A stretch of DNA of 60,726 nucleotides. It comes from a virus. Below the pieces are notes generated by a model. It was not told the origin of the DNA, ran no database searches, and saw only the letters and a list, made by a program, of their open reading frames with translations. Both the position numbers and the translations under genes were made by a program. Shown here piece after piece: positions 1 to 60,726 of the stretch. The stretch is from positions 1 through 60,726 of IMG/VR virus record IMGVR_UViG_3300007734_000734, one strand, 5' to 3'. Each line of letters opens with the position of its first letter. The first letter of the stretch is position 1.

Positions 1-129
1 TTAATAAAGATAGTCCACCTGCTTCTTGAGTAGTGTCAGCTATTTTTTCAGCACCTTTTAGTCTGGTACTAGCAAAATCTTCAAAGCTTTCTTTAGCTTC
101 AGTTAACAGTTGGAGTAGTTTTATCATTA
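1..129 (-). CDS. Partial internal-type phage protein (5' end only)
   Basis: The gene starts at 129 and runs off the left edge, with 43 codons visible. The N-terminus MIKLLQLLTEAKESFEDF is short, amphipathic and contains L-T-E followed by A. This matches the L/I-x-E cleavage site used by T4 prohead protease gp21 on internal proteins. The stop of the upstream gene (130-132) directly abuts its ATG, so the two are co-transcribed. Function is unknown; packaging in the head is inference from the leader. Confidence 0.7.
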
Positions 130-393
130 TTATATTTTATCAAACAAAATATTAGCAGCTTTAACAGGTAATATATCTCTTTTATTAGCTCTTGATAATG
201 CTTGCCATAATTCATCTGGCTTGATATTATCGTTTAGTTTTTTAACTAAGTCAGTTAAATTATAGTTTGGTAATTTTTTACTAAAATCAGATCGACTAGT
301 TAATAAATTTATTACATCTTGAAAATATGCTTTTTCATCATCACTATATCTAAATAAACCAAAAACAACATTAGGATCTTTTGTAGCTTTCAA
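130..393 (-). CDS. Hypothetical protein, 87 aa
   Basis: Small soluble, charged and mostly helical protein with no motif I recognise. It lies in the minus-strand operon between the 351-aa protein and the partial gene at the left edge, with its stop directly against the next ATG. No signal peptide, membrane segment or cysteine cluster is visible. Its place in a late-type head/internal block suggests a virion or assembly role, but nothing in the sequence proves this. Confidence 0.75.
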   Translation of the reverse strand: MKATKDPNVVFGLFRYSDDEKAYFQDVINLLTSRSDFSKKLPNYNLTDLVKKLNDNIKPDELWQALSRANKRDILPVKAANILFDKI

Positions 394-411
394 ATTGAAA
401 TCGTAATTATT

Positions 412-1467
412 TTATTTAATTAATCCAGCTAATTTTTTACGTCTTTTTACTTCATCTAGTCCAGCCAAACCAGTGTCATCTTTTTTAAGATCTTTTTCAA
501 TTGCTTTCATTTCACCCATAGCCCATTGTTTTTGAATAGTGGTTAACTTGTTGTTAATTAAATTTTCAATAAAATTAACAAATTCTTCTTCGTCTAATTT
601 GTACACTTCAGTGAAAAACAATTCTCTAACACGAGCATCATTGATGTTGCTTTCACCATATAAGTTGTTTAAAGCGTCGTATATGAATTTACCATACTGG
701 AAATCACGAGGTTCATTGGACAATTTGTCTACTGCTCCTATGACTGCTTTATTTTGTTCTTTGTCTTTTCCAAATCCTTGTGTGCCAACAATTTCATACA
801 ATCCTTTTACAATTTCATGAACTAACATTGGAAAACAAATAGCCCTAGCTTTAATAACAAATTGTTGAGCTTCTTCATCATATTCCATTTGACTTTCACC
901 ACCTGGCATATTTTGATTTTGTGCTATCATTGCCAATAACATAGCAATTGCCTCTTCACTGTCGTAAATGCCAAATGAAAGTTTTAAAATTTCACCATAC
1001 TTGTCTACTAAAGTGTCGTCTAAAAGATCTAAGTACTCTTTAAACAAGTAAAAAGCAAATGATCCTCTAATTGATGCACCTTGAGTAATACCATTGATAA
1101 TACGTCTTTTTGCCTTCATTAAGTCTGGATCTCCTTCTCCAAAATTGGGTGATGAAGGATCTTCTGTAGGTGGTGGAATTGAAATGCCCCCCATTGTAAC
1201 TATTTTAGCATCAATTCTGATGTTAGCATAGTCAATGATAGGATATGCTTGGGTAACCATGTCAACAGCTATTCCTTCTAATGTAGTAATGTGGTTTTTT
1301 TCTGCTTCAATAATTTCAGGTATTAATTCTGATGAACGCATTACTGTTTGCACCAATGATTTGTTGCCTAACATTTGTTTAAGAGACTCACCTGACTTGC
1401 CCTTTAGGCTAGCCATTGTTTCAGGTTTGAATATTTTTTCATATTCGATTTCTAGTAACTTTCCCAT
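412..1467 (-). CDS. Conserved phage protein of unknown function, 351 aa
   Basis: Soluble, helix-rich protein. The middle third has a hydrophobic helical stretch (about residues 140-230) and the C-terminus is very basic (KRRKKLAGLIK). It starts on the last base of the preceding stop (TAATG junction at 1467), showing tight operon structure. The context is late-type genes next to proteins with capsid-targeting-like leaders. I do not recognise a catalytic motif. A virion-associated or assembly role is an inference from position only. Confidence 0.8.
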   Translation of the reverse strand: MGKLLEIEYEKIFKPETMASLKGKSGESLKQMLGNKSLVQTVMRSSELIPEIIEAEKNHITTLEGIAVDMVTQAYPIIDYANIRIDAKIVTMGGISIPPPTEDPSSPNFGEGDPDLMKAKRRIINGITQGASIRGSFAFYLFKEYLDLLDDTLVDKYGEILKLSFGIYDSEEAIAMLLAMIAQNQNMPGGESQMEYDEEAQQFVIKARAICFPMLVHEIVKGLYEIVGTQGFGKDKEQNKAVIGAVDKLSNEPRDFQYGKFIYDALNNLYGESNINDARVRELFFTEVYKLDEEEFVNFIENLINNKLTTIQKQWAMGEMKAIEKDLKKDDTGLAGLDEVKRRKKLAGLIK

Positions 1468-1727
1468 TATTTTTTAAGTTTTAAAAAGCGTTGAGCTATT
1501 TTATTAGCTAATTCTTTTTCAGCTTCTGAAAGATTTTGATTTTTGATAGGTATTGGAGATGTTTTAGGTATTGTTGGATTACCTATTTGACGGCGTTTTC
1601 CTGGTTTAGTAGTTGGGGGTGCTTCTTTAGTACCGGGTTTAGTTTCAGCAGGTGCTACTTCAGTATTTTCTTTTAAAGCAGAAGCTAATTCTTCCTTGAT
1701 AATTTTTTTTAATTCGTCTAGTTTCAT
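1467..1727 (-). CDS. Small protein with capsid-targeting-like N-terminus, 86 aa
   Basis: The N-terminus MKLDELKKIIKEELASALKE is a basic/acidic amphipathic helix containing I-K-E. It is followed by a Pro/Thr/Lys-rich linker (about residues 25-62) and a short C-terminal helix. The leader resembles T4 capsid-targeting sequences that gp21 removes after I/L-x-E, and the same leader type recurs on many genes in this window. It overlaps the next gene by one base. A disordered internal head protein is the best guess; function is unknown. Confidence 0.75.
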   Translation of the reverse strand: MKLDELKKIIKEELASALKENTEVAPAETKPGTKEAPPTTKPGKRRQIGNPTIPKTSPIPIKNQNLSEAEKELANKIAQRFLKLKK

Positions 1728-1728
1728 T

Positions 1729-4251
1729 TTATTTTATTTTTAGTTTTTGTAAAATTTTCTTTACTTCATTTGCTTCTTTAGGATAAGCAGCAGCGTGTGC
1801 TCTTAACACTGTTTTAACTCCTTCAGATATATTATTTGTTCGCATCACATTTGAAAGTGCACCTACTCTTGGCACAGTATATGCTCTAGTAGTTGTCACA
1901 ATAGCGTGATAAATTTGAAGTGGAAGATTTTGAGTAACAAAACCAATTATTGTTCTACTTGTAAGTCTAATTATGTAAAATTTACATGATCCATTTTGTA
2001 TTAATATTTGAACTGTGCCTATTGCATCTACTGCCGCGTTACGTCTATTGTAAGGAACAATCTCTCCACCTCTTATTCTACCTTTTATGTTTGTTGGTAA
2101 CATATTAAATCCTGCTGCTAATCCATTACCATCAATCACATTGTCTACTCCTGCATTAGCTCCTGCTGCTGGTACGGCTTGAGCTGGAGTAGCTTGTGTT
2201 CTAGGAACTCTAGGAGTTGTTGGTGCAGGTGCAGCTCCACCTAATATTTGTCTTGCTACAGCTGGAGAGATATTTGCTTTAATAATATTATGTCTGCCTA
2301 TTTTTTTACTAGCAGCTGGATTTTGTTTGTTAAGAAGTATATATTGATCTGCTATCACTACTGGTAAGTATGTACTATTTGCAACCATAGGAGGATTTGC
2401 TTCTATAAATTTTTGGGCGAAACTAGTTCTATTTGCAAATCTTTCTAATTCTATGTCATTAAATCCTATGTTTTTACTTCTTAAATAGTCAAAGTAAACT
2501 TTCCAATTTTCTGGGTTAAATGTATTTTCTATTCCTTCATATGATGACCAATCATCAGTTCTACTTCCATAATTAAATGTATAATCAGGAAACTCTCCTA
2601 CAGTTAATGCATTCATAGTAAATATTGGAGTAGTAGATTCAGGATTAACTAATATTACTTGATTTTCTCTTGTTCTTTTATTGTATGGGGTATGTTTTAA
2701 TATGTTAAGGAAAGAATCTTTATCTATTGAAGATGGAATATTTGCTTTATTAAATACTACATTAACTACTGATTCTTGAAAACCTGTATTTTCATCTTCA
2801 TTACTTAATATATTTTGTACTTCTTCATTGTCAAATGGTATAGAACTTATTTTATCATCTTTAATTTTATAAGAAGTAAATGAGTTGGAATCCAATAATA
2901 TTTTACCATCTTCTACATTTTTAACTACTATAGCTGAATTTGGATCTTCTTCGGCTTTTACTATTATTTTTTCAATAAAACTCTTATCAATTACTTCATT
3001 ATTTGTTAGTTTAATAAGAATATTGAATGGAATTTTATCTATTTCTGGATAGTCAAGTAAGTACTTTGAAGTACGAGCGTTTAACTTAATGTTTGGATAA
3101 TCATCTTCTGCTGTAAATACTCCTATTTGAACGTCATTTGATGTAAATGTTAATTTAACTATAGCTTCACCATTTTTGGTGATGTATATTCTTTCATCTG
3201 ATTTTAGGTCCCATTTTTTTAAAGTTACTAATAATTTTTTAACGTCAAACATCAAATTATTTTTAGTTAATTCATCTATATTAACATTTTCATGTAAATT
3301 AGCTATTATAGATTTTCTATCGTTAACATTAAATTTATCTAAATGTTTAAGTAAAAGTATATAAGGGAATAGATTAGGAGTTGTAGCTATAAATGTAGCT
3401 AATTGTGGATATTTAGGCAAGTAATTTACTGTAAATTCATCACTAGATATGTCATTAAGTAAATTTCTGTCTTTTCTTACTACTAAATATTGTTTTTTAG
3501 TTGTGAAAGGTAAAGACTCCCATTGACGAATAGATATAGCTGTTTTACTAAATATATTAGTTGCTTTTTCTGTTGTTGATAGAGGAACATACTTAAGCAT
3601 GCTCTTAACATTTGGAATATTATCTAACCACGGAATGTCTGATTTTAATTGGCTCCAACTCATTTTTGAAGATTCATTTGGTCGATTGTCTTTAGGAGTC
3701 CAAATGTATTTTGCATTTTCATCAGTTGTGTCTAAAATCTGAATTGCAACAAATGCTAATTTATTATCATTACGATATCTATCTGTGTCATTTTTTATTA
3801 AGTAAAATGAAGGAAATTTTTTATCTTGTGAGTATCTATAATTTCCAAATGCGTTTCTAGCAATACACCACGGAACGTCATTTCTATGTCTTTGACATAA
3901 TTCTTCACTTCCTCCACTGTAAACAGTAATACCGTTTGCACTATATAGTACATCTGGTCCTGCTTCTTCTTCTACTTCTGCCCCATCTGATGATGTTATT
4001 AGTTTAATAAGTTTTGATAAAGACCAATTACGTAAATTTTTATCTGCTATTTTAGGAGAATTTTTTAACTGGTCAAAACGTTCAATGTATTTTTTAAGTT
4101 CAATGTCTGTGATTTCAATGTTTAAATCATCTGCTTCTACTTTAAACTTGTCCATTAAAGTTTTAATTTCACCTTCAGAGTATTCGTAAAGAGGAAACAA
4201 GTTGTTTACAACATGTGTTATAAATTTATGTATGTTTTTTTCTACTATCAT
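1729..4251 (-). CDS. Large phage protein with W-C-x-A-R domain, 840 aa
   Basis: An N-terminal helical segment (1-100) is followed by a domain containing CQRHRNDVPWCIAR (about residues 119-132), then an aromatic FYLIKN segment and an aspartate-rich strand. This arrangement (WC[T/I]A, then a Y/F-rich strand) recurs in large phage proteins of unknown function. A Pro/Ala/Thr linker (about 685-715) precedes a C-terminal domain of about 125 residues. I know of no assigned activity. Because it is in the late block, it could be an injected or internal protein. Confidence 0.8.
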   Translation of the reverse strand: MIVEKNIHKFITHVVNNLFPLYEYSEGEIKTLMDKFKVEADDLNIEITDIELKKYIERFDQLKNSPKIADKNLRNWSLSKLIKLITSSDGAEVEEEAGPDVLYSANGITVYSGGSEELCQRHRNDVPWCIARNAFGNYRYSQDKKFPSFYLIKNDTDRYRNDNKLAFVAIQILDTTDENAKYIWTPKDNRPNESSKMSWSQLKSDIPWLDNIPNVKSMLKYVPLSTTEKATNIFSKTAISIRQWESLPFTTKKQYLVVRKDRNLLNDISSDEFTVNYLPKYPQLATFIATTPNLFPYILLLKHLDKFNVNDRKSIIANLHENVNIDELTKNNLMFDVKKLLVTLKKWDLKSDERIYITKNGEAIVKLTFTSNDVQIGVFTAEDDYPNIKLNARTSKYLLDYPEIDKIPFNILIKLTNNEVIDKSFIEKIIVKAEEDPNSAIVVKNVEDGKILLDSNSFTSYKIKDDKISSIPFDNEEVQNILSNEDENTGFQESVVNVVFNKANIPSSIDKDSFLNILKHTPYNKRTRENQVILVNPESTTPIFTMNALTVGEFPDYTFNYGSRTDDWSSYEGIENTFNPENWKVYFDYLRSKNIGFNDIELERFANRTSFAQKFIEANPPMVANSTYLPVVIADQYILLNKQNPAASKKIGRHNIIKANISPAVARQILGGAAPAPTTPRVPRTQATPAQAVPAAGANAGVDNVIDGNGLAAGFNMLPTNIKGRIRGGEIVPYNRRNAAVDAIGTVQILIQNGSCKFYIIRLTSRTIIGFVTQNLPLQIYHAIVTTTRAYTVPRVGALSNVMRTNNISEGVKTVLRAHAAAYPKEANEVKKILQKLKIK

Positions 4252-4256
4252 TACTT

Positions 4257-4862
4257 TTAATTATGCTTGTGTCCAGATAATACGCCACCTATTGCTGTAG
4301 TATAGTTTACTAATTCATTTATATTTTCTTCAGTAAGCTTTACTTTCTTTTTTGTGTAATCTAATCCTAAAATACCAATAAATTTATTGTCAATTGTTTT
4401 TATAGCAAATAAATATCCTGACTTGCAACCTGTGTCTTCTGCTATGTATTTTAGTCCAAAAGTTGCTATTGTTTCATCTTTATAATCTGCTATTTGTATG
4501 TTATTGCTTTCTAGTAATTCATTAATGCTCTTGCTAAACAAATTTACTTGTATGTTTTGAAACATATTTTGAATAGAACCAACACCTATGTTTACTGTTT
4601 CGTATATCACACTAAACTTTGCCATAGATTTTCCTGTTGGATAAAAGTTGCCTCCATTATGGAATTGTGTTATCCAAATTCTATCCGCTTTAAATTCTTC
4701 TTTAATTGCGTCTAATTTCACCATTATTTTAGTGCTTGTTTCTAAAGCTTCAGCTACTATGTCTGGTTTATTTTGTTTATTGTCAACATAGTTTTTAATA
4801 AATAATGTTAATATTGGTCCTAAAATGCCGGCTATGATAGATGCTACTATTACTGAATTCAT
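4257..4862 (-). CDS. Membrane-anchored GAF-like protein, 201 aa
   Basis: Residues 3-25 form a single hydrophobic membrane segment, followed by a cytoplasmic-type linker and a GAF-like domain. The domain includes ITQFHNGGNFYPTGK and a C-terminal strand IGILGLDY typical of that fold. GAF domains bind small ligands or mediate dimerisation; the ligand here is not evident. It lies between the 840-aa protein and a leader-bearing 245-aa protein. The membrane anchor argues for action at the host inner membrane. Confidence 0.75.
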   Translation of the reverse strand: MNSVIVASIIAGILGPILTLFIKNYVDNKQNKPDIVAEALETSTKIMVKLDAIKEEFKADRIWITQFHNGGNFYPTGKSMAKFSVIYETVNIGVGSIQNMFQNIQVNLFSKSINELLESNNIQIADYKDETIATFGLKYIAEDTGCKSGYLFAIKTIDNKFIGILGLDYTKKKVKLTEENINELVNYTTAIGGVLSGHKHN

Positions 4863-4898
4863 ATAATTTTAATGTGTTATAAAGATTTGGGTTAATTT

Positions 4899-5636
4899 TT
4901 ACACTCCTATGTTTATCATTTGTGGGTTATCTACTCTAAATTTAACTACTCCTCTGATGTTGTTTAAATTTACTATAATTTGTTTTATTGTTTCTATGTT
5001 AAATTTTCCTTTTTTTAAATATGGATAAGGATCAATTTTTACTGTTAATTTATTGTATGAATAATTTGCTTTAGGTGCATGTGGAGTATATTCATGAGCG
5101 TCTACTGTTGTAATTCCTGTTAAAGCTCTAATGTCAGATATTATCTCTTTTTGAAATAAAAGATCATTGTTGGTTACTAACAATCCTTCAACTTTGTAAA
5201 GTTTTTCAGCAGAATTTTCATTTAATGTTTTTTTAATTTTGCCCTTATTTAAGGTAAATGTATGTTTTTGTTCTGTTAAGTCCAAGGGTACTTTTTTACC
5301 TTTGTACATTCCATATTCGCCTAAATTGGTTTCAACTAGTATTTTTTTATCTGCCTCATTAACATGAATTGCTTCACGTGAGTATAAATAACGTGCTTCA
5401 GCCCATAAATTTAAAAAGGCTTCTGTTCCATATGGAAGGTGGCTTTCAATAAGCGATAATTTATTGGTAATGTGGTGTTTCATATTATCCGACATTACTA
5501 TGTGGGCATTTAAATTCTCGTTGATTATTGGTCCTTTATTGCCAACATTTTCACAAGTATGACATCCGCAGTTACACGAGTCTTTTTTAGGTGGTGTTGA
5601 TAGTACTTCTTTTATGAGTTGTTTAATGCGATTCAT
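4899..5636 (-). CDS. Cys-cluster protein with capsid-targeting-like leader, 245 aa
   Basis: The leader MNRIKQLIKEVLSTPPKKD contains I-K-E. It is followed by a tight cysteine cluster CNCGCHTC (about residues 21-28), probably metal-binding. The rest is two domains; the C-terminal part alternates strands and helices (KIDPYPYLKKGKF) in a small ferredoxin-like pattern. A late-type AATATTTATAA motif lies just upstream. Function is unknown. The leader suggests packaging into the prohead. Confidence 0.75.
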   Translation of the reverse strand: MNRIKQLIKEVLSTPPKKDSCNCGCHTCENVGNKGPIINENLNAHIVMSDNMKHHITNKLSLIESHLPYGTEAFLNLWAEARYLYSREAIHVNEADKKILVETNLGEYGMYKGKKVPLDLTEQKHTFTLNKGKIKKTLNENSAEKLYKVEGLLVTNNDLLFQKEIISDIRALTGITTVDAHEYTPHAPKANYSYNKLTVKIDPYPYLKKGKFNIETIKQIIVNLNNIRGVVKFRVDNPQMINIGV

Positions 5637-5638
5637 GG

Positions 5639-5650
5639 TTATAAATATTA
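5639..5650 (-). promoter_or_regulatory. Late-type motif
   Basis: Coding strand TAATATTTATAA directly before ATG 5636. Confidence 0.45.
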
Positions 5651-6772
5651 TTGTGCCTCTGTTTCTTCATCAGAAGGATGTGGTGCGTCTTTTTTAATAA
5701 GAATTATTTGATTTTGAGCTACTCTATATGGGTAAAATTCTTTTTCTGATTTTTTATCATCATAGAAATCAAATTTATTATTATCATATATAATTAAACC
5801 GTTAACTGTTTTTAGATAATCTAACCATACTGTATTAAGGTTATCATCTAATTCTTTAGGATTTTTAACCCAAGGATGTTTTAGTAATTTTGTAATTAAT
5901 GATTTTTGTTCTTCTACTGCTAAACCTAATTTAACTGATTCAGGTTTACCATCAGTATTTAAAACAATATCCTCTATTTCGTATTTTTTATCTCCAATTT
6001 TAATGTATGGTTTTTCTTCAATATCTCCTTCAGTTTTAGTATATAATTTTATTTCAGGAAGTAATAAGCGAATTTTATTTAAAATACCTTCACTTATATT
6101 ACCAGATTTATACTTATTATCATAGTAAATAATCAAATCACTAACTAAATCTTGTATGTTTTCTTTTTTAGTTTTTGTCGTTTTTTTCTCATCTATTTGT
6201 TCTGCTTTATTATTATCCTTATTTATCACTGAGAGGAGAGACATTAGATATACATAATATTTTTGAAATGTTGAATTTGTTATGTATCCACTAGATGCAG
6301 GTCTAAATTCATTACCTGACAATTCTTTAACATCATATGTTTTTTCTTTTATTTTGATATCTTTTTCATTTTTACCTCCAGATACACTATCCTTTACACT
6401 TAATAAAACAAAAACTTCACCTCGTCCTAATCCTGTTCCTTTAATACTTATGTAATCTTTATATATATCTAATATAGAATCTAAATCATTAATTGAGTGT
6501 TTTTGGAAATTATCTAAAAAATCTTTTTGATTGTTTGGATGATTATTGTAAATTGTTTCAATTTCATCTATAATGTCCTTTTTTAATTTAACATCATTTA
6601 GTAAAATAACCTTACATTGTTCAAATGTTAGATCTTTATCTTCTTCCTCATTTATGTCTAATTCACTCAATATTCCTTCCATTATTAAAACATCCTGTTC
6701 ATTATTCATGTCAGGATATCCTTTTGGAAATTTATATGAGTATTTATTTAAAAATATGTCTAATATGTCCAT
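5648..6772 (-). CDS. Putative PD-(D/E)XK-like phage protein, 374 aa
   Basis: Residues near 110-150 read GTGLGRGEVFVLL, then D-I-K-I-K-E-K-T-Y-D-V-K-E-L. A Glu in the first helix followed by D-(x)n-D-x-K fits the pattern of a PD-(D/E)XK nuclease core, but that pattern is degenerate and easily met by chance. Flanking regions are Lys/Asp-rich. It starts on the last base of the small gene at 6772-6897. The nuclease idea is inference only; a structural role is equally possible. Confidence 0.7.
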   Translation of the reverse strand: MDILDIFLNKYSYKFPKGYPDMNNEQDVLIMEGILSELDINEEEDKDLTFEQCKVILLNDVKLKKDIIDEIETIYNNHPNNQKDFLDNFQKHSINDLDSILDIYKDYISIKGTGLGRGEVFVLLSVKDSVSGGKNEKDIKIKEKTYDVKELSGNEFRPASSGYITNSTFQKYYVYLMSLLSVINKDNNKAEQIDEKKTTKTKKENIQDLVSDLIIYYDNKYKSGNISEGILNKIRLLLPEIKLYTKTEGDIEEKPYIKIGDKKYEIEDIVLNTDGKPESVKLGLAVEEQKSLITKLLKHPWVKNPKELDDNLNTVWLDYLKTVNGLIIYDNNKFDFYDDKKSEKEFYPYRVAQNQIILIKKDAPHPSDEETEAQ

Positions 6773-6897
6773 TATTTTATTTCCATTTTTGTTAGGGCAG
6801 CTTTTATTTTAGATAGAATTTTTTCACCTTTTTGTTGTCTACTAATACCTTGTATTAGTTTTTTTAAATCACCATATGTTTTTAGTTCGTTCGCCAT
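6772..6897 (-). CDS. Small basic protein, 41 aa
   Basis: Short gene fitted between two larger ones: ATG at 6897, TAA at 6774-6772, sharing one base with the downstream ATG (TAATG). The product is lysine-rich and helical (MANELKTYGDLKKLIQGISR...). Operon fit and codon use like its neighbours support it as real. No function can be assigned. Confidence 0.6.
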   Translation of the reverse strand: MANELKTYGDLKKLIQGISRQQKGEKILSKIKAALTKMEIK

Positions 6898-6903
6898 ATT
6901 CTA

Positions 6904-7422
6904 TTATGCTTGAGGTGGAACGGTTTCTTCTGTTGGAGGTGTTTCTGCTGTTGGTTCTTCAGGAGCAGGTTCTTCAGGTGCGGTTTCAGGTACAGGTGCT
7001 TCTGTTGGAACATCTGCTACCACTTTAGCTCCATAAGCTAAAATTCGAGCTATTGCTTCAATGCAATTTTGCTCTTCACTTAAGTTAAGTAAGTAGTATT
7101 TTTTGCCTTCTACTTTACCAATCCATGTTCTATCAGTGAAAATCAAGTAAAATACTTGATCGTTTGCTAATATAATACGAAATGTAGTAGGACGTGGAGC
7201 TACCCACTCAATGTCTTTAATAAATAAATCATACTGTTCTGTTAACAACTTAATGATAACTTCGTTTAATGTAGGAAATTTTACTAACACAGGAAATCTA
7301 GCGTTGTCTAAAGATACAACAGATAAATTGTCTAGATCTATTGTTTTAAGTGGATTTTTAGTCTTAGCATACACTTGTTTAACTAATGCTTTAATTTTAT
7401 CTTTGAACTCGTCTTTAGTCAT
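6904..7422 (-). CDS. Protein with Pro/Glu-rich tail, 172 aa
   Basis: The folded part (1-135) starts with an amphipathic helix MTKDEFKDKIKALVKQVY and contains an aromatic strand region (FYLIFTDRTWIGKVEGKKYYLL). The last 35 residues are a low-complexity acidic Pro/Glu/Thr/Ala tail. Such tails are common on phage scaffolding or internal proteins. Neighbours are small leader-bearing proteins, which fits a head-internal role. No enzyme motif is visible. Confidence 0.75.
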   Translation of the reverse strand: MTKDEFKDKIKALVKQVYAKTKNPLKTIDLDNLSVVSLDNARFPVLVKFPTLNEVIIKLLTEQYDLFIKDIEWVAPRPTTFRIILANDQVFYLIFTDRTWIGKVEGKKYYLLNLSEEQNCIEAIARILAYGAKVVADVPTEAPVPETAPEEPAPEEPTAETPPTEETVPPQA

Positions 7423-7424
7423 TA

Positions 7425-7673
7425 TTAGACTTTTAATTTTGTCATTACCTTTTTAACTAATTCATTAACTTGATTTTCTTTGTCTTTTTTATTTAATTCC
7501 ATGACGCGAGTTAGTAATGGAATGTCCATTCTAACCGCGTTCATAGGATTTTTTTCATTAATTGATTTACGATTTTGAACATATTCTATTGAATTAATTT
7601 CCTCAACTGGTCCTTTAATTAGACTAGTTTTAATCATTTCTTTAATTCGTAATTTTTGTTCTTCGTTTATCAT
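7425..7673 (-). CDS. Small helical protein with capsid-targeting-like leader, 82 aa
   Basis: The N-terminus MINEEQKLRIKEMIKTSLIK contains I-K-E, like the other leader-bearing proteins here. The rest is a charged helical segment ending in a Lys/Val-rich helix. It sits three bases from the 172-aa gene and just downstream of the Hc1-like gene. Function is unknown; internal head protein is an inference. Confidence 0.7.
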   Translation of the reverse strand: MINEEQKLRIKEMIKTSLIKGPVEEINSIEYVQNRKSINEKNPMNAVRMDIPLLTRVMELNKKDKENQVNELVKKVMTKLKV

Positions 7674-7676
7674 GTT

Positions 7677-7847
7677 TTACTTTGCTTTTGCTTCAGCAAC
7701 TGATGCTTTATTGTAGGCAGCGATAGTTTTTTTCATTTCTGATAATGCCTTGCGAGCTCTACCTTTTGCTGCTTTACTTGTTTCTTCATGGTTTAGTTTT
7801 GCTGTTTCATACAACCCACTAATTTGTTCAAATAGTTCTTTTGTCAT
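7677..7847 (-). CDS. Histone H1/Hc1-like DNA-binding protein, 56 aa
   Basis: Start at 7847, stop at 7679-7677. The product is small and basic, with the core SKAAKGRARKALSEMKKTI followed by an Ala/Lys-rich tail. This resembles the short histone H1-like (Hc1 family) proteins of Flavobacteriia, whose core reads approximately GNKAAGTRVRKGMQDLK. Those proteins bind DNA non-specifically. In a late gene block it could condense packaged DNA or bind the host nucleoid. The family call is from memory of the motif, with no search behind it. Confidence 0.65.
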   Translation of the reverse strand: MTKELFEQISGLYETAKLNHEETSKAAKGRARKALSEMKKTIAAYNKASVAEAKAK

Positions 7848-7885
7848 TTTGTTTTGGTTTTTGGTTATTATTTATTGTTAATTGT

Positions 7886-8281
7886 TTATTGTTGTGTATT
7901 ACCTAATACTTGATCTCTCACAAGCATTGTAATTGTGTTTCCAATTTGAGTTACTAATTTAGCGTCACCTAATTCTTTAGCACTTGCAAATGCTTTTTGC
8001 AATGAATCTTGAATTGATTTTACTGTTGGATTAATGTCAGCTGCGCTGCTAACTTCTGGTGCCATAGTGTCAGTGGGTACATCTGCTGGTATTTCAGCAT
8101 TAATGTCTACGTCTTCTTGAGGAGCTACATCTTCTTTTTTCTTTTTAGCCTCATTCATTTCATTCAAAACCATTTCACGGATTTGATTTTTAAATGTTTT
8201 TCTAGTCATTTTTTCAGTAGATTCATTTAGAAGCTTTTTACCAAAAGCTAATTTTTGCATATTTTCGAATTGTTTGCTCAT
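7886..8281 (-). CDS. Internal-type protein, 131 aa
   Basis: Contains two I/L-x-E sites in amphipathic helices: KKLLNE (about 15-20) and, after a second Met, MTRKTFKNQIREMVLNEMNE (about 25-44). A Lys-rich stretch, an acidic Asp/Glu/Pro linker and a C-terminal helical domain follow. The internal MTRKTFKNQ resembles the start of the leader family, so residues 1-24 may be an extension. A late-type AATATTTATAATAA motif lies upstream near 8296-8308. Head-internal function is inferred. Confidence 0.75.
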   Translation of the reverse strand: MSKQFENMQKLAFGKKLLNESTEKMTRKTFKNQIREMVLNEMNEAKKKKEDVAPQEDVDINAEIPADVPTDTMAPEVSSAADINPTVKSIQDSLQKAFASAKELGDAKLVTQIGNTITMLVRDQVLGNTQQ

Positions 8282-8295
8282 TATATTATGTTTTT

Positions 8296-8308
8296 ATTAT
8301 AAATATTG
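8296..8308 (-). promoter_or_regulatory. Late-type motif
   Basis: Coding strand CAATATTTATAAT upstream of 7886-8281. Confidence 0.5.
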
Positions 8309-8312
8309 GGAA

Positions 8313-8900
8313 CTATGTTAAGTTTGATGTTTTTTTTAAATTTTGTAAATATTTTATTGTCTCTTCTTTATTTTCTAATAACTTTTTTTTAGAAGATCCA
8401 ACCCAGTTTTCGATGTCTCCAGCTTCTGTGACGAATGAATCGTTTGTGTCGTTGTTTATGATTTCGTCCATCCATTCAGTATAGTCTTTAATGGTATGTT
8501 CTATGTCTGAATTAATGATGTTTTTTTCATATTCTTCCCACAAACCTAATTTACGAATGTTAGATTCAAAATCTATTTGACAATTAAAACATCTGTTGTA
8601 TTGAATGTAGAATTGTTTATCGTATCTATTTTTCATTAAATTAGTACAACACGGGCAAAATAATGGTAAAATTATTGATTTTTTTGCTTTATCTAACTTA
8701 GTAATATTTTGTTTAATGCCGTTTTTAATAGTCCATTGTCTTCCATCTACTTCCCATATGTCACCTTCATTATGAAATTCTTGTTTTTTTTCATAACCAA
8801 TTCCTGTGATTGTTTTTTCTCCATGTTTACCCTGCACTAAATTACGAAGACGTTGAATATCTTTTTGTTCAAATGGTTTTTTTAAAGTGTGTTCTGACAT
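8313..8900 (-). CDS. Zinc-ribbon phage protein, 195 aa
   Basis: A central zinc ribbon is formed by C82, C84/C85 (CPCC) and C104, C107 (CFNC), about 20 residues apart. An upstream strand region has a GDIWEVDGRQWTIKNG pattern and the C-terminal half is helical and charged. Similar ribbon proteins are frequent in T4-like marine and freshwater phages, without known function. It is immediately downstream of the 228-aa gene (3-base gap). DNA, RNA or protein binding is plausible. Confidence 0.75.
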   Translation of the reverse strand: MSEHTLKKPFEQKDIQRLRNLVQGKHGEKTITGIGYEKKQEFHNEGDIWEVDGRQWTIKNGIKQNITKLDKAKKSIILPLFCPCCTNLMKNRYDKQFYIQYNRCFNCQIDFESNIRKLGLWEEYEKNIINSDIEHTIKDYTEWMDEIINNDTNDSFVTEAGDIENWVGSSKKKLLENKEETIKYLQNLKKTSNLT

Positions 8901-8903
8901 AAC

Positions 8904-9590
8904 TTATTTTTTGTTTATTAATTTTTTTAATTGTTCTTTGATTATACTTTTTAGTAAATTTTCATTTTTTTTCTCATTTTCATCTTCTTCACCTAATTTA
9001 TATTCAATATTATTACCTAATGCCGCTTTAATTATTTTAGTGGTAATATTTTTTGGTAAATTTTTATTATTTGGAAATATTAATTTATTACCATCTTGTT
9101 CCCATTTTAAACCTGTTTTTACTTGATTGTCTTTTTTATCTAATTCCATGTATTTATCAATAATTTTATTGTTACTAGCTGTTTGAAGTGGTAGTTCTAA
9201 TAAAAATCCATCACCTTTTCCTATTTTATCAGTTTTTTTATTAAGTATTCTATCGAATTTTACAACTTCTCCCTTATTGTTTAAAAAATCTTCAATGTAT
9301 TGATAAAATAATTTACCATATGTTTCTATTTGTTGTTTTTTTAATTCTTGGTTAATTTTTATTTTAGGCATAATATTTTTATCTCCATATACATTTAATT
9401 TAATGTCTTTAATGTCTTTAGAATACACCATATGTATTCCTTTAAAATTTTCTTTATTTGGATTTTCTAAAGCACTAATAACTTTATTTATATCATCAGA
9501 TGTTACTATAATATTTTTTGGTAAGTCTATATTTTTACCATGAGATGATACTTCATCTTCATTTTCTACTAATTTATATTTATATTTCAT
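8904..9590 (-). CDS. Unknown protein with leader-like motif at its C-terminus, 228 aa
   Basis: Lys/Asn-rich protein with a GKGDGFLLELPL segment (about residues 122-133). The last 20 residues (LLKSIIKEQLKKLINKK) look like the capsid-targeting leaders of neighbouring proteins but at the opposite end. No catalytic motif is clear. It is transcribed with the ribbon protein downstream and the 853-aa protein upstream. Confidence 0.7.
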   Translation of the reverse strand: MKYKYKLVENEDEVSSHGKNIDLPKNIIVTSDDINKVISALENPNKENFKGIHMVYSKDIKDIKLNVYGDKNIMPKIKINQELKKQQIETYGKLFYQYIEDFLNNKGEVVKFDRILNKKTDKIGKGDGFLLELPLQTASNNKIIDKYMELDKKDNQVKTGLKWEQDGNKLIFPNNKNLPKNITTKIIKAALGNNIEYKLGEEDENEKKNENLLKSIIKEQLKKLINKK

Positions 9591-9602
9591 AATTTTAAAT
9601 GT

Positions 9603-12164
9603 TTACATTTTATTTCTTTTTAATATTATAAACTTTCCAGTTTTTCCATCTTTATCTTTAAATTGTAAACCTGCATCTTTTCTGGAGTAGTCTGGAATTT
9701 TATTTGTTTTAGTTAAGTTATTGTAAATATTTCCATATCCACTTTCGTCTAAACTTGATATTCCTATATATTCTGGTTTTTCTTCTTTAGTAAAGTCTAA
9801 TATAATTTTATACATAGTTGATAGTATTTTTATGTAGTTTTCCTTAGCATTTCCTGTTGGTGAAGAAGGATTAGGATTTTTATTTCCTATTTCATGAAAA
9901 TCAATGTTGTAAAATAAGTTACTGTTGTATGGATTTTTATCTAATTTTATTATTCTGTAATTATAATCATGTTCTCCTACAGTAAAATCTCCATTGGTTA
10001 AACTTCCATATATTTCAACAGCATTGTTTGAATTAAGAGCTATTTCATTTACTTTTAATTCATAAAGTTGAGAAAAAATTTTATTTGAAAGCTTTGGAGT
10101 GTAATTATATTTTAAAATATTTGCAACCCATTCATTTAATGGAGTTTTGATAGTGTCTTCCCAATTTCTAAGAGTTATATTACCTAATTTATATGCTTCT
10201 TCTTCTAATTCTTTTAAATTTCCATCTTCATTAGTATTAGTAGTATTAATATTATTTAATCTACCTTCATTATCTTGTATGCGGTGAATCATTTCATGAG
10301 CATATGAACGCAATATGTCTTTTGGATGTCTATTTAACGTGTATAAAGTGATTGAACAGTTAGATGGATCATAATATGCTGTTTTGCCTAATATGTTTTT
10401 AGCGTTTTTAAAATCGTTGTTTATGATTTTTAATGTAGGGTATGGTTTAATGTTCATACCTTGATCAACCATATATTTAGTTAAAGATGCCAAATGTGTT
10501 TTAAAATTATTAAAGACATTTAATGATTCATTAATCTTCTTAGGTGCTTCTTTAGAAAGAAATAGATAAAAATAATTTAAGGCTTCAAGTCTTTCTCCTG
10601 TTAATTCCTTTTTTAAAATTTCATATTCTTTATCTGGATTATCTTTTATAGCTTTGTAAAGATCGGCGTGTAAAGCCCAATATTTAATTTCATTATTATT
10701 TAATTCATTTAATGGAAGTTCCAATGTCTGTTTATATTTTTCAGATGACATCCCATTAGGTAAAAATGAAGTTATATCTTTGCTGTTATTCAAAGCTATT
10801 CTTAAATTAGTAGCACTTAAATTTCCAGCTGAGTTGTCGTAGTTTTTAATAGTTGTATTTTGTGGTACTTTACCAAATCTACCTAGATCCTCCTCTTTAC
10901 CAAATACTGCTATATATCGCTGTTCTGGATTAGCTCTAAAGATTTCGTGTGCTGCTGTTACAGGGCTTTGGGATGGAACAGGTAAAGATGGATCATTTGA
11001 TTTCATAACCTTTACATTTGATGGAAGATTAGCTGCTTTAAAAATAGCTAAACTTTGATCAGATGTTATAGGCATTTCATCTTTTAATCGAGTTGTAAGT
11101 TTTTCTTTTTCTTTTTTGGTCTTAGGTTCACCACCTGGTTCTGTTTTTGGTGATATTAACACAATTACCTCATCAGCGTCATTAGCAGCTGCTTTAATTC
11201 TAGCTATATGATCTTTATGAGGTGGTTTAAACTTTCCTGGAAATACAGCTATTATTTTTTCAGATTTATCTTCTAAAAGAAATGGATTTATTAGTTCCAT
11301 TACCAATGCGCTATATTTTTCTTGTAAAGCAGCTACTGTGTCTAATGATTGTTGTTTTTTAATGCCTTTATCTTTTTTTGCTTCAGCATCTCCTACTCTA
11401 ATGTTTTTAGCATACATTCCTTTAAGTCTATCTATTGATCTTCTATTTTTAAAACCTTTAATTTTTTGAATTATTGTTTCAAATTTATCATTTTTAATAT
11501 CAATATCTAATGTTAATAACATTTTTTTAACATCTTCAAATGTATTTGACTTCCATATTTGTTTACCATCATTTTTACCTATAGGAACAATTCTTAAAGT
11601 TAATTCTGATGGATTTAAGTTAAAATCATATTCTTCACCTTCACCTGGTTTTTCAGGATTTGTAATGTTTAATTCATTAAATAAATTTTCTATTTGTTTT
11701 TCATCTAATTCAGTAAATATTGTTTTAGCTAAACCTATAGCTAATGTTTGTTCTTGAGCGGGTAGATCTAACATTTGAAAGGTAAATTTACCTTCTTCTT
11801 TAGTAACTGTTACTATGTTGTCTATTTGAACATATTCTTTTTCTTTATTTGCTATAGGATATAATGTAGAAACAATATTTCCATGTATAAAGTATTTTTT
11901 GTTTTTAGACGGAATAATTGGTATTTTATCATTTTGTGTTAAAAAACTAGCAAGTTGTTGCTTAAGTTCTTTTTTATCACCTTCAGGAAATGACACAACT
12001 ATGTCTATGTCTCCAAATATATCTTTTTCAGGTCTAGAGCGAACTCCAGTTATAGTATATGATGTATCTAAACCTAAAGGTTTTAAGATATTATCTCTAT
12101 AGTCACGAATTGTGGCTTTTAAATCTTCTTTATTAATGGTGACTCCACCTGCTGCTCCACTCAT
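9603..12164 (-). CDS. Tri-domain protein: Pol-beta-type nucleotidyltransferase, cytidylyltransferase-like domain, zincin (853 aa)
   Basis: Three enzyme-like modules are visible. Residues 40-57 hold G-x-R-S followed by D52-I-D54, with a later Asp at 115, as in Pol-beta-superfamily nucleotidyltransferases. Residues 304-320 hold FPGKFKPPHKDH, a variant of the HxGH motif of cytidylyl/adenylyltransferases, and LSATNLR (449-455) matches the family's second motif (ISxTxxR). Residues 623-627 are HEMIH, the HExxH zinc site, with candidate third ligands at E654-E656. A further C-terminal domain (700-853) is unassigned. Next to another nucleotidyltransferase gene, it may modify or process host molecules; substrates are unknown. 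Confidence 0.8.
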   Translation of the reverse strand: MSGAAGGVTINKEDLKATIRDYRDNILKPLGLDTSYTITGVRSRPEKDIFGDIDIVVSFPEGDKKELKQQLASFLTQNDKIPIIPSKNKKYFIHGNIVSTLYPIANKEKEYVQIDNIVTVTKEEGKFTFQMLDLPAQEQTLAIGLAKTIFTELDEKQIENLFNELNITNPEKPGEGEEYDFNLNPSELTLRIVPIGKNDGKQIWKSNTFEDVKKMLLTLDIDIKNDKFETIIQKIKGFKNRRSIDRLKGMYAKNIRVGDAEAKKDKGIKKQQSLDTVAALQEKYSALVMELINPFLLEDKSEKIIAVFPGKFKPPHKDHIARIKAAANDADEVIVLISPKTEPGGEPKTKKEKEKLTTRLKDEMPITSDQSLAIFKAANLPSNVKVMKSNDPSLPVPSQSPVTAAHEIFRANPEQRYIAVFGKEEDLGRFGKVPQNTTIKNYDNSAGNLSATNLRIALNNSKDITSFLPNGMSSEKYKQTLELPLNELNNNEIKYWALHADLYKAIKDNPDKEYEILKKELTGERLEALNYFYLFLSKEAPKKINESLNVFNNFKTHLASLTKYMVDQGMNIKPYPTLKIINNDFKNAKNILGKTAYYDPSNCSITLYTLNRHPKDILRSYAHEMIHRIQDNEGRLNNINTTNTNEDGNLKELEEEAYKLGNITLRNWEDTIKTPLNEWVANILKYNYTPKLSNKIFSQLYELKVNEIALNSNNAVEIYGSLTNGDFTVGEHDYNYRIIKLDKNPYNSNLFYNIDFHEIGNKNPNPSSPTGNAKENYIKILSTMYKIILDFTKEEKPEYIGISSLDESGYGNIYNNLTKTNKIPDYSRKDAGLQFKDKDGKTGKFIILKRNKM

Positions 12165-12169
12165 AGTAA

Positions 12170-13084
12170 TTAAATATTATCAGGAATATATGCTCCAGCT
12201 CTTCTTAAAGCTTCTCTAAACATATCTAATGTTTTAGTTTGGTCTTCAGATTTTAAATTAGTTTTAATATAACTCATTAATTCAGAATAATTATTAATTA
12301 TGTCCATAGTTAATAGTTGTTGAGGTTTATATTCTTGATTAAATACTTCTAATGCTTCTTTAGGTTTATCAGCAATAGTTTCACCTGTTTCTTTACGAAT
12401 AAATCCTCTACCACTTTTAAACGTATATCCTAAAGCGGCAAACATAGCTAACATTAATTGTCCCCTATGTAAACCTTTAATATTTGGATCATCTTTTGGT
12501 AATTCAGAATTATATCTGAATTTTAACCAGTCCATATCTCCAATATCTATGTCTAATTGAGATCTAGAATTTAATTTTTCTCCTGATGTAGTATATTGGG
12601 GATATGAAAAATGTATAGAACCTGCTCCTGATGCTTTATCGCTAGCATATAAATCTCCTCCATTATCATTAATTTTTTTAACAATTAATTGGATTAATGT
12701 CTTTAATTGTATTTGATCGTCTGTTGCTGATCTAGCTGCCTTTTTACTTTTTTCGTATAATTGGGTATATTCATTTCTATTTATTCCCCATCCCTCAACA
12801 TCGGCTTGTCCATTTTTAAAGAAATGTTCAGATGAATAAGCTACATCTACATCTCCAGATTGTGGTTTATTTCCAGTTGAACCTAACCAATTACTTTTAC
12901 TTATTAATTCAGAAAATGTAGATCTTTTATTTGGAAATAATTTGGCTAAATCTTCTACAAATTTTTTAATTGTAGATTCAATGTTTGCTAATAATATATC
13001 TTGAGTGTCATATTCCGTATTTTTAAATACATTTCCACCTTCAAAAATAAAAATTTCCCGTAAAAGTTGTACTAATGAAATCAT
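12170..13084 (-). CDS. Nucleotidyltransferase with capsid-targeting-like leader, 304 aa
   Basis: The N-terminus MISLVQLLREIFIFEGG has L-R-E in a short amphipathic helix. The catalytic core shows G68-S69 and D78-V-D80 (WLGSTGNKPQSGDVDVA), and QLDIDIGDMDW supplies a third acidic residue. This is the Pol-beta nucleotidyltransferase signature. Substrate could be a tRNA end, a protein or a small molecule. A leader directing an enzyme into the prohead would parallel T4 Alt, which is injected. A late-type motif (13097-13110) lies upstream. Confidence 0.8.
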   Translation of the reverse strand: MISLVQLLREIFIFEGGNVFKNTEYDTQDILLANIESTIKKFVEDLAKLFPNKRSTFSELISKSNWLGSTGNKPQSGDVDVAYSSEHFFKNGQADVEGWGINRNEYTQLYEKSKKAARSATDDQIQLKTLIQLIVKKINDNGGDLYASDKASGAGSIHFSYPQYTTSGEKLNSRSQLDIDIGDMDWLKFRYNSELPKDDPNIKGLHRGQLMLAMFAALGYTFKSGRGFIRKETGETIADKPKEALEVFNQEYKPQQLLTMDIINNYSELMSYIKTNLKSEDQTKTLDMFREALRRAGAYIPDNI

Positions 13085-13096
13085 TAATTGTCTTTA

Positions 13097-13110
13097 TCAT
13101 AAATATGTTA
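13097..13110 (-). promoter_or_regulatory. Late-type motif
   Basis: Coding strand AACATATTTATGAT upstream of the nucleotidyltransferase (13084). Confidence 0.45.
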
Positions 13111-13902
13111 AACAGTTGGACTGATTTGGATTTCTGTAGGGAAATCATTAGACGTTGATTTTGGATTAGGATGTTCAAGTTTGTACAATTCATGTATATA
13201 TCCAAATAATTTAAAGTTTTCATCAATAGTACGTGATGGTTCATGTATTTCCCATCCTTTGCCCTGCATGTTGTCGCCTTTTTTATCAGGTTTTTGTTTA
13301 GCAGACTTTAACCATATAATGCCTACACGCTCAATTTTTTCTTCATACAACTCATTCCACGCTTGAGCATATGCTGACAATTGTAAATCATGGCTGGTGT
13401 GTAAGGAGTTTGACGTTTTAATGTCTAATAACCATTTTACACCATTGATTTCTACTACTAAGTCACATGTGCCTGCAAATAGATATTTGTCTGAAAATAG
13501 ATGGGCTTCACTTTCTACCAGTGTAGGTTTATATGTTAACCAAAAGTCATGAAATTTTAAAATCATCTGCCACACAAATAAAGAGTATATTGAAAATCCT
13601 TTTTCATCAATTAACGCTAATTTTTCTCCTAAAAGATACTTTTCAATGGCATCATGTACTTGTGTGCCTTCATCTGCTGCTTTTCTCATTATTACATCAG
13701 CATTATGTCCTACGTCTTTTAACCACGTTTCAAAAAATTTATTTTTAGGCATAAATTGCAATATACTTGTAACTGATGGATAAAGATTTCCATTTCTGGT
13801 GTAGTATCTGTTGTCCATTATTGTTACTCTTTTAGAAGTATCATCAATTTCTAACAATCTCTTAACACTTTTTTTGTTAACGTTTACATTTTTTTCTATC
13901 AT
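13108..13902 (-). CDS. PD-(D/E)XK exonuclease, RecB/Cas4-like, 264 aa
   Basis: The motifs of the RecB-nuclease family are in order: H83 in GTQVHDAIEKYL, D147 in GTCDLVV, D160-I-K162 (LLDIKTS) and Q174-x3-Y178 (QLSAYAQAW). These form the metal site of DNA exonucleases such as Cas4 and RecB. The N-terminal YPSVTSIL segment is also typical. Its stop overlaps the primase start region by 4 bases, so it is translationally coupled to primase, which supports a role in phage DNA replication or recombination. Confidence 0.88.
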   Translation of the reverse strand: MIEKNVNVNKKSVKRLLEIDDTSKRVTIMDNRYYTRNGNLYPSVTSILQFMPKNKFFETWLKDVGHNADVIMRKAADEGTQVHDAIEKYLLGEKLALIDEKGFSIYSLFVWQMILKFHDFWLTYKPTLVESEAHLFSDKYLFAGTCDLVVEINGVKWLLDIKTSNSLHTSHDLQLSAYAQAWNELYEEKIERVGIIWLKSAKQKPDKKGDNMQGKGWEIHEPSRTIDENFKLFGYIHELYKLEHPNPKSTSNDFPTEIQISPTV

Positions 13903-14831
13903 AATTGTAATTTTTTTTCTAGTAAATTTGAAAAGGTTAAAGGTAAAGTATTTTGAATTAAATTAGTAAATTTTTCAAATCCCATGTCGCTGGGGTCTTT
14001 ATCTTTTAAATCAACTAAATAAACCTCTTTACCTTCGTTTATTAATGATTCACAAAAATTTAACGCTTGTTTAATTGCGTCTTTATCTAAGGCTATGTAT
14101 ATTTTTTCTACTGTGGAATTAATTATTTTTTTCATTAAACTTTTTTGTATTGTCTTTCCTAATAACGGTATAGCATTTCGTTTAATAGCTATGGCATCAA
14201 ATATTCCTTCACATAAAGTGATAGGAACGTTCCAATTAATGAATAATTCAAGCCCAATTATGTCTCTTGACACGTCTGGATTTTTATACTTTATTGTTGA
14301 ATTTTTATTGAAATTACGTGCTGTAAAATAGTTAAGTGTACCTTCTGAATTATATGAAGGTAAAATAATCATGTTTGAGTAGTTGCCAAATTCACAGTAT
14401 CCTATGTTGTACTTTATGATGTCTTCTTTTAAAATGTTCCTTGCTTTTAAATAATGTAAAGCATGTTTAGCAGTTAAACTATTTGGTGGTTTAATAAGTG
14501 AAATGAATTCTTTAGGCAGTTCTGCTTTTTTACATGTTACTTCAACTCTACTATGTTCTTTTGGAGATGATTTAATTAAAAATCTTAATTCACTTACTTT
14601 ATCTGGATCTGCTTCTATTTTCTTAAATAGAGTAGTTAGCTTTTTGCCTTTAAATCCACACGTCCAACAATTGTATGATTGAAAATGCACCGATGATTCT
14701 TCTACGTTTACTTCTAGTTTTTGTTTTTGATGTTTACATTCAGGACAATAATATGCTCTGTTTCCTTTAGATGTTGATTTTCCTTTGCCTAAAATAGAAT
14801 CTATTAAGTATATTAAAGCATTGTTATCCAT
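13899..14831 (-). CDS. DNA primase (zinc ribbon plus TOPRIM), 310 aa
   Basis: An N-terminal zinc ribbon uses C29, C32 (CPEC) and C55, C58 (CWTC). A TOPRIM domain follows with LCEGIFDAIAI (Glu motif), IYIALDKDA and DKDPSDMG (Asp motifs). This is the DnaG/T4 gp61 type that makes RNA primers for lagging-strand synthesis with a helicase partner not present here. The size agrees with T4-like primases. An early-type promoter variant lies at 14844-14875. It is coupled by 4-base overlap to the nuclease gene. Confidence 0.92.
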   Translation of the reverse strand: MDNNALIYLIDSILGKGKSTSKGNRAYYCPECKHQKQKLEVNVEESSVHFQSYNCWTCGFKGKKLTTLFKKIEADPDKVSELRFLIKSSPKEHSRVEVTCKKAELPKEFISLIKPPNSLTAKHALHYLKARNILKEDIIKYNIGYCEFGNYSNMIILPSYNSEGTLNYFTARNFNKNSTIKYKNPDVSRDIIGLELFINWNVPITLCEGIFDAIAIKRNAIPLLGKTIQKSLMKKIINSTVEKIYIALDKDAIKQALNFCESLINEGKEVYLVDLKDKDPSDMGFEKFTNLIQNTLPLTFSNLLEKKLQL

Positions 14832-14843
14832 AACTTATTAGCA

Positions 14844-14875
14844 TTAATATACATAAATGAATTAACGAAGCCTAA
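14844..14875 (-). promoter_or_regulatory. Early-type promoter variant of the primase gene
   Basis: Coding strand reads GTTAGGCTTCGTT, spacer, then TATGTATATTAATG. It keeps the GGCTT and TATATT spacing of the 33-bp element but is diverged. Drives the primase gene at 14831. Confidence 0.55.
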
Positions 14876-14892
14876 CTTAAACTATGAAGTCT

Positions 14893-15786
14893 TTAACAAT
14901 ATATAAAAGTGTATCCGTTACACGTAATGTTATTTTTTAAAGAATTATTTATTATATATTTTGAGATTTTTAAGATTTCATGAGCTTCTTGAATTCCTCT
15001 TTTAAATATTTGGTTGGTTTCTTTTAGTAATATAGATTTAGAGGTTAGACCTTTAGGTCTTTTTGTTCTTAAATCTCTAATAGATGTATCTATTTTTAAT
15101 TTTTTATTTAGGATGTATTTTACAGTAGCATGATCTAATCCTACTTGTTCTCCTATTTTTTGGTGAGATATATTTTCTTCAAAAAGTTTTTTTATAATAT
15201 CTAAAATGTCTTTATTCCATCTTTTTCCTTTTAATTTATTAGAACCTCTTATTTCTTTAGGGATTATTTCATTTAAAATTTCATAACCTATTTTATATTT
15301 TGAACATAATTGGTCTAAATTAAATCCATTATTATAATCTTTTAAAATAACTTCATCATCTATTTCTCTAATTTTTATTTTTTCATTAATTAAAATTTTT
15401 TCATTTAAGATATTTTTAGCATAAACATGCCCTATATGTTTATTATAACATAGTGGGTTTAGTAAATTATGGTTTTCATAAATAAAGTAGTTTTCATAAT
15501 ATGTTTGTTCTGATTTTGTTTTGCATAATTGAATTATGGTTCTTTTAAAATTTTCTTTACCATATTTTTGAATATCTTCTAATAATATTTTAGAACTACC
15601 CCAGTAATTTTCCCAATCAGATTTTACTGTTTTTATTATTGAATTTTTTCTAGATTTTAATTTATGTTTTTTTCTAAAGGAAAATTGTTTTTTTCCAAAA
15701 TAAAACATATTATTAATTAAATTTTCAATTTTATAAACAAAACCAAAATATTCAGATTCATTAAATTCTTCTTTATATTCCCACAT
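14893..15786 (-). CDS. GIY-YIG homing endonuclease, Seg-like, 297 aa
   Basis: GFVYKI (15-20) and FYFGKK (28-33) are the GIY and YIG elements. They are followed by the DWENYWGSS segment typical of T4-like Seg-family freestanding homing endonucleases, and a C-terminal helix-turn-helix region (SHQKIGEQVGLDHATVKYIL) that would recognise the target site. It stands alone between the primase and a ParB-like gene and has its own late-type motif (15797-15810). Its probable role is its own spread between phage genomes. Confidence 0.88.
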   Translation of the reverse strand: MWEYKEEFNESEYFGFVYKIENLINNMFYFGKKQFSFRKKHKLKSRKNSIIKTVKSDWENYWGSSKILLEDIQKYGKENFKRTIIQLCKTKSEQTYYENYFIYENHNLLNPLCYNKHIGHVYAKNILNEKILINEKIKIREIDDEVILKDYNNGFNLDQLCSKYKIGYEILNEIIPKEIRGSNKLKGKRWNKDILDIIKKLFEENISHQKIGEQVGLDHATVKYILNKKLKIDTSIRDLRTKRPKGLTSKSILLKETNQIFKRGIQEAHEILKISKYIINNSLKNNITCNGYTFIYC

Positions 15787-15796
15787 ATCTATTATT

Positions 15797-15810
15797 TTAT
15801 TATAAATATG
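15797..15810 (-). promoter_or_regulatory. Late-type motif
   Basis: Coding strand CATATTTATAATAA upstream of the GIY-YIG gene (15786). Confidence 0.5.
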
Positions 15811-15825
15811 TTAAGAAGAAGTTTT

Positions 15826-15882
15826 CTATATAAAATCTTCTATTTTATTTATAATTTTATTTTTGTATAACCAATGATTCAT
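15826..15882 (-). pseudogene. Possible N-terminal remnant of a homing endonuclease, 18 codons
   Basis: A short open frame from ATG 15882 to TAG 15826 encodes MNHWLYKNKIINKIEDF followed by one residue and the stop. The WLYKNK...IEDF string resembles the first residues of Seg-type GIY-YIG proteins, just before the catalytic domain. It sits directly upstream of the intact GIY-YIG gene. It may be left from an earlier insertion, or be chance. Confidence 0.3.
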
Positions 15883-15903
15883 TTTATTTTTAAGTTTTTT
15901 ATG

Positions 15904-16368
15904 TTATACATAAATTGATATATCTGTTCCATCAGTCGCTTTTCCAATCCAAACATTAGGATATTCAAAACCTTTTGGTAATAATTTAAATATTTGAATT
16001 GTTCTATGCCAACCTTCTACTAATTCATATTTACCATTTAGATCTAATATTATTATCGGTTCTGTGGGTGTGGTTACTTTATTTCCATCTGTTTTTATTA
16101 AGTATGCTTGAGTTTGATGTCTTTCTAAATCGCCTTCTAAACCCTTCTTTTCTTTACCACCCTCCCTTTCTTTAAGTCGCTTTTGAGTTTCATTATTAAA
16201 CATTTTATAATTTATTTTAAAATTTTTTTTCAATTCCCATTTAACATCTTTATATTTATTAATTAATTCATCAATATCTTTTTGTGTTGATCCTTTATTA
16301 CTCTTGTAAAACCAATCTTGAACTACATATTCTGGTGTGTTTGGTAGTTTTTCTTTTAAATAATTCAT
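15904..16368 (-). CDS. ParB-like domain protein, 154 aa (leader interrupted by a stop)
   Basis: The C-terminal half has IIILDLNGKYELVEGWHRT, the strand-turn-GxxR/WHR pattern of phage ParB-like nuclease-domain proteins. Translation is placed at Met 16368. Upstream the same frame stays open back to an ATG at 16434, except for one TAA at 16417-16419. The extended N-terminus would read MKNSE-stop-KQLIKEEILNE, a perfect capsid-targeting-like leader with Leu6 replaced by a stop. The product may therefore be expressed without its leader, or by readthrough. Confidence 0.75.
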   Translation of the reverse strand: MNYLKEKLPNTPEYVVQDWFYKSNKGSTQKDIDELINKYKDVKWELKKNFKINYKMFNNETQKRLKEREGGKEKKGLEGDLERHQTQAYLIKTDGNKVTTPTEPIIILDLNGKYELVEGWHRTIQIFKLLPKGFEYPNVWIGKATDGTDISIYV

Positions 16369-16431
16369 AAATGATTTTCTTATTTCATTTAAAATTTCTT
16401 CTTTAATAAGTTGTTTTTATTCTGAATTTTT

Positions 16432-16434
16432 CAT
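16432..16434 (-). other. Ancestral start codon of the ParB-like gene
   Basis: The ATG shares one base with the stop of the upstream structural gene (TAATG), the same junction used elsewhere in this operon. It begins five codons before an in-frame TAA. This supports 16434 as the original start of the ParB-like gene. Confidence 0.6.
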
Positions 16435-17417
16435 TACCTGTCTAAATTTATCAATATAGTTGTGTCTGTTGTTGGTGATGAAGGTAAAGGTTGAGCTAAT
16501 TTACCTACTGCTAGTAAGTTTTGTGCTTCATCATATAAACCTATTGTTGTAACATAAGGCGAAAAGTAAGATTCAGTTATAAATCCATAAGGAGTGCCAT
16601 CTGTACTTCCTGATATTGTGCTTGGGTTTAAAGAAAGATTGTATTCATTTTCTCTAATTGTACATTTATACTGTGTTTCATGTATAACATATGTGCTTGA
16701 AAAAGAACAAGTTACATTTGAAGAAGTAATAAAATTTATTATTTCATCAGCAAAAGTTGCATTGCCACCATATGTTGACGCTCCATACACTGCTGTTCCA
16801 TAAATTGAATTAACATTATATGCATTAGCATTTCCTGTAATTATTATAATACCGTGAGGGTAAAATATATTTCCTACTATATTTGAATTTAATAATATGT
16901 TTCCCTCTCCATCATCTGTTAAACTTCCACTGTCTGTTGTAAGTGTAAAAGTATTAGGTCTTATGTAATCACCAAATAAACGAGTAGGAATAGATACAAC
17001 TCCTATTATACTGTCTGAAGATGTAGGCCAAAATCTAGGATAAGATAATGTAGTTTGTAAGTAATTGTCGTATGCTGTACTACTAGATGAACCTACTAAT
17101 CTATCTCCTTCAACATCTCTACCTGGAATTAAAATTGGTCTACTTGCTAAATCACTGTAGCTTGAACTTAAGTAATTTGAGTAGTAAAGTTCTTTTACTG
17201 AGTTGTAAATTAGTCTTTGATATTGAGGCGTTATTGCTCCTGTTGTTAAGTCTGATGATGGATTAAATAAAGAATCTGTAATATTTTTTCCTAAAAGTCT
17301 TTCAATGCCAACATTAGAACCTGTAAATTCGTTTACTCCATAAAATATAAATTCTTTATTTACTTCTAAGGGAGTATTAATTATATCTGATGCTAGAAAC
17401 TGTTTATATGCACTCAT
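16434..17417 (-). CDS. Virion structural protein (tail/baseplate appendage), 327 aa
   Basis: Ser/Thr/Tyr/Gly-rich beta-type protein ending in ITTIGLYDEAQNLLAVGKL and a short Pro-rich tail. The same C-terminal motif ends the 330-aa neighbour (17456-18448), so the two are paralogues. Proteins with this ending recur in T4-like phage structural operons. The composition and its place at the end of the tail operon support a virion role; the exact part of the tail is unknown. Confidence 0.75.
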   Translation of the reverse strand: MSAYKQFLASDIINTPLEVNKEFIFYGVNEFTGSNVGIERLLGKNITDSLFNPSSDLTTGAITPQYQRLIYNSVKELYYSNYLSSSYSDLASRPILIPGRDVEGDRLVGSSSSTAYDNYLQTTLSYPRFWPTSSDSIIGVVSIPTRLFGDYIRPNTFTLTTDSGSLTDDGEGNILLNSNIVGNIFYPHGIIIITGNANAYNVNSIYGTAVYGASTYGGNATFADEIINFITSSNVTCSFSSTYVIHETQYKCTIRENEYNLSLNPSTISGSTDGTPYGFITESYFSPYVTTIGLYDEAQNLLAVGKLAQPLPSSPTTDTTILINLDR

Positions 17418-17455
17418 TTATTTTTTATATACTATGTAAAGAAACGCTATTTAGA

Positions 17456-18448
17456 TCAAAAGTCGAGCTTAACCCTTACAAGTGCTTCTTTTGTAAAATC
17501 TTTTAATAATGGTCTTGAAAGTTTAGCTACTGCTAATAATTCATTATTATCATTGTACATTCCTATTGTAGTAATATATGTTTGGGGATTGTTTATAAAC
17601 GAATTGTACAATACTTCTCCTGTACTTCCAGATATGTAACTTGGATTTTCAGAATAATTAAATTCAGCATTTCTAGCTCTAATAAATATATAATCTGATG
17701 AAATTGTTTCTTGGCTGTTTAAGAAAAAACTTGCTCCTCCGCTGATAGCATTAAAGAGTTTTCTATTGTTATATCCATCACTGTCATTAGACTGACTAGA
17801 ATTTAAAGATATAGATTGAGAAATAGCTTGTGGATTTAACAATATTGTTCCAATGTCAGGTAAAAACCACCCATAAGAACCAGATGATAAACTATATCCA
17901 TCTGCATTCACTCCAGTGTATACTGTTCCTTGAGAACCACTAACAATTTGGTAAACTCTTCCTGCGTCATTAAAAACAATAGTTGGGGCTATTAAACTAT
18001 TATCTGTTAAAGTAAGCTGTCCACTACTTCCACTTAAAACTAATGATAACGAACCAGGAAATAGTGATTCTTTATATCTAGTTCTGTCCATTGATAAAAC
18101 CCAAAATTCAGATGATGTAATTGTTCCAAATGTGAAATCTGTATTTTCGTCTCCTATTATTAAATTTTGATATTGAGCATATGTTGATTTAGTTGGTGAA
18201 ACATATGGCACAACATCATTATAATATGCGCTTCCACTGCCGTTTTTATTACCATAAGCTACAGCAAATTGAATTGCTGAAAGATCACTGTTGTAAACGT
18301 TTAAATAAAAAAGTCCAGCTGATGATATTTCTTGTATAGATGAAGTGTAAAAACTAGACAGTCCTACTACTCCTTCAGACCATAATGTGGCAGTGACTGA
18401 GTCTGAACTTATTACAAAATCTTCTTGTGATATTCTGTTAAATGACAT
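17456..18448 (-). CDS. Virion structural protein, paralogue of the 327-aa protein, 330 aa
   Basis: Begins MSFNRISQEDFVISSDSVT and ends with ITTIGMYNDNNELLAVAKL, matching the C-terminus of the adjacent 327-aa gene. Rich in Ser, Gly, Tyr and beta-strand patterns. Tandem duplication of a tail or baseplate component is the likely origin. It is co-transcribed with the 217-aa protein upstream. Confidence 0.75.
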   Translation of the reverse strand: MSFNRISQEDFVISSDSVTATLWSEGVVGLSSFYTSSIQEISSAGLFYLNVYNSDLSAIQFAVAYGNKNGSGSAYYNDVVPYVSPTKSTYAQYQNLIIGDENTDFTFGTITSSEFWVLSMDRTRYKESLFPGSLSLVLSGSSGQLTLTDNSLIAPTIVFNDAGRVYQIVSGSQGTVYTGVNADGYSLSSGSYGWFLPDIGTILLNPQAISQSISLNSSQSNDSDGYNNRKLFNAISGGASFFLNSQETISSDYIFIRARNAEFNYSENPSYISGSTGEVLYNSFINNPQTYITTIGMYNDNNELLAVAKLSRPLLKDFTKEALVRVKLDF

Positions 18449-18452
18449 ATTT

Positions 18453-19106
18453 TTATGATATTTTATTTATTGTTATTGGAATTGTTAATCTTGCTCCGCT
18501 GTCTCTACCTTCAACAGTTAATGTAGCTTGTAAAGATGTATTAGAACCAAATAATGTGTTTACAGTAGTTGCTCTCATGCTAATTGTAGTGCCTACTACT
18601 GTTTTAGAAACATTAGTTCCTAATGTAGTTGTAGTGTTTAAAGCTTGTGCGGCTGGTGTGTTAACACCTACTCCATCAAAATTACTAAATAAGCGTATGT
18701 CTGACACTGTTACTGTGTAACCAGATGTTTCATAAGTGTTTCCACCAAAATAATTTAAAGTTTGTGGGGTAAGAGCTAATGACGCTCCTTGTTTAAGCAC
18801 AATTGCTGATGTTCCTAAGTCTAAGATAGGTAATTTTGCTGTTCCTCTAGGCAGTGTAACTAATTTATACTTCATTATTTGAGTTTCTAAAGGAAATGCT
18901 TCTAATAATGGCATATTTACAATTGCTTCACCATAATATGATGAGCCTGAAGGGTGTGTTGGGTTGTATAATGTGTAGTTTATCTCATCATCTGCTAATG
19001 CAAATTGAGTTATTTTAAAAGATCCATTATTTTGTGCTAATAATTGTCTTCCTTTGGTTGTTAATATTGCGTCTACGGTAATGACCGAATTATTTAAATA
19101 GCCCAT
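18453..19106 (-). CDS. Conserved phage structural protein, 217 aa
   Basis: The N-terminus carries ILTTKGRQLLA and FALADDEINYTLYNPTH, a pattern I recognise from conserved structural proteins of T4-like aquatic phages, followed by MKYKLVTLPRGT. The C-terminal part is a Thr-rich immunoglobulin-like strand domain. It lies between large fibre/baseplate genes and has a late-type motif at 19111-19124. Its precise position in the virion is unknown. Confidence 0.8.
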   Translation of the reverse strand: MGYLNNSVITVDAILTTKGRQLLAQNNGSFKITQFALADDEINYTLYNPTHPSGSSYYGEAIVNMPLLEAFPLETQIMKYKLVTLPRGTAKLPILDLGTSAIVLKQGASLALTPQTLNYFGGNTYETSGYTVTVSDIRLFSNFDGVGVNTPAAQALNTTTTLGTNVSKTVVGTTISMRATTVNTLFGSNTSLQATLTVEGRDSGARLTIPITINKIS

Positions 19107-19110
19107 TTTT

Positions 19111-19124
19111 TATTATAAATATTA
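19111..19124 (-). promoter_or_regulatory. Late-type motif
   Basis: Coding strand TAATATTTATAATA just before 18453-19106. Confidence 0.5.
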
Positions 19125-19141
19125 ATGTATTATGTTTTTTG

Positions 19142-21988
19142 TTAAGGTATCAGTCCTTTATCTTTTAATTTAAGTATGTTTTTATTAAAATTATCTTTTA
19201 ACATTGGAGTAGAAAATTCTGGTACTATAAATCCATCACTGCCGTTATATGTTAATAAATCTGAATCTACAATCATAAATGATGAATTTAAAGTATTTCT
19301 TCTTATCAAAAATGAATTTATGTCTGTTGTTGCTGGTATGGGGTTATTTAACAATATACTCATAGACATTGGAACAGGCAAGGTATAATCAGTATATGTT
19401 GTAGAAATTATGCCAAATACTTGATTTTCATCCCCTTCAAATCTTATTTCATCTCCTGGTTGAATTGAAAAAGGTAAAAATTTAGAGTAACCTGAGTTTA
19501 AAAAGTCTCCAACGTCATTTTGTTGGGTGAAAGGATTAATTGGATTGTATAATTGTGACATCATAAATGAGCCGGTTAATACTCTATCACGACCAGGAAC
19601 AGAGCCAGTTGTAAAAAAATATGGGCTTGAGAATACTTCTAATATTGAAGTAGCTGGATTTTGTAAAACTCTTATTGTTGATGAAGCTATTTCAAAGTTA
19701 TAATTACCATATCCAAATTCTAAGTATATTTGATATTTATATGTATCTTGTGGGGTAAAATATGGTGAGGTAAAAGTAAAGCTTTGAGTAGCAGAATTAT
19801 TTGTAGGATACTGTGTGTAAAATGAACCTACTTGTGTATATGTAGCTCCATCATCTATTGACATTAATAAATATGGAGTTATTCCTCTATATGTTGAGTT
19901 TGTTCCATAATAAAGATTGAATGGAGAAGAGCCTAAACTCTTAAAATATGCTGTAAAATCAAATTGAAAAGCAATTTGTGTTAAGTTTGAATTTAAATCT
20001 ACTTGAATTGAACTAGATTGATATCCGCCTGAGTCTGTTTGAAATGAAGTATTATTAGCATACACAGAACTGGCTATTTTAAATATATATGATACTGTAT
20101 TGCTAGCATATTGAGATTGAATAAATGGGTAAGGATTTAACACCTGATTTGCTGTTCCTAAATATACACTATTATAATCTGGAATGTTAGAACCACTTGT
20201 TCCAAAAGACATAGTTGGTTGAATATTGTAATTCACTGAGTCGCTGCCTGTTTGGGAGGCTATTATTGGATTAGGATACACTCCTGATCTTATTGTTCTT
20301 CTCATTCCAAAAATGCTTACATCTCCAGATGATGAATTTAATATTATATTATTGTTTTTATTTGATTCAAAATTATCTATTAATGTGTAGTAATATGAAC
20401 TAGTTAAACCAGCAGGGACTATTACTTCTCCATCTTCGTCTATTAAATATTTAATATGCGCAGCCATTTTATTAGTTAATATAGGAGTGGTATCTTGTAA
20501 TTTGTCAAAATAAGCAAAATATGTTTGTAAATTTTTAACTGTTGGAGTATTAGAATAGCCTATGTCTCCTTGTGTCCATATGTTTTCTGACTGTTGAGTT
20601 GTTCTTACACCTTCATATCTTGGTAAAATTTGGGCTCTTAAAGCATAATTGTATTTTTTTACAGGAGCGTATTCTGCGGTTCCTGATATTATTTGAGTTT
20701 GATTAGTAGGAATAATGCCTGTTTCATAGTCTACTTTCATAAAATCTTGATTGTATTCTAATCCTGAAGCGTTACCATATAAAGCATTATAATCATTGTA
20801 TTCAAAATCTTGAGAAAAATCAGGTGAAAAGTAAACTAATTCTAATATACCAGATTGAGGCACAGCTTGTGATTGAGTTACTTTAAATTGAAGATTTGTA
20901 ATATCATAAGGATTAGTATCATCACCAACAAATATTAAAGCATATGTTTCATTTTGTATTGGAGTAAAGGAACCAGATAAAACATAATTTCCTGATCCTC
21001 CAAAAGATTTTACAGCAATGCCTATTCCTGTGTTTAAAGGATCCCTTGTTAACGCGACACTACCTTGATTATCTGTAGTAAAACTAGCTGTGAAATGTAG
21101 TATTTTATTAGGTGTATTATTTAATGTATATATACCTGTTGAGGAATTAAAATATCCTAATGGATTAGTTGTAATTGTAGTAAAACTAGCTGTTGTTAAA
21201 CTATCTACACTCACAGTAAATGAAGAAGAATTAGAAGCACTTATTGCATAATTTAATATTTTACCATCTAATTGATTTTCTACAGTGTAATTGTTTGGAG
21301 AGGTATAAGCATTTAGTTTAAATAAAAAATACGTATTGTATTCTGTCCTATCTATTATAGTATATTGTATGTTAATTCCATTAGAATAATTTATTCTAAT
21401 GTATTGTAGTTGTCGTAAAGTTGTGATTTTATTATCTCCGTCTCCATCAATTAAAGCTATTTTAACATAACTTTGAGGAGTTTGGACAAAAGGATTGGTT
21501 TTATCATCATCTTCAAAATAAAAAAACATTTCTCCACTATTTGGCACAGTAGATGTATTTAAAAAATTATTTAATGGAATTGCATTTACATAAGAACCAC
21601 TGTCGCCAAAATAAAATGTTGGAGTGTAATTATTTGCATTTATAGATGGTTCTAAAAATGGATTATTTTCTGATAAATTACTATTAGAAATAAGCATGGT
21701 AGAACCACTGTATTGTCCATTAATAAATTCATTTTGAGTTGAGTCAATAAATTCAACTATACCAACGGGTGTGTTAACTGAACCTGACCATGATTGGACT
21801 ATGTTTACAAATAAATTAGAAGAAGAAATATTACCTTTTAAATCAGGTAATGAACCACCTGTTCCTACAAATATTGTTTCTATTGGGAAAGACTGTTCGT
21901 CAGTTGATGGAATGTATGTTTTTTGACCATATGATAAAGTAGGGTATGAACATATTGAACTTGTTATGGTTATATCTTTTAATGACAT
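19142..21988 (-). CDS. Large virion structural protein, 948 aa
   Basis: Very Ser/Thr/Asn/Tyr-rich beta-strand protein with repeated SGSF-type strand turns, as in phage fibre or baseplate-appendage proteins. No enzyme motif is visible. It begins on the same base that ends the 1051-aa gene (overlap at 21988). Likely part of the tail periphery and possibly host-binding; assignment rests on composition and operon position. Confidence 0.75.
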   Translation of the reverse strand: MSLKDITITSSICSYPTLSYGQKTYIPSTDEQSFPIETIFVGTGGSLPDLKGNISSSNLFVNIVQSWSGSVNTPVGIVEFIDSTQNEFINGQYSGSTMLISNSNLSENNPFLEPSINANNYTPTFYFGDSGSYVNAIPLNNFLNTSTVPNSGEMFFYFEDDDKTNPFVQTPQSYVKIALIDGDGDNKITTLRQLQYIRINYSNGINIQYTIIDRTEYNTYFLFKLNAYTSPNNYTVENQLDGKILNYAISASNSSSFTVSVDSLTTASFTTITTNPLGYFNSSTGIYTLNNTPNKILHFTASFTTDNQGSVALTRDPLNTGIGIAVKSFGGSGNYVLSGSFTPIQNETYALIFVGDDTNPYDITNLQFKVTQSQAVPQSGILELVYFSPDFSQDFEYNDYNALYGNASGLEYNQDFMKVDYETGIIPTNQTQIISGTAEYAPVKKYNYALRAQILPRYEGVRTTQQSENIWTQGDIGYSNTPTVKNLQTYFAYFDKLQDTTPILTNKMAAHIKYLIDEDGEVIVPAGLTSSYYYTLIDNFESNKNNNIILNSSSGDVSIFGMRRTIRSGVYPNPIIASQTGSDSVNYNIQPTMSFGTSGSNIPDYNSVYLGTANQVLNPYPFIQSQYASNTVSYIFKIASSVYANNTSFQTDSGGYQSSSIQVDLNSNLTQIAFQFDFTAYFKSLGSSPFNLYYGTNSTYRGITPYLLMSIDDGATYTQVGSFYTQYPTNNSATQSFTFTSPYFTPQDTYKYQIYLEFGYGNYNFEIASSTIRVLQNPATSILEVFSSPYFFTTGSVPGRDRVLTGSFMMSQLYNPINPFTQQNDVGDFLNSGYSKFLPFSIQPGDEIRFEGDENQVFGIISTTYTDYTLPVPMSMSILLNNPIPATTDINSFLIRRNTLNSSFMIVDSDLLTYNGSDGFIVPEFSTPMLKDNFNKNILKLKDKGLIP

Positions 21989-24900
21989 TAATATGGTATG
22001 TTAAATTCTGTTGAAGTTGGACTACATACAAATGTAATATTTGTATTTATGTTCATTTGAGGTAATGGATATTTATTTCTTTCTAATAAAGTTTGTTTGA
22101 TAACTATACCTGTTGTTAATCCTGCTCTTGATGGTGTAAAATCTTTAATCATTTTAAATAAAGAATTATCATAAAATTTAATTAATCTTATATAATCCCA
22201 TAAATTATAACTATGGGTGTACTTAGAAAAATATTCATCTCTTATTTTATTAAAATCAGGATAATAATTTAATGATGAAGATACTTGTCTTGGATCACCA
22301 ATATACTTACCTATGTTGAAATTTCCAAGCTGAGATATAATATCATCGTTAATTTCATCTTGGGGTGAGAAAGCTACTTCTACATAATTTATGTTTTTAG
22401 TAAAATTTTCTTCTGTAAATGATTTTTGTTGAATTGATATATAGTGAGATAATGTGTTTCCAGAGGGTAAAACATGATCTATTATTTTAATTTTTTCACT
22501 AACTGAATTTTTTATGCCTGAGTGAAATTGATCTTGATACATTATTTCATAGTTAGGTTCAAATGTAAATGAACCTGACAAAAAATAATTGCTGTTTCCT
22601 ATTAAAAAAGAAGCGGTAGATGGAATTTGACTAATTGAAGGATGAATAGAAACTCTAGTCAATGAACTAGTATCATTGTCTAACATTGTGCCTAATGGAG
22701 CCCTGAATAGTAAAGTGTTAAAAGAAGACTCTGCACCTGTTAAGTCATTTCCTTCTATTGAATATGGATTCATTACATAATCATTAAATGACGTTTCATT
22801 TAAAAAATTACTGTACATTCTAAACTCTTGGAATGAACCTGAAAAAGGATAATATGTTTTTCCAGCTATACTTTTACTACTTGTGTAAGAAAGATATATT
22901 AAACCAGTTAATGCTTCATCATAAAGTATACTAGATGAACCTTGGAATCCTATATTATTACTATCATATCCATCATATATGTTATTTTTAGCATATAATT
23001 TATTATATGTAGTTGCGTCACTTATATCATATTTTGACATTACTGACCACCATCCTTCGTCAAAAAAAGGCAAGTAAATACTAGATGATTCATTATTTAC
23101 TAAATTTATAAATTTTAATGTTCCGTAAGTATTATATGGATCAACTATTGAACCGGAGTAAGAGCCACTAGCATATCTTGAACCAGTGTATTCTAATGTT
23201 ATAGTGTATAAATCATTGTACACTAAGGTTTGGTAATAAGGAGTAACATCCGGTATTCCATTTGTTTTAAATCTAAATTCTATAGAATTTGGATCTCCTA
23301 AAATTGAACTAGTAAGATATGTGTACATGTAACCACTGCCTTCAGTGTGAAAAGCATAATTAAACTGATCTACAAAATTATCCCAATTACTTGATGTTGA
23401 TGTTGATTTTCCTCCAAATTCATTTATGCGTAAAATAGTATCTGTAACTCCGTATATGTTAAGAAGTACTCTTAATCCTTCAGGTGTGCCTTTTTTCTTT
23501 AACAGTAAAGGTAAATTATGGTATATTCTTTTGTAAATTTCTTTATTTACATCATCTAATGGTTCTAAAGAGTTTAAATCTGAAGATGTAACAAATGTAT
23601 TTATGTATTCATATCCTGTTGGAGTTGGTAAAGATCCTGTTATGTAAGGTATATTTATGTTACTTCCTGATGGAGTTAATCCTAATAGTGATGAATATAT
23701 GTCTGTTGATGAAAAATTATTTTGATAAATTTTTACACCTAAATCTCTTATAGCTTGTGCTACTAGATCTTTTGAAATGCCATAATTTAATCTATTATCT
23801 GCGTTAAATTTATTAGTAATGTCTTTTAAATATATCCATACATTGTCAAAATTTTGTCCTACCATTTGAACAAATAAATGGTATGGTTTATTTAAAGAAT
23901 CTTCTCTTAAATATGTTGGAATAGAATTTATTAAAGCATCATTGTTATTGTCATCAAAATAAGAAGCAGAAATTGATTGTGTTGTAAACCAATTTATAGA
24001 TGTTAAAGATGTAGTGTTATAATTTACATAAGGCGCAGTTAAATTAGTTTTGGGCCATGCATGACTTTCTGATGAAAAGTATAAGTAGTATTCATATCCA
24101 TCAAAATTTGTTATAATGTCATTTATTTTATTGTCCCAAATTATTTGACTTCCTGATGTATAGTTATTTATTGGTGAGGTATTAGATAAATTACTATTAT
24201 AAGTGTATTCTTCTATTAAAGATAATTTATAGTAAAAATTTTCTAATCGTGTTTGAGCGGATGAAAAATGAGTAAACTCGGAGTAATCATTATAATCTAC
24301 ATTTATTTCTATTCCTTTTTCAATTAATAAACTGTTAATTTGAGACAATAAACTTCCTGATCCATTTATTGAGCTATTTTGTTGTAATGTACTTTGATTA
24401 ACATACGATGTTGTGTTATTAACTTGATCTTTAATGTCTAGATTATAATTAGGGCCACTAATGTATTTTAATTGTTCTTCATAAGAATAAATTGTTTGTA
24501 ATGCAATTTGATAAGCTTGAGATTCTGCTATTTGTTCTACAATCCAACATTTAGATTGATATGTAAATTCACTAGGTAAAGGTTCATATAATTTAATTAA
24601 TACAGTTGGATAATCAGAAGCGTCTAAAAGTACATTATTGGCTATAATTAATTTATTGTCTCCAAAATTTAAATAAAAATCTTGAAAGGAATTTGGTGAA
24701 CTGTGTATTTCAGATATAAATTGAGAAGTTAATGTAATTACATCTGTATTTGAAATAGCTGTAGTACCTAATCTTAATTCTGTTCTGTCTGAACTTATGT
24801 CTTGTATGTAAAAAACTTTATCTGGAGATGATGATATTTTTCTTTTTAAAAAATTATATAAAGTATAGTATTCTCCTTCTCCAAACCCTTGTAATTCTAA

Positions 24901-25143
24901 ATCTAATTGGGGATCTATAACTATATTATTACCTTGAACAGTATAATTTAAATATCCTGTTACATTACTATATACAATGTTTTTATTAGGATCTAAAATA
25001 AAATATTCTAAATAATCTTCATTATGGTCAAAAATAACGTCTACTGTATAGTTAGTTATGAGAGATTCATCTGCATTAGAATAATTTTGTAATTGAAAAT
25101 TATTTGGGTCTAAATTTTGTATGTTTACTATTTTATCTATCAT
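21988..25143 (-). CDS. Large baseplate/fibre-region structural protein, 1051 aa
   Basis: The central part contains LLLKKKGTPEGLRVLLNIYG followed by DTILRINEFGG, a motif I associate with large structural proteins of T4-like aquatic phages. The region after it (about residues 600-820) has a strand pattern like a concanavalin/LamG domain (IEFRFKTNG, GWWSVM, FQEFRMY). It overlaps the 120-aa gene by 4 bases. It could link baseplate to fibres; a carbohydrate-binding domain is an inference. Confidence 0.78.
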   Translation of the reverse strand: MIDKIVNIQNLDPNNFQLQNYSNADESLITNYTVDVIFDHNEDYLEYFILDPNKNIVYSNVTGYLNYTVQGNNIVIDPQLDLELQGFGEGEYYTLYNFLKRKISSSPDKVFYIQDISSDRTELRLGTTAISNTDVITLTSQFISEIHSSPNSFQDFYLNFGDNKLIIANNVLLDASDYPTVLIKLYEPLPSEFTYQSKCWIVEQIAESQAYQIALQTIYSYEEQLKYISGPNYNLDIKDQVNNTTSYVNQSTLQQNSSINGSGSLLSQINSLLIEKGIEINVDYNDYSEFTHFSSAQTRLENFYYKLSLIEEYTYNSNLSNTSPINNYTSGSQIIWDNKINDIITNFDGYEYYLYFSSESHAWPKTNLTAPYVNYNTTSLTSINWFTTQSISASYFDDNNNDALINSIPTYLREDSLNKPYHLFVQMVGQNFDNVWIYLKDITNKFNADNRLNYGISKDLVAQAIRDLGVKIYQNNFSSTDIYSSLLGLTPSGSNINIPYITGSLPTPTGYEYINTFVTSSDLNSLEPLDDVNKEIYKRIYHNLPLLLKKKGTPEGLRVLLNIYGVTDTILRINEFGGKSTSTSSNWDNFVDQFNYAFHTEGSGYMYTYLTSSILGDPNSIEFRFKTNGIPDVTPYYQTLVYNDLYTITLEYTGSRYASGSYSGSIVDPYNTYGTLKFINLVNNESSSIYLPFFDEGWWSVMSKYDISDATTYNKLYAKNNIYDGYDSNNIGFQGSSSILYDEALTGLIYLSYTSSKSIAGKTYYPFSGSFQEFRMYSNFLNETSFNDYVMNPYSIEGNDLTGAESSFNTLLFRAPLGTMLDNDTSSLTRVSIHPSISQIPSTASFLIGNSNYFLSGSFTFEPNYEIMYQDQFHSGIKNSVSEKIKIIDHVLPSGNTLSHYISIQQKSFTEENFTKNINYVEVAFSPQDEINDDIISQLGNFNIGKYIGDPRQVSSSLNYYPDFNKIRDEYFSKYTHSYNLWDYIRLIKFYDNSLFKMIKDFTPSRAGLTTGIVIKQTLLERNKYPLPQMNINTNITFVCSPTSTEFNIPY

Positions 25144-25502
25144 AATGAACTAGAAATTTGAAAATTCAGTAATTGTTGATTAATTTCTAAATTTTGTTGT
25201 TGCAATAAATTAATTTCTTCAATTAATGCTTGAATGTCACTGTTTACAGCATTTGAACCTACATATTCTGTACTTTGTTTTATAAGATATTCATGTGAAT
25301 TTTCTTCCCCATGTTTTGGAATTTGTAAGAAAATCTGATTATATGTTTGGAAAAAACCATCATTTGAATTTAAAATGTCAGAAGGTGAGGGTGGAGCGTA
25401 TGTTTGTGTTGATTTAATTAGTTGAGAAAAAGAAGTATCTATAACTCTTTCATACTGATTTTTGGAAAATGTTTTTTTATTTAAATTTAACTTTTCTTCC
25501 AT
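25140..25502 (-). CDS. Small conserved tail-operon protein, 120 aa
   Basis: Helical protein with a C-terminal coiled coil rich in Gln and Leu (EINLLQQQNLEINQQLL). The middle carries SPSDILNSNDGFFQTYNQIF. It is coupled by 4-base overlaps at both ends, between the 371-aa and 1051-aa structural genes, indicating fixed stoichiometry. Probably a small baseplate or adaptor subunit. Confidence 0.75.
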   Translation of the reverse strand: MEEKLNLNKKTFSKNQYERVIDTSFSQLIKSTQTYAPPSPSDILNSNDGFFQTYNQIFLQIPKHGEENSHEYLIKQSTEYVGSNAVNSDIQALIEEINLLQQQNLEINQQLLNFQISSSL

Positions 25503-26617
25503 TACCCATTAATTATTTTAAAGTTATAATTATCATCTAATATAATAGTGTTATCATCAATTATAACTTTAATTATAATTTTATAATAACGTTCTGGTTC
25601 TAAACCATTCATAAAAATCTTAAAATAACTACTTTTTTCGTCAGCGCTTATTTTAGTGTAAACATCATCAAAATCTACTACAAATTCATTTGTGTACACA
25701 TCTTTTACTGCGTACCATGAATTATCTTCAGGTAAATAATAATTTGTAACATATATTGAAGATGTTGAGAATGTTCTAGTAGGATATTCAGGTCTAACAT
25801 GCATTCTAAATTCATTAATGCTGTCTAAATAAAACACACCAGGATTATTTTGTAATGCGGCTGTAAGTGGTAAAGTATCTATTACACTTAATGTTGATGA
25901 ACCTGTATTCCAAATGTAGTCTTCCCATTTAAATTCTAAACATGGTGGATAAATTGTATGGGTGTCTATAGAAAAATACTTTAACTTTGGTTGTGTATTT
26001 TCATCATTAATGAATTCATCTTGTTGTTTAACAATGAATCCATTGTTAGGTATAGAACTACTGTACCATTTAGAGGTAATGTTAGTAACATTTATGTTAA
26101 CGTCTTTATCACCATAATAAGTGAATAATTGAGAACCACTTAAAGATTGAGTCACATACCAAGTAGCTCCTCCTGGTTCTACTGATGGTGAATATGAACC
26201 TGTTGAGCCAACAGCAAATGAACTAATAGCCCATGCTGTTCCTCCTTGATAATCTCTCCAAATCCAACTTGCCCCATTTTGTGTTTCAGGTAAATTTCCA
26301 AATCGTCCTGTGCCCATATTCCATGATTGAGAAACTGGGTATATTTCGACTGTAGTATTTGAATTTAAAGCTGTAACATTTGCAGTAAGACATTTTACAT
26401 TAGACTGCCATTGTGAGCCAGATATTTTATTGTCAATTACATCTGCTATTTCATCAGATGAAAATTGAATTAGAAAACGACTTGCTTGAGGAGAAGGTGT
26501 TGCTAGTGCTCCTACTTCTAAAGATGCTTCTAAAATTTCATCTAATCCTGTATTCATTTCTGGATACATGGAATATAGAGTTGTGTCTTGTGTTGGAAAT
26601 AATTTATATACAGCCAT
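25502..26617 (-). CDS. Structural protein with DNRLRE-like strand domain, 371 aa
   Basis: The first third reads LFPTQDTTLYSMYPEMNTG followed later by RFLIQFS, the start pattern of DNRLRE-type beta-sandwich domains seen in surface and fibre proteins. The C-terminal third has strand repeats (ARYYKIIIK-like). It sits directly downstream of the gp6-like gene, pointing to a baseplate-attached fibre or wedge component. Confidence 0.72.
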   Translation of the reverse strand: MAVYKLFPTQDTTLYSMYPEMNTGLDEILEASLEVGALATPSPQASRFLIQFSSDEIADVIDNKISGSQWQSNVKCLTANVTALNSNTTVEIYPVSQSWNMGTGRFGNLPETQNGASWIWRDYQGGTAWAISSFAVGSTGSYSPSVEPGGATWYVTQSLSGSQLFTYYGDKDVNINVTNITSKWYSSSIPNNGFIVKQQDEFINDENTQPKLKYFSIDTHTIYPPCLEFKWEDYIWNTGSSTLSVIDTLPLTAALQNNPGVFYLDSINEFRMHVRPEYPTRTFSTSSIYVTNYYLPEDNSWYAVKDVYTNEFVVDFDDVYTKISADEKSSYFKIFMNGLEPERYYKIIIKVIIDDNTIILDDNYNFKIING

Positions 26618-26633
26618 TTTTTTTATTTAATAT

Positions 26634-28484
26634 TTAATAATTAACACAACGACCATTAATATCTTGGTTTGGATATCTGACTTCGAATATCATAGGATCT
26701 AATGAAGGATAAATGGTGTTGTTTTTAGTTGCACCTGATATATCATACGCCCAATCAGAATAACCTAAATTTGCACCTACTTTATTTGATATATTTATTG
26801 TTTTAACAGTTTGAACTCCTTCTATTTTATCTAAAAGAATGTATAATTCTCTTAAAATAATAGGCTGGTTAATTTGCCAATTATCTATTTTAAAATATGT
26901 TTGTAAAGCACTTATACACTTTGTTAATATTTCATTACTATTGTAATTTGGAAGAATAATAATGTCAAAATTAATTCCTATGTTAACAATAAATCCATCT
27001 TTAATATTAACAGCATCGTTTATCATTCGATATTGTGAAAGATAAGTAATAATATTTTGTTTTAAAGCTAAAGAAGCATAGTCTAATTTTTTACTTATAT
27101 TATATGATAGTATATATAAATCTAAAATGCCTACAGATTCACCTATAGATACATTTTGAAGTTTTGTTGGTTCTATGTACGCTTTAGATATGTTACCATA
27201 TTTAGCAGGCATGCTTAACACTCTTACTAAATAATCATCTTGTGTCACAGTTCGTAGTTGACTAGCAAAATTAGCAGATGAATTTTGTCTTATTTCTTCT
27301 ATTGAGTCCCCATCTCCTCCTCCTGAAGCTGCTTGGGGGTTTGTAACTGATAATGAAGCAAATATATCATTAGCTGTATTTGGGTTTAAATTATTATTTG
27401 AAAATAAAGGAGTACTATTTAATTTAGTTAAAGAATTAGCTATTACATTCGCTTTAACTCCTCCTCCTGTTAAATACCTAAATGTAAGAGTAGTATTTGA
27501 AGGTGCAATCCCATAAGTATCTGTAAATAAGAAGTTAGTAGGGGAATATGCCGTTGTAAGTTTAGTTTGTTCAAAAGGTAAGCCAATACCTACATTATCT
27601 GGATTAGGAATTATATTTTCATCTACATCTGATGTTGTTCCTGCACCAAATTGTATTTGTAAAGTAGTTGAATTTTTAAGACGAGTAGTGAATCTTCTTT
27701 GTACTTTTTTTAATTTTAATAAATAAGGAGCGTCATTATTATATTGAGATAAGTTAGGATCATTAAAATTTGTATTTTTAATAGAATTATAAATCATTTC
27801 TTGGCCTAAATAATCTACTTCATACCATATATTTCCATCTGAATCTACACAGTCTAAAACACTAATTAAATTTGTAGCGTTTATTTCTACTGTTGAAAAT
27901 TTTACTGGTGAACCAAACGAAAATGTTTGTGTAATAATAGTAGAAGAAATAGCCTTACGAGATTTTTTTAATAAGTAATATGTTGGATTTCCTCCTGAAA
28001 TTTCATATACTGTGATTTCAGTAGGATCTCCTGAGCCGGAAACTGAAAAATCTACTGGGTCGTTTACTAAAAATAAAACTCCGTTTGTTTGTGAAACTGT
28101 AGAGTTTGCATTAATAAGTAAAGTATAATCAAAATCAGGTATATATGTTGAGCCAGATAATTTTGATGGAACTTTTTGGTAAAAATCAATGTATGTAGTG
28201 GCTATTCCTGTCATATTTGGTTTATAACCAAACATATAAGCTAATTCAAATAAGTTATTTGACTGTCTAGCGAATTGTAAGTAGTTCTCTTGTACTTGAT
28301 TGTCTAAATAAAATGATAATACATCACCTACATATGCTGCCATCTCTATGAACATCATACCTGGGGAAGTAGGACTAAAGTCGTTGTATGTAGTTGGAAA
28401 ATAAGTTTTAGTATAATCTATAAGATTACCTCTAAACTCATCAAAGTTTTTATTTATATATTTTATGTTCTTATTGGAAGCCAT
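26634..28484 (-). CDS. Baseplate wedge protein, gp6-like (baseplate J family), 616 aa
   Basis: The N-terminal region reads DYTKTYFPTTYNDFSPTSPG and FIEMAAYVGDVLSFYLDNQ, the diagnostic opening of T4 gp6/baseplate-J-type proteins. The C-terminal half alternates strands and helices with ITYLSQYRMINDAVNIKDG. Gp6 forms the ring of wedges around the tail hub. The stop of the gp25-like gene and the ATG overlap by one base, the usual gp25-gp6 order. Confidence 0.9.
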   Translation of the reverse strand: MASNKNIKYINKNFDEFRGNLIDYTKTYFPTTYNDFSPTSPGMMFIEMAAYVGDVLSFYLDNQVQENYLQFARQSNNLFELAYMFGYKPNMTGIATTYIDFYQKVPSKLSGSTYIPDFDYTLLINANSTVSQTNGVLFLVNDPVDFSVSGSGDPTEITVYEISGGNPTYYLLKKSRKAISSTIITQTFSFGSPVKFSTVEINATNLISVLDCVDSDGNIWYEVDYLGQEMIYNSIKNTNFNDPNLSQYNNDAPYLLKLKKVQRRFTTRLKNSTTLQIQFGAGTTSDVDENIIPNPDNVGIGLPFEQTKLTTAYSPTNFLFTDTYGIAPSNTTLTFRYLTGGGVKANVIANSLTKLNSTPLFSNNNLNPNTANDIFASLSVTNPQAASGGGDGDSIEEIRQNSSANFASQLRTVTQDDYLVRVLSMPAKYGNISKAYIEPTKLQNVSIGESVGILDLYILSYNISKKLDYASLALKQNIITYLSQYRMINDAVNIKDGFIVNIGINFDIIILPNYNSNEILTKCISALQTYFKIDNWQINQPIILRELYILLDKIEGVQTVKTINISNKVGANLGYSDWAYDISGATKNNTIYPSLDPMIFEVRYPNQDINGRCVNY

Positions 28485-28891
28485 TATGCAAAATTTATTT
28501 GGATTATGTCACTAATATTAAAATTTTTAATACTATATCTTAATATAATATCTATTTCATTATTATCATATGATGGTTTAATGTCTAATGTGTCTATAGA
28601 AAGATTTGGAAAGTATGATTGAATGTAAGATTGAATGTAAGATTTAATGTCTTCTGTGTTTATAGATGATATTTGAGAAAAAAGAAATTGTCTTAAATCA
28701 GGAAATAAATTATTATTCATGTATCTTTCAGAAGAATTAGTTAAAAAGAAATTTAATAAATTATTTCTTATAGCATCTTTAGTAGTATAATTTGAAAAAA
28801 ATACTGAGCCATTATTAAAAGGTATGTTAATTCCAACACCTGTTCCAGGTTGTGTGTCTATTGGAAAAATTTGTATTGGGGCAGTTGCCAT
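28484..28891 (-). CDS. Baseplate wedge protein, gp25-like, 135 aa
   Basis: Small protein with the gp25/phage lysozyme-like wedge pattern: FNNGSVFFSNYTTKDAIRNN, then NLLNFFLT and SERYMNNN. The fold starts sheath assembly at the baseplate in contractile systems (gp25 / TssE). Length and gene order next to gp6 match the family. Overlaps its neighbours by single bases. Confidence 0.9.
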   Translation of the reverse strand: MATAPIQIFPIDTQPGTGVGINIPFNNGSVFFSNYTTKDAIRNNLLNFFLTNSSERYMNNNLFPDLRQFLFSQISSINTEDIKSYIQSYIQSYFPNLSIDTLDIKPSYDNNEIDIILRYSIKNFNISDIIQINFA

Positions 28892-29250
28892 TATCTTTTA
28901 ATTAAATTCATTATTTGATCTAAACCTAATTGTCCTTCAGGTAAAGCACTTCCTTCAGACATTGTGTTTACAGGTCCATTAACTTTAAATTCTCCGTCAA
29001 ATCCTGACTTAGGGCCTTGTGCCATTTCTCCTAAAATGTCCATGTAAGCTTGTTTAGTATTTACATTAGGTTTAGATTGATGTTGAATTGCATTAGTGTT
29101 AAAGTTTAACGTTCTCGTATCTTCTTGATATGATTCATTAATAGACTGTTTATTTCCTTTAATAGCTTCTAAAAGAATACTTTTTAATTCTTCTTGAATT
29201 GCTTCTTTTACTGCTTCTTTTATTATTTTTTTAAAAATATCTGTTTTCAT
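28891..29250 (-). CDS. Protein with capsid-targeting-like leader, 119 aa
   Basis: The N-terminus MKTDIFKKIIKEAVKEAIQE contains I-K-E followed by A, the best match in the window to an I-x-E/A prohead-protease site. The rest is polar, with QSKPNVNTKQAYMDILGEMA and a Gly-rich segment. It lies inside the baseplate operon behind its own late-type motif (29251-29264). Function is unknown. Confidence 0.75.
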   Translation of the reverse strand: MKTDIFKKIIKEAVKEAIQEELKSILLEAIKGNKQSINESYQEDTRTLNFNTNAIQHQSKPNVNTKQAYMDILGEMAQGPKSGFDGEFKVNGPVNTMSEGSALPEGQLGLDQIMNLIKR

Positions 29251-29264
29251 TTATTATAAATATT
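29251..29264 (-). promoter_or_regulatory. Late-type motif
   Basis: Coding strand AATATTTATAATAA immediately before ATG 29250. Confidence 0.5.
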
Positions 29265-29267
29265 GAA

Positions 29268-30110
29268 TTAATATGCTTTTAAATTTTTTGAGTTGATTAT
29301 TATTTTAAGTTCTTCGATTAGTACTTGTGATGATGTTGTAAATGATAAAGGTGTTTGTAATAATATAATACCTTGTTTATTTTTTGCTACTCCTTTTATT
29401 CTTTTTACTGTTGGTGTGTATTGTTCTTCTACTATACCTAATGTAAATCCTTTATATATTTCTTCATTAACATCATTATTAACATTATTAACATTATTAA
29501 CATCTTTATATTTTTGTTCTACTGTTTGTAAATAATCATTCATTGGTGTTAAAGATTCAGGAGTTATTTTACATTTTATTAAATATTTATCTATTGAATT
29601 TAGCAATTCAATTAATTTAAATAAAATAATATTAGTAAAATCTAATGCTAAAGCTATGTTACTTATGTTATTATTAATTTTACTTAATTTAGGACTTAAT
29701 GTTTCTATAAAAGTTTGTGAGTTTAATAAAAAAGCAAGTACAGCTCCTGGTGGAGAAGCCGGTGGTGGAATTAAGGTTATTGCTGCTGTAGTAGTATTTT
29801 TGGCAGTTTTCAAAGTGTCTAAAATAGTAGATGTAGAATTTGATATTAATGATAAAGAAGTAGTTGTTAAACTTAATATTTGAATAGTTTTAGATGTAGG
29901 ATTTAATATGTCTAACATGTTATTTCTTAAAGTTAAAATTTTATCTAACTCAGTTGCAGTAAGACAAACATCTGGAGTTTGTGATTCTGGGGTTCCTATA
30001 TTTTTGATGCCCGTATCATATGCTATTTTCATAGCTGTTGGAATTAATTTTTTTATTAATTCTTGACCTTTTTTGGCTATTAAGTTAGGGATTTTTTCTT
30101 GACCTTGCAT
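29268..30110 (-). CDS. Tail/baseplate-region protein with hydrophobic helices, 280 aa
   Basis: The central part is Thr/Leu/Ile-rich with long helices, including an ITLIPPPASPPGAVLAFLL segment that could insert in a membrane. A short NNV tandem repeat (about residues 205-214) corresponds to a 9-bp DNA repeat near 29470-29500, a slippage-prone site. It shares one base with the 332-aa gene upstream. It may be a hub or tape-measure-associated protein; this is position-based. Confidence 0.7.
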   Translation of the reverse strand: MQGQEKIPNLIAKKGQELIKKLIPTAMKIAYDTGIKNIGTPESQTPDVCLTATELDKILTLRNNMLDILNPTSKTIQILSLTTTSLSLISNSTSTILDTLKTAKNTTTAAITLIPPPASPPGAVLAFLLNSQTFIETLSPKLSKINNNISNIALALDFTNIILFKLIELLNSIDKYLIKCKITPESLTPMNDYLQTVEQKYKDVNNVNNVNNDVNEEIYKGFTLGIVEEQYTPTVKRIKGVAKNKQGIILLQTPLSFTTSSQVLIEELKIIINSKNLKAY

Positions 30111-31108
30111 TAATTAATAACATTTGTTGATGTTGAACTGCGTATTCTAGCCGCTGTTGATTGATTTTGAGTCGCGGCATTAATATCATTTACATTACTA
30201 GATTGTCCTAATAAATTCCATTTACTTTTTATATTATCAGATACATACACTAAATCACCATGTTTTTCTTTATCATATAATACTACTCCAGGTATATTTT
30301 CTATTTCACCTCCATCATTTGGATTTAGTTGTTCCCGTAGATATATTTTATTATCAACATTTATTACAAATCTTTTATTTCCCCATATACCTCCTGAGTA
30401 TCCTTTAAAAGGATTTAAATTAGTAGGTATGCCTAAAAGTGCTGTATGGTGTGGTTGAGAGCATTTATCAGGCCATACCTTAGTGTTACTTCCGTACTTT
30501 GAAACTAATGCATCTGGTACACAATAATATGGTTGCTCAAAAGTAGGTCCTTTAGGATATGTTAATTGTATTGTTTGAGTGCCTAAAAGTCCATCTGTAA
30601 AGATATTTTGGTTTTTTAATTTATGGTATTTTTGAGATGTTCTTATTATTTCCTCAGTCATAGGTACCCAATTTTTTACTTTTAATATTGGATAATTAAT
30701 ATTTGCTGTTTTTGAAGTACCATCAATAATAATAGTAGAGCTATAGGAATTATTTTTAGGATCAGCTTGTGTTAATTTTAAGCCATTATTAAAACTTTTA
30801 ATAATTTGATTGTGGATTTCTTTCTTATTTTCTTCATTATTTAACTCATTTGATGTATATGTATATCCATATGCTTGGAAAAACTTTATAAAAAAATTAT
30901 ATTCTATATAATGAGCGTTGTCCTTTTTAATAGGCCAACTGTCTGTTCCAAATAGTGATTGTCCATTATGATCTATTTGTAAAGGATTATCATTTAATCC
31001 TCCATTTTCAACTGTTAATTTAACTGTTAAATCAATATCTTTATTTGAGGCAGATTGTACATTTCCCTCCTTTACTTTACTTTTTGGATCTTCACTAATT
31101 ATTGCCAT
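30110..31108 (-). CDS. Baseplate-hub-region protein, 332 aa
   Basis: Mixed alpha/beta protein. The middle has HKLKNQNIFTDGLLGTQTI, which resembles a peptidoglycan-binding (PG_binding_1-type) repeat, followed by a Cys/His/Pro-rich stretch (YYCVPDAL ... CSQPHHTALLG). The C-terminus is Asn/Ser-rich. It sits next to the gp5-like spike gene, so a role in cell-wall contact during injection is plausible. The peptidoglycan-binding call is tentative. Confidence 0.7.
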   Translation of the reverse strand: MAIISEDPKSKVKEGNVQSASNKDIDLTVKLTVENGGLNDNPLQIDHNGQSLFGTDSWPIKKDNAHYIEYNFFIKFFQAYGYTYTSNELNNEENKKEIHNQIIKSFNNGLKLTQADPKNNSYSSTIIIDGTSKTANINYPILKVKNWVPMTEEIIRTSQKYHKLKNQNIFTDGLLGTQTIQLTYPKGPTFEQPYYCVPDALVSKYGSNTKVWPDKCSQPHHTALLGIPTNLNPFKGYSGGIWGNKRFVINVDNKIYLREQLNPNDGGEIENIPGVVLYDKEKHGDLVYVSDNIKSKWNLLGQSSNVNDINAATQNQSTAARIRSSTSTNVIN

Positions 31109-32379
31109 TATACAGTGAAATTACGTTTTGAGGTTAAATCTAAATTAGTTAATTGTACATTTAATAAATCTAATGCTGTTATTAAAGATGTAGCTTTTAA
31201 TCGAACTCCAGGTACACTTAATGATTGTGGAAGAACGTTAGGTCCCATATAAGCAGGTTCTGTTTTAATATCTTTTAATTCTACAGCTAAATCGTTTATT
31301 GCTTTAATTAAATTCTTTAAAAAGGTAACTGTAGTATTACCAAGTAATAAAGGTTCTGTAGCTAAATATTTTGGACCTAAACTTATTGTATCTGCTGATA
31401 TTAATAGTTCTTTTGTGTCTATATTTATTGATTCTAATGAATTTAAATTGATAGATTTAGCAGAATTTAATAGTATATGATCGTTTTTAGAATTAAATAC
31501 TAATCTACCTGAGTTTAATATAATTTGGGGAGCAGCATATGATGACGGTAGTATAGGTTCTACATATGATGAACCAGAGTAGCTAACATAATTTAATGAT
31601 GATGGTTCTAATTTTATTTGTTGAGTACTAGTTAAATATATCGATGAATCATCTTTATTGATATCTTCTGTAATAGGTATCCAACCTTCGTCAGCTTGTT
31701 TACCCTGTCCATTTCTAAATATAATAATTGGGTCTCCATTTATTCCAATTTCTGACCAGTTATTTGCGATGGTAGAATTAGCTACTGTACTCCCAAAACG
31801 TACTGAATTTCCCCATCTGCCTTCTTGAATAAGATCTCCTTCAAAAGGCAATAAAGGATGAATGTTAGAACGTTCTATAAAGGTTTTACCTAAAAATATT
31901 TTAGTTGGATCATTAACTGTAGTAACAGCACTTCCTGCAGTTGTTTGTAAGTAATCTTTTTGTTGTGAAGATTCGTTAGCTGCAGATGGGTAAGCATTAT
32001 GGTGTGGGTGATTCCATAAAGATGTTAAATTTAAATAATATGAAATAGTAGAATTATTATTTACTCCTATTTCAGTAGAAGGTAATGAAAGTATGTAAAC
32101 AATTTCATTTATTAAAGGATAATTTTTTAAATTTGGAGATGCAGGAAAAGCAATAGGGATAGTTTTATTAGATTCTACTTTAGAATTATAAAATACATTT
32201 TCACTACCAATAACTTCATATTGTATAACTCCTAAAGCATTCCATCCTCCATAAAAATCAAATAATAGATGAGAATCATCTAAAATTATACTTAATACTC
32301 TAACCGGGGTAATTAGATTAGCTAGCTTTTGAGCTGTATTAATGTTAAAGTTATTTTTTGAACTATCAAAAACCCCCAT
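31108..32379 (-). CDS. Baseplate hub/tail spike, gp5-like, 423 aa
   Basis: The N-terminal part contains an OB-like region (GRWGNSVRFGS; GDPIIIFRNGQ). It is followed by a strand-repeat region where residues recur about every eight (RLVFNSKNDHILLNSAKSI, LNSLESINIDTKELLISAD), as in the triple-stranded beta-helix of gp5/VgrG spikes. A C-terminal helical segment ends it. It likely forms the membrane-piercing tip. No lysozyme domain like that in T4 gp5 is visible. Confidence 0.85.
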   Translation of the reverse strand: MGVFDSSKNNFNINTAQKLANLITPVRVLSIILDDSHLLFDFYGGWNALGVIQYEVIGSENVFYNSKVESNKTIPIAFPASPNLKNYPLINEIVYILSLPSTEIGVNNNSTISYYLNLTSLWNHPHHNAYPSAANESSQQKDYLQTTAGSAVTTVNDPTKIFLGKTFIERSNIHPLLPFEGDLIQEGRWGNSVRFGSTVANSTIANNWSEIGINGDPIIIFRNGQGKQADEGWIPITEDINKDDSSIYLTSTQQIKLEPSSLNYVSYSGSSYVEPILPSSYAAPQIILNSGRLVFNSKNDHILLNSAKSINLNSLESINIDTKELLISADTISLGPKYLATEPLLLGNTTVTFLKNLIKAINDLAVELKDIKTEPAYMGPNVLPQSLSVPGVRLKATSLITALDLLNVQLTNLDLTSKRNFTV

Positions 32380-32723
32380 TATTTTTCAGATTTATTGTTT
32401 AATTTATTAATATCATCTAATAATTGGTTTTTTTCTGCTTCTGAAATTCCTAAATCATTGGTAGATGATTCTTTATTGCTTAAACATCGTTGAATAATTG
32501 TAGCCATTTTGATTAATTGTTCATCGTTTTTTACTCCTATTTCTAAATATTCTTTAATAAGAGGAACAACTAATGTAGCATCACCAATATCTTCAACCAA
32601 TGGTTTTAACTCATCAATTAAAGAAGATATTTGTTTTTCTTTTTTCTTTTGATTATTGTATATTTCTTGAAATAAATCTTTAAGTTTTTTATCTCCAAAA
32701 ATGTCTGAATTTAAATTATCCAT
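32379..32723 (-). CDS. Coiled-coil tail-operon protein, 114 aa
   Basis: Entirely helical and charged, with heptad patterns (YNNQKKKEKQISSLIDEL; EYLEIGVKNDEQLIKMATII). It is the first gene of the tail operon behind a late-type motif (32731-32744) and shares one base with the spike gene. Could be an assembly chaperone or small hub subunit. No motif decides between these. Confidence 0.75.
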   Translation of the reverse strand: MDNLNSDIFGDKKLKDLFQEIYNNQKKKEKQISSLIDELKPLVEDIGDATLVVPLIKEYLEIGVKNDEQLIKMATIIQRCLSNKESSTNDLGISEAEKNQLLDDINKLNNKSEK

Positions 32724-32730
32724 AATGTAT

Positions 32731-32744
32731 TTATTATAAATATA
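32731..32744 (-). promoter_or_regulatory. Late-type motif at the head of the tail operon
   Basis: Coding strand TATATTTATAATAA, 8 bases before the first tail-operon gene (32723). Confidence 0.55.
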
Positions 32745-32749
32745 ATATG

Positions 32750-33454
32750 TTATTGGAATTTTACATATCCATTTTCCAAGTAAAATATGTAACCTTTTTT
32801 AAATATGATGTATAACCTATCAGCTGTTTTAGTAATTTTAGGTGTTTTTACATCTATCATTTCTCGTATATATATGTATAATGCTTTTTTATTAAAAATA
32901 AGTAAGTTTTCCCTTTTTCTAAATAATTCCAGAATGGCATCTGCTATTTTAGCATCAATTTCTTTAGGAAATAAAGTGTAAATGTTTACAGTGCAATATT
33001 CTACATATAAATCAGTAAAAAAAGCTATTTTATCATTATGAGATAATTTATCACTAGGTGAATTATTTTCCTCAATAATATATGAATGTTTATTATCTTC
33101 TTGTATATTTTCTATAGGTATAGATTTAACACGTTTTTTATAATTATTTTCATTGTATAATATTAACCAACGTTTTACAATAGTGCCAAAATATGAATAT
33201 GCTTTAGAACCACGAGAAGAATCAAATTTATGTATTTTAGACAATAAGAATGTTATAATTTCATGTTGTAAATCTTCAATGTTTTCTACTTCGGTATAAT
33301 AAAATTTAAAAGTATGAATGATATTTTGCGTTAACTTAAAAAAAGCATAATGAATTTTATCACCATATATTTTACTTTTTTCAATAGGGTCAACAGATAA
33401 ATTGTATAATATAATAGCATTTTCTGTATCTTGAGTAAAGTAATTTTTAGACAT
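32750..33454 (-). CDS. Late-transcription sigma factor, gp55-like, 234 aa
   Basis: The region ENIEDLQHEIITFLLSKIHK followed by FDSSRGSKAYSYFGTIVKRW matches the conserved core of T4 gp55-type sigma factors (their KGSKAFSYF motif). Gp55 replaces the host sigma factor region 2 and directs RNA polymerase to late promoters with the sliding clamp. The length is slightly above T4 gp55 (185 aa). The C-terminal extension may bind host polymerase. It sits beside the tail operon it would control. Confidence 0.9.
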   Translation of the reverse strand: MSKNYFTQDTENAIILYNLSVDPIEKSKIYGDKIHYAFFKLTQNIIHTFKFYYTEVENIEDLQHEIITFLLSKIHKFDSSRGSKAYSYFGTIVKRWLILYNENNYKKRVKSIPIENIQEDNKHSYIIEENNSPSDKLSHNDKIAFFTDLYVEYCTVNIYTLFPKEIDAKIADAILELFRKRENLLIFNKKALYIYIREMIDVKTPKITKTADRLYIIFKKGYIFYLENGYVKFQ

Positions 33455-33458
33455 ATAT

Positions 33459-33728
33459 TTATTTTATTTTAAAATCATTTAATTGTTCTTGCAATGTTTT
33501 TAAATTTTTAAAGAAAAAACCTACTTCATCATCACTGTCAAAACTACCTTTAGCATCAATTTCTTTTAATTTTTTATCAGCAAAATCAATACTGTTAGAT
33601 AAATTAATCATATATGCTTCGTATGATTTAATTATGTCTTCACATTTTTCATTTTTCTTTAATAAATTATAACTACCATAAAATAAGATAATTATTATTA
33701 ATGTTAACACACATATTATTATTTCCAT
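33459..33728 (-). CDS. Membrane-anchored conserved neighbour of gp55, 89 aa
   Basis: A hydrophobic segment (residues 2-22) is followed by a helical domain ending DSDDEVGFFFKNLKTLQEQL. That acidic DDEVGFFF motif is conserved in a small protein found beside gp55 in many T4-like phages. It overlaps no gene but lies 4 bases after the sigma factor start region, so it is co-expressed. Function is unknown. Confidence 0.8.
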   Translation of the reverse strand: MEIIICVLTLIIIILFYGSYNLLKKNEKCEDIIKSYEAYMINLSNSIDFADKKLKEIDAKGSFDSDDEVGFFFKNLKTLQEQLNDFKIK

Positions 33729-33745
33729 AGATTTTTAGAATTAGA

Positions 33746-33774
33746 AAAGGTTGTGACACAACATCACAACCTTT
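33746..33774 (-). terminator. Hairpin terminator after the HD-domain gene
   Basis: An 11-bp stem AAAGGTTGTGA/TCACAACCTTT with a 7-base loop. The T-run is clear on the plus side and weaker on the minus side, so it may work in both directions. Confidence 0.75.
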
Positions 33775-33793
33775 ATTTTTTATTTTTTATTAA

Positions 33794-34585
33794 TTAATCT
33801 TTAAAAAAATCATCCATAACATTTTTCAAACCTTCACTTTTAATACTGTTTAAAGCTTTGGTTTTAATTGGAATCTTTTTAATTGGTTGTTTATTTGTTA
33901 ATGTACTGTTTGTTTTTGCAGTAGACAAGTTATTCTTAAATTTAGGCAACCATTCTTTTTCCCACTCAATTCTAGCTGCCATTAAGTCAGCTTGATGTAC
34001 AATGTAAATTAATGAAGTGCGTGGTTTTGTTTCTGGAGACCAAGCCATTAAATATGGTTTGTTGGCGTCATCATATAAACCATCATGTAATTTAATTGTT
34101 AACCATTCATTTTTAGACACTGGAATTCCATGAGAAAGTAGTAAGTGTAAACTACGATCTGGCACAGACATAAATTCTAGACGATTGTTGAATTTATAAT
34201 CTTCTCCTAATTTATCTTTACGCCATTGATCATCTTGGGGAAGATATGATTCATTATGTTCATCTCCTATTTTGCCTAAATCATGATTTAAAGCTGAAAA
34301 TACTAGTTCTTCTTGAGTGTAAGTGGAATTGTCTACTCCAATTTCAATCCATATACTGTTTAATTTAATAGCGCAGTCTACAACTCGTAAAACATGATCT
34401 ACATAGCCGCCTGGAAAAGCATTATGATATTCCTTTTTATGTGCGGCCGGCATTAACATAATACGTTCTGAGTATTTAGAATAAAAATCCAACAGTTGAG
34501 AACGGCGTGGTTCACTGATGTAAGATTTAATTATTTCTTCTAAGTCAGTCCAATTTTCTTGGATTTTTTCTGCAGTAAGTTTCAT
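33794..34585 (-). CDS. HD-domain phosphohydrolase, 263 aa
   Basis: The HD metal site is visible: H64 (GGYVDHVLRV), H101-D102 (SALNHDLGK) and later His in LLSHGIP and KLHDGLY. HD enzymes hydrolyse nucleotides or cyclic nucleotides, or act as exoribonucleases. The substrate here is unknown. It lies in the gp55 neighbourhood, which often contains nucleotide-metabolism or RNA-processing genes. A strong hairpin terminator follows at 33746-33774. Confidence 0.85.
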   Translation of the reverse strand: MKLTAEKIQENWTDLEEIIKSYISEPRRSQLLDFYSKYSERIMLMPAAHKKEYHNAFPGGYVDHVLRVVDCAIKLNSIWIEIGVDNSTYTQEELVFSALNHDLGKIGDEHNESYLPQDDQWRKDKLGEDYKFNNRLEFMSVPDRSLHLLLSHGIPVSKNEWLTIKLHDGLYDDANKPYLMAWSPETKPRTSLIYIVHQADLMAARIEWEKEWLPKFKNNLSTAKTNSTLTNKQPIKKIPIKTKALNSIKSEGLKNVMDDFFKD

Positions 34586-34602
34586 AACTTTTATTTTTAG
34601 AA

Positions 34603-34797
34603 TTATATTTTATTTAATTCACGACCGTCTATGTTTTCACTTTCGACGTAGCCCTTGATTTGTTCAATTTGTTCTTTTAAAGAATTAGTAATTTCTCTAC
34701 AATTTTCTCTATCTCCTCGATTTAGGAATAAATTTAGTTTACTTAAATTAGATTCTAATCCATCTAACTTTTTCAATATTGCTTCTCTGTATTTCAT
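34603..34797 (-). CDS. Small coiled-coil protein, 64 aa
   Basis: Helical protein with Leu heptads (ILKKLDGLESNLSKLNLFL) and an acidic C-terminus. It has an early-type promoter variant at 34848-34877 and leads into the HD-domain gene 18 bases downstream. No function can be assigned. Confidence 0.75.
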   Translation of the reverse strand: MKYREAILKKLDGLESNLSKLNLFLNRGDRENCREITNSLKEQIEQIKGYVESENIDGRELNKI

Positions 34798-34847
34798 GTT
34801 ATTAAGTTTATATTATGTTATTTATGTTTATTCTTTTCCCGTAATAT

Positions 34848-34877
34848 TAATATATATAAGAAATAAATTTAAGCCAA
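34848..34877 (-). promoter_or_regulatory. Early-type promoter variant of the 64-aa gene
   Basis: Coding strand TTTGGCTTAAATT, spacer, then TATATATTAA, at the position of the common element. Diverged copy driving the gene at 34797. Confidence 0.45.
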
Positions 34878-34879
34878 AT

Positions 34880-35302
34880 TTAAATTAAAAATTCCTTAAC
34901 CTTAGACTCAATATTTTTTAATAAGGCGCACCTTTCATATTCTTCTAACTTTTCATAAAAATAAATAGCAGTAGTTAAATTTAAATGTAGTTCTTTAGTA
35001 GTTTTATTTTTTAAACATTCTACGTGAAATAAATTATTTAAATTTACATTTTTTATATAATCCCAGGCTTTATTGTACATTAATTCTTCTCCACTTTTTT
35101 CAATTTCCTCTAAATTTAACTCAGGGGAAATGTCTTTTAACATTTTAGAAGTGTACTGTATAAAAAATTTATGGTTGTTGATAATTTTATTAAACCCACC
35201 AATCCAAAACAACGGATGTGAAGAAAAATCAGTCAACAATGAATTGTCATCGTCTAATGATTCTTGAGAATTAAACAAATCAAATATACTATTTATGTTC
35301 AT
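34880..35302 (-). CDS. Conserved gp55-neighbourhood protein, 140 aa
   Basis: Helical protein beginning with an acidic segment (FNSQESLDDDNSLLTDFS), then HPLFWIGGFNKIINNHKFF, and ending YEKLEEYERCALLKNIESKV. A similar small protein with an EEYE-CA-L ending accompanies gp55 in other T4-like phages. Possibly a late-transcription co-factor like gp33, but I see no direct evidence. Confidence 0.75.
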   Translation of the reverse strand: MNINSIFDLFNSQESLDDDNSLLTDFSSHPLFWIGGFNKIINNHKFFIQYTSKMLKDISPELNLEEIEKSGEELMYNKAWDYIKNVNLNNLFHVECLKNKTTKELHLNLTTAIYFYEKLEEYERCALLKNIESKVKEFLI

Positions 35303-35395
35303 TGTTAAAAATGCTTAAAGTTGGTTTTAAAAAATTACCTGTTAATACTTATATATTTTTATGTATTGCAGACGCCGTTTTTTAAAACCAAGTAA

Positions 35396-35426
35396 AATTG
35401 CTCCATATTATAAATATAGAGCAATT
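35396..35426 (-). terminator. Hairpin after the lipoprotein gene
   Basis: 8-bp stem AATTGCTC/GAGCAATT with a 15-base A/T loop that contains the late-type motif ATATTTATAATA. It may end the lipoprotein transcript and also start the 35302 transcript. Confidence 0.55.
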
Positions 35427-35445
35427 GTTGTTTGTGTGTTAAATG

Positions 35446-35592
35446 TTATTTAACTGTTAAAGTGTCAGTCAACAATGTGTCTAAAACTGCTGGTGCAACA
35501 ACAGTTGAGTCTACTGTTAACTGTGCGTCACCTGTTGAACATGTGCAAGATGATAGTGTAATCAGTGTTAGTAAAATTAGAAATTTTTTCAT
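35446..35592 (-). CDS. Small lipoprotein, 48 aa
   Basis: Start 35592, stop 35448-35446. The N-terminus MKKFLILLTLITLSSCTC is a signal peptide with lipobox L-S-S-C16. The mature part is about 30 residues rich in Thr, Val and Asp. It would be exported and lipid-anchored. Small phage lipoproteins often block superinfection, but that is only a possibility here. A hairpin terminator follows at 35396-35426. Confidence 0.75.
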   Translation of the reverse strand: MKKFLILLTLITLSSCTCSTGDAQLTVDSTVVAPAVLDTLLTDTLTVK

Positions 35593-35664
35593 GGTTTGTT
35601 TTTTGTTTTAAATTATTAATTAATGTAATATAATATAAATATATGGTAAAAACAAATTTAAATG

Positions 35665-35698
35665 TTAGGCTTTCAAAATTTACCTATGTATATTTAAA
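35665..35698 (+). promoter_or_regulatory. Plus-strand copy of the early promoter
   Basis: Reads TTAGGCTTTCA, an A/T spacer, then TATGTATATTTA, followed 15 bases later by the ATG at 35714. The only clear plus-strand copy. Confidence 0.65.
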
Positions 35699-35713
35699 CA
35701 TAAATAAAATATT

Positions 35714-36232
35714 ATGAAAGTAAATATGATTGACACACAAATTGAAAACAACATAAATCCATTTATTGTTTTTCAAGTAAATTCATTTAATTCTGAAGAA
35801 GAAATGACAAATGTTAAAAACAACATAAGTAAATTTTTGACTGATGAAGAAATAGACATTTTAGAAAAAAATACTATAGCAGCAGATTTTTCACTAACAG
35901 TAGACTATTTAATTATTAACAAATCGTTTGTTGATGAGTTTACACGTTTAATAAATAAATGTGGTATTAAATTTGAACTAGTTAACATTATTGAACAAAT
36001 ATGGAATTTAAACAGTGTAAAAGAATTTGTTGGTTTGTTTGGTGAGGAAGATTTAAGTGTACAATTAACACAACAGTCATTTAAGTGTACTTTTGAAAAA
36101 GTAAATGAAATTTTAAAAGTAATAGTTGAGTCACAGTTTAATGTAAATGACGTTTTAGATAAAATTAGTGAAAAAGGAATTGACTCGTTAAATGAATTAA
36201 ATAAGTATATTTTAGAAAAAGAAAGCCACTAA
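35714..36232 (+). CDS. Only well-supported plus-strand gene: helical protein, 172 aa
   Basis: Acidic, helix-rich protein (start MKVNMIDTQIENN) with the internal segments KFLTDEEIDILEKN and WNLNSVKEFVGLFGEED. No known motif. It has its own early-type promoter on the plus strand (35665-35698) and ends inside a bidirectional hairpin terminator (36222-36244). Opposite orientation in a minus-strand genome suggests separate regulation or a late acquisition. Confidence 0.85.
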   Translation: MKVNMIDTQIENNINPFIVFQVNSFNSEEEMTNVKNNISKFLTDEEIDILEKNTIAADFSLTVDYLIINKSFVDEFTRLINKCGIKFELVNIIEQIWNLNSVKEFVGLFGEEDLSVQLTQQSFKCTFEKVNEILKVIVESQFNVNDVLDKISEKGIDSLNELNKYILEKESH

Positions 36233-36244
36233 AAAAGTGGCTTT
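36222..36244. terminator. Bidirectional terminator between convergent genes
   Basis: 9-bp stem AAAGCCACT/AGTGGCTTT with a 5-base loop; the stop codon of the plus-strand gene lies in the loop region. T-runs follow on both sides. Confidence 0.8.
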
Positions 36245-36267
36245 TAATTTTTACTATTATAAATTAA

Positions 36268-36702
36268 TTATTCTCTTCCCATTACTGAGCTTCCTTGTCC
36301 ACCTGTGCCACCCATCTGCTTTTGAATAAAATTAACTATTTTATTACGAGACTTAGAATCATATGCAATTACTTTACTTTCTCCTTGCTTTACAAAATTT
36401 CCAGCGTATTTATCTTCTTTTCCAGCATATTCTAACGCTTTTTTTACTTGGTCATCAGATGGTTCTTTACTATTTAAATCATTGAACAATTCTTTATATT
36501 GTACAGTTAAACGCTCTACATCTTCGTAATATTTTTCTTCTGCTGATTTGCCTAATTGAAATATTTCTTCTAATTCAAGATCATTTTCTTCAACAATTTC
36601 TTTAATCAATTGAATTGCTTTTTTCTTTTTTATTAACTTTTTTTCTGTTAGTACTTCTTGAATGCACTCGTTTATGATGGTTTTAAGCTGTGATTTTCTC
36701 AT
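36268..36702 (-). CDS. Protein with capsid-targeting-like leader, 144 aa
   Basis: The leader MRKSQLKTIINECIQEVLTE carries I-N-E. A Lys-rich helix and a long charged helical region follow, then a Gly/Gln-rich tail (QMGGTGGQGSSVMGRE). A TATTTATA motif lies upstream (36711-36723). Convergent with the plus-strand gene and sharing its terminator. Packaging into the prohead is inferred from the leader. Confidence 0.75.
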   Translation of the reverse strand: MRKSQLKTIINECIQEVLTEKKLIKKKKAIQLIKEIVEENDLELEEIFQLGKSAEEKYYEDVERLTVQYKELFNDLNSKEPSDDQVKKALEYAGKEDKYAGNFVKQGESKVIAYDSKSRNKIVNFIQKQMGGTGGQGSSVMGRE

Positions 36703-36710
36703 GGGTTTTA

Positions 36711-36723
36711 TTTATAAATATAT
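36711..36723 (-). promoter_or_regulatory. Late-type motif
   Basis: Coding strand ATATATTTATAAA upstream of the leader-bearing 144-aa gene (36702). Confidence 0.4.
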
Positions 36724-36758
36724 AAAAAAATTAAAAAAACATAATTGCTTTAAAAAAA

Positions 36759-37159
36759 AGTGTAGGTTTCTTTAACGGGTTAAATTTATGATTTAATTAA
36801 TTGTTTGGTTGACATTTTCCAACCTTCATTCAGTTTATCAATTCGAGAGTCGATGTATGATCGAGTTTCATCTATCTGACGATAGATATACTCATTATCT
36901 TTATCAATTCTCTGATTGATGTCATCTGTTATTTTACTTACGTGACGTTCTAATTCATCAAGACGTTTGTCATAATGATCGCTTAAGTTACGATCCATGT
37001 CTTGTAAATCTTTTATTTGTTTTTGCTGTTTTACTACCTTTACAATACCACAAACCAACATTGTTACAAACGCAACAATGATAACTGAGAGTACTCCAAA
37101 AGTAAACGATAATGTTTCCATATTGCTTATTTTGTTTTTTATGTCAAAGAACCTACACT
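36759..37159. repeat. Inverted repeat flanking the 111-aa gene
   Basis: Arms at 36759-36776 (AGTGTAGGTTTCTTTAAC) and 37143-37159 (reverse complement AGTGTAGGTTCTTTGAC) differ by one base and one extra T. They border the membrane/coiled-coil gene and end 5 bases from the tRNA-Tyr. Could be element ends, regulatory sites or RNA-processing sites. Confidence 0.6.
36786..37121 (-). CDS. Membrane protein with coiled coil, 111 aa
   Basis: One membrane helix (about residues 8-30) is followed by a long coiled coil with repeated hendecad-like units (ERHVSKITDDINQRIDKDNE; RQIDETRSYIDSRIDKLNE). The topology resembles small phage spanin- or partition-like proteins, but no lysis cassette is seen. It is flanked by an inverted repeat (36759-36776 and 37143-37159). 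Confidence 0.75.
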   Translation of the reverse strand: METLSFTFGVLSVIIVAFVTMLVCGIVKVVKQQKQIKDLQDMDRNLSDHYDKRLDELERHVSKITDDINQRIDKDNEYIYRQIDETRSYIDSRIDKLNEGWKMSTKQLIKS

Positions 37160-37163
37160 TTAG

Positions 37164-37273
37164 TAATAGAGATAGGAATCGAACCTACATATGATGTTGA
37201 CATCATGAACGTTTTACAACATTCTGCGTTTTCCTTCGGTAAATGATCATTTACACGTTTTCGCCACTCTATC
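37164..37273 (-). tRNA. tRNA-Tyr (GTA) with extra D-arm hairpin
   Basis: On the minus strand a 7-bp acceptor (GATAGAG/CTCTATT), a T arm (GTAGG TTCGATT CCTAT) and a long variable arm (ATGATG TCAA CATCAT) are clear. The anticodon arm GAATG/CGTTC encloses TTGTAAAA, giving anticodon GTA. A long variable arm is normal for bacterial tRNA-Tyr. Two things are odd: the anticodon loop has 8 rather than 7 bases, and the D loop contains a perfect 16-base palindrome (GTAAATGATCATTTAC). CCA is not encoded. Confidence 0.7.
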
Positions 37274-37280
37274 TTTTTAG

Positions 37281-37648
37281 TGGAGCTGGAGGGAATCGAA
37301 CCCTCGTCCAAACAACTAATCAAAGAAATTCATTTACAAGCTTAGTTAGTTTTTTTAAACAAACAAAATAATCAATTTTTTTAACATCTTTAGAGAAATT
37401 GATAAAACTGTGCAGCCACATAAGTCAGGCCTACTTTATGCTTTGTTCACTTCTTTTTAAGTCCATGAGTGATATGGAATAGACTAAGCAGCTACTGCTA
37501 AATCTGCACTTACAAATGCTAAAGCATCTTCATAAGTGAAAGTTGACTTTTCGTCGTTTAAACTGTACATAGGTGATTAACGTGTTTCCAATGTTAACAC
37601 GGCTTGCATTTCAAAGAACTAGATTGCCTGTCAAAACCAGGCAGCCCC
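37281..37648 (-). ncRNA. ssrA: tmRNA (ssrA) with long tag
   Basis: The 5' end GGGGCTG pairs with CAGCTCC at the 3' end, with a G3-U70 wobble that marks alanine charging. The 3' part has the T arm GAGGGTTCGATTCCCTC. Near the 5' end GGTTTTGACAGG matches the conserved tmRNA TLD. The tag frame runs about 37561-37487, starting near LNDEK and ending LAVAA with TAG. It aligns with the E. coli AAC-GAC-GAA resume region. The tag is about 25 residues, longer than most. A phage copy could rescue stalled ribosomes or tag proteins for degradation. Confidence 0.9.
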
Positions 37649-37654
37649 CATTTG

Positions 37655-37757
37655 TAGTCAGAACAGGATTCGAACCTGTGACGTAGTCTTTGTCTCAAGA
37701 ACCATAAACCTCTTTGGCTTCAACGCATGGAGCGTTGGACCTATCTACTATCTGACT
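37655..37757 (-). tRNA. tRNA-like element, anticodon uncertain
   Basis: A 7-bp acceptor (AGTCAGA/TCTGACT plus A) and a perfect T arm (ACAGG TTCGAAT CCTGT) are clear. Between them is an extra hairpin (CAACG CTCCATG CGTTG), then a possible anticodon arm AAGAG/TTCTT enclosing GTTTATGG and a long variable region. By analogy with the neighbouring tRNA-Tyr the anticodon would be TTA, which pairs with UAA. Position 37 would then be U, which is unusual. If the first hairpin is the anticodon arm, the anticodon would be CCA. It may also be degenerate. Confidence 0.45.
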
Positions 37758-37934
37758 AGCACCTTTTTCTGTTTGTTGTTGAACTACAAAAGATAAACGT
37801 CGTTCAATCTCAACCTCTTTTAAATCCTTCTCTATGCACGAAACAAGAAAATCAGAGATGTTTTTCTACTTTTGGCGTCCTTAAAAATCTTTCAGCTGTG
37901 CAAAGCTAACAAGAAACTTGGGGCCGCGTTGTTT
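37758..37934. other. Spacer upstream of the RNA cluster, no convincing gene
   Basis: This stretch is richer in GC than its surroundings. The minus strand is open for 57 codons (37865-37695) without a start codon, running into the tRNA-like element. It may hold the RNA-cluster promoter or a processed leader. I see no second RNA gene in it. Confidence 0.4.
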
Positions 37935-38099
37935 CTACTTTTTGACGTTTATTGTTTTACTTATTGTGTAAAAGCCTAACATGACAAATATTAATCTAGC
38001 AGACCAATGCCAGTTTAACACAATAAAATTGCTTACTGTAAATGATATAATAAAGTAAAATAATATCATTGTTGACATTAATGTTATAATTTCTTTCAT
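37935..38099 (-). CDS. Small membrane protein, 54 aa
   Basis: Start 38099, stop 37937-37935. Two hydrophobic helices (residues 4-28 and 33-48, e.g. MILFYFIISFTVSNFIV) are separated by a short polar turn NWHWSAR, with a basic C-terminus. Too short to classify. It lies upstream of the RNA cluster. Confidence 0.6.
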   Translation of the reverse strand: MKEIITLMSTMILFYFIISFTVSNFIVLNWHWSARLIFVMLGFYTISKTINVKK

Positions 38100-38185
38100 T
38101 TTTTTTGTTATAATATAATAATAAATATTGCTTTAGCCAAACTATAATATATATTTTTTCGACGTGTAAAAAAGTGTTTATTGTT

Positions 38186-38289
38186 GCAGTTGAATTTTAC
38201 TAAATGGTTGTTAAAATGGTTGTTTGTGAATATATAGATATATATTTGTCTGGTTTGTAAAATTTACATTCGATGTAAAAATCAACTGC
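38186..38289. repeat. Inverted repeat, 15 bp arms
   Basis: Arms at 38186-38200 and 38275-38289 read GCAGTTGAATTTTAC and its reverse complement with one mismatch. The intervening 74 bases are AT-rich. Could form a large hairpin or bind a dimeric protein. Confidence 0.65.
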
Positions 38290-38401
38290 ACTTCCCTACC
38301 GTATATACCTATACTTTGTGTGGACAGCAACGCACATGGGCCTATCGTCATTAATTTACACGTACGTACGTACACACACATCATTTTTTACTTTACACCT
38401 A

Positions 38402-38491
38402 TAGACTTCACACTATTTTTACTTTACGTTAGCTTTTACACTGTCAGCTTTTACACCGTTAGACTTCACCTTTACACTGTTAGACTTCACC
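38402..38491. repeat. Irregular tandem repeat (iteron-like)
   Basis: About five units of 16-21 bp around the cores TTAGACTTCACC and TTTTACACTGT, e.g. 38458-38471 and 38480-38491. Direct head-to-tail repeats of this size can bind replication or regulatory proteins. No function is shown. Confidence 0.6.
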
Positions 38492-38584
38492 CGGCGGTTA
38501 GTGCATTCATCAAGTTCACCAGAGTAAACAGCTGACGTTGACTGATGACACTGTTGGCTAATTGTTTGTTTACATATACTGTTG

Positions 38585-38797
38585 TTATAGGCAATCCTTA
38601 CAGTACTTCCAATCAACGACTTGTTCACCATCTTCAAAGGTTTTACTACCTGCGTATGAATACCAGCCGTCATCATAATAAACAACCTCATACCATTTAG
38701 ATTTACTTAAGTCGTTTATGTGTTCAATTTTCGCAAGAATAGGACTGCCTATAACATCAGGTATATTCAATTGCGGTGTTTGTGCTAAATTTGACAT
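38585..38797 (-). CDS. Hypothetical protein, 70 aa
   Basis: Small soluble protein with an aromatic/acidic C-terminal half (SKWYEVVYYDDGWYSYAG) and a final CKDC pair. The N-terminus is polar. It may be a small metal- or ligand-binding fold. First gene of the early cassette field; no promoter copy of the common type is seen directly upstream. Confidence 0.65.
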   Translation of the reverse strand: MSNLAQTPQLNIPDVIGSPILAKIEHINDLSKSKWYEVVYYDDGWYSYAGSKTFEDGEQVVDWKYCKDCL

Positions 38798-38854
38798 TTG
38801 TGCTATTTATTTAAGTTATTACTAATTTGAAAGTTCGTGCTTCTAAGTCCGCAA

Positions 38855-39223
38855 CTAAATATACCTGCGAACCGCTGAATTTATGCCCTTGGTTTCAAGA
38901 AACAACATCATATTTTGTCCTACCTGCTCAAACATGGCTTCTGATCCCACCTGCGAAGTAGACACTTTATAAAACGTGTGTTTAGGATTGTAACTGTCGT
39001 TTTTACTTCCACCTTGTAGCACCGTTCCAAATCGTTTACGATCACCGGCCTTGTTTATTGCTTGTGCCTGACTTTTACTCAACGCTTGAACCGTGTTGCC
39101 TGTTTTATGATTAATTATGTTGACACAGCCATACACTTCTACTGTGCTGCAGCCAACACATTCTAAGTAGCCTAAACTTGTTCTCTTAGGTGAAAGTACA
39201 CTGCCACATTTACTACATTCCAT
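38855..39223 (-). CDS. Zinc-finger protein, 122 aa
   Basis: The N-terminus carries a treble-clef/ribbon pair: CSKCGSVL (C3, C6) and ECVGCSTVEVYGC (C22, C25). The rest is a basic, Gln/Lys-rich domain ending in a hydrophobic helix. It could bind nucleic acid or another protein. It ends shortly before the small membrane protein gene at 39236. Confidence 0.75.
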   Translation of the reverse strand: MECSKCGSVLSPKRTSLGYLECVGCSTVEVYGCVNIINHKTGNTVQALSKSQAQAINKAGDRKRFGTVLQGGSKNDSYNPKHTFYKVSTSQVGSEAMFEQVGQNMMLFLETKGINSAVRRYI

Positions 39224-39235
39224 TTATCAATTGTT

Positions 39236-39418
39236 TTACTTGTCTTCAATGTTAAAGTATCCTACTATTGACCCTAAGCCAATCAATGAACTTATTGTGT
39301 ACACCGCTTCTGCTTTACCTACTGGTTCCCAGTTACAGCTAAATGCTTTAACAATGCACTTTACTTCACCTACTAAGGCTACTATTACTATTGTCAACAC
39401 TATTATTAATTTTTTCAT
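39236..39418 (-). CDS. Small exported or membrane protein, 60 aa
   Basis: An N-terminal hydrophobic helix (KKLIIVLTIVIVALVGEV) looks like a signal anchor. A second hydrophobic stretch (TISSLIGLGSIVGYF) may span the membrane. Promoter variant at 39442-39474. Function is unknown. Confidence 0.7.
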   Translation of the reverse strand: MKKLIIVLTIVIVALVGEVKCIVKAFSCNWEPVGKAEAVYTISSLIGLGSIVGYFNIEDK

Positions 39419-39441
39419 GGTATATGTTTTTTACGTTTAAT

Positions 39442-39474
39442 TAAATATACGATTGTTTAACCCATCAGCCAAAC
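39442..39474 (-). promoter_or_regulatory. Early promoter copy (variant)
   Basis: Diverged copy of the 33-bp element; drives the 60-aa gene (39418). Coding strand keeps TTTGGCTGA and the CGTATATTTA box. Confidence 0.5.
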
Positions 39475-39483
39475 ATATGGCAA

Positions 39484-40146
39484 TCATTGTTTGTTCAACA
39501 GTTTATCAATAAAATTTATGAAACGCGTAAACAAATTATTTTTAGTTTTACCAACAGCCAATACTTTAACTGAGTCAACAGTTAAAATGTCTTTCTGTTT
39601 GACATTGTAGTACCATCTTTCACTATTGTACTTTGCTATTGGATTTACTTCACCTAATTCTTCATAAGATTCTCCTACCATACTGTAAACCTCCTTAAGA
39701 TTTGTAGGCACCTTACCTAACATGTTGCCCAACAGTACAGCGAATGTATTATTTGACTCATTTACTTGAGCCTGATTTCCTTCCACACCACAGTATTTTG
39801 CCTCACTTACCTCACTGATAAACATTCCACTGTACATTGCGTCTAACTGATGATGTTTGATGAATTTATCTGCGTTGCACCATACTGCAATAAGCTGTTT
39901 TCCTCGCAAATGTTTTACCATCGAGTCGCCTACAGCCATAATTCCCTTACCGATGCGTGATATGTTAAACAAGCCACTTGACGCTCCATGGCCTAACATT
40001 ATGATTGTGCTATGTGACTGAATCAACAATGTGAGTTTATCTTGTGAAACGTTTTTCCTAACCACAGTCTTATTTTTTATGCCTGCGTAGATGGGCTTAA
40101 GGAAATCAGTGCTTCTATCGTCTGGGTGAATAACTAGTGTTTTCAT
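39484..40146 (-). CDS. Clan-CD/caspase-like protein, 220 aa
   Basis: A hydrophobic strand leading to GHG (IIMLGHGASSGLF, H53) is followed 37 residues later by a second strand ending in Cys (LIAVWCNAD, C90). A His-Gly after one strand and a Cys after the next is the core pattern of clan-CD peptidases (caspases, legumain, gingipain, CHAT). A family with GHG...WC-ADKF...GMFISEV is common in Bacteroidetes and their phages, without known role. Early promoter at 40163-40194. Protease activity is inferred. Confidence 0.75.
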   Translation of the reverse strand: MKTLVIHPDDRSTDFLKPIYAGIKNKTVVRKNVSQDKLTLLIQSHSTIIMLGHGASSGLFNISRIGKGIMAVGDSMVKHLRGKQLIAVWCNADKFIKHHQLDAMYSGMFISEVSEAKYCGVEGNQAQVNESNNTFAVLLGNMLGKVPTNLKEVYSMVGESYEELGEVNPIAKYNSERWYYNVKQKDILTVDSVKVLAVGKTKNNLFTRFINFIDKLLNKQ

Positions 40147-40162
40147 ATTTTTTATTTATGAT

Positions 40163-40194
40163 TAAATATACTATTGAAAGTTTAATAAGCCTAA
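40163..40194 (-). promoter_or_regulatory. Early promoter copy
   Basis: Coding strand TTAGGCTTATT and AGTATATTTA with conserved spacing; drives the caspase-like gene (40146). Confidence 0.6.
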
Positions 40195-40252
40195 TAGGTA
40201 AAATGTTACTTCGTTTGATAAAACGATGTGTGTGGCTTTTAAAGTGAAAACC

Positions 40253-40426
40253 TTACAATATGCTGTTGATTTTTTTACGAGATATCCATTCCAATCCTTC
40301 TTGCAAAGTGTCAACAGCCATCATTGTACCTTGTCCCAACACATACCATCCATCACTCCTAAGTTCTACTCTTAACTCTCCACTTAAGTCGAAAGTTTCA
40401 CCGTCTGAAAATGTTAATTTGCTCAT
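40253..40426 (-). CDS. Hypothetical protein, 57 aa
   Basis: Start 40426, stop 40255-40253. Small strand-rich protein beginning MSKLTFSDGETFDLSGEL with a helix at the C-terminus (LQEGLEWISRKK). A weakened promoter copy lies at 40451-40485. The codon pattern and operon position support it. Function is unknown. Confidence 0.65.
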   Translation of the reverse strand: MSKLTFSDGETFDLSGELRVELRSDGWYVLGQGTMMAVDTLQEGLEWISRKKINSIL

Positions 40427-40450
40427 GTTTATAGGTTTTAAATTTATAAT

Positions 40451-40485
40451 TAAATATACTATCTTTTTACCAAATCAGTTTGGTT
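40451..40485 (-). promoter_or_regulatory. Weak early promoter variant
   Basis: The TATATTTA box is kept but the GGCTT box is degraded (AACCAAACTGA); upstream of the 57-aa gene (40426). Confidence 0.35.
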
Positions 40486-40651
40486 TATTTGTTGTACATA
40501 TCAATCCAATTACACCTACACTTCCAAACATTAAAAATGTTGTTATGGCACACATAAATTGACTGTTGTCCTTTGCAATTATCAGTCCAATAAGTGACAA
40601 CATTTGTGCAATGACTGCAACAATTATTATAATAATTTTTAATTTTTTCAT
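40475..40651 (-). CDS. Small two-helix membrane protein, 58 aa
   Basis: Start 40651, stop 40477-40475. Two membrane helices (residues 4-26 and 33-52). Promoter copy at 40688-40720. Small phage membrane proteins of this type can act in lysis timing or superinfection exclusion, but no evidence separates these. Confidence 0.65.
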   Translation of the reverse strand: MKKLKIIIIIVAVIAQMLSLIGLIIAKDNSQFMCAITTFLMFGSVGVIGLICTTNKPN

Positions 40652-40687
40652 AGTTTTAGTTTTAGGTTTACATTTTTTTAACTAAAG

Positions 40688-40720
40688 TAAATATATGCAG
40701 TAAAGTGGAGTAGGCCTAAC
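40688..40720 (-). promoter_or_regulatory. Early promoter copy
   Basis: 33-bp element, coding strand TTAGGCCTACTCC...CATATATTTA; drives 40475-40651. Confidence 0.6.
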
Positions 40721-40747
40721 AGCCCACCACCCCACTACTTAACATTA

Positions 40748-41053
40748 TTATTGCTTTACTTCACCTCTTTCTAACGTCACTAAGTCATTTACTATTGACT
40801 CAACTGTTACTTTTGGTCTGCCCCTTTTAACTTCAATTCCTGCGGCAATCTTTTCTGCTCGTGCTGTCAAAATTAACTGACGTTTACTACCCGCAACACT
40901 TGGTCTTCCTTTTTTAAACGTACCCGCTGCTTTTGCTGATGCTCGTGCTGTCAAAATTAACTGACGTTTACTATTAGCATTTGCTGGACGACCTTTTTTC
41001 TTAGCTTCAACCGCTGACGCAGGAGCTGTTTGTTTGTTGTTTACTTTTCCCAT
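40748..41053 (-). CDS. AT-hook protein with three hooks, 101 aa
   Basis: Three AT-hook cores (GRP at residues 21-23, 49-51 and 78-80) lie in Lys/Arg/Ala-rich repeats (KKKGRPANANSKRQL; KKGRPSVAGSKRQL; KRGRPKV). AT hooks bind the minor groove of A/T-rich DNA. In an AT-rich phage it could coat phage or host DNA. Paralogue of the 93-aa protein at 43641-43922. Own promoter copy at 41086-41118. Confidence 0.88.
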   Translation of the reverse strand: MGKVNNKQTAPASAVEAKKKGRPANANSKRQLILTARASAKAAGTFKKGRPSVAGSKRQLILTARAEKIAAGIEVKRGRPKVTVESIVNDLVTLERGEVKQ

Positions 41054-41085
41054 AGTTTTAAGTTTTAAATTATTTATTTATGTCC

Positions 41086-41118
41086 TAAATATATGCAATT
41101 GAATCATGTAAGCCTAAT
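41086..41118 (-). promoter_or_regulatory. Early promoter copy
   Basis: 33-bp element; drives the three-hook AT-hook gene (41053). Confidence 0.7.
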
Positions 41119-41119
41119 A

Positions 41120-41320
41120 CTATATTAAAGTCAAATCTGATTCTTTAACACTGTTAAATTGTACCATTTTTGATCTACTGTCCCAGGCTACAACATACAT
41201 TCTTTCATTGTCTACTACTTCTAAATTTTCTTCATAATTCCTCCAACAATCCCAAATATGACCTTTCAATTTACTGTTACTTATTACTTTTACCTTATCA
41301 TTAATGTTAAATGGTCTCAT
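41120..41320 (-). CDS. Hypothetical protein, 66 aa
   Basis: Strand-rich small protein beginning MRPFNINDKVKVISNSKLKG, which resembles an SH3-like or KOW-like barrel, and ending VQFNSVKESDLTLI. Preceded by a promoter copy (41361-41393). Function unknown. Confidence 0.75.
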   Translation of the reverse strand: MRPFNINDKVKVISNSKLKGHIWDCWRNYEENLEVVDNERMYVVAWDSRSKMVQFNSVKESDLTLI

Positions 41321-41360
41321 TTTTTTAAGTTTTAAGTTAGTACTTATTTTTCTTACCTAG

Positions 41361-41393
41361 TAAATATATGTAATTCAATAGTGTAATCCTAAT
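41361..41393 (-). promoter_or_regulatory. Early promoter copy
   Basis: 33-bp element (GGCTT box altered to GGATT); drives 41120-41320. Confidence 0.6.
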
Positions 41394-41401
41394 CAGTTCA
41401 C

Positions 41402-41722
41402 TTAACCATGTTCCATGTCTATGTCATCTACCTCACACATTCGTCCATCTAACATTTCTTCTTCTAACATTGTCACTTCATCAAAGTCTCCAAATACAAT
41501 AAAGTTACCTCCTTGTCCACACATGTAACCATATCTGTCACAATAGTCTTGTTTTTCAGTCATCCAATCATTCAATAATGTGAAATACTGTTCTTTCGTA
41601 ATTAACAATTTCACATCATCACCATCTTCATCATCGTCAAAGTATCCTTCTACTATAATTCCTTCTTTTACAACCCCTATAATCTCAGTTGACTGACTAA
41701 ACACTACTCTTCCTTTTTTCAT
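41402..41722 (-). CDS. Acidic hypothetical protein, 106 aa
   Basis: Strand/helix protein with an acidic centre (YFDDDEDGDDVKLLI) and a highly acidic C-terminus. Acidic small phage proteins sometimes mimic DNA; nothing specific supports that here. Promoter copy at 41764-41796. Confidence 0.75.
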   Translation of the reverse strand: MKKGRVVFSQSTEIIGVVKEGIIVEGYFDDDEDGDDVKLLITKEQYFTLLNDWMTEKQDYCDRYGYMCGQGGNFIVFGDFDEVTMLEEEMLDGRMCEVDDIDMEHG

Positions 41723-41763
41723 ATTTTTATAGTTTTAAGTTAATACTTATTTTTCTTATATCC

Positions 41764-41796
41764 TAAATATATGTGAAACCATAGTGTAAGCCTAAC
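41764..41796 (-). promoter_or_regulatory. Early promoter copy
   Basis: 33-bp element, GGCTTACACTA and CATATATTTA; drives 41402-41722. Confidence 0.7.
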
Positions 41797-41802
41797 ATTG
41801 AT

Positions 41803-42135
41803 TTAAGTCAATTTAATCAATGTGTAAACACTATTTTTGGTAGAAAATTTAACAAATGAATGACCATCATCCTCTATTACTTCTACTAGTTCAGTTGTTT
41901 GCCAAGTGTAAAATGAGTTAAAAGGCGACATAATTAATGAACGACCAACTCCATATGTGCTGTGACTTTCTTTAAAGGTACTGTCTTCATTCCACTCAAT
42001 CCACTTAATGTCTTTTGACTGTTTAACCAGTCCATCTCGTTGGCGAATCAATTTCCAATTGAATTTATCTTCTAAAACTCCTTGTTTTACACCAATTTTT
42101 ACTAGTGCCTCTTCATCAATTTTTACACTTTTCAT
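41803..42135 (-). CDS. Hypothetical protein, 110 aa
   Basis: Mixed alpha/beta protein with NWKLIRQRDGLVKQSKDIKW and a C-terminal strand pair (EDDGHSFVKFSTKNSVYTLI). No motif recognised. It shares a promoter with the 34-aa gene upstream (42287-42319). Confidence 0.75.
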   Translation of the reverse strand: MKSVKIDEEALVKIGVKQGVLEDKFNWKLIRQRDGLVKQSKDIKWIEWNEDSTFKESHSTYGVGRSLIMSPFNSFYTWQTTELVEVIEDDGHSFVKFSTKNSVYTLIKLT

Positions 42136-42140
42136 AATTT

Positions 42141-42245
42141 TTAATTAAGATTAATACACAAACTCATTTCTTCTACTTTATTGTTGCCCCAAATAAAGAA
42201 TATTTGTTCTACTATTGTTACTTCAAACATGTTTTTCTTTTTCAT
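42141..42245 (-). CDS. Small hypothetical protein, 34 aa
   Basis: Start 42245, stop 42143-42141. Begins MKKKNMFEVTIVEQIFFIW and is strand-like. It follows the promoter copy at 42287-42319 at the usual leader distance, which supports translation. Confidence 0.55.
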   Translation of the reverse strand: MKKKNMFEVTIVEQIFFIWGNNKVEEMSLCINLN

Positions 42246-42286
42246 AGTCTTTATTTTTATTAGTTTAACTTATTTTTCTTATGATG

Positions 42287-42319
42287 TAAATATATGAAAC
42301 TGAGTTGTGGAAGCCTAAC
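42287..42319 (-). promoter_or_regulatory. Early promoter copy
   Basis: 33-bp element, GGCTTCCACAA and CATATATTTA; drives 42141-42245 and the 110-aa gene. Confidence 0.65.
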
Positions 42320-42563
42320 AGTCCATTCTAATTACATAACATGATACAAGACCTTCGTCGCCTTCAAAGTCTTCATCATATTCAGGAATTTTAATTTCTC
42401 CCTCTAATCCATTTTCTTCACATGGATACACTTCATCTAATTCAATTGTTGTGTTGTCGACTACTTGTCCGTAGTCCCAGCCGGTTGGATCAGTAGCTAA
42501 AATTACCAATTCTTTTTCTTGATCTAGTGTTTGTAGATGTACAATTAAGTCTTTAATTTTCAT
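42315..42563 (-). CDS. Acidic hypothetical protein, 82 aa
   Basis: Begins MKIKDLIVHLQTLDQEKEL, a start shared by a widespread family of small phage proteins that goes on to V-x-A-x-D (here VILATDPTGWDYGQV). The rest is strongly acidic. Function unknown. Promoter copy at 42604-42636. Confidence 0.78.
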   Translation of the reverse strand: MKIKDLIVHLQTLDQEKELVILATDPTGWDYGQVVDNTTIELDEVYPCEENGLEGEIKIPEYDEDFEGDEGLVSCYVIRMDC

Positions 42564-42603
42564 GTGTGTGTTTTTTAGGTTAGTATTTATTTTTTCTTAT
42601 GAT

Positions 42604-42636
42604 TAAATATATGTAACGGTGTTGTGGAAGCCTAAA
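42604..42636 (-). promoter_or_regulatory. Early promoter copy
   Basis: 33-bp element, GGCTTCCACAA; drives 42315-42563. Confidence 0.65.
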
Positions 42637-42817
42637 ATTGAATTAAGTCAATTGGCCTTTCATTTGTCACTTTCCCATTACGTGTTATTTTAACGTTTGG
42701 GTCCATTCCAGATGCTACTACATCATCAACCAATTCCATTATTGAGTTGAATGTTTTGTGATAGTATGAACATTTTAGTCCATATACACTTGTACTTTTC
42801 TTATATCTTTTTTCCAT
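42632..42817 (-). CDS. Hypothetical protein, 61 aa
   Basis: Small protein with a Tyr/Lys-rich N-terminus and a helix (FNSIMELVDDVVASGMDPNV). Promoter copy at 42822-42854, only a few bases before the start, so its leader is unusually short. Function unknown. Confidence 0.7.
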   Translation of the reverse strand: MEKRYKKSTSVYGLKCSYYHKTFNSIMELVDDVVASGMDPNVKITRNGKVTNERPIDLIQF

Positions 42818-42821
42818 ACAG

Positions 42822-42854
42822 TAAATATATGAAGTGGGGCTGTGTCAGCCTAGC
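42822..42854 (-). promoter_or_regulatory. Early promoter copy
   Basis: 33-bp element with GGCTGACACAG; lies only 5 bases before the start of the 61-aa gene (42817), so the leader is very short. Confidence 0.6.
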
Positions 42855-42987
42855 CAAAGACTATGATAGCCAATTAGTATATTCTAATCGGCTTGCTGTG
42901 GCAATCTTTAAGTTCACAATAATTTGTTCGTCCAAGAACAACCAAGGCGACGTTTATGTTTTTACTACACTACTTAAAGAACGATGA
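42829..42987 (+). CDS. Possible small plus-strand ORF, 52 aa
   Basis: An open frame on the plus strand begins at the ATG within the promoter box at 42829 and encodes MKWGCVSLAKDYDSQLVY... No plus-strand promoter is seen. It lies in the 42855-43216 gap, which otherwise holds no clear gene. Could be chance; listed because a second ORF follows 6 bases later. Confidence 0.25.
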   Translation: MKWGCVSLAKDYDSQLVYSNRLAVAIFKFTIICSSKNNQGDVYVFTTLLKER

Positions 42988-43216
42988 ATTTTTATGAAGG
43001 GCAACATTCACATTGTCTTTAACCCTATGGGAGATGTTACTAATTGCTGCACCGAAGTCTCTTCACTTTATTCAATTATACGTATGTCAACAAAGTAAAA
43101 AGTCCATCAGCTGTTTTGCCTCACTTAAGACGCTTTACTTAACTAATTTTACTTAAACGGCGCCCTTTATCATTATTATTAAGCTGAGTAAAATAAACGC
43201 TGTTTGCTATTTTTAC
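42855..43216. other. Gap of about 360 bases without a clear gene
   Basis: No minus-strand gene is convincing. Apart from two short plus-strand ORFs, I see only mildly GC-rich sequence with scattered TTACTTAA-like motifs (43130-43200). No tRNA or terminator hairpin is obvious. Confidence 0.4.
42994..43098 (+). CDS. Possible small plus-strand ORF, 34 aa
   Basis: Encodes MKGNIHIVFNPMGDVTNCC..., 6 bases after the preceding plus-strand ORF. No promoter is visible. The region is richer in GC than its surroundings and could instead be a structured RNA or a gene remnant. Confidence 0.22.
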   Translation: MKGNIHIVFNPMGDVTNCCTEVSSLYSIIRMSTK

Positions 43217-43303
43217 TTACATTTTACTTTTTACCCTACACAGTAAACTAATTATTAGGTACAATGTGGCCACTATGGCTACTGCTTCTACTATTTCTGT
43301 CAT
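43217..43303 (-). CDS. Small single-helix membrane peptide, 28 aa
   Basis: Start 43303, stop 43219-43217. One membrane helix (IVEAVAIVATLYLIISLLC) followed by a short basic tail. Size resembles phage lysis-associated or regulatory micropeptides. It is tentative because of its length. Confidence 0.4.
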   Translation of the reverse strand: MTEIVEAVAIVATLYLIISLLCRVKSKM

Positions 43304-43403
43304 TTTTTTTAAATTAAGTGTGTAAAAAAGGTAAGGCAAAGATTTTAACTCGCAACTCACTGTTTAGGTGTGTGTTTCTGTTACACCACTTACCTTTAGA
43401 CTG

Positions 43404-43565
43404 TTACTCTGTTAAACTTTTATACTTTACTAAGTACTCTTCATACATGCCTTCATTGACCTTCTTTAACTTTACCAGCCAACCCGCGACCTCTTTAGGC
43501 TCCTTTGTTTTATTTTTCAAGCCCATCAAGCCGCCTATGACTTTTTTAATTATTACTTCTTCCAT
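43404..43565 (-). CDS. Small basic protein, 53 aa
   Basis: Start 43565, stop 43406-43404. Basic helical protein beginning MEEVIIKKVIGGLMGLKNKT with a second helix (LVKLKKVNEGMYEEYLVKY). It lies just upstream of the terminator hairpin at 43607-43629, so it is transcribed separately from the AT-hook gene. Confidence 0.55.
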   Translation of the reverse strand: MEEVIIKKVIGGLMGLKNKTKEPKEVAGWLVKLKKVNEGMYEEYLVKYKSLTE

Positions 43566-43606
43566 AATAGTTGTTTTTTAAAAGTGTAAGTGTAAGTGAC
43601 AATAAA

Positions 43607-43629
43607 GGGCGAATGACTTTCATTCGCCC
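43607..43629 (-). terminator. Strong hairpin terminator of the AT-hook gene
   Basis: 10-bp GC-rich stem GGGCGAATGA/TCATTCGCCC with a 3-base loop, just past the stop of 43641-43922. Confidence 0.8.
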
Positions 43630-43640
43630 TCTTACTCATG

Positions 43641-43922
43641 TTACTGTGCTTTTTCTTCAACTACTTTTACTTGAGCTGGACGACCTCTTTTAACTTCGAT
43701 TCCTTGAACTCTTTTTGCTTCACGTTCCGCTAACACTTGCTGTCTTTTACTAGAAGCTACTAATGGACGACCTTTTCTAAACGTTCCTAACTTTTTTGCT
43801 TCGTCTTGTTTTGCTAATTTTACTTGTCTAGCTGAATTAGCATTTGCTGGACGACCTTTTTTCTTTACTTCAGCTGCAACCGCGTTTGCAGGAGCTGTTT
43901 GTTTGTCTTTTTCTTTTTTCAT
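43641..43922 (-). CDS. AT-hook protein with three hooks, 93 aa
   Basis: GRP cores at residues 23-25, 51-53 and 80-82 in Lys-rich contexts (KKKGRPANAN; FRKGRPLVASSKRQ; KRGRPAQV). It is clearly a paralogue of the 101-aa protein at 40748-41053, with the same QTAPA-rich start. Likely binds A/T-rich DNA. Own promoter (43965-43997) and terminator (43607-43629), which suggests it is made in quantity. Confidence 0.88.
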   Translation of the reverse strand: MKKEKDKQTAPANAVAAEVKKKGRPANANSARQVKLAKQDEAKKLGTFRKGRPLVASSKRQQVLAEREAKRVQGIEVKRGRPAQVKVVEEKAQ

Positions 43923-43964
43923 AACCTTTATTTTTTAACTGTTAATACTTACTTTTCTTATGCT

Positions 43965-43997
43965 ATAAATATACGCTAGTGAATTGTGTAAGCCTAT
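43965..43997 (-). promoter_or_regulatory. Early promoter copy
   Basis: 33-bp element; drives the 93-aa AT-hook gene. Its TAG is also the stop of 43994-44143. Confidence 0.7.
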
Positions 43998-44143
43998 TTG
44001 ACTTGTTTTAACTCTTCTTGCGTTTGTTTTACAACTCCTATTAAAAAGCCCAACAAATATTCAGATGAGTGTGTTCCGTTGTCTAATTTTACCCAGTCTA
44101 ACTTTTGCTGCAACCAATAAATTAAATTTTCTTGATTTTCCAT
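43994..44143 (-). CDS. Hypothetical protein, 49 aa
   Basis: Start 44143 (an in-frame ATG at 44152 is also possible; the 44143 site keeps the leader pattern of its neighbours). Helical, with NLIYWLQQKLDWVKLDNG. Its TAG stop is the first base triplet of the promoter box of the next gene. Function unknown. Confidence 0.65.
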   Translation of the reverse strand: MENQENLIYWLQQKLDWVKLDNGTHSSEYLLGFLIGVVKQTQEELKQVK

Positions 44144-44164
44144 AACTTTCATTTTTTATTTAAC

Positions 44165-44197
44165 TAAATATACATTATTTTAACCTATAAGCCAAAC
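44165..44197 (-). promoter_or_regulatory. Early promoter copy (variant)
   Basis: Diverged element with GTTTGGCTTATAG; drives 43994-44143. Confidence 0.5.
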
Positions 44198-44496
44198 TAT
44201 TCACTGTCTAATGAAATGGCGCCATATTCTGTCATTCCTTGTTCAGCTGTCGGAATGTTTATCATCAACGACGTTTTTACCAAAAAATCAAACGTGTTCA
44301 ACGTTTCAATTCGTTTACACTTACTAAGTCTACTAAACGCAGCAGAACATATAAACTTTCCCAATTCTTGCAAACGTTTTTGAACATCATGTAAATGTTC
44401 TACAGCTGGACTGTCATAAGTCACTTGTGCCGTCGTTTTTTTTACGTTCTTTGACTCTTCTTGAATCCACGAACATTTAAATCCTATTTTATTCAT
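44197..44496 (-). CDS. Hypothetical protein, 99 aa
   Basis: Mixed protein with a basic helix (RLQELGKFICSAAFSRLSKC) and an acidic end. No motif is recognised. Promoter copy at 44515-44547; stop sits next to the promoter variant at 44165-44197. Confidence 0.72.
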   Translation of the reverse strand: MNKIGFKCSWIQEESKNVKKTTAQVTYDSPAVEHLHDVQKRLQELGKFICSAAFSRLSKCKRIETLNTFDFLVKTSLMINIPTAEQGMTEYGAISLDSE

Positions 44497-44514
44497 AATT
44501 TTTTTTCTTATGAT

Positions 44515-44547
44515 TAAATATATGTGACTGTACTTTGTAAGCCTAAT
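44515..44547 (-). promoter_or_regulatory. Early promoter copy
   Basis: 33-bp element; drives 44197-44496. Confidence 0.7.
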
Positions 44548-44755
44548 GTCTTTTTACAAATAAAATGTTGAGCAACATTATGTGCATTTCTACGTTGAAC
44601 GCTATTTGGTCCCCTATTTGACGAAGTTCGTCAACATTGTGCCACTCTTTACGTTCTGTTGCGTCTTGGATGGCATAAGTCATGTCTTCTAACATATCAG
44701 ACTGAACGTTTAACACAGTCAACAATTGTTTTTCATATTTACTTTGACATTTCAT
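44543..44755 (-). CDS. Hypothetical helical protein, 70 aa
   Basis: Charged helical protein (LLTVLNVQSDMLEDMTYAI) ending in a hydrophobic segment and a basic tail (LNILFVKRH). Promoter copy at 44772-44804. Function unknown. Confidence 0.72.
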   Translation of the reverse strand: MKCQSKYEKQLLTVLNVQSDMLEDMTYAIQDATERKEWHNVDELRQIGDQIAFNVEMHIMLLNILFVKRH

Positions 44756-44771
44756 AATTTTTTCTTATAAT

Positions 44772-44804
44772 GTAAATATATGTTGGTGAACTCTGTAAGC
44801 CTAT
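44772..44804 (-). promoter_or_regulatory. Early promoter copy
   Basis: 33-bp element; drives 44543-44755. Confidence 0.7.
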
Positions 44805-44948
44805 ATATATTTTACTAAAAGTTTAAAGGAAGGCTTGGCTTGCTGGGCAAAGGGCAACGTCTAACTATTTTAACACACACATTTATTTCATTTGTGTCAC
44901 TTACCCACACACTCACTTCTTTTACTTATTTGTTTACTCAACATTTTG

Positions 44949-45251
44949 TCACACATTCATCATTGCTTGTCTAATTTCACACTTTGCTTGTTGGGTTACT
45001 GTTTTACTGTAGCCTCCTATGTGCCACTCAATTGTGTCACTTTCACCTAACGATCTGTACTCTTTCCAATCATACACAGTAAACACATCACCATTGTCTG
45101 TTTCCATGGTCCATTCAAAGTTTACTTTACTTTGTCCATCGTTTGACTCACATTCTGGTTCGCCCAACACTTTCCTTAACGTTGACGTTGAACACTTAAT
45201 AGTTACTTCATAAAATGATGTTCCGTCTACTTCTTTACTTGTTGTTTTCAC
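44949..45251 (-). CDS. Hypothetical protein, 100 aa (GTG start)
   Basis: Begins with GTG at 45251 (an ATG two bases upstream is followed by TGA in its own frame). Strand-rich with RKVLGEPECESNDGQSKV and a C-terminal helix. Promoter copy at 45273-45305 lies directly upstream, supporting this start. Stop is TGA, rarer than TAA here. Confidence 0.72.
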   Translation of the reverse strand: MKTTSKEVDGTSFYEVTIKCSTSTLRKVLGEPECESNDGQSKVNFEWTMETDNGDVFTVYDWKEYRSLGESDTIEWHIGGYSKTVTQQAKCEIRQAMMNV

Positions 45252-45272
45252 ATTGTTGTCTTTTTATTTGAC

Positions 45273-45305
45273 TGAATATACGTTATTGAACCTTGTAAGC
45301 CTAAT
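45273..45305 (-). promoter_or_regulatory. Early promoter copy
   Basis: 33-bp element, box CGTATATTCA; drives 44949-45251 and supports its GTG start. Confidence 0.65.
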
Positions 45306-45498
45306 CAATTGTTTCAATGTACTTTACTTTACTCACTGTTTCCGACGACCAATCTACTTTTTCTTCTACTTCCTCTCCCTCTCCTCTTTCATTTCCCTCT
45401 ACTATTTGTTGTTGGGCCTCTTCCTTCGTTTCAGCTTCTACAATGTATTGAATTGTTTTAGTGACTTGTACTTGAGTTGTGATTCTATACACTTTCAT
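45301..45498 (-). CDS. Conserved small phage protein, 65 aa
   Basis: Begins MKVYRITTQVQVTKTIQYIV, then VEAETKEEAQQQI, the strand-helix pattern of a small family seen in many phages and plasmids. The C-terminus is acidic. Its role is unknown. Promoter copy at 45542-45574. Confidence 0.78.
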   Translation of the reverse strand: MKVYRITTQVQVTKTIQYIVEAETKEEAQQQIVEGNERGEGEEVEEKVDWSSETVSKVKYIETID

Positions 45499-45541
45499 AT
45501 TTTTACATTTTAAATTGTTTAACTTATCTTTTCTTATAAAC

Positions 45542-45574
45542 TAAATATATGTTCAAGAACTTTGTAAGCCTAAG
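45542..45574 (-). promoter_or_regulatory. Early promoter copy
   Basis: 33-bp element; drives 45301-45498. Confidence 0.7.
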
Positions 45575-45923
45575 TACTTTTATGTCTATAACCTTTACCA
45601 TTAATTATTCTTTCTTCATTTGTTTCTACATCCAACCATTTTTTAGCTTTTTTGATGTAACCGGGTATTCCAGATCCTTCTATTAATGATTTATTTCCTT
45701 TAAATACTTTTGTTTCAACCCAATATAAATCGACATTTGTGTTGGTTGTAAAGTTAGGTTCTGACATTTTAACATCTTGTGTTCTATATCCGAATGTTTT
45801 TAACTTATATTTTTTACCTGTTGATGAAGTGTACTTTTCTTCTTCTAATAAAAAACAGTAGTTGTTGTTGTAGCCCCCACTAAATTCATTTTTACGTTTT
45901 GTTTTTGAAATAAGTTTTATCAT
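45570..45923 (-). CDS. Hypothetical protein, 117 aa
   Basis: Basic strand-rich protein (KLISKTKRKNEFSGGYNNNY) with an aromatic centre (VDLYWVETKVFKG). No motif is recognised. Promoter copy at 45969-46001. Possibly a nucleic-acid-binding beta protein, not supported further. Confidence 0.72.
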   Translation of the reverse strand: MIKLISKTKRKNEFSGGYNNNYCFLLEEEKYTSSTGKKYKLKTFGYRTQDVKMSEPNFTTNTNVDLYWVETKVFKGNKSLIEGSGIPGYIKKAKKWLDVETNEERIINGKGYRHKST

Positions 45924-45968
45924 AGTTGTGTGTTTTAAATTGTTTAACTTATCTTTTTTCTTATAAAC

Positions 45969-46001
45969 TAAATATATGAAAGGGAAACTTGTAAGCCAAG
46001 C
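45969..46001 (-). promoter_or_regulatory. Early promoter copy
   Basis: 33-bp element with CTTGGCTTACA; drives 45570-45923. Confidence 0.65.
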
Positions 46002-46029
46002 ACCCCCCCTTCAATTAAACACACACTGT

Positions 46030-46365
46030 TTACTTTTCTAATGCGTCCAAATATGTTTGAACGTCTTCATCTGTTACTTCGTCACCATTACTTATTTCTT
46101 GTGAAATCTCTGACAATACATCATACGTTTCTACATTAATTTCTAATTCTAATCTATTTAATTCAATAGTGACATGGTCATCTATGTTAATGTTTACTTC
46201 TTCAATTTCATTTTTAATCTTTTTAATTGTTGAGCTTTGAATTGCATTCGCAAATTCTTTTAACTGTTCACGTGTTAACACAATTTTGTTGTCTAAAACT
46301 ACTGTGCTGTTGATGCGTTTTGCTAACGCTGCTAACTCTTGTTGTAATTCTTCTAGTTGTGTCAT
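46030..46365 (-). CDS. Hypothetical coiled-coil protein, 111 aa
   Basis: Start chosen at MTQLEELQQELAALAKRIN (46365) because the promoter copy at 46387-46419 lies just upstream; a longer frame to 46437 would run through that promoter. Leucine-rich helices and an acidic C-terminus (DGDEVTDEDVQTYLDALEK-like). Function unknown. Confidence 0.75.
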   Translation of the reverse strand: MTQLEELQQELAALAKRINSTVVLDNKIVLTREQLKEFANAIQSSTIKKIKNEIEEVNINIDDHVTIELNRLELEINVETYDVLSEISQEISNGDEVTDEDVQTYLDALEK

Positions 46366-46386
46366 ATTTTTATTTTTTAAGTTGTT

Positions 46387-46419
46387 TAAATATATATTAA
46401 TTAACTTTGTAGGCCTAAC
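46387..46419 (-). promoter_or_regulatory. Early promoter copy
   Basis: 33-bp element with TTAGGCCTACA; decides the start of the 111-aa gene at 46365. Confidence 0.65.
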
Positions 46420-46621
46420 AAATGTAATTAGCAACATATCCTTGAACGTCTGTTACTTTTAAATATTTAACAATAGCTTCTTTCAATCCTTTTTGATCGT
46501 CTAAAAATGAATCAGCAATGTCAAATGCTGCATCCGCACCATATTCTTCACCATTTTCTTTACACGCTGATTTTAACTCATTGAGTTCTTTTTTAATTAA
46601 TTCTTTAGTCCAGTTTTTCAT
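46415..46621 (-). CDS. Hypothetical helical protein, 68 aa
   Basis: Begins MKNWTKELIKKELNELKSAC, a charged helix, followed by acidic FDIADSFLDDQKG. Its stop region overlaps the promoter of the next gene. Promoter copy at 46662-46694. Function unknown. Confidence 0.7.
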   Translation of the reverse strand: MKNWTKELIKKELNELKSACKENGEEYGADAAFDIADSFLDDQKGLKEAIVKYLKVTDVQGYVANYIC

Positions 46622-46661
46622 AGTTTTTGTTTTTAAGTTAACACTTTCTTTTCTTATGATG

Positions 46662-46694
46662 TAAATATATGTTGGAAGATTTTGTAAGCCTAAT
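46662..46694 (-). promoter_or_regulatory. Early promoter copy
   Basis: 33-bp element, identical in the spacer to the copies at 48804 and 51785; drives 46415-46621. Confidence 0.7.
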
Positions 46695-46950
46695 CGCTTG
46701 CTTTAAATGTGCCTATGTACAAGTCACCTTCAAAAAATGACGGTTCATATTCTTTATGATCTGCTATCATATCATTTATTTCATAAAATGTACTGTACTC
46801 TGCTAATTCTAATTCACGACAAACACATATTACTTGTGCCCCATCTCCTTGTGTTGGATGTTCAACAAATTCAATTGTTTGTCCTTTTGAGTTGATTAAG
46901 ATGTCGTACCTTGTTGGATTATACGACATTAACTTTTTATAATTTATCAT
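46690..46950 (-). CDS. Hypothetical protein, 86 aa
   Basis: Mixed alpha/beta fold, RYDILINSKGQTIEFVEHPT then QVICVCREL and an acidic C-terminus. Resembles small phage proteins of unknown role that begin with a strand-turn-strand. Promoter copy at 46973-47005. Confidence 0.72.
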   Translation of the reverse strand: MINYKKLMSYNPTRYDILINSKGQTIEFVEHPTQGDGAQVICVCRELELAEYSTFYEINDMIADHKEYEPSFFEGDLYIGTFKASD

Positions 46951-46972
46951 AACCTTTATTTTTTATTTAACT

Positions 46973-47005
46973 TAAATATATGTTCTCCTACTTTGTAGGC
47001 CTAGT
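46973..47005 (-). promoter_or_regulatory. Early promoter copy
   Basis: 33-bp element with TAGGCCTACA; its TAG is the stop of 47001-47207. Drives 46690-46950. Confidence 0.65.
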
Positions 47006-47207
47006 CTTCTACTTCTTCATATTCTCCTTCATCATTGAAATTTTTCATCCACAACATAAGACATCGTTTACATTCTTGTTTAGATTCATTTTCAAATTCA
47101 TCTTCAACATATGGAAGTGCTCCATACATGTTAGTAATTCCTGATTCACGCAATTCATTCAAGTATGTTAGAATGTTTTGTTCTGTTTTTGTTGTTTTTC
47201 TTGCCAT
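47001..47207 (-). CDS. Hypothetical acidic protein, 68 aa
   Basis: A basic N-terminal helix (ARKTTKTEQNILTYLNELRE) precedes an acidic end. A single CKRC pair sits in the middle. Its TAG stop comes from the TAGGCC box of the promoter at 46973-47005. It follows the 48-aa gene upstream in one operon. Confidence 0.7.
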   Translation of the reverse strand: MARKTTKTEQNILTYLNELRESGITNMYGALPYVEDEFENESKQECKRCLMLWMKNFNDEGEYEEVED

Positions 47208-47212
47208 AACCT

Positions 47213-47359
47213 TTACTTTTTAAATTCATTAATAATTAATTTTCGACCTTTATCATACTGTTCTAATGTGATGTTGCCATATATTAAATAAGTAGTCAAC
47301 ATTCCCATTGCCATTGATTTAGTTGGAGCACTTTCAATTATTTTCTTTATCTTTTTCAT
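47213..47359 (-). CDS. Small basic protein, 48 aa
   Basis: Start 47359, stop 47215-47213. Begins MKKIKKIIESAPTKSMAMGM and has a hydrophobic middle; Lys-rich throughout. It directly follows the promoter copy at 47364-47396. Function unknown. Confidence 0.65.
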   Translation of the reverse strand: MKKIKKIIESAPTKSMAMGMLTTYLIYGNITLEQYDKGRKLIINEFKK

Positions 47360-47363
47360 GTTT

Positions 47364-47396
47364 TAAATATATGTTGATGAGTTTTGTAAGCCTATC
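47364..47396 (-). promoter_or_regulatory. Early promoter copy
   Basis: 33-bp element; drives the 48-aa and 68-aa genes. Its TAG is the stop of 47392-47613. Confidence 0.7.
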
Positions 47397-47613
47397 TATC
47401 TTCTTCTGAAAAGCCTGCACTGTCATATTCTGGTCCTAAATCTTCTTCAGGTTGACATGTCTCATCATATTTATCAATCATATTTTTACATATGTTCAAC
47501 AACATTTCACGATATTTATGTTCACGGTCTGACAACTCTTCATTAAGACTGTGATAACAATCTATCAAGTCACGGTAAGTGTTTTCAAATTTACAATAAC
47601 CCATGTTTGCCAT
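47392..47613 (-). CDS. Conserved phage protein, 73 aa
   Basis: Begins MANMGYCKFENTYRDLIDCY, the start of a small protein family common in Bacteroidetes phages (NTYRDL, then D-C-Y). It ends with GPEYDSAGFSEEDR, a tail almost identical to that of the unrelated zinc protein at 49730-50149. The TAG stop lies in the promoter box of the next gene. Function unknown. Confidence 0.8.
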   Translation of the reverse strand: MANMGYCKFENTYRDLIDCYHSLNEELSDREHKYREMLLNICKNMIDKYDETCQPEEDLGPEYDSAGFSEEDR

Positions 47614-47648
47614 ATTTTTATTTTTTTAGTTTATTTTTTCTTATGTCT

Positions 47649-47681
47649 TAAATATATGTTGCTTTACTTTATAAGCCTAAC
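47649..47681 (-). promoter_or_regulatory. Early promoter copy
   Basis: 33-bp element; drives 47392-47613. Confidence 0.7.
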
Positions 47682-47682
47682 A

Positions 47683-47898
47683 TTATAATTTGCTAACCAA
47701 TAAAAAGTAAGATATAAATGTTCTTACTAGTGATGAGTCTCTGTCGTCATAGTGTCCTGACTTCATTTTATACACCACTTCAAAACCATATTTCTGTTTT
47801 CTACACTTAACTAACTCTGACGCTGATGAACCACATTTTCTTAAAATGTCTTGTTCTGAACAGATGTGTAATCTTTTATCATACATAAACTTTTTCAT
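47683..47898 (-). CDS. Hypothetical protein, 71 aa
   Basis: Short mixed protein with a CSEQDILRKCGSSASELVKC stretch and a hydrophobic C-terminal helix. No motif is recognised. Promoter copy at 47917-47949. Confidence 0.7.
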   Translation of the reverse strand: MKKFMYDKRLHICSEQDILRKCGSSASELVKCRKQKYGFEVVYKMKSGHYDDRDSSLVRTFISYFLLVSKL

Positions 47899-47916
47899 AG
47901 TCTTTATTTTTTATCT

Positions 47917-47949
47917 TAAATATATGTTGATAAGTTTTGTAAGCCTATT
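47917..47949 (-). promoter_or_regulatory. Early promoter copy
   Basis: 33-bp element; drives 47683-47898. Its TAG is the stop of the RadA-like gene. Confidence 0.7.
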
Positions 47950-48763
47950 CATCGTCATCCACTTCTCTTCCTTTTATGTCTGTGTATATTATTTGTGTTC
48001 CTGTTAGTTGAAAATACAATTTGTTTTCAACAGTCCCATTTCTGTTCTTATTAAACATAACATATGTTCCGCCTCCATCACTTTCTTTTTCCTTTCTAAT
48101 TTCTGCTGCTGCGTCTACCATATGTTTCATTTTGTTGCTGCCTACAAACACTCCCCCTTTTGTTACCTGTTGAATGAGCATGAATGTGCTAAATTTATTT
48201 GCTTCATTTTCTCCTTTATTGTTTTTGACACATTCATCTACTAACCATGATTCTGCTACTTTTCTGTCCCATCCGTTGTCATTTCTTACTCCATCAAGTA
48301 CTTCTGCTACACTGTCAATCAAAATCAAATCCCAACCTAAATTTAATGACTGTTCAATTACATCTTTTGTGTTGTGATCTGTATAGTCTGAAACAAATAA
48401 TGTTTGTACACATCCAAATTGTGGAAAACGTTGTGTGTATTTAAACATTTGTTTTTTTCCCATTTCACCTGAAATGAACAAACATTTTCTAGTTGGATCT
48501 TTTAATTGAATAGATGCTAATAAATCTAACAATAGTGTTGTTTTTCCTGTTCCTGGATCTCCAAACAACATTAAATTAGTTGCGCTTGGTACTCCTCCTT
48601 CATGACTAATTAACTCATCTAATACTAATCCACTTTTCATTTGTCCAAACATTCTTTCGTCCACATAAATGTCTTTTAGTTTAACAATTTGACTAAAATC
48701 TATTTGAACGTGTACCGGCACTTGCTCCGTTATTATTTTTTTTGGTCTGCCTCGTTTTTTCAT
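47945..48763 (-). CDS. RadA/RecA-like ATPase with AT-hook start, 272 aa
   Basis: Walker A GDPGTGKTT at 68-76 and Walker B in WDLILIDSVAEVL (about 140-152) mark a RecA-fold ATPase. The sequence around FISGEMGKKQM resembles RadA/Sms- and KaiC-type ATPases. The first residues MKKRGRPKKI are an AT hook (GRP at 5-7). It could act in recombination, DNA repair or DNA loading. The AT hook would target it to A/T-rich DNA. Promoter copy at 48804-48836. Confidence 0.85.
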   Translation of the reverse strand: MKKRGRPKKIITEQVPVHVQIDFSQIVKLKDIYVDERMFGQMKSGLVLDELISHEGGVPSATNLMLFGDPGTGKTTLLLDLLASIQLKDPTRKCLFISGEMGKKQMFKYTQRFPQFGCVQTLFVSDYTDHNTKDVIEQSLNLGWDLILIDSVAEVLDGVRNDNGWDRKVAESWLVDECVKNNKGENEANKFSTFMLIQQVTKGGVFVGSNKMKHMVDAAAEIRKEKESDGGGTYVMFNKNRNGTVENKLYFQLTGTQIIYTDIKGREVDDDE

Positions 48764-48803
48764 ATTTTATAGTTTTAAGTTAATACTTATTTTTCTTATG
48801 TCT

Positions 48804-48836
48804 TAAATATATGTTGGAAGATTTTGTAAGCCTAAT
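48804..48836 (-). promoter_or_regulatory. Early promoter copy
   Basis: 33-bp element with a spacer identical to the copies at 46662 and 51785; drives the RadA-like gene. Confidence 0.7.
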
Positions 48837-49188
48837 CCTTGTGTAAACAATATAAGAAACATTCCTTATAGTCATGTTCATCAGCCATTGTTCTTAATTT
48901 TTTAGCTGTAATGGCATTGTAAAATGTCTTACCTCGACCCACTACATCTGCTGTTAAATCCATCCAACCATCATCTGACACATCAAAGCCTCCCTTTCCA
49001 TCTTTGCCTAACCAAGCATCTTCATATTCACGACTGAGTGTAAATGCTTTTTCATTAAGGAATTTTTCTAGTTGTTTAAATGTGTCTTCGTCTAATTTAG
49101 ACCATTCTACTTTTATTCTTTCATCATCATGGTCTAATTTCCATTTGGCTTTTTTAACTATGGTCCAAAGTTGTTTTTCTGTTTTCAT
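48832..49188 (-). CDS. DUF4240-like protein, 118 aa
   Basis: Start placed at MKTEKQLWTIVKKAKWKLDH (49188), just downstream of the preceding stop. A longer upstream frame would overlap the 69-aa gene. The string DWMDLTADVVGRGKTFYNAI-like and EDAWLGKDGKGGFDVSDDGW fit the DUF4240 pattern. Role unknown. Last gene of a three-gene cassette behind the promoter at 49702-49734. Confidence 0.78.
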   Translation of the reverse strand: MKTEKQLWTIVKKAKWKLDHDDERIKVEWSKLDEDTFKQLEKFLNEKAFTLSREYEDAWLGKDGKGGFDVSDDGWMDLTADVVGRGKTFYNAITAKKLRTMADEHDYKECFLYCLHKD

Positions 49189-49189
49189 A

Positions 49190-49399
49190 TTAGTCTTTGT
49201 TAAATGTTTGATTGTAGTATTCCTCTGCTGTTTTATCTGTGCTATATTTTCCTTCATTATATGAATCCCAATAAACATTAATTATTTGCTCTTTCTCCAT
49301 TGCTTTAGCCATTTCAAATAGCTTGAAATTTTCTCCTTTCAAAGTAACTTCATTTTCTGTTATAAGCATATCTATTAACCATTCTACTGCTGCTTTCAT
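49190..49399 (-). CDS. Conserved small phage protein, 69 aa
   Basis: Begins MKAAVEWLIDMLITENEVTL and continues with LFEMAKAMEKEQIINVYW. This is a small family that is frequent in Bacteroidetes phages. It is helical and its role is unknown. It starts 2 bases after the end of the interrupted 95-codon frame upstream. Confidence 0.8.
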   Translation of the reverse strand: MKAAVEWLIDMLITENEVTLKGENFKLFEMAKAMEKEQIINVYWDSYNEGKYSTDKTAEEYYNQTFNKD

Positions 49400-49400
49400 A

Positions 49401-49685
49401 TTAGTCTTGTTTGTTTATGGGTTTAATAAATACTTTTAAAGTTCTTCCATCATCTTGATAGGATAGTTCTACATTACAGTTCTACTTTTGATATACTCTA
49501 CCATTTTCATCAATAACTTCAACTCTTGTTACTTTTGAAATATCAGCCATATCTCTTTGGCATTGGGTGTAGCCTTCAATATAGCCATTTAAATAACCAT
49601 ATTGCTCATCAATAGAATCACAATACTCTTTACTAGAACCTTTTTGCTTTTTAGCTAACTGTTCTATTTCTTCTTTACTTTTCAT
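49401..49685 (-). pseudogene. Small protein with in-frame TAG at codon 68 (95-codon frame)
   Basis: From ATG 49685 the frame encodes KSKEEIEQLAKKQKGSSKEY and ends at TAG (49484-49482) after NGRVYQK. Beyond it the same frame continues for 26 residues (NCNVELSYQDDGRTLKVFIK, then PINKQD) to TAA at 49403-49401, just before the next gene. The VIDENGRVY...ELSYQDDGRTLKVF pairing is a pattern I recognise from intact small phage proteins. So TAG interrupts a conserved frame, through mutation or recoding. Confidence 0.65.
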
Positions 49686-49701
49686 ATTTCCTTATTTAAC
49701 T

Positions 49702-49734
49702 TAAATATATGTTGAAGAACTTTGTAAGCCTATC
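49702..49734 (-). promoter_or_regulatory. Early promoter copy
   Basis: 33-bp element, identical in the spacer to the copy at 50185; drives the three-gene cassette ending at 48832. Its TAG is the stop of 49730-50149. Confidence 0.7.
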
Positions 49735-50149
49735 TATCTTCTTTTGAAAATCCTGCGGAATCAATTTCAGGTCCGTTATCCACAATCATTTCATCTACAA
49801 TTTCACCATTAATAAATCTAGAAACAGAACAAAATTCAATCTCTATGTCATCCTTAATGGTTTTTTTTAATTCGTTGTATTGTTCTTCATTTTCAAGAGA
49901 ACCACATTGAGTTGCAATACCAGAATATGCTTTTATTCTATAAGCACCAAATGGATTTTTAAGTTCTATAATTTTCCAATCCGAGTCAGTTAGCTCGTTT
50001 AAGTTTTTATCCCTATTAATGATAGTTGCTGAGTAATGGTATCCACAATTACCACAATTTATGTATTCTTCACCTGTTTTGTAGTACAGGTCATTAGATG
50101 CTTCTTTCTTGCAATTCGGACATTCTATGTAATCTATTATACTTCCCAT
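49730..50149 (-). CDS. Zinc-ribbon protein, 139 aa
   Basis: Two CxxC pairs near the start (CPNCKKEAS and CGNCGYH, about residues 10-40) form a zinc ribbon. The C-terminal half is mixed alpha/beta (LKNPFGAYRIKAYSG). It ends with the GPEIDSAGFSKEDR tail shared with 47392-47613. The family MGSIIDYIECP... is frequent in Bacteroidetes phages. Promoter copy at 50185-50217. Confidence 0.82.
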   Translation of the reverse strand: MGSIIDYIECPNCKKEASNDLYYKTGEEYINCGNCGYHYSATIINRDKNLNELTDSDWKIIELKNPFGAYRIKAYSGIATQCGSLENEEQYNELKKTIKDDIEIEFCSVSRFINGEIVDEMIVDNGPEIDSAGFSKEDR

Positions 50150-50184
50150 AACTTTTATTTTTTTAGTTTATTTTTCTTATGAAG

Positions 50185-50217
50185 TAAATATATGTTGAAG
50201 AACTTTGTAAGCCTAAC
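50185..50217 (-). promoter_or_regulatory. Early promoter copy
   Basis: 33-bp element; drives 49730-50149. Confidence 0.7.
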
Positions 50218-50261
50218 AGTAGGGTAAGTCAGTAACATTTTTATAGGCCTATATGCTCATT

Positions 50262-50906
50262 TTAATTGAGGCAGTATTTCCATTTATATCCATATGCCGT
50301 TTTACTATCCCCGACACAACAAGCATATATTAGAGTAGTTTTCTTATTTAAGTATTTTGACGCATCCATAACTGAATTCCATGTTGTAATATATTTATCA
50401 TTTAAATCTGTCTGGATAATTGATTTACCTATACCTTTTTTATATGAGGTCTTTCCTTTCTTTTTTACACTTAATTTTTCTCCAAATCCATTAGGTTTAG
50501 GTTTAGAATTAGATAATCCTATTTTTTGTCTATGTTCTATAGATTGAGGTCCTTTAGGAGGCATAAAACATTTATGTTTACATAATGCTTGTATGTGTTC
50601 TTTGGTGTGTGGTTTTCTCATTTTTTCTTTAAAAATTTCATCTCTAAACTCCGGTCCACCTCCACCTTTTTTATTTTTATTCATTATTTCAAATCCCCAT
50701 TGTCTAAATTGTTCTATCCAATATGATTCTATTGGTTCCCAATCTTTTCTATTTAGACTATCTACTTTATCTATATAGTCATAAGTAATTTGAAGACCAT
50801 AAGTTTTTCTATGGTTTGATTTTCTACAACCTGTTGTTTTACCTATATATACCTTATTGGAATCATTATAACAATTGGTTACTAAATAAACATATGTTGT
50901 TTCCAT
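50262..50906 (-). CDS. GIY-YIG homing endonuclease with NUMOD1, 214 aa
   Basis: YVYLVT (5-10) and VYIGKT (19-24) form the GIY-YIG catalytic pair, with R28 and a later Glu likely in the active site. A Lys/Gly-rich linker leads to a NUMOD1-like repeat (IIQTDLNDKYITTWNSVMDA). It has its own late-type motif (50907-50920) and lies between two early cassettes, typical of a freestanding homing gene. Confidence 0.88.
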   Translation of the reverse strand: METTYVYLVTNCYNDSNKVYIGKTTGCRKSNHRKTYGLQITYDYIDKVDSLNRKDWEPIESYWIEQFRQWGFEIMNKNKKGGGGPEFRDEIFKEKMRKPHTKEHIQALCKHKCFMPPKGPQSIEHRQKIGLSNSKPKPNGFGEKLSVKKKGKTSYKKGIGKSIIQTDLNDKYITTWNSVMDASKYLNKKTTLIYACCVGDSKTAYGYKWKYCLN

Positions 50907-50920
50907 TTATTATAAATATC
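50907..50920 (-). promoter_or_regulatory. Late-type motif
   Basis: Coding strand GATATTTATAATAA directly before the second GIY-YIG gene (50906), an isolated late-type site in the early field. Confidence 0.5.
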
Positions 50921-50943
50921 CAATAAGGTATGCAAGGTGGACA

Positions 50944-51747
50944 TTAATTGCTACAGTATTGTGTTGCTAATTCCCATAATCCTATGTTCACTTTTATATC
51001 CTGTTGGAAATTTTTAATTTTTCTTGCTTTTCTTGTTTTAGTTGAAAAGCCATAGTTAAAATCACCATCAATTACTTTTTCTTGGATACGATTGAATACA
51101 TTCCATAAACTATTTCCTTCATCTTCTACTCGAGTCGCTTTAGTAAACTCAGTATAATCTATTGTGATACGGTTCATTTCTACTTCTCCAAAACGAACTG
51201 TGAGTGCTTTTTTAGCAAAATCCATGATTTGACTTTCTACTAATTCTACACCTTTCATCTTATTCATTGACTCAATAGTGAGTGGTAGTTTCCCTACTAT
51301 TTCATTAATAACATTTTGTAATTGTTTAAAATCATAACCCATATGACGAATCCGTAATTTAGCAAAATCCTGAGTAGAGATGATTAAGCCGTTTTCACAT
51401 ATCATTCTAAAAATAGAACATTGAAATGTAAACGCATTCTTACCATCACTACTATTTGTAAGAAGTATAGAAGGAAATGCATCATCACCATCTGCTCCTT
51501 TTATTACAATATTATTATTTCGAAATATGACTAAATGTTTTTGAAACCCAGCATTTTTACGTGCTTTAATTTCTTTAGCTTCTACTACACCAAATCCTAA
51601 CAAAGCCATGTCTTCAATGACTTTAAAAGTGGGAATGTGTGAGTATTTTTCAGAAGTGCTTTCTGCACCCTTACTTGCGAATATACTATTCGCTTTGATT
51701 TTCATTTCTTCCTTTGTTAGGAAGATGTGACTGTTTAAATCCATCAT
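50944..51747 (-). CDS. DUF932 protein, 267 aa
   Basis: Pattern of the DUF932 family: YSHIPTFKVIEDMALLGF near the start, RKNAGFQKHLVIFRN, then QCSIFRMICENGLI in the middle. The family is widespread in phages and plasmids. Its role is not established, although anti-restriction or replication links have been proposed. Early promoter at 51785-51817 serves the upstream gene cluster; this gene follows a T-rich leader. Confidence 0.85.
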   Translation of the reverse strand: MMDLNSHIFLTKEEMKIKANSIFASKGAESTSEKYSHIPTFKVIEDMALLGFGVVEAKEIKARKNAGFQKHLVIFRNNNIVIKGADGDDAFPSILLTNSSDGKNAFTFQCSIFRMICENGLIISTQDFAKLRIRHMGYDFKQLQNVINEIVGKLPLTIESMNKMKGVELVESQIMDFAKKALTVRFGEVEMNRITIDYTEFTKATRVEDEGNSLWNVFNRIQEKVIDGDFNYGFSTKTRKARKIKNFQQDIKVNIGLWELATQYCSN

Positions 51748-51784
51748 AACTTTTATTTTTTTTTAGTTTATTTTTCTTATGTCT

Positions 51785-51817
51785 TAAATATACGTTGGAA
51801 GATTTTGTAAGCCTAAT
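51785..51817 (-). promoter_or_regulatory. Early promoter copy
   Basis: 33-bp element, box CGTATATTTA; upstream of the DUF932 gene. Confidence 0.7.
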
Positions 51818-52100
51818 TTTTACTTTTCATAGTTAATAATCCTGTTACAGTGAAACTAACACCTACTGTTAACATAATTACTCTTGACGTTTGTTTGTAA
51901 AATGGTGGAATAACATAACTTACAGTGTTGTTAGACGTTCGTTTATTGGTGCCAAACATATATCCACCTTCTAAAATAGCAGATGTAGTAAAAGATAAAC
52001 CTCCTATTGCTAACACAAATCCTTGATTGTTACTTTCATATTTTTTCTGAGCATAACTTATGTTTGTGATTAACATAAGTATTATAATTATTTTTTTCAT
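51813..52100 (-). CDS. Exported membrane protein, 95 aa
   Basis: A signal peptide (KKIIIILMLITNISYAQ) with likely cleavage after SYA is followed by two hydrophobic segments (FVLAIGGLSFTTSAIL and VIMLTVGVSFTVTGLL). Likely in the inner membrane or periplasm. It overlaps the upstream gene by 4 bases. Confidence 0.75.
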   Translation of the reverse strand: MKKIIIILMLITNISYAQKKYESNNQGFVLAIGGLSFTTSAILEGGYMFGTNKRTSNNTVSYVIPPFYKQTSRVIMLTVGVSFTVTGLLTMKSKN

Positions 52101-52291
52101 TTTGTGTCTATGGGTTTTATGTTTATTTGTGTTGGTAAAGGTAAACCGTATATTTCAATTAGTTTTTTATGTAAATCATCACCTTTATAACATTCTACCC
52201 ACTGACCTGTTTTTACTCCCTCATGCATTAAAGGTATTGTAATTAATTTCTTTTTAAAAAATTTTTGAATTATTTTACTTAATAGTTTCAT
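52097..52291 (-). CDS. Hypothetical basic protein, 64 aa
   Basis: A basic helical N-terminus (SKIIQKFFKKKLITIPL) and a Gly/Asp middle (EGVKTGQWVECYKGDD). It could associate with the membrane by its amphipathic start. 4-base overlap with the downstream gene shows coupling. Confidence 0.7.
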   Translation of the reverse strand: MKLLSKIIQKFFKKKLITIPLMHEGVKTGQWVECYKGDDLHKKLIEIYGLPLPTQINIKPIDTK

Positions 52292-52311
52292 AATAATAAT
52301 TTAAATAAAAA

Positions 52312-52336
52312 AGGTGGTTCTACAATAGAACCACCT
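52312..52336 (-). terminator. Hairpin terminator of the XRE regulator
   Basis: 11-bp stem AGGTGGTTCTA/TAGAACCACCT with a 3-base loop, followed on the minus strand by TTTTTT. Confidence 0.82.
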
Positions 52337-52352
52337 GTGTTTGATTTGTTGA

Positions 52353-52580
52353 TTACGCGAAATTTTTTACTCTCCTACGTGAAATGTAATACATAGCATT
52401 TGCTAATTCTGTTGGAACTGTACGGCGTCCTGCTTTCACATTTGATATGTGTGACTCACTGTATCCTGTTTCATTTGATAATCTCACTCCATCACCACGG
52501 TGTGAACGACATTTGTAGAAAGAAAGAATTGCTGTTCTGTTCATTCTTTTTTTAAGCGATTTTTGTTTTTTCTTTTTCAT
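52353..52580 (-). CDS. XRE-type helix-turn-helix regulator, 75 aa
   Basis: A helix-turn-helix is visible as VRLSNETGYSESHISNVKAG followed by RRTVPTELANAMYYI. The second helix carries the S-x-x-x-I-S-N-x-x-x-G pattern of Cro/XRE-type DNA-binding domains. Very basic N-terminus. Likely a transcription regulator of phage or host genes. It has a strong terminator at 52312-52336. Confidence 0.85.
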   Translation of the reverse strand: MKKKKQKSLKKRMNRTAILSFYKCRSHRGDGVRLSNETGYSESHISNVKAGRRTVPTELANAMYYISRRRVKNFA

Positions 52581-52653
52581 TTTGTTTTTTTTTATGTTTA
52601 TAACTTATTTTTATTATAATATTAATATAAGTATAAATTTTTAAAAAAACAAG

Positions 52654-52887
52654 CTAAAGAGCAGGACCTTTAACTCTAATTGAAATTTTTGGATTTATTT
52701 TGCTTTTATAAATAAACCAATAGCAATCATTGATGTGGGGATAAAATAAATGTGAGTCTAATAACTTAGACGCTTCTATTACTTCATTTGAGTCATTTGA
52801 ATACAACGTTGATTTATGTTTAACATTTAAACTTAAATCATTTAATTGTTTTTCTAAAAAATAAATATTTTTTAAAGTTTCATTCAT
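52654..52887 (-). CDS. Hypothetical protein, 77 aa
   Basis: Helical start (NETLKNIYFLEKQLNDLSL) and an aromatic C-terminus. The stop is directly before a non-coding gap, and the gene is one base from the fibre gene, so the two are co-expressed. Function unknown. Confidence 0.7.
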   Translation of the reverse strand: MNETLKNIYFLEKQLNDLSLNVKHKSTLYSNDSNEVIEASKLLDSHLFYPHINDCYWFIYKSKINPKISIRVKGPAL

Positions 52888-52888
52888 A

Positions 52889-53389
52889 TTAAGTAAATTC
52901 TGTTCTTTTCCATCCTAAACCAGATACAAACATGTACAAGTAAAAATGTCCTCCTCCTGTTTCAATTGGCACCATTTCTCCATTAGATCCAGAATATGTT
53001 GGAACGGTCTTTTGAATTGGAATAACAATTGAAGATGAATGAGTTACTTTGAATGCATCTGCTCTTGATCCTTCTGTTCCATTGCCTACTATAAAAAGTG
53101 AAGTAGTGTCTCCTTGTGTATTGTATTTTCCTGACACGTGTTGATAGGAGCCTGATGCTATTGTGAAGTAACCTTCTGCGTGTGAGAAGTCTCCTATTGC
53201 TATTGTACTGTCACCTTCTGCGTGTGACCAATCCCCTGATGCTACTGTGTTTTTACCTTGTGATAAAGGACCGGTTATAGTAATGCTGTTGTCTGTTGTT
53301 CCGTCTAACGCCTCAATTATGTTTAAGATGTCTTGGGCTTCAATATTATTTCCATTAACTACATTTGTTTTTTCAATAGGAATTGACAT
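52889..53389 (-). CDS. SHAEG-repeat fibre-like protein, 166 aa
   Basis: Three repeats of the YadA/trimeric-autotransporter head type lie at about residues 63-95 (GDWSHAEGDST, GDFSHAEGYFT, GSYQHVSGKYN). An N-terminal helix and a C-terminal strand domain flank them. Such repeats fold as left-handed trimeric beta-rolls in tail fibres and adhesins. A short fibre or decoration protein is likely. Late-type motif at 53394-53407. Confidence 0.8.
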   Translation of the reverse strand: MSIPIEKTNVVNGNNIEAQDILNIIEALDGTTDNSITITGPLSQGKNTVASGDWSHAEGDSTIAIGDFSHAEGYFTIASGSYQHVSGKYNTQGDTTSLFIVGNGTEGSRADAFKVTHSSSIVIPIQKTVPTYSGSNGEMVPIETGGGHFYLYMFVSGLGWKRTEFT

Positions 53390-53393
53390 ATTT

Positions 53394-53407
53394 TTATTAT
53401 AAATATG
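53394..53407 (-). promoter_or_regulatory. Late-type motif of the fibre gene
   Basis: Coding strand CATATTTATAATAA just upstream of the SHAEG fibre gene (53389). Confidence 0.5.
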
Positions 53408-53414
53408 CTAACAA

Positions 53415-53603
53415 CTAAGAATAATTAGGAATTATTATGTATTTAGTGTTTTTAGGTCTATTAAAAGATAATTCTAATGAGTTTAAAATAATTTCAGCAT
53501 ATTCTTTATTTTTTGTTGTGGCTAAAAATCCATGATCAATAGTCTTTTTTGTTATAGAATCTATTTCTATAAACCATATTCCATATTTTACTTCATTGTC
53601 CAT
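53415..53603 (-). CDS. Hypothetical protein, 62 aa
   Basis: Strand-rich protein (DNEVKYGIWFIEIDSITKK) with a Lys/Tyr-rich end. It lies between the fibre gene and the ClpP-like gene. No motif is recognised. Confidence 0.7.
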   Translation of the reverse strand: MDNEVKYGIWFIEIDSITKKTIDHGFLATTKNKEYAEIILNSLELSFNRPKNTKYIIIPNYS

Positions 53604-53608
53604 TTTTT

Positions 53609-54322
53609 TTATTTAAAAACTTCATCTGCAAATCCAAGCGATATTGTTTCTTCAGCGTTTAGTATTGTGTCAAAATTCAACATTTCTTTTAATATTAGTC
53701 TAATTTCTTCTTTTTTCTTAACTAATATTTTACTAAAAACATATGTTTTAGAAATTGATGGTGGATAAGTAAATGTGTTTTGTTTAGTCATAATGTCACT
53801 TAATGTTTTGGCTAAGTAACCTAATCCCATTTTTTCTTCTTTTTCTAACATAACATCTAAATAAATGTTTTCCATATCATAGTTTAGTCTCTTACATTCT
53901 TCCGCCCACTTCTCAACTATCTTGGCGTGACCATATCTCCCCTCATAACCATAGTGAATCATAAATCTGGAGTTAGGCATCATTATTCTAACATCTGCTG
54001 CTTGTAAAATAATACTTCCCATAGACATAGCATATCCATATGTTTTAATGGTACAATGACACTTAGACGTTTTAATTGCGTCATAAATAGCCATTCCATG
54101 ATACCAATCACCACCGGGATTGTTCATTATTATAAAAATAGCATCTGCACTTTTAGACTCTAACATGTGTATTCCTTTTACAAAATACTCAGCCATATAA
54201 GAATCAACTCCTGATTCTAATTCTAAGCCTGAGTTAATTGAACCCATGTATATAGTTCTACTTTCAACGTCTACATTATAGTCAAACCATCTGTCTAGTG
54301 TTTCTTTATTTATTCGTGCCAT
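53609..54322 (-). CDS. ClpP-like serine protease, 237 aa
   Basis: The ClpP-fold signature is present: a glycine-rich NNPGGDWYHGMAIYDAI, the nucleophile region YGYAMSMGSIILQAADVR with Ser100, and MIHYG with His123. The catalytic Asp is not certain. Phage ClpP-like enzymes often act as head-maturation proteases or scaffold degraders, but no capsid genes are nearby here. It could also act with host proteins. 3 bases from the downstream gene. Confidence 0.88.
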   Translation of the reverse strand: MARINKETLDRWFDYNVDVESRTIYMGSINSGLELESGVDSYMAEYFVKGIHMLESKSADAIFIIMNNPGGDWYHGMAIYDAIKTSKCHCTIKTYGYAMSMGSIILQAADVRIMMPNSRFMIHYGYEGRYGHAKIVEKWAEECKRLNYDMENIYLDVMLEKEEKMGLGYLAKTLSDIMTKQNTFTYPPSISKTYVFSKILVKKKEEIRLILKEMLNFDTILNAEETISLGFADEVFK

Positions 54323-54324
54323 AT

Positions 54325-54567
54325 TTAATTTTGTTTTTTAATTAAATCATTTAACGCCGAGAATATATTGTCTCCAACACCATACAATCCAAAGTATTGT
54401 TTTTCAATGTATCCTTTAACATCGTACATTGCTTCTTCATTTAGTTGTGTGTTAATCACTACCCTTGCATCTGATTCTGTTTGGAAGGCAACATACTTTC
54501 CACCATATCTCATTTGTATTACTGTTAAAGGATAAATCTCCTCATATGTTTTTACTGTTTTATTCAT
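54325..54567 (-). CDS. Hypothetical protein, 80 aa
   Basis: Begins MNKTVKTYEEIYPLTVIQMR, with a strand-helix pattern and a C-terminal helix (GDNIFSALNDLIKKQN). Directly downstream of the MNKE-type tandem set. Function unknown. Confidence 0.7.
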   Translation of the reverse strand: MNKTVKTYEEIYPLTVIQMRYGGKYVAFQTESDARVVINTQLNEEAMYDVKGYIEKQYFGLYGVGDNIFSALNDLIKKQN

Positions 54568-54573
54568 AACTTT

Positions 54574-54750
54574 CTATTGTTTTATTGTTATTAACCATTC
54601 AAGTAATTTTTCTTTTTCTAATTCTTTTCGTTTAAGACATTCTTCAAAATTTCTATGTGAAGATGCTTCATTCCATCCATAACCCATAGCACTTGCTATA
54701 AGAAACATTACGTCACTTTTTGATACTGTTATTAGTTCTTCTTTATTCAT
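54574..54750 (-). CDS. Small MNKE-type tandem gene, 58 aa
   Basis: Start 54750, stop 54576-54574. Begins MNKEELITVSKSDVMFLIAS and ends in a helical EKEKLLEWLITIKQ. It starts with the same MNKE and ends with the same 3' DNA (CTATTGTTTTATTGTT type) as the paralogues upstream, and overlaps the next gene by 8 bases. Part of a tandem gene family. Confidence 0.68.
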   Translation of the reverse strand: MNKEELITVSKSDVMFLIASAMGYGWNEASSHRNFEECLKRKELEKEKLLEWLITIKQ

Positions 54751-55117
54751 AACTTTCTATTGTTTTATTGTTGTATGTTAGTGTGATTAGTTTGGTTGGA
54801 ATGTTATACTTATCATAAGTTTCTTTAAAGTGTGCTAATTTAATAACATCGGCCCACTCCATACGATTTAATTTATCTCTAGAAATATCTCTTCTTTCAT
54901 TCAAACTCAACTCTCGTTCCTCGATATTCAACCCCCATGTTTCAGAGAACTTAACATCAGTTTTACATTTGTTGATGAACTCTTGTTTTGATAGAAGTTC
55001 TCCATTATCATTGATATAGTCATCTGGTGGTAGAATAATGTCACCGTCTTCGTCTGTATAGGATTTTACAAAGTTCTTATAAGCCTCATCAATTATCTGT
55101 CGTTGTTCTTTATTCAT
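54743..55117 (-). CDS. Tandem paralogue A, 124 aa
   Basis: Shares EFINKCKTDVKFSETWGLNI and the ending PTKLITLTYNNKTIESYE with two neighbours (55110-55634 and 55627-55884). The N-terminus MNKEQRQIIDEAYKNFVKS is helical. Overlaps the downstream gene by 8 bases, reading TTATGAATAA across the junction. Tandem duplication is evident. Function unknown. Confidence 0.75.
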   Translation of the reverse strand: MNKEQRQIIDEAYKNFVKSYTDEDGDIILPPDDYINDNGELLSKQEFINKCKTDVKFSETWGLNIEERELSLNERRDISRDKLNRMEWADVIKLAHFKETYDKYNIPTKLITLTYNNKTIESYE

Positions 55118-55634
55118 AACTTTCTATTGTTTTATTGTTGTATGTTAGTGTGATTAGTTTGGTTGGAGTGTTTAATTTTTGACCGCCCCATTCGGTTCCA
55201 TCATAAGAAACGGTTTCAAATGCATTAGTATTTAGAAAAACGCCCCATCCAAATTCCGTTACGTAAAAAACTTCATCATCCTTAATCTGTTCAGTTCTCC
55301 ATATGCTTTCATTACTTTCCTTACTTTTACCGTAGTAAATTAATTGTCTTTTATCTGTTAATGAAAATTCCATTTCTCCACCGTGACCAATCAATTTAAT
55401 TTTCTTAGGTAATCTTTCTTCCGAACTCAACTCTCGTTCTTCAATCTTCAATCCCCACTTTTCAGAGAACTCAGGGTCGGTTTTACATTTGTTGATGAAT
55501 TCACCTCTAGTTAATATCCCTTCCCCATTTAATATTGGTTTACCACTAACAGACGGAACCGCATTATCATAAAACCATTTAGTATATTCCTGACCAACCG
55601 CTTCAATAATCTGATTGTATTTTTCTTTATTCAT
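55110..55634 (-). CDS. Tandem paralogue B, 174 aa
   Basis: Longest member of the set. It has the same MNKEKYNQIIEAVGQEYTKW start and TYNNKTIESYE end, with an inserted region (EMEFSLTDKRQLIYYGKSKE to FLNTNAFETVSYDGTEWGG) in the middle. Overlaps paralogue A by 8 bases. Function unknown. Confidence 0.75.
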   Translation of the reverse strand: MNKEKYNQIIEAVGQEYTKWFYDNAVPSVSGKPILNGEGILTRGEFINKCKTDPEFSEKWGLKIEERELSSEERLPKKIKLIGHGGEMEFSLTDKRQLIYYGKSKESNESIWRTEQIKDDEVFYVTEFGWGVFLNTNAFETVSYDGTEWGGQKLNTPTKLITLTYNNKTIESYE

Positions 55635-55884
55635 AACTTTCTATTGTTTTATTGTTGTATGTTAGTGTGATTAGTTTGGTTGGAATGTTATACTTATCTA
55701 ATTCTTTAGTTGCTACCATTATAACATACTCATTTAATTTTCTCTCAGAAGCCCATATCTCTCTTTCTTCAACAACCAACTCTCGTTCCTCGATATTCAA
55801 CCCCCATGTTTCAGAGAACTTAACATCAGTTTTAATACAATGAATGAATGAGTCTTTTGTTAAAGACACTACTTGAGTAGACAT
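55627..55884 (-). CDS. Tandem paralogue C, 85 aa (N-terminally truncated)
   Basis: Has KTDVKFSETWGLNIEERELV and the shared ending, but the normal N-terminus is missing. Its first part lies in another frame at 55869-55940, so a frameshift has split the gene. Translation may restart at ATG 55884. Function unknown. Confidence 0.65.
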   Translation of the reverse strand: MSTQVVSLTKDSFIHCIKTDVKFSETWGLNIEERELVVEEREIWASERKLNEYVIMVATKELDKYNIPTKLITLTYNNKTIESYE

Positions 55885-55940
55885 TCCAGCAATGATAGAA
55901 TACTTTCATACACTTTATCAATAATTTGTTCTTTATTCAT
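55869..55940 (-). pseudogene. Frameshifted 5' part of tandem paralogue C, 23 codons
   Basis: ATG 55940 opens MNKEQIIDKVYESILSLLE and stops at TAG 55871-55869. The paralogues have the same MNKE-type start joined directly to the rest of the protein. Here the continuation is in a different frame from 55884, so a small indel near 55885-55900 has broken the gene. Confidence 0.6.
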
Positions 55941-55957
55941 ATTTTATTTTTTACTAA

Positions 55958-56440
55958 TTAATAAATTCTTACCATCCAAAGTCGAATACTAGGTGTAGAA
56001 GAATTCAACATATCAGAAAATAATGCGTTGTTGATAGTCCAGTTATTAATGAATGTTCCTTGAACTTCTCCACTCCAGTCACCTCCAATTGTAGTGAAGG
56101 AGTGTAATGATATGTGGTTGCCTAAGTCAATCTGATTGGGCACATAAATAATGCTCATACTGTAGTTGTGTGGTGTAGAATTGTTGATAGTATATTGTGT
56201 GTTGTTTATAAAATCTAAAGTGTCGTTAGGATAAATTGATGTAAGATTTTGAATGTACTTAGTTACAATCCATTTACTGCCTATTAAACTTGTTACATTT
56301 ACAGTAGGACCACCTATTACACTATTATGATTAATGCTAGATGTGTTGTGAATAGTAGTCTGTGGACTAACATAGTTTACAGGTTCTTTTTTACAAGAAG
56401 TAAACAATGTTAAAAGTAAGATTGTAATAAATTTTTTCAT
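55958..56440 (-). CDS. Lipoprotein, 160 aa
   Basis: Signal peptide MKKFITILLLTLFTSC with lipobox F-T-S-C16, then a Ser/Thr/Asn/Ile-rich beta-type mature part (SLIGSKWIVTKYIQNLTSI) similar to lipocalin-like or META-type strand proteins. It would be exported and anchored by lipid. Host surface modification is possible. Confidence 0.78.
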   Translation of the reverse strand: MKKFITILLLTLFTSCKKEPVNYVSPQTTIHNTSSINHNSVIGGPTVNVTSLIGSKWIVTKYIQNLTSIYPNDTLDFINNTQYTINNSTPHNYSMSIIYVPNQIDLGNHISLHSFTTIGGDWSGEVQGTFINNWTINNALFSDMLNSSTPSIRLWMVRIY

Positions 56441-56452
56441 GTTAATTTTTAA

Positions 56453-56701
56453 TTAATCCTCTAATTGTAAACCACTACTACTTAACATTTCTCTAATTAT
56501 CTCTCTGTATTTTTCTGCAATGTCTTGTTCAAATCCAGGTGCTTGTGATTCCATATGGATTACACTAACTCCATACTTAGTTGTTTGTCTTAGTTTTTGA
56601 TCTAATTCCCACATAACTGTTTTCCATCTTTGGCCATCTAATGCTGTTCTAGCATCATTTGCTTCTTCTTGAGAGTCAAACTCTAGTATTATCTTTCCCA
56701 T
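56453..56701 (-). CDS. Conserved phage protein, 82 aa
   Basis: MGKIILEFDSQEEANDARTA and the WELDQKLRQTTKYGVS segment belong to a small family frequent in phages. Mixed helix-strand, acidic. Its ATG overlaps the end of the next gene by one base. Function unknown. Confidence 0.75.
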   Translation of the reverse strand: MGKIILEFDSQEEANDARTALDGQRWKTVMWELDQKLRQTTKYGVSVIHMESQAPGFEQDIAEKYREIIREMLSSSGLQLED

Positions 56702-57012
56702 TATATAAAGTATTTTTCTTTAACTAGAAATTCATATAAACCTTTTACATCTTTACATATCTCTTTACCATCCTTATCATTTGCATTTAAGTCTTTTCTT
56801 GGTTTACCTGAGATACCATCTTTTTCATAGAGATACCAACCTAACCATTCGTTACCATCTTCAGTTAATACTTCCTTCCAAAGTACTCCCACAGCTCTTT
56901 GTATGTCGTCCATAACATCTAATAGATCAATTTTACATTTATGAATTTCATCCATTTTATTATTGTGACTTATCTGATAGTCAATAATTGCTTTAAATTT
57001 TTCGTATTTCAT
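56701..57012 (-). CDS. Hypothetical protein, 103 aa
   Basis: Helical with an aromatic stretch (VLWKEVLTEDGNEWLGWYLY) and an acidic tail. The C-terminal hydrophobic segment (LYEFLVKEKYFI) may be buried. Similar proteins are frequent in Bacteroidetes phages. Overlaps the next gene by 4 bases. Confidence 0.72.
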   Translation of the reverse strand: MKYEKFKAIIDYQISHNNKMDEIHKCKIDLLDVMDDIQRAVGVLWKEVLTEDGNEWLGWYLYEKDGISGKPRKDLNANDKDGKEICKDVKGLYEFLVKEKYFI

Positions 57013-57557
57013 AACTTTTCTATTTCTTTTTTTACTTCAAACCAATAATCATAACGTATCATTAAGTCTTGGTAGTATAGTATAGTTTTAATTTTATCTA
57101 CCATAACTAATGCACATTGTTTAGCTTCATTATAATCTAATGACTTAACTTTAATTTGATAATTAACAATTAACTCAGATGCCTTTTCTCTTGGTGATGT
57201 ATTATATTCTTCAGTGTGTTCATATGCTCCATCAGGTCCAATTTGAAAGTCATCTGAAACGTATGGTTTATTTTCTTCAGGTAATGGCCCGCAGTCGCAA
57301 TAGGATGTGTGACCACAGTAACATTTAGTAAGTATCTTAGCACATTTATGCATTGTTGTGCCATCTTCAACTGGGATGATTGCTTCTGTAATTTCAAACT
57401 CTACTTCTAGTCCTTCATTAGAGTCATATAACTTTAGTCCATCTATATGGCCATTGTCTATTAATGGATACTGATTGATTAGTTTAGCATGTGTTCCTTC
57501 TTTAACTACTTGCTTTACTACCCACCCACGATTTGTTTTATTTAATATTCCTTTCAT
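57009..57557 (-). CDS. MKGIL-family protein, paralogue 1, 182 aa
   Basis: Begins MKGILNKTNRGWVVKQVVKE, then LPLIDNGH-type strands and a Cys-rich insert (CYCGHTSYCDCG). The second half is nearly identical to 58929-59480 (KPYVSDDFQIGPDGAYEHTE...VKSLDYNEAKQCALVMVD). The family is common in Bacteroidetes phages. Role unknown. Confidence 0.8.
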   Translation of the reverse strand: MKGILNKTNRGWVVKQVVKEGTHAKLINQYPLIDNGHIDGLKLYDSNEGLEVEFEITEAIIPVEDGTTMHKCAKILTKCYCGHTSYCDCGPLPEENKPYVSDDFQIGPDGAYEHTEEYNTSPREKASELIVNYQIKVKSLDYNEAKQCALVMVDKIKTILYYQDLMIRYDYWFEVKKEIEKL

Positions 57558-57560
57558 TGT

Positions 57561-57776
57561 TTATTTCTTTGTATTTGTATTAATTATAATAGGTAATTTA
57601 CCTTCAGGTGACATTTCTATCAATTGTTTGTATTTCTCATCTCCAACAACACCATCAACACTCCATTCTGTTTTTATTCCGTTTTCGTATATTGGAATTG
57701 AGTATGTTTCAATTTTATTTAAAATTAATTCCTCTAATGCTTCTATTGCATATTTATTAAACTCTTGTAGTATCAT
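57561..57776 (-). CDS. Hypothetical protein, 71 aa
   Basis: Helix followed by strands, ending PEGKLPIIINTNTKK. It overlaps the phosphoesterase start by 4 bases (57773-57776), so it is translated with it. Function unknown. Confidence 0.72.
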   Translation of the reverse strand: MILQEFNKYAIEALEELILNKIETYSIPIYENGIKTEWSVDGVVGDEKYKQLIEMSPEGKLPIIINTNTKK

Positions 57777-58519
57777 ATTTCAAATATATTTCCGTTACTA
57801 CTTAGTTTACCAAACTTACCATCAGTCACTACACTTCCATTACTATAGATTGTATCACTTATTGATAGTTTCATTGTTCCTGCATTAATGATGTCTTCAC
57901 AATTATGGATATGACCAAACAAGCATAGTTTAGGTTTTAAATCTAACATACGCTTTTTAAGTGATGAATCACCACAAAATTCTAATGTACCATCTCTATT
58001 GTAAGATAAATCTAATATTCCTCTTGGTGGTCCATGTACAACCACAATGTCAGTGTCATCTGGAATATACTTCCAAACTTCAAAAGTCTTATCTCTTCTT
58101 TTATTGAATGCCCATCCTTGACCAAAGCTTGGTGTGATTGGAGAACCCCATATTTTAATAGGTTTAGGTGGCACAATAGTTGATCCTATCATGTTTGTAT
58201 TAGCTAGTGATTTCCATCCATCATTTTCGTCTATTTCAATCCAATCATTCTCCAAGTAAATAATACCTGCTCTTTCAAAGTCATCCTTTTTAATAAAGTT
58301 TCTTTCAACACAAACATCATGGTTTCCAGCAACAAATATTTTATGTTTGATTGACAATGAACCAAACCAAGATATAAAGTTTTGCATTTCTTGTTCACTT
58401 ACATATGGATCTCTTGGATTAGTTGCGTCACCACTGTGAATTACCATGTCTATTCCTTCAGGTACTATTAATAGTCCGTGGTAGGTGTGAGTATCACTTA
58501 TGTGCCAAATTTTCATCAT
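57773..58519 (-). CDS. Calcineurin-like metallophosphoesterase, 248 aa
   Basis: All five family motifs are visible: DTH (D9-x-H11), GD near 30, GNHD (66-69), VHGPP and GHIH. These residues bind two metals and hydrolyse phosphoesters. The substrate could be a cyclic nucleotide, DNA, protein or nucleotide. Small phage MPEs have been found in nucleotide-signalling counter-defence and in DNA processing; neither is shown here. Own early promoter variant (58530-58562). Confidence 0.9.
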   Translation of the reverse strand: MMKIWHISDTHTYHGLLIVPEGIDMVIHSGDATNPRDPYVSEQEMQNFISWFGSLSIKHKIFVAGNHDVCVERNFIKKDDFERAGIIYLENDWIEIDENDGWKSLANTNMIGSTIVPPKPIKIWGSPITPSFGQGWAFNKRRDKTFEVWKYIPDDTDIVVVHGPPRGILDLSYNRDGTLEFCGDSSLKKRMLDLKPKLCLFGHIHNCEDIINAGTMKLSISDTIYSNGSVVTDGKFGKLSSNGNIFEI

Positions 58520-58529
58520 TTCTTTATTT

Positions 58530-58562
58530 TAAATATATGTTGTTTTATCTTGCAAGCCTAAT
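58530..58562 (-). promoter_or_regulatory. Early promoter copy (isolated)
   Basis: 33-bp element, GGCTTGCAAGA and CATATATTTA, about 7 kb from the main array; drives the phosphoesterase gene. Confidence 0.65.
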
Positions 58563-58932
58563 AATTCAACCATTTATTATCTATTAATTCTTTTATAAAC
58601 ATTCTTAGTTGTGTAACTTCAAACTTGGTGAGTGTGTCAGATACATCATCTAATGCCTCTCTGTCACCGTCATACAACCGCTTCATCCATTTATTTCCAT
58701 CCCAATTGTCAAATTCTTTTGTAATTTTGTTTGTGTATTTAATGTTAGCACCACTATTGAAAAAGATTTCATTGCTGTAATCTGAGTACATTCGAGTTGC
58801 TTCAAATGTGCAATTGTCTAGTTCAAGAAAGCATTGTTGAGTGTAAATTAAATCTTGTAGTTCTTCTGTTTGTGGTTGTTCTTCTTTAACATACCAAGTT
58901 CCATTTATTTGTATTCTGTATTCTGTTTTCAT
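58558..58932 (-). CDS. Hypothetical protein, 124 aa
   Basis: Mixed helix-strand with EFDNWDGNKWMKRLYDGDRE and a helical C-terminus. It is downstream of paralogue 2 in one operon with a 4-base overlap (58929-58932). No motif is recognised. Confidence 0.72.
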   Translation of the reverse strand: MKTEYRIQINGTWYVKEEQPQTEELQDLIYTQQCFLELDNCTFEATRMYSDYSNEIFFNSGANIKYTNKITKEFDNWDGNKWMKRLYDGDREALDDVSDTLTKFEVTQLRMFIKELIDNKWLNY

Positions 58933-59480
58933 AGTTTTTCTATTTCTTTTTTTACTTCAAACCAATAATCATATCTTATCATTAGGTCTTGGTCGTACAG
59001 TATAATTTTAATTTCGTCTACCATAACTAATGCACATTGTTTAGCTTCATTATAATCTAATGACTTAACTTTAATTTGATAATCAACAATTAACTCAGAT
59101 GCCTTTTCTCTTGGTGATGTATACCATTCTTTAGTATGTTCATAAGCACCATCAGGACCAATTTGAAAGTCATCTGAAACGTATGGTTCATTGTCTAAAC
59201 CATCATTTAATGTTACATCCCAATCTTTTAAATTATCTTCTTCCGGTGTAATTATCTTTGCAAATTTAGGAAAGTGATCAGGTCCGTTGTTATCATAATC
59301 AGTGACTATTTCAAAATCTACTTCTAATCCTTCATTAGAATCATATAACTTTAGTCCATCTATATGGCCATTGTCTATTAGAGGTAGTGAATTTTGATTT
59401 TTCTTTACAATGTTTTCTCCAATAATTTCATCATAAATTACTATCCAACCACTTTCTGTTTTATGTAATATTCCTTTCAT
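58929..59480 (-). CDS. MKGIL-family protein, paralogue 2, 183 aa
   Basis: Same opening (MKGILHKTESGWIVIYDEI) and the same second half as 57009-57557, including LPLIDNGHIDGLKLYDSNEG. It lacks the CYCGHTSYCDCG insert. The high DNA similarity of the 3' ends points to a recent duplication or conversion. Function unknown. Confidence 0.8.
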   Translation of the reverse strand: MKGILHKTESGWIVIYDEIIGENIVKKNQNSLPLIDNGHIDGLKLYDSNEGLEVDFEIVTDYDNNGPDHFPKFAKIITPEEDNLKDWDVTLNDGLDNEPYVSDDFQIGPDGAYEHTKEWYTSPREKASELIVDYQIKVKSLDYNEAKQCALVMVDEIKIILYDQDLMIRYDYWFEVKKEIEKL

Positions 59481-59481
59481 A

Positions 59482-59574
59482 TTATTCTTGTTTGTTTAAA
59501 TTAAATAGCCATTCTAAAAATGTTTCTTTTGTAAATGCGTTTTTACCACAAATTATATAGTTATACACAATACT
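59482..59574 (-). pseudogene. Possible gene remnant, about 31 codons
   Basis: An open frame ends at TAA 59484-59482 and reads upstream through NKQE, LEWLFNLN and KNAFTKETF, but has no ATG. The LEW(L)xxxNKQ ending resembles the 3' ends of small genes in this region (e.g. 54574-54750 LLEWLITIKQ). Probably a decayed gene. Confidence 0.3.
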
Positions 59575-59633
59575 ACATTAGTGTTTCAATTATATATTTG
59601 TCTTAAAAACTTTTAAAAAATTTCCTACGATTT

Positions 59634-60026
59634 TTAATACCAATCTTCACCATCTGCCTCTTTTAACCTATCTGGTGTTGGTAAATATCCACCAAAATAA
59701 TTACTATCAGAGTTCCAATCAATACCATAACCGTCAAACATTTCAGGTGTAGGTTTTTTAAAATAAATGCCAATAGTTCTGTTGTCAATTTTATATGTAT
59801 ATGGGACACCACCAGTAAGTCCTTCGTATATTGAAGCTACATTCACTTGTGCCGAATAACTATCTCTATCATTCCATTTTTGATAAGGTACTACTGCATC
59901 TCTACATATTTGTATTAAATCTTCCTCTGTGTATTTTTTAATAGGAATATAACGATGTGTAGTGCCACCCTCTACTTTACATTCAGTTGGACAATGTGTT
60001 ACTGATTTTATTGTTATATCTTCCAT
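59634..60026 (-). CDS. Conserved phage protein, 130 aa
   Basis: Begins MEDITIKSVTHCPTECKVEG, then GTTHRYIPIKKYTEEDLIQI, ending DRLKEADGEDWY. The HCPTECKV segment may bind metal. The family is frequent in Bacteroidetes phages, role unknown. Confidence 0.78.
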   Translation of the reverse strand: MEDITIKSVTHCPTECKVEGGTTHRYIPIKKYTEEDLIQICRDAVVPYQKWNDRDSYSAQVNVASIYEGLTGGVPYTYKIDNRTIGIYFKKPTPEMFDGYGIDWNSDSNYFGGYLPTPDRLKEADGEDWY

Positions 60027-60027
60027 A

Positions 60028-60345
60028 TTAGTCTTGTTTGTTAATTTGTTGCATTTTTACAAGTTCAAGAGTAGCCTTTTCATACTTTGCTTTGGCATCT
60101 CTAAACTTTTGTACTTCTTTAAAAAAGTTCTGTACTTCTTTATCAAGTTCTTCTTGGTTGAGCCATAATGCTTTTTGAGTTAATACTTGCCCTAAAATAA
60201 CTGCTGATGTTATACAAAGAAAAAGACCTAAAAATAATATCCATACTGCATAATCTCTGTTCCAACTACCCCAAATTGCTATCCACATAAAAGGAAACCA
60301 CCCTATTGTAAGGGTAAATAATGCTATAATCTGTAATTTTTTCAT
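60028..60345 (-). CDS. Membrane protein with coiled coil, 105 aa
   Basis: Two membrane helices (residues 3-25 and 33-55) are followed by a long charged coiled coil (ELDKEVQNFFKEVQKFRDAK). It resembles two-TM small phage proteins of unknown function. Adjacent to the 85-aa gene. Confidence 0.75.
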   Translation of the reverse strand: MKKLQIIALFTLTIGWFPFMWIAIWGSWNRDYAVWILFLGLFLCITSAVILGQVLTQKALWLNQEELDKEVQNFFKEVQKFRDAKAKYEKATLELVKMQQINKQD

Positions 60346-60346
60346 A

Positions 60347-60604
60347 TTAGTTTTGTATGTTTAGTGATTCAATAAAATCTTGTATTTCTTTTGAAAGAAC
60401 ACCTTGATGTTCTGCTATTTTGTTTGACATAAAAGCATAAGTTATTGTTTTAATTTTATCTAGTACAGGTTTAATATCTGCTTGACCTTCTAAATAACCA
60501 TTATTGTATGCTGATATAATGTCGTGTTTACAATATTCACTTTTATTAGTAGCAGGGCATCTGTAACCCTCAGCATATTTTTCTGCTTTTTCTTGTGTAT
60601 TCAT
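60347..60604 (-). CDS. Hypothetical protein, 85 aa
   Basis: Helical, with CPATNKSEYCKHDIISAYNN (Cys pair) and SAYNNGYLEGQAD, a segment similar to GYLNGYIEGYTQ in the interrupted gene at 49401-49685. Function unknown. Confidence 0.72.
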   Translation of the reverse strand: MNTQEKAEKYAEGYRCPATNKSEYCKHDIISAYNNGYLEGQADIKPVLDKIKTITYAFMSNKIAEHQGVLSKEIQDFIESLNIQN

Positions 60605-60690
60605 ATTTTATTTTTTAATTGTTAATAATTAGTCCCGTTGTCTCCACTATAGGAAAGTATGAAAACTTATAGTATCATAAACGTTACACA

Positions 60691-60726
60691 ACCATTATAG
60701 CTGACATACTTCTTCTTTGCTTTTAT
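60691..60726 (-). CDS. Possible 3' end of a gene cut by the window edge
   Basis: A minus-strand frame is open from the right edge for 11 codons to TAA, ending KEEVCQL. It could be the end of a gene extending beyond the window. The next 86 bases towards 60605 hold no clear gene. Confidence 0.25.

Follow-up and report, generated by a model that had tools for sequence, protein, structure and literature searches.

Transfer-messenger RNA (tmRNA) tags are usually pictured as short degradation signals coded by the host, and the most frequent tag length in a 2025 database is 10 (PMC11915505). We investigated a locus that does not sit easily with this picture. The window, by which we mean the whole 60,726-base stretch of an IMG/VR virus record, is a fragment of a phage genome in which an earlier note had recognized a tmRNA whose acidic tag, at about 25 residues, was unusually long. 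Is the element a genuine tmRNA, where does its tag begin, and is the peptide preserved for a purpose of the virus?

A one-piece tmRNA gene in the window

ARAGORN called a one-piece tmRNA (ssrA) at 37280-37648 on the minus strand, and the Rfam model RF00023 matched 37278-37648 with 110.9 bits (E 1.6e-42; cut-off 47), spanning all 374 model positions. The covariance search that the earlier note had proposed as a check thus matched the tmRNA model from end to end, and its call of a phage tmRNA is borne out by both programs. The permuted (two-piece) model reached only 17.5 bits; a permuted tmRNA was rejected on the ARAGORN call together with the full-length match to the one-piece model. The window element is a genuine one-piece tmRNA.

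The 7-bp acceptor with its G3-U70 wobble and the T arm, both named previously, can be seen in the sequence. The 5' acceptor strand GGGGCUG (37642-37648, minus strand) pairs with CAGCUCC (37282-37288), and the T arm GAGGG-UUCGAUU-CCCUC occupies 37289-37305 (minus strand), also according to the Rfam alignment. When the acceptor stems of 88 members of the viral family described below were compared, all 88 had U opposite G3, while the other pairs varied on both sides; the script demanded seven pairs, and it is the stem diversity with the constant U70, and nothing else, that is informative here. The gene ends in ..CUCCACUA and lacks the terminal CCA, which a host enzyme would therefore need to add.

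Immediately 5' of the tag, a script found a PK1-like H-type pseudoknot (37567-37601, minus strand). It comprises a 6-bp stem S1, CGUGUU/AACACG (37596-37601 with 37581-37586), and a stem S2 of seven positions with one mismatch allowed, ACAUUGG/CCUAUGU (37588-37594 with 37567-37573). This placement agrees with the Rfam alignment, and PK1 pairing across the tag family averages 11.4 paired against 8.6 for shuffled sequence. Ordinary secondary-structure folding of the PK1 stretch gave a z of +1.0, which is uninformative because the folding tool is blind to pseudoknots. The Rfam alignment is uncertain between PK1 and the 3' domain, and where PK2-PK4 would lie, downstream of the tag, its confidence is low.

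The G3-U70 acceptor, the T arm and PK1 are shared with E. coli ssrA and other bacterial one-piece tmRNAs, as are a UAGUC-like signal with A at -4 and an Ala-Ala tag end. The window tag differs from theirs in its 23 codons and its own core. Phage tmRNAs as such are already known: they are established in the mycobacteriophages Bxz1, Cali, Catera, Wildcat and others, a different phage group (PMC4131195), and in huge phages (PMC7162821). The earlier view that they are few is out of date, given 402 carriers among 18,146 phage genomes (PMC9004378) and the long tags that we found in other viral contigs. Long tags are likewise known from isolated phages. The flavobacterial Cellulophaga phage Calle_1 (MT732432) has a one-piece tmRNA like that of the window, for which ARAGORN gives a 22-residue tag, AQIEANMEAVNAILNLEVAVGV, unrelated in sequence to the window's; the annotated coordinates of this tmRNA differ from the ARAGORN call. 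Among annotated phages, the best T-arm matches to the window came from the crAss-like phages cr125_1 and cr60_1 and from Chryseobacterium phage MA9V-3, but their tmRNAs are permuted according to ARAGORN, with tags of 13-17 residues.

The tag frame and its viral family

The E. coli tmRNA has its resume codon four bases past A86, at UAGUC|GCA (PMC2481249). The window counterpart is UAAAC|GAC: by the A86 rule and the family alignment, the resume signal UAAAC (37556-37560, minus strand) carries the critical A at -4 and places GAC at 37555. From there, the sequence and the family alignment give a frame of 23 codons, DEKSTFTYEDALAFVSADLAVAA, followed by UAG (37484-37555, minus strand), which is also ARAGORN's own tag and has a net charge of about -4. 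Aligned family members mostly show UAAAC or UAAAT at this site, then a codon starting with G (GAC, GCA, GGC, GCU); the script searched for A at -4, and that family count is partly so by construction.

The frame 37561-37487 proposed earlier is indeed open and reads LNDEKSTFTYEDALAFVSADLAVAA, 25 codons. In four close relatives (L215, L240, L250 and L276), however, an in-frame UGA lies two codons 5' of GAC, and therefore reading there cannot start at the Leu position of the earlier note; we rejected the start at UUA (LNDEK, 25 codons) on these grounds. The resemblance of AAC-GAC-GAA to the E. coli start, on which that reading relied, does not mark the resume point, as UAAAC|GAC and the relatives' UGA indicate. 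With GAC at 37555 as the most probable resume codon, the tag stays long and acidic as first described, at 23 codons and not 25. A possible start at AAC, one codon before GAC, would give 24.

We then searched viral contigs with a degenerate DNA pattern for T-F/Y-E-D-A-x-x-F-V, which has one match in the window where shuffling predicts 0. At least 119 stretches matched, and after removal of about ten coding matches and of duplicates, at least 104 viral contigs (window included) had both the motif and a resume signal. The tmRNAs of at least about 103 other viral contigs thus share the tag core SxxTFEDAMxFVGADxAVAA, and ARAGORN called a tmRNA at most of the family loci. Typical tags are AEELSSFTFEDAMAFVGADYAVAA, DVELSTMTFEDAMAFVGADYAVAA and DEKSTFTFEDAMSFVGADLAVAA. 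Lengths are mostly 22-28 codons, with one of 34, and are uncertain by one or two codons; in a few members (L114, L245, L284) the script start falls later than ARAGORN's, whose tag is two codons longer. We define this as the "FEDA" long-tag group, in which T[FY]EDAxxFV sits some 17 codons ahead of the stop in a tmRNA tag of at least 22 codons; the window tag displays both features. The Ala-Ala end is not kept in a few members, such as L216 (AVSA) and L303 (MVHA). The coding matches set aside belong mostly to one unrelated protein family, and near base 6411 of L320 a small ORF outside any tmRNA starts with the tag-like MEKKSNFTFEDAIAFVG, which may be chance.

Since the pattern itself selects for the motif, three checks avoided the tag motif as a search key. 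A contig found through its baseplate gene (79% identity) and then Rfam (L202) has the tag NDEKSTFTFEDAMSFVGADLAVAA, which shows the core, as does the tag ANVELSTWTFEDAMSFVSVDYAVAA of L114, found by a T-arm pattern. Scans anchored solely upstream of the tag recovered many family members with the same core, along with variants outside the pattern (AEEKSSFTFADAMAFVGADLAVAA in L417, AVELSTMTFEDVMSFVGADYAVAA in L383) and short tags (ANVDYSTEYYAVAA). Among 78 ARAGORN calls, obtained mostly through the T-arm pattern, 13 had tags of at least 19 residues, which fall into many unrelated sequences, and a baseplate relative (L203) has a 34-codon tag, ANKNIISQDSRNFANQVEAKIISLVRNEYVAIAA, its frame read by eye from the sequence. 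Long tags are thus frequent in this region of viral diversity, but the FEDA core belongs to one group. The upstream-anchored scans also recovered a second group of viral tmRNAs (L393, L459, L464) with an unrelated conserved tag of 31 residues, ANVYNAEDMMSIPTSITRVAVAEEAELLMAA and relatives. In L203, the tmRNA (1501-1861) lies about 700 bases from a GOLLD RNA (2548-2970, 256 bits) and a tRNA.

When the motif pattern was lengthened to reach the stop, none of 84,980 bacterial and archaeal species, each represented by one genome, gave a match, and a looser pattern gave four matches in prokaryote genomes, none inside a tmRNA; a tag borrowed from the host is unsupported by these searches. Against annotated phages, blastn with family tmRNA and tag DNA matched T arms or unrelated genes and no tag. 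A tblastn search of the tag against the same phages found none, but a control with the Bxz1 tag, about 25 residues long, likewise found none, so that this result carries no weight. The tag letters did not occur in the literature searched. Within the scope searched, the tag group was found solely in viruses, and it looks like a purely viral tag preserved in evolution. What appears to be new is a widespread group of viruses that share a single long and conserved tag, for which we found no description in the annotated phages or literature searched. Such a tag could serve as a marker for recognizing these phages in metagenomes.

Signs of selection on the tag and how it may be read

We further investigated whether the peptide, and not just the RNA, is preserved. 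Over 64 distinct sequences, entropy was 1.02 at third codon positions versus 0.44 and 0.31 at the others, and pN/pS was 0.35 in the tag frame versus 1.9-2.1 in shifted frames; 9 of the 23 codons are set by the search motif, which itself accounts for some of the codon and identity signal. Outside the nine searched codons, pN/pS was 0.56, against a column-shuffle mean of 1.04, with 3 of 60 shuffles reaching the observed value. By part, it was 0.42 in the C-terminal portion and 0.71 in the N-terminal six codons, which are weakly constrained. The last Ala is invariant among the 64 sequences. Codon patterns thus give moderate support for selection on the tag peptide outside the search motif. The tag is also the best conserved of the three tmRNA segments compared, with a mean nucleotide identity of 79% (inflated by the search pattern) against 55% for the 5' part and 40% for the 3' pseudoknot part. 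At the amino-acid level, the core is 77% identical, whereas the baseplate protein is 43-51% identical in most family phages that have one.

C-terminal ends like AVAA are recognized by ClpXP, as is established for ssrA tags generally. The account that we consider reasonably probable is a working phage tmRNA that uses host SmpB and adds a virus-specific tag, in which a degron-type AVAA end follows a conserved partner-binding core. If expressed during infection, the phage tmRNA would be charged with alanine and presumably delivered, together with host SmpB, to a stalled ribosome. Translation would resume at GAC (37555), and the unfinished protein would gain one Ala plus 23 residues, Ala-DEKSTFTYEDALAFVSADLAVAA. 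The AVAA end is probably a Clp-type degron that ClpXP-type proteases would read, and the core S-x-x-T-[FY]-E-D-A-x-x-F-V would be bound by a particular adaptor or protease partner. The core could bind an adaptor or a phage protein, or be a spacer inherited from a common ancestor; we rank a partner above a simple spacer, since the core has persisted where both the baseplate protein and the other parts of the RNA have diverged. That the tag might alter which protease or adaptor handles the products had been suggested in the earlier note.

Candidate partners were sought in the window and its relatives. The window, a genome fragment, contains no SmpB gene, but among the 35 family contigs examined, the two of L265 and L253 each have a gene for full-length SmpB, 143-147 aa with the GKKEYDKRETIK segment (L471, from base 1482; L472, minus strand, from base 1473), which argues that trans-translation with the family RNAs is functional. 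No ClpX/ClpB-type small domain, as expected of a ClpX-type ATPase, was found in the window; SmpB and such an ATPase are both available from hosts. It does encode a ClpP-like serine protease of 237 aa (53609-54322, minus strand; Pfam PF00574, 98.3 bits), whose best PHROGs matches are head maturation proteases. Of 37 records, 11 contain ClpP-like genes, without any clear association with the tag, so that ClpP as an obligatory tag partner is unsupported; the window protease is a possible partner. In Mel-JY01 and two relatives, the ClpP-like genes are a few kilobases away from the baseplate gene, which might be expected of head maturation proteases. The window gene is distant from the baseplate genes, and residues of a Ser-His-Asp triad are apparently present by eye.

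The same observations bear on other accounts of the locus. The tag may not be mainly a degradation signal: its core might route truncated proteins to a phage-specific partner, such as a phage ClpP or some other binding protein, or mark host proteins. A virus-only distribution, a conserved core preceding the degron-like end and the presence of a ClpP-like protease in the window would all suit this idea, to which we give a minority chance, as the limited spread of ClpP-like genes and the head-maturation matches of the window protein weigh against it. Similarly tentative is the proposal that a large environmental phage group evolved its own tag, whose core would be recognized by a dedicated factor of phage or host origin, giving tagged proteins a fate different from that of the host ssrA tag. 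It is rather unlikely, in our estimate, that the tmRNA is ordinary and its extra length a neutral spacer, with the ClpXP degron residues alone of importance and the core shared by viral kinship. Such a spacer would fit the invariant C-terminal Ala, the weak constraint on the N-terminal six codons and the unrelated long tags of other viral contigs, which mostly also end in Ala-Ala; it fits poorly with a core that stays similar where the other parts of the RNA diverge, as does the baseplate protein in most family phages that have it, and that tag-free anchors still recover.

A decoy, in which the phage RNA would compete with host tmRNA or titrate SmpB and the tag would be incidental, has a precedent in phage DS6A, which encodes little beyond the tRNA-like domain, a similar molecule being a strong inhibitor of tmRNA (PMC4131195). 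We regard it as improbable here, since this RNA retains its pseudoknot, its resume signal and an open tag frame, and the tag is better conserved than the other segments compared. We give next to no credence to a chance or decayed element whose long frame would be an accident of a degenerate tmRNA: the uncertain alignment between PK1 and the 3' domain could be taken to favor it, but RF00023 matched over its full length and at least about 103 relatives share a tag core whose motif is unexpected by chance. Returning to the working tmRNA with a partner-binding core, the absence of this long conserved tag from the prokaryote genomes searched suggests that these viruses may keep the rescue and take over the fate of the tagged protein. 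Why phages carry tmRNA at all thereby becomes a question that a small synthetic peptide, used together with a reporter, can test.

Flanking elements and host

The tmRNA gene is flanked by two tRNA-like elements on the same strand. The upstream element (37655-37757) combines an acceptor and T arm with three extra hairpins and no clear D arm (fold z -2.5); it passes the Rfam tRNA cut-off with 31.7 bits, and a near-exact pattern found no further copy in IMG/VR. The downstream element (37166-37274; T arm 37175-37185; fold z -2.2) has an acceptor and T arm enclosing several hairpins and a sub-threshold tRNA match of 18 bits. Both measure about 103-109 nt, have an acceptor of 6-7 bp and lack a clear tRNA core, and ARAGORN calls neither.

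By baseplate protein, the closest annotated phages are Flavobacterium phage immuto (45.6%), in whose genome no tmRNA match was found, and Microcystis phage Mel-JY01 (45.3%). A Shine-Dalgarno-like motif precedes none of 50 window ORFs, versus 7% of random sites, and the region before the ORFs is 60% A, much as in immuto. The Bacteroidota promoter motif is not enriched in the window (12 occurrences versus 17.4 expected). A Bacteroidota host fits the lack of Shine-Dalgarno-like motifs and the A-rich region before the ORFs, short of proof.

Elsewhere on the minus strand, the window carries likely homing-endonuclease genes at 14893-15786, for a SegE-like GIY-YIG protein, and at 50262-50906, for a protein with a NUMOD1 domain. 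An 853-aa protein (9603-12164, minus strand) contains a short nucleotidyltransferase-like stretch in its middle, with a weak NMNAT/cytidylyltransferase match.

Follow-up and report, generated by a model that had tools for sequence, protein, structure and literature searches.

The analysis presented here identifies an array of repeated promoters which, judged by their sequence, are likely to serve early transcription in a T4-like phage of Bacteroidetes and to be recognized by the host primary sigma factor (sigmaABfr type). The array lies in an IMG/VR virus fragment that is linear and 60,726 bp long (the window, meaning the whole stretch of DNA analyzed), the source of which is best read as a large T4-like virus of Bacteroidetes bacteria. 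In agreement with an original prediction of about 27 promoters before small genes, 26 strong copies and a single weak one were found between positions 39442 and 58560, all on the minus strand (Table 1). Three features are added here to that prediction: the identity of the -33 element, the doubling of the promoter as a TAG stop codon, and the resemblance of the repeats to recombination joints. In the literature searches made, no account came to light of the promoter classes used by T4-like phages that infect Bacteroidetes.

The Array Motif and Its Genomic Setting

The array motif is T(A/T)GGCTTACA-N12-ATATATTTA, or, spelled longer, T(A/T)GG(C/A)TTACA-N12-(A/G)TATATTTA, with the strong copies spanning 58560 to 40193 and the weak 27th at 39472-39442. 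When TAGGCTTACA is searched with at most one mismatch, 26 matches are obtained against 3.5 +/- 2.0 expected, a number reached in 0 of 100 shuffles; similarly, the strong copies reach position-weight-matrix scores of 21 to 43, as compared with 13.2 at best when 20 Markov copies of the window are scored. The spacer between TTACA and ATATATTTA measures exactly 12 nt in all copies, as anticipated, but the expected near-identity over 33 bp does not hold, in that only positions 1-10 and 22-31 are fixed and the 12-nt spacer between them varies. Within the fixed parts, GGC carries the highest information of the motif and that of the TTACA block is also high, while the -7 box is indeed of the Bacteroidetes type, TATATTTA being present in 26 of 27 copies with a final A rather than G. 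Downstream, an A occupies position 36, the predicted +1, in 22/27 copies, and the shared leader that had been proposed is found as an A-rich stretch conserved chiefly between +5 and +10 of the predicted transcript. E. coli-type sigma70 promoters were rejected as an account of the region, where 70 of them occur and shuffles lead one to expect 73.

The arrangement extends to relatives: 13 related contigs contain 174 non-redundant strong copies, 168 of which have a downstream ATG opening an ORF, at a median of 23 nt past the -7 box. The genes behind the repeated promoters are small and mostly of unknown function. The nearest cultured sister is Flavobacterium phage immuto_2-6A (NC_055915; hereafter immuto), a 160-kb T4-like myovirus; the baseplate wedge proteins of immuto and the window share 45.6% identity. 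Both share a gene order consisting of the array, immuto gp159 (DUF932) to gp120 (phosphohydrolase), a sigma-factor candidate (gp118) and the baseplate genes, and in both a promoter array occupies the interval between the DUF932 and phosphohydrolase genes. A megablast search against phages returned a sole, short match, to the elemo phages, and at least 540 viral contigs can be recognized by the sigma gene alone. Among 84,980 cellular genomes the promoter motif gave five isolated matches and no arrays, on which basis a host or prophage origin was rejected.

Table 1. Promoter copies and related features of the window (genes described as driven are predictions from position).
Feature	Coordinates	Strand	Context
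Promoter copy	58530..58560	-	TAG = stop of ORF 58558-58932; drives phosphoesterase gene 57773-58519
Promoter copy	51785..51815	-	TAG = stop of ORF 51813-52100; drives DUF932 gene 50944-51747
Promoter copy	50185..50215	-	without stop fusion; drives ORF 49730-50149
Promoter copy	49702..49732	-	stop-fused (ORF 49730-50149)
Promoter copy	48804..48834	-	stop-fused (ORF 48832-49278); drives RecA/AAA-like 47945-48763
Promoter copy	47917..47947	-	stop-fused; junction of 0.86-kb cassette indel vs G003
Promoter copy	47649..47679	-	TAA stop 6 nt upstream
Promoter copy	47364..47394	-	stop-fused
Promoter copy	46973..47003	-	stop-fused
Promoter copy	46662..46692	-	stop-fused
Promoter copy	46387..46417	-	stop-fused
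Promoter copy	45969..45999	-	-33 = TTG; inside hairpin (-17.4 kcal/mol)
Promoter copy	45542..45572	-	stop-fused
Promoter copy	45273..45303	-	stop-fused
Promoter copy	44773..44803	-	without stop fusion
Promoter copy	44515..44545	-	stop-fused
Promoter copy, weaker	44165..44195	-	-33 = TTG
Promoter copy	43966..43996	-	stop-fused
Promoter copy	42822..42852	-	hairpin in -33 region
Promoter copy	42604..42634	-	stop-fused
Promoter copy	42287..42317	-	stop-fused
Promoter copy	41764..41794	-	
Promoter copy	41361..41391	-	
Promoter copy	41086..41116	-	TAG stop 6 nt upstream
Promoter copy	40688..40718	-	hairpin (-13.9 kcal/mol) overlaps -33 region
Promoter copy, weaker	40163..40193	-	drives ORF 39484-40146
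Promoter copy, weak 27th	39442..39472	-	-33 = TTG; drives ORF 39236-39418
Promoter copy, single on plus strand	35666..35696	+	drives ORF 35714-36232 (DUF6576, below cut-off)
Promoter copy, weak, solitary	14844..14874	-	before primase gene 13899-14831
Late-type motif ATTTATAA	32734..32741	-	one of nine just before a gene
Other eight pre-gene late-type motifs (first base)	53404, 50917, 36719, 29261, 19120, 15807, 8304, 5646		
gp55-like (late) sigma-factor candidate, 234 aa	32750..33454	-	Sigma70 region 2 homology

Identity of the -33 and -7 Elements

Promoters of F. johnsoniae combine a -7 element, TAHHTTTG with its T at -12, and a -33 element, TTTG, in a register running T-12 A-11 ... -5, with transcription starting 4-5 nt downstream (PMC6847099). 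When TATATTTA is set in this frame, the T(A/T)G that opens each repeat falls at -35..-33 and the conserved A falls at +1. Consistent with this alignment, relatives carry TTTG at -33 with the same 20-bp spacing, and in the region around the sigma gene of 80 relatives, themselves found by that gene, T(T/A)G precedes TAHHTTTR by exactly 20 nt 90 times, while other spacings average 20 occurrences and reach 36 at most; the opposite strand has no such peak.

The exact motif is essentially absent from immuto, Mel-JY01 and a 484-kb phage, immuto yielding one weak match, and this near-absence led to a search for an array of immuto's own. In immuto, TTG-N20-TATATTTA-like promoters (GTTGC...) occur at 36 places, including 23 within the syntenic array at 60-77 kb, which shares with that of the window both its genomic place and its 31-bp geometry while differing in its TTGC box. 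The expectation that the motif itself would recur in sister phages therefore fails for immuto, but the promoter reading survives. The GGC(T/C) flank, for its part, varies by clade, with TTGC in immuto and TTGGA or TTGGCC in others. Since T(T/A)G holds the exact -33 register and immuto preserves the spacing, the leading triplet is taken as the -33 element, and GGCTTACA, originally proposed as a -35-like element, is by this sequence comparison a clade-specific extension and not a -35 box.

The array thus resembles Bacteroidetes sigmaABfr promoters (-33 TTTG / -7 TAnnTTTG) in the register of the TATATTTA -7 box, in T(T/A)G at -33, and in predicted start and leader length; it differs in having A for G at -5, TAG for TTG within one clade, a strong GGCTTACA extension, and near-invariance across copies. 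Of the original suggestions, that of a co-regulated set of small genes is supported, and that of a host sigma factor is probable. According to the proposed mechanism, the host sigma factor would contact the -33 element (T-T/A-G, positions 1-3) and the -7 element (TATATTTA, positions 24-31), 20 bp apart; transcription would begin at the A lying some 5 nt past the -7 box (position 36); and each copy would drive a single small accessory gene by way of a short, A-rich leader, so that the genes would form a string of self-contained, plug-in-like cassettes. From these features we infer the timing of the array, its transcription starts and its dependence upon host RNA polymerase.

Several features sit less easily with a plain host promoter: the -7 box ends in A where the host has G, TAG in place of TTG at -33 is expected to weaken the sigma contact, and the information in GGC exceeds what a plain sigmaA promoter needs. 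Moreover, phage transcription factors beyond those seen are possible because the window is a fragment. It is conceivable, though unlikely, that the copies require a phage activator or a modified RNA polymerase, with GGCTTACA serving as binding site and host sigmaA reading only the -7 box in a MotA-like or modified-alpha arrangement. The high information of GGC and the TTACA block would suit such an arrangement, as would the departure of TAG from TTTG, the weakness of the -33 motif in F. johnsoniae itself (PMC6847099), and the comparable -35-region preference that in T4-like phages is tied to a modified alpha subunit (PMC1524935). Against it, T(T/A)G stays in the exact -33 register throughout the group and GGC does not stay constant; moreover, no candidate activator was found.

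Late Promoters and the Sigma-Factor Candidate

In T4, early promoters use the host sigma factor while late ones use gp55 with TATAAATA (PMC1524935), and a comparable division is apparent here. ATTTATAA is followed by an ATG within 30 nt in 9/16 forward and 0/5 reverse occurrences in the window, and in 16/25 and 0/19, respectively, in immuto; it precedes portal, sheath, tube and baseplate-region genes and is without a -33 box. Late genes carry a separate, -10-only motif (TATTTATAA) and probably use a phage gp55-like sigma factor. The similarity to T4 late transcription lies in this separate -10-only motif and a region-2 sigma candidate; the differences are that the motif is here TATTTATAA on the coding strand and that the sigma is highly diverged.

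The homology of the candidate itself to Sigma70 region 2 is weak. This region is matched by 38 of 39 family members at 19-21 bits, below the cut-off of 24; phrog_234 (phage late sigma) is matched by 34/39, with weak E-values; and a Foldseek search with the predicted structure, modeled from an alignment without the immuto row, returned sigma factors as its top matches at E > 0.1. Region 4 was not detectable in the candidate, and comparison with solved structures by sequence gave no match. That this protein, encoded and conserved in the group as it is, should itself read the array promoters appears highly improbable, as it has no recognizable region 4 with which to read a -33 element, resembles the T4 late sigma, and is accompanied by the distinct -10-only motif before baseplate, capsid and tail genes. 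As to a T7-type RNA polymerase, PF00940 was unmatched in seven records including the complete immuto genome, a search in which the control genomes likewise gave no match.

Fusion of the Promoter to a TAG Stop Codon

The triplet at -33 divides the group. In 7 contigs, TAG makes up 55-100% of copies, and in 16 others, immuto included, TTG makes up 94-100%; a single change suffices to account for the TAG group on a tree built from the sigma protein (support 85/82), and TAG is taken as derived because TTG is also the host consensus. Of the TAG triplets, 15/24 in the window and 55/137 over all contigs are the in-frame stop of the preceding ORF. Measured as offsets to the preceding ORF, offset 0 has 55 copies and every other offset at most 12; likewise, TAG ends 17/29 ORFs of the array but 4/62 ORFs elsewhere (P = 1.4e-7). 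The pooled in-frame rate of 40% exceeds only slightly the one third expected from frame alone (P = 0.056), while the window taken alone gives P = 0.003.

With TAG in place of TTG in one clade, the first three bases of the promoter can end the preceding gene. We tentatively propose, while rating it below an even chance, that the host-type -33 element was converted to TAG as a universal joint, uniting stop and promoter in one 31-bp repeat, with the GGCTTACA extension compensating for the lost TTG contact. Somewhat better odds, although still short of even, attach to an explanation of the stop fusion only, itself compatible with host-sigma reading of the array, in which the clade simply prefers TAG at this place in the promoter, and the triplet comes to act as a stop because genes are packed tightly. 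The 82/137 TAG copies that are not stops, which make stop function alone insufficient to explain TAG, agree with a packing by-product, as does a pooled in-frame rate near one third; the rate in the window and the excess at offset 0 speak against it.

Hairpins, Possible Recombination Joints and T4-Type Cassettes

In T4-type phages, promoter-stem-loop (PeSL) cassettes have been described (Arbiol 2010; Comeau 2014, cited in PMC4503421). For the window, a terminator-promoter composite was rejected as the rule, since a strong hairpin accompanies only 3/26 copies (at 45999, 42852 and 40718); it was kept for immuto and a minority of copies. Among stop-fused copies of the TAG clade, hairpins are no more frequent than chance predicts (3/55 against a null of 2.1), and copies that are not stop-fused display only a weak hairpin excess. 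In immuto, whose array is without stop fusion, 11/36 promoters have a strong terminator-like hairpin around -33 and the spacer, as compared with 2.5 for the null and 3 for an off-register control.

Comparison with a relative (G003) that is approximately 89% identical to the window over part of the array reveals how cassettes differ. In G003, a 0.86-kb segment lies between genes of 272 and 71 aa, with a promoter copy at either end and the spacers of the two copies almost alike, while in the window the segment is missing and only one promoter stands between the same two genes. At another junction both genes retain 94-95% protein identity, but spacer and leader differ. Elsewhere, some 31-mers with identical or near-identical spacers front unrelated genes, spacer identity exceeding that of column shuffles, and among homologous cassette pairs the next gene differs in 63/64, an upper value given that small diverged proteins can be missed. 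Unlike the scrambled array, the block from phosphohydrolase through sigma to baseplate is collinear with that of a second relative (G004).

These observations suggest that promoter copies may serve as homologous joints by which cassettes would be gained, lost and moved without breaking the flanking frames; recombination as the cause of the indel and the shuffling is inferred from sequence. It could be argued from the copied spacers, the cassette indel between copies and the scrambled order that the repeats function above all in recombination or as parts of mobile elements, with promoter activity secondary, but this seems very improbable, as fixed spacing, strand bias, the sigmaA register and the placement of copies at gene starts, with a downstream ATG in 168/174 at a median of 23 nt, are constraints of promoters.

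The array is, by its sequence features, a variant of T4-type early-promoter cassettes. As far as the latter are described in PMC4503421, the two are alike in having many near-identical promoters before small ORFan genes and in the presence of these repeats where genes have been shuffled; the window differs in its Bacteroidetes-type boxes and in being mostly without a stem-loop, with promoter-stop fusion instead, and the immuto hairpin differs in lying inside the promoter spacer.

If the proposed universal joint is real, it would let accessory genes come or go with the end of the upstream frame and the expression of the downstream gene both guaranteed. The motif offers a way to find early accessory genes, with probable roles in host takeover and anti-defence, in uncultured phages, and supplies candidate strong promoters for Flavobacterium genetics. 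More broadly, the array provides a testable example of regulatory repeats that may double as stop codons and recombination joints.

Late-type motif and other features of the window

In addition to the predicted early promoters of the array, the window contains a -10-only motif of late type, TATTTATA(A), which is common to the window and to its nearest cultured sister, Flavobacterium phage immuto, and within which lies the reverse complement of the T4 late motif TATAAATA. It is this late motif, and not the early promoter, that is found upstream of both homing-endonuclease-like genes. In approximately one third of the immuto promoters (NC_055915; immuto sequences L072-L077), a terminator-like hairpin overlaps the -33 element and the -33/-7 spacer.

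Features located in the window
Feature	Position	Strand	Remark
Late-type motif	32741, 19120, 15807		three of nine sites
Homing-endonuclease-like gene	50262-50906	-	NUMOD1/HNH
Homing-endonuclease-like gene	14893-15786	-	SegE GIY-YIG
Phage tmRNA gene	37278-37757	-	Rfam match, 110.9 bits
Three neighbouring genes	54743-55884	-	37-65% mutual identity
Elemo-matching stretch	57770-57845		~87-93% identity to Flavobacterium elemo podophages
Sigma candidate	32750-33454	-	gp55-like, diverged

The three neighbouring genes look like mutual paralogues. A phosphoesterase gene with an array-type promoter of its own has the elemo-matching stretch at its 3' end. The tmRNA gene, which is adjoined by a weak tRNA match, encodes an unusual tag of 23 residues.

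Relatives of the sigma candidate number at least 540 among viral contigs, and the gene is a good marker for the phage group to which the window belongs.
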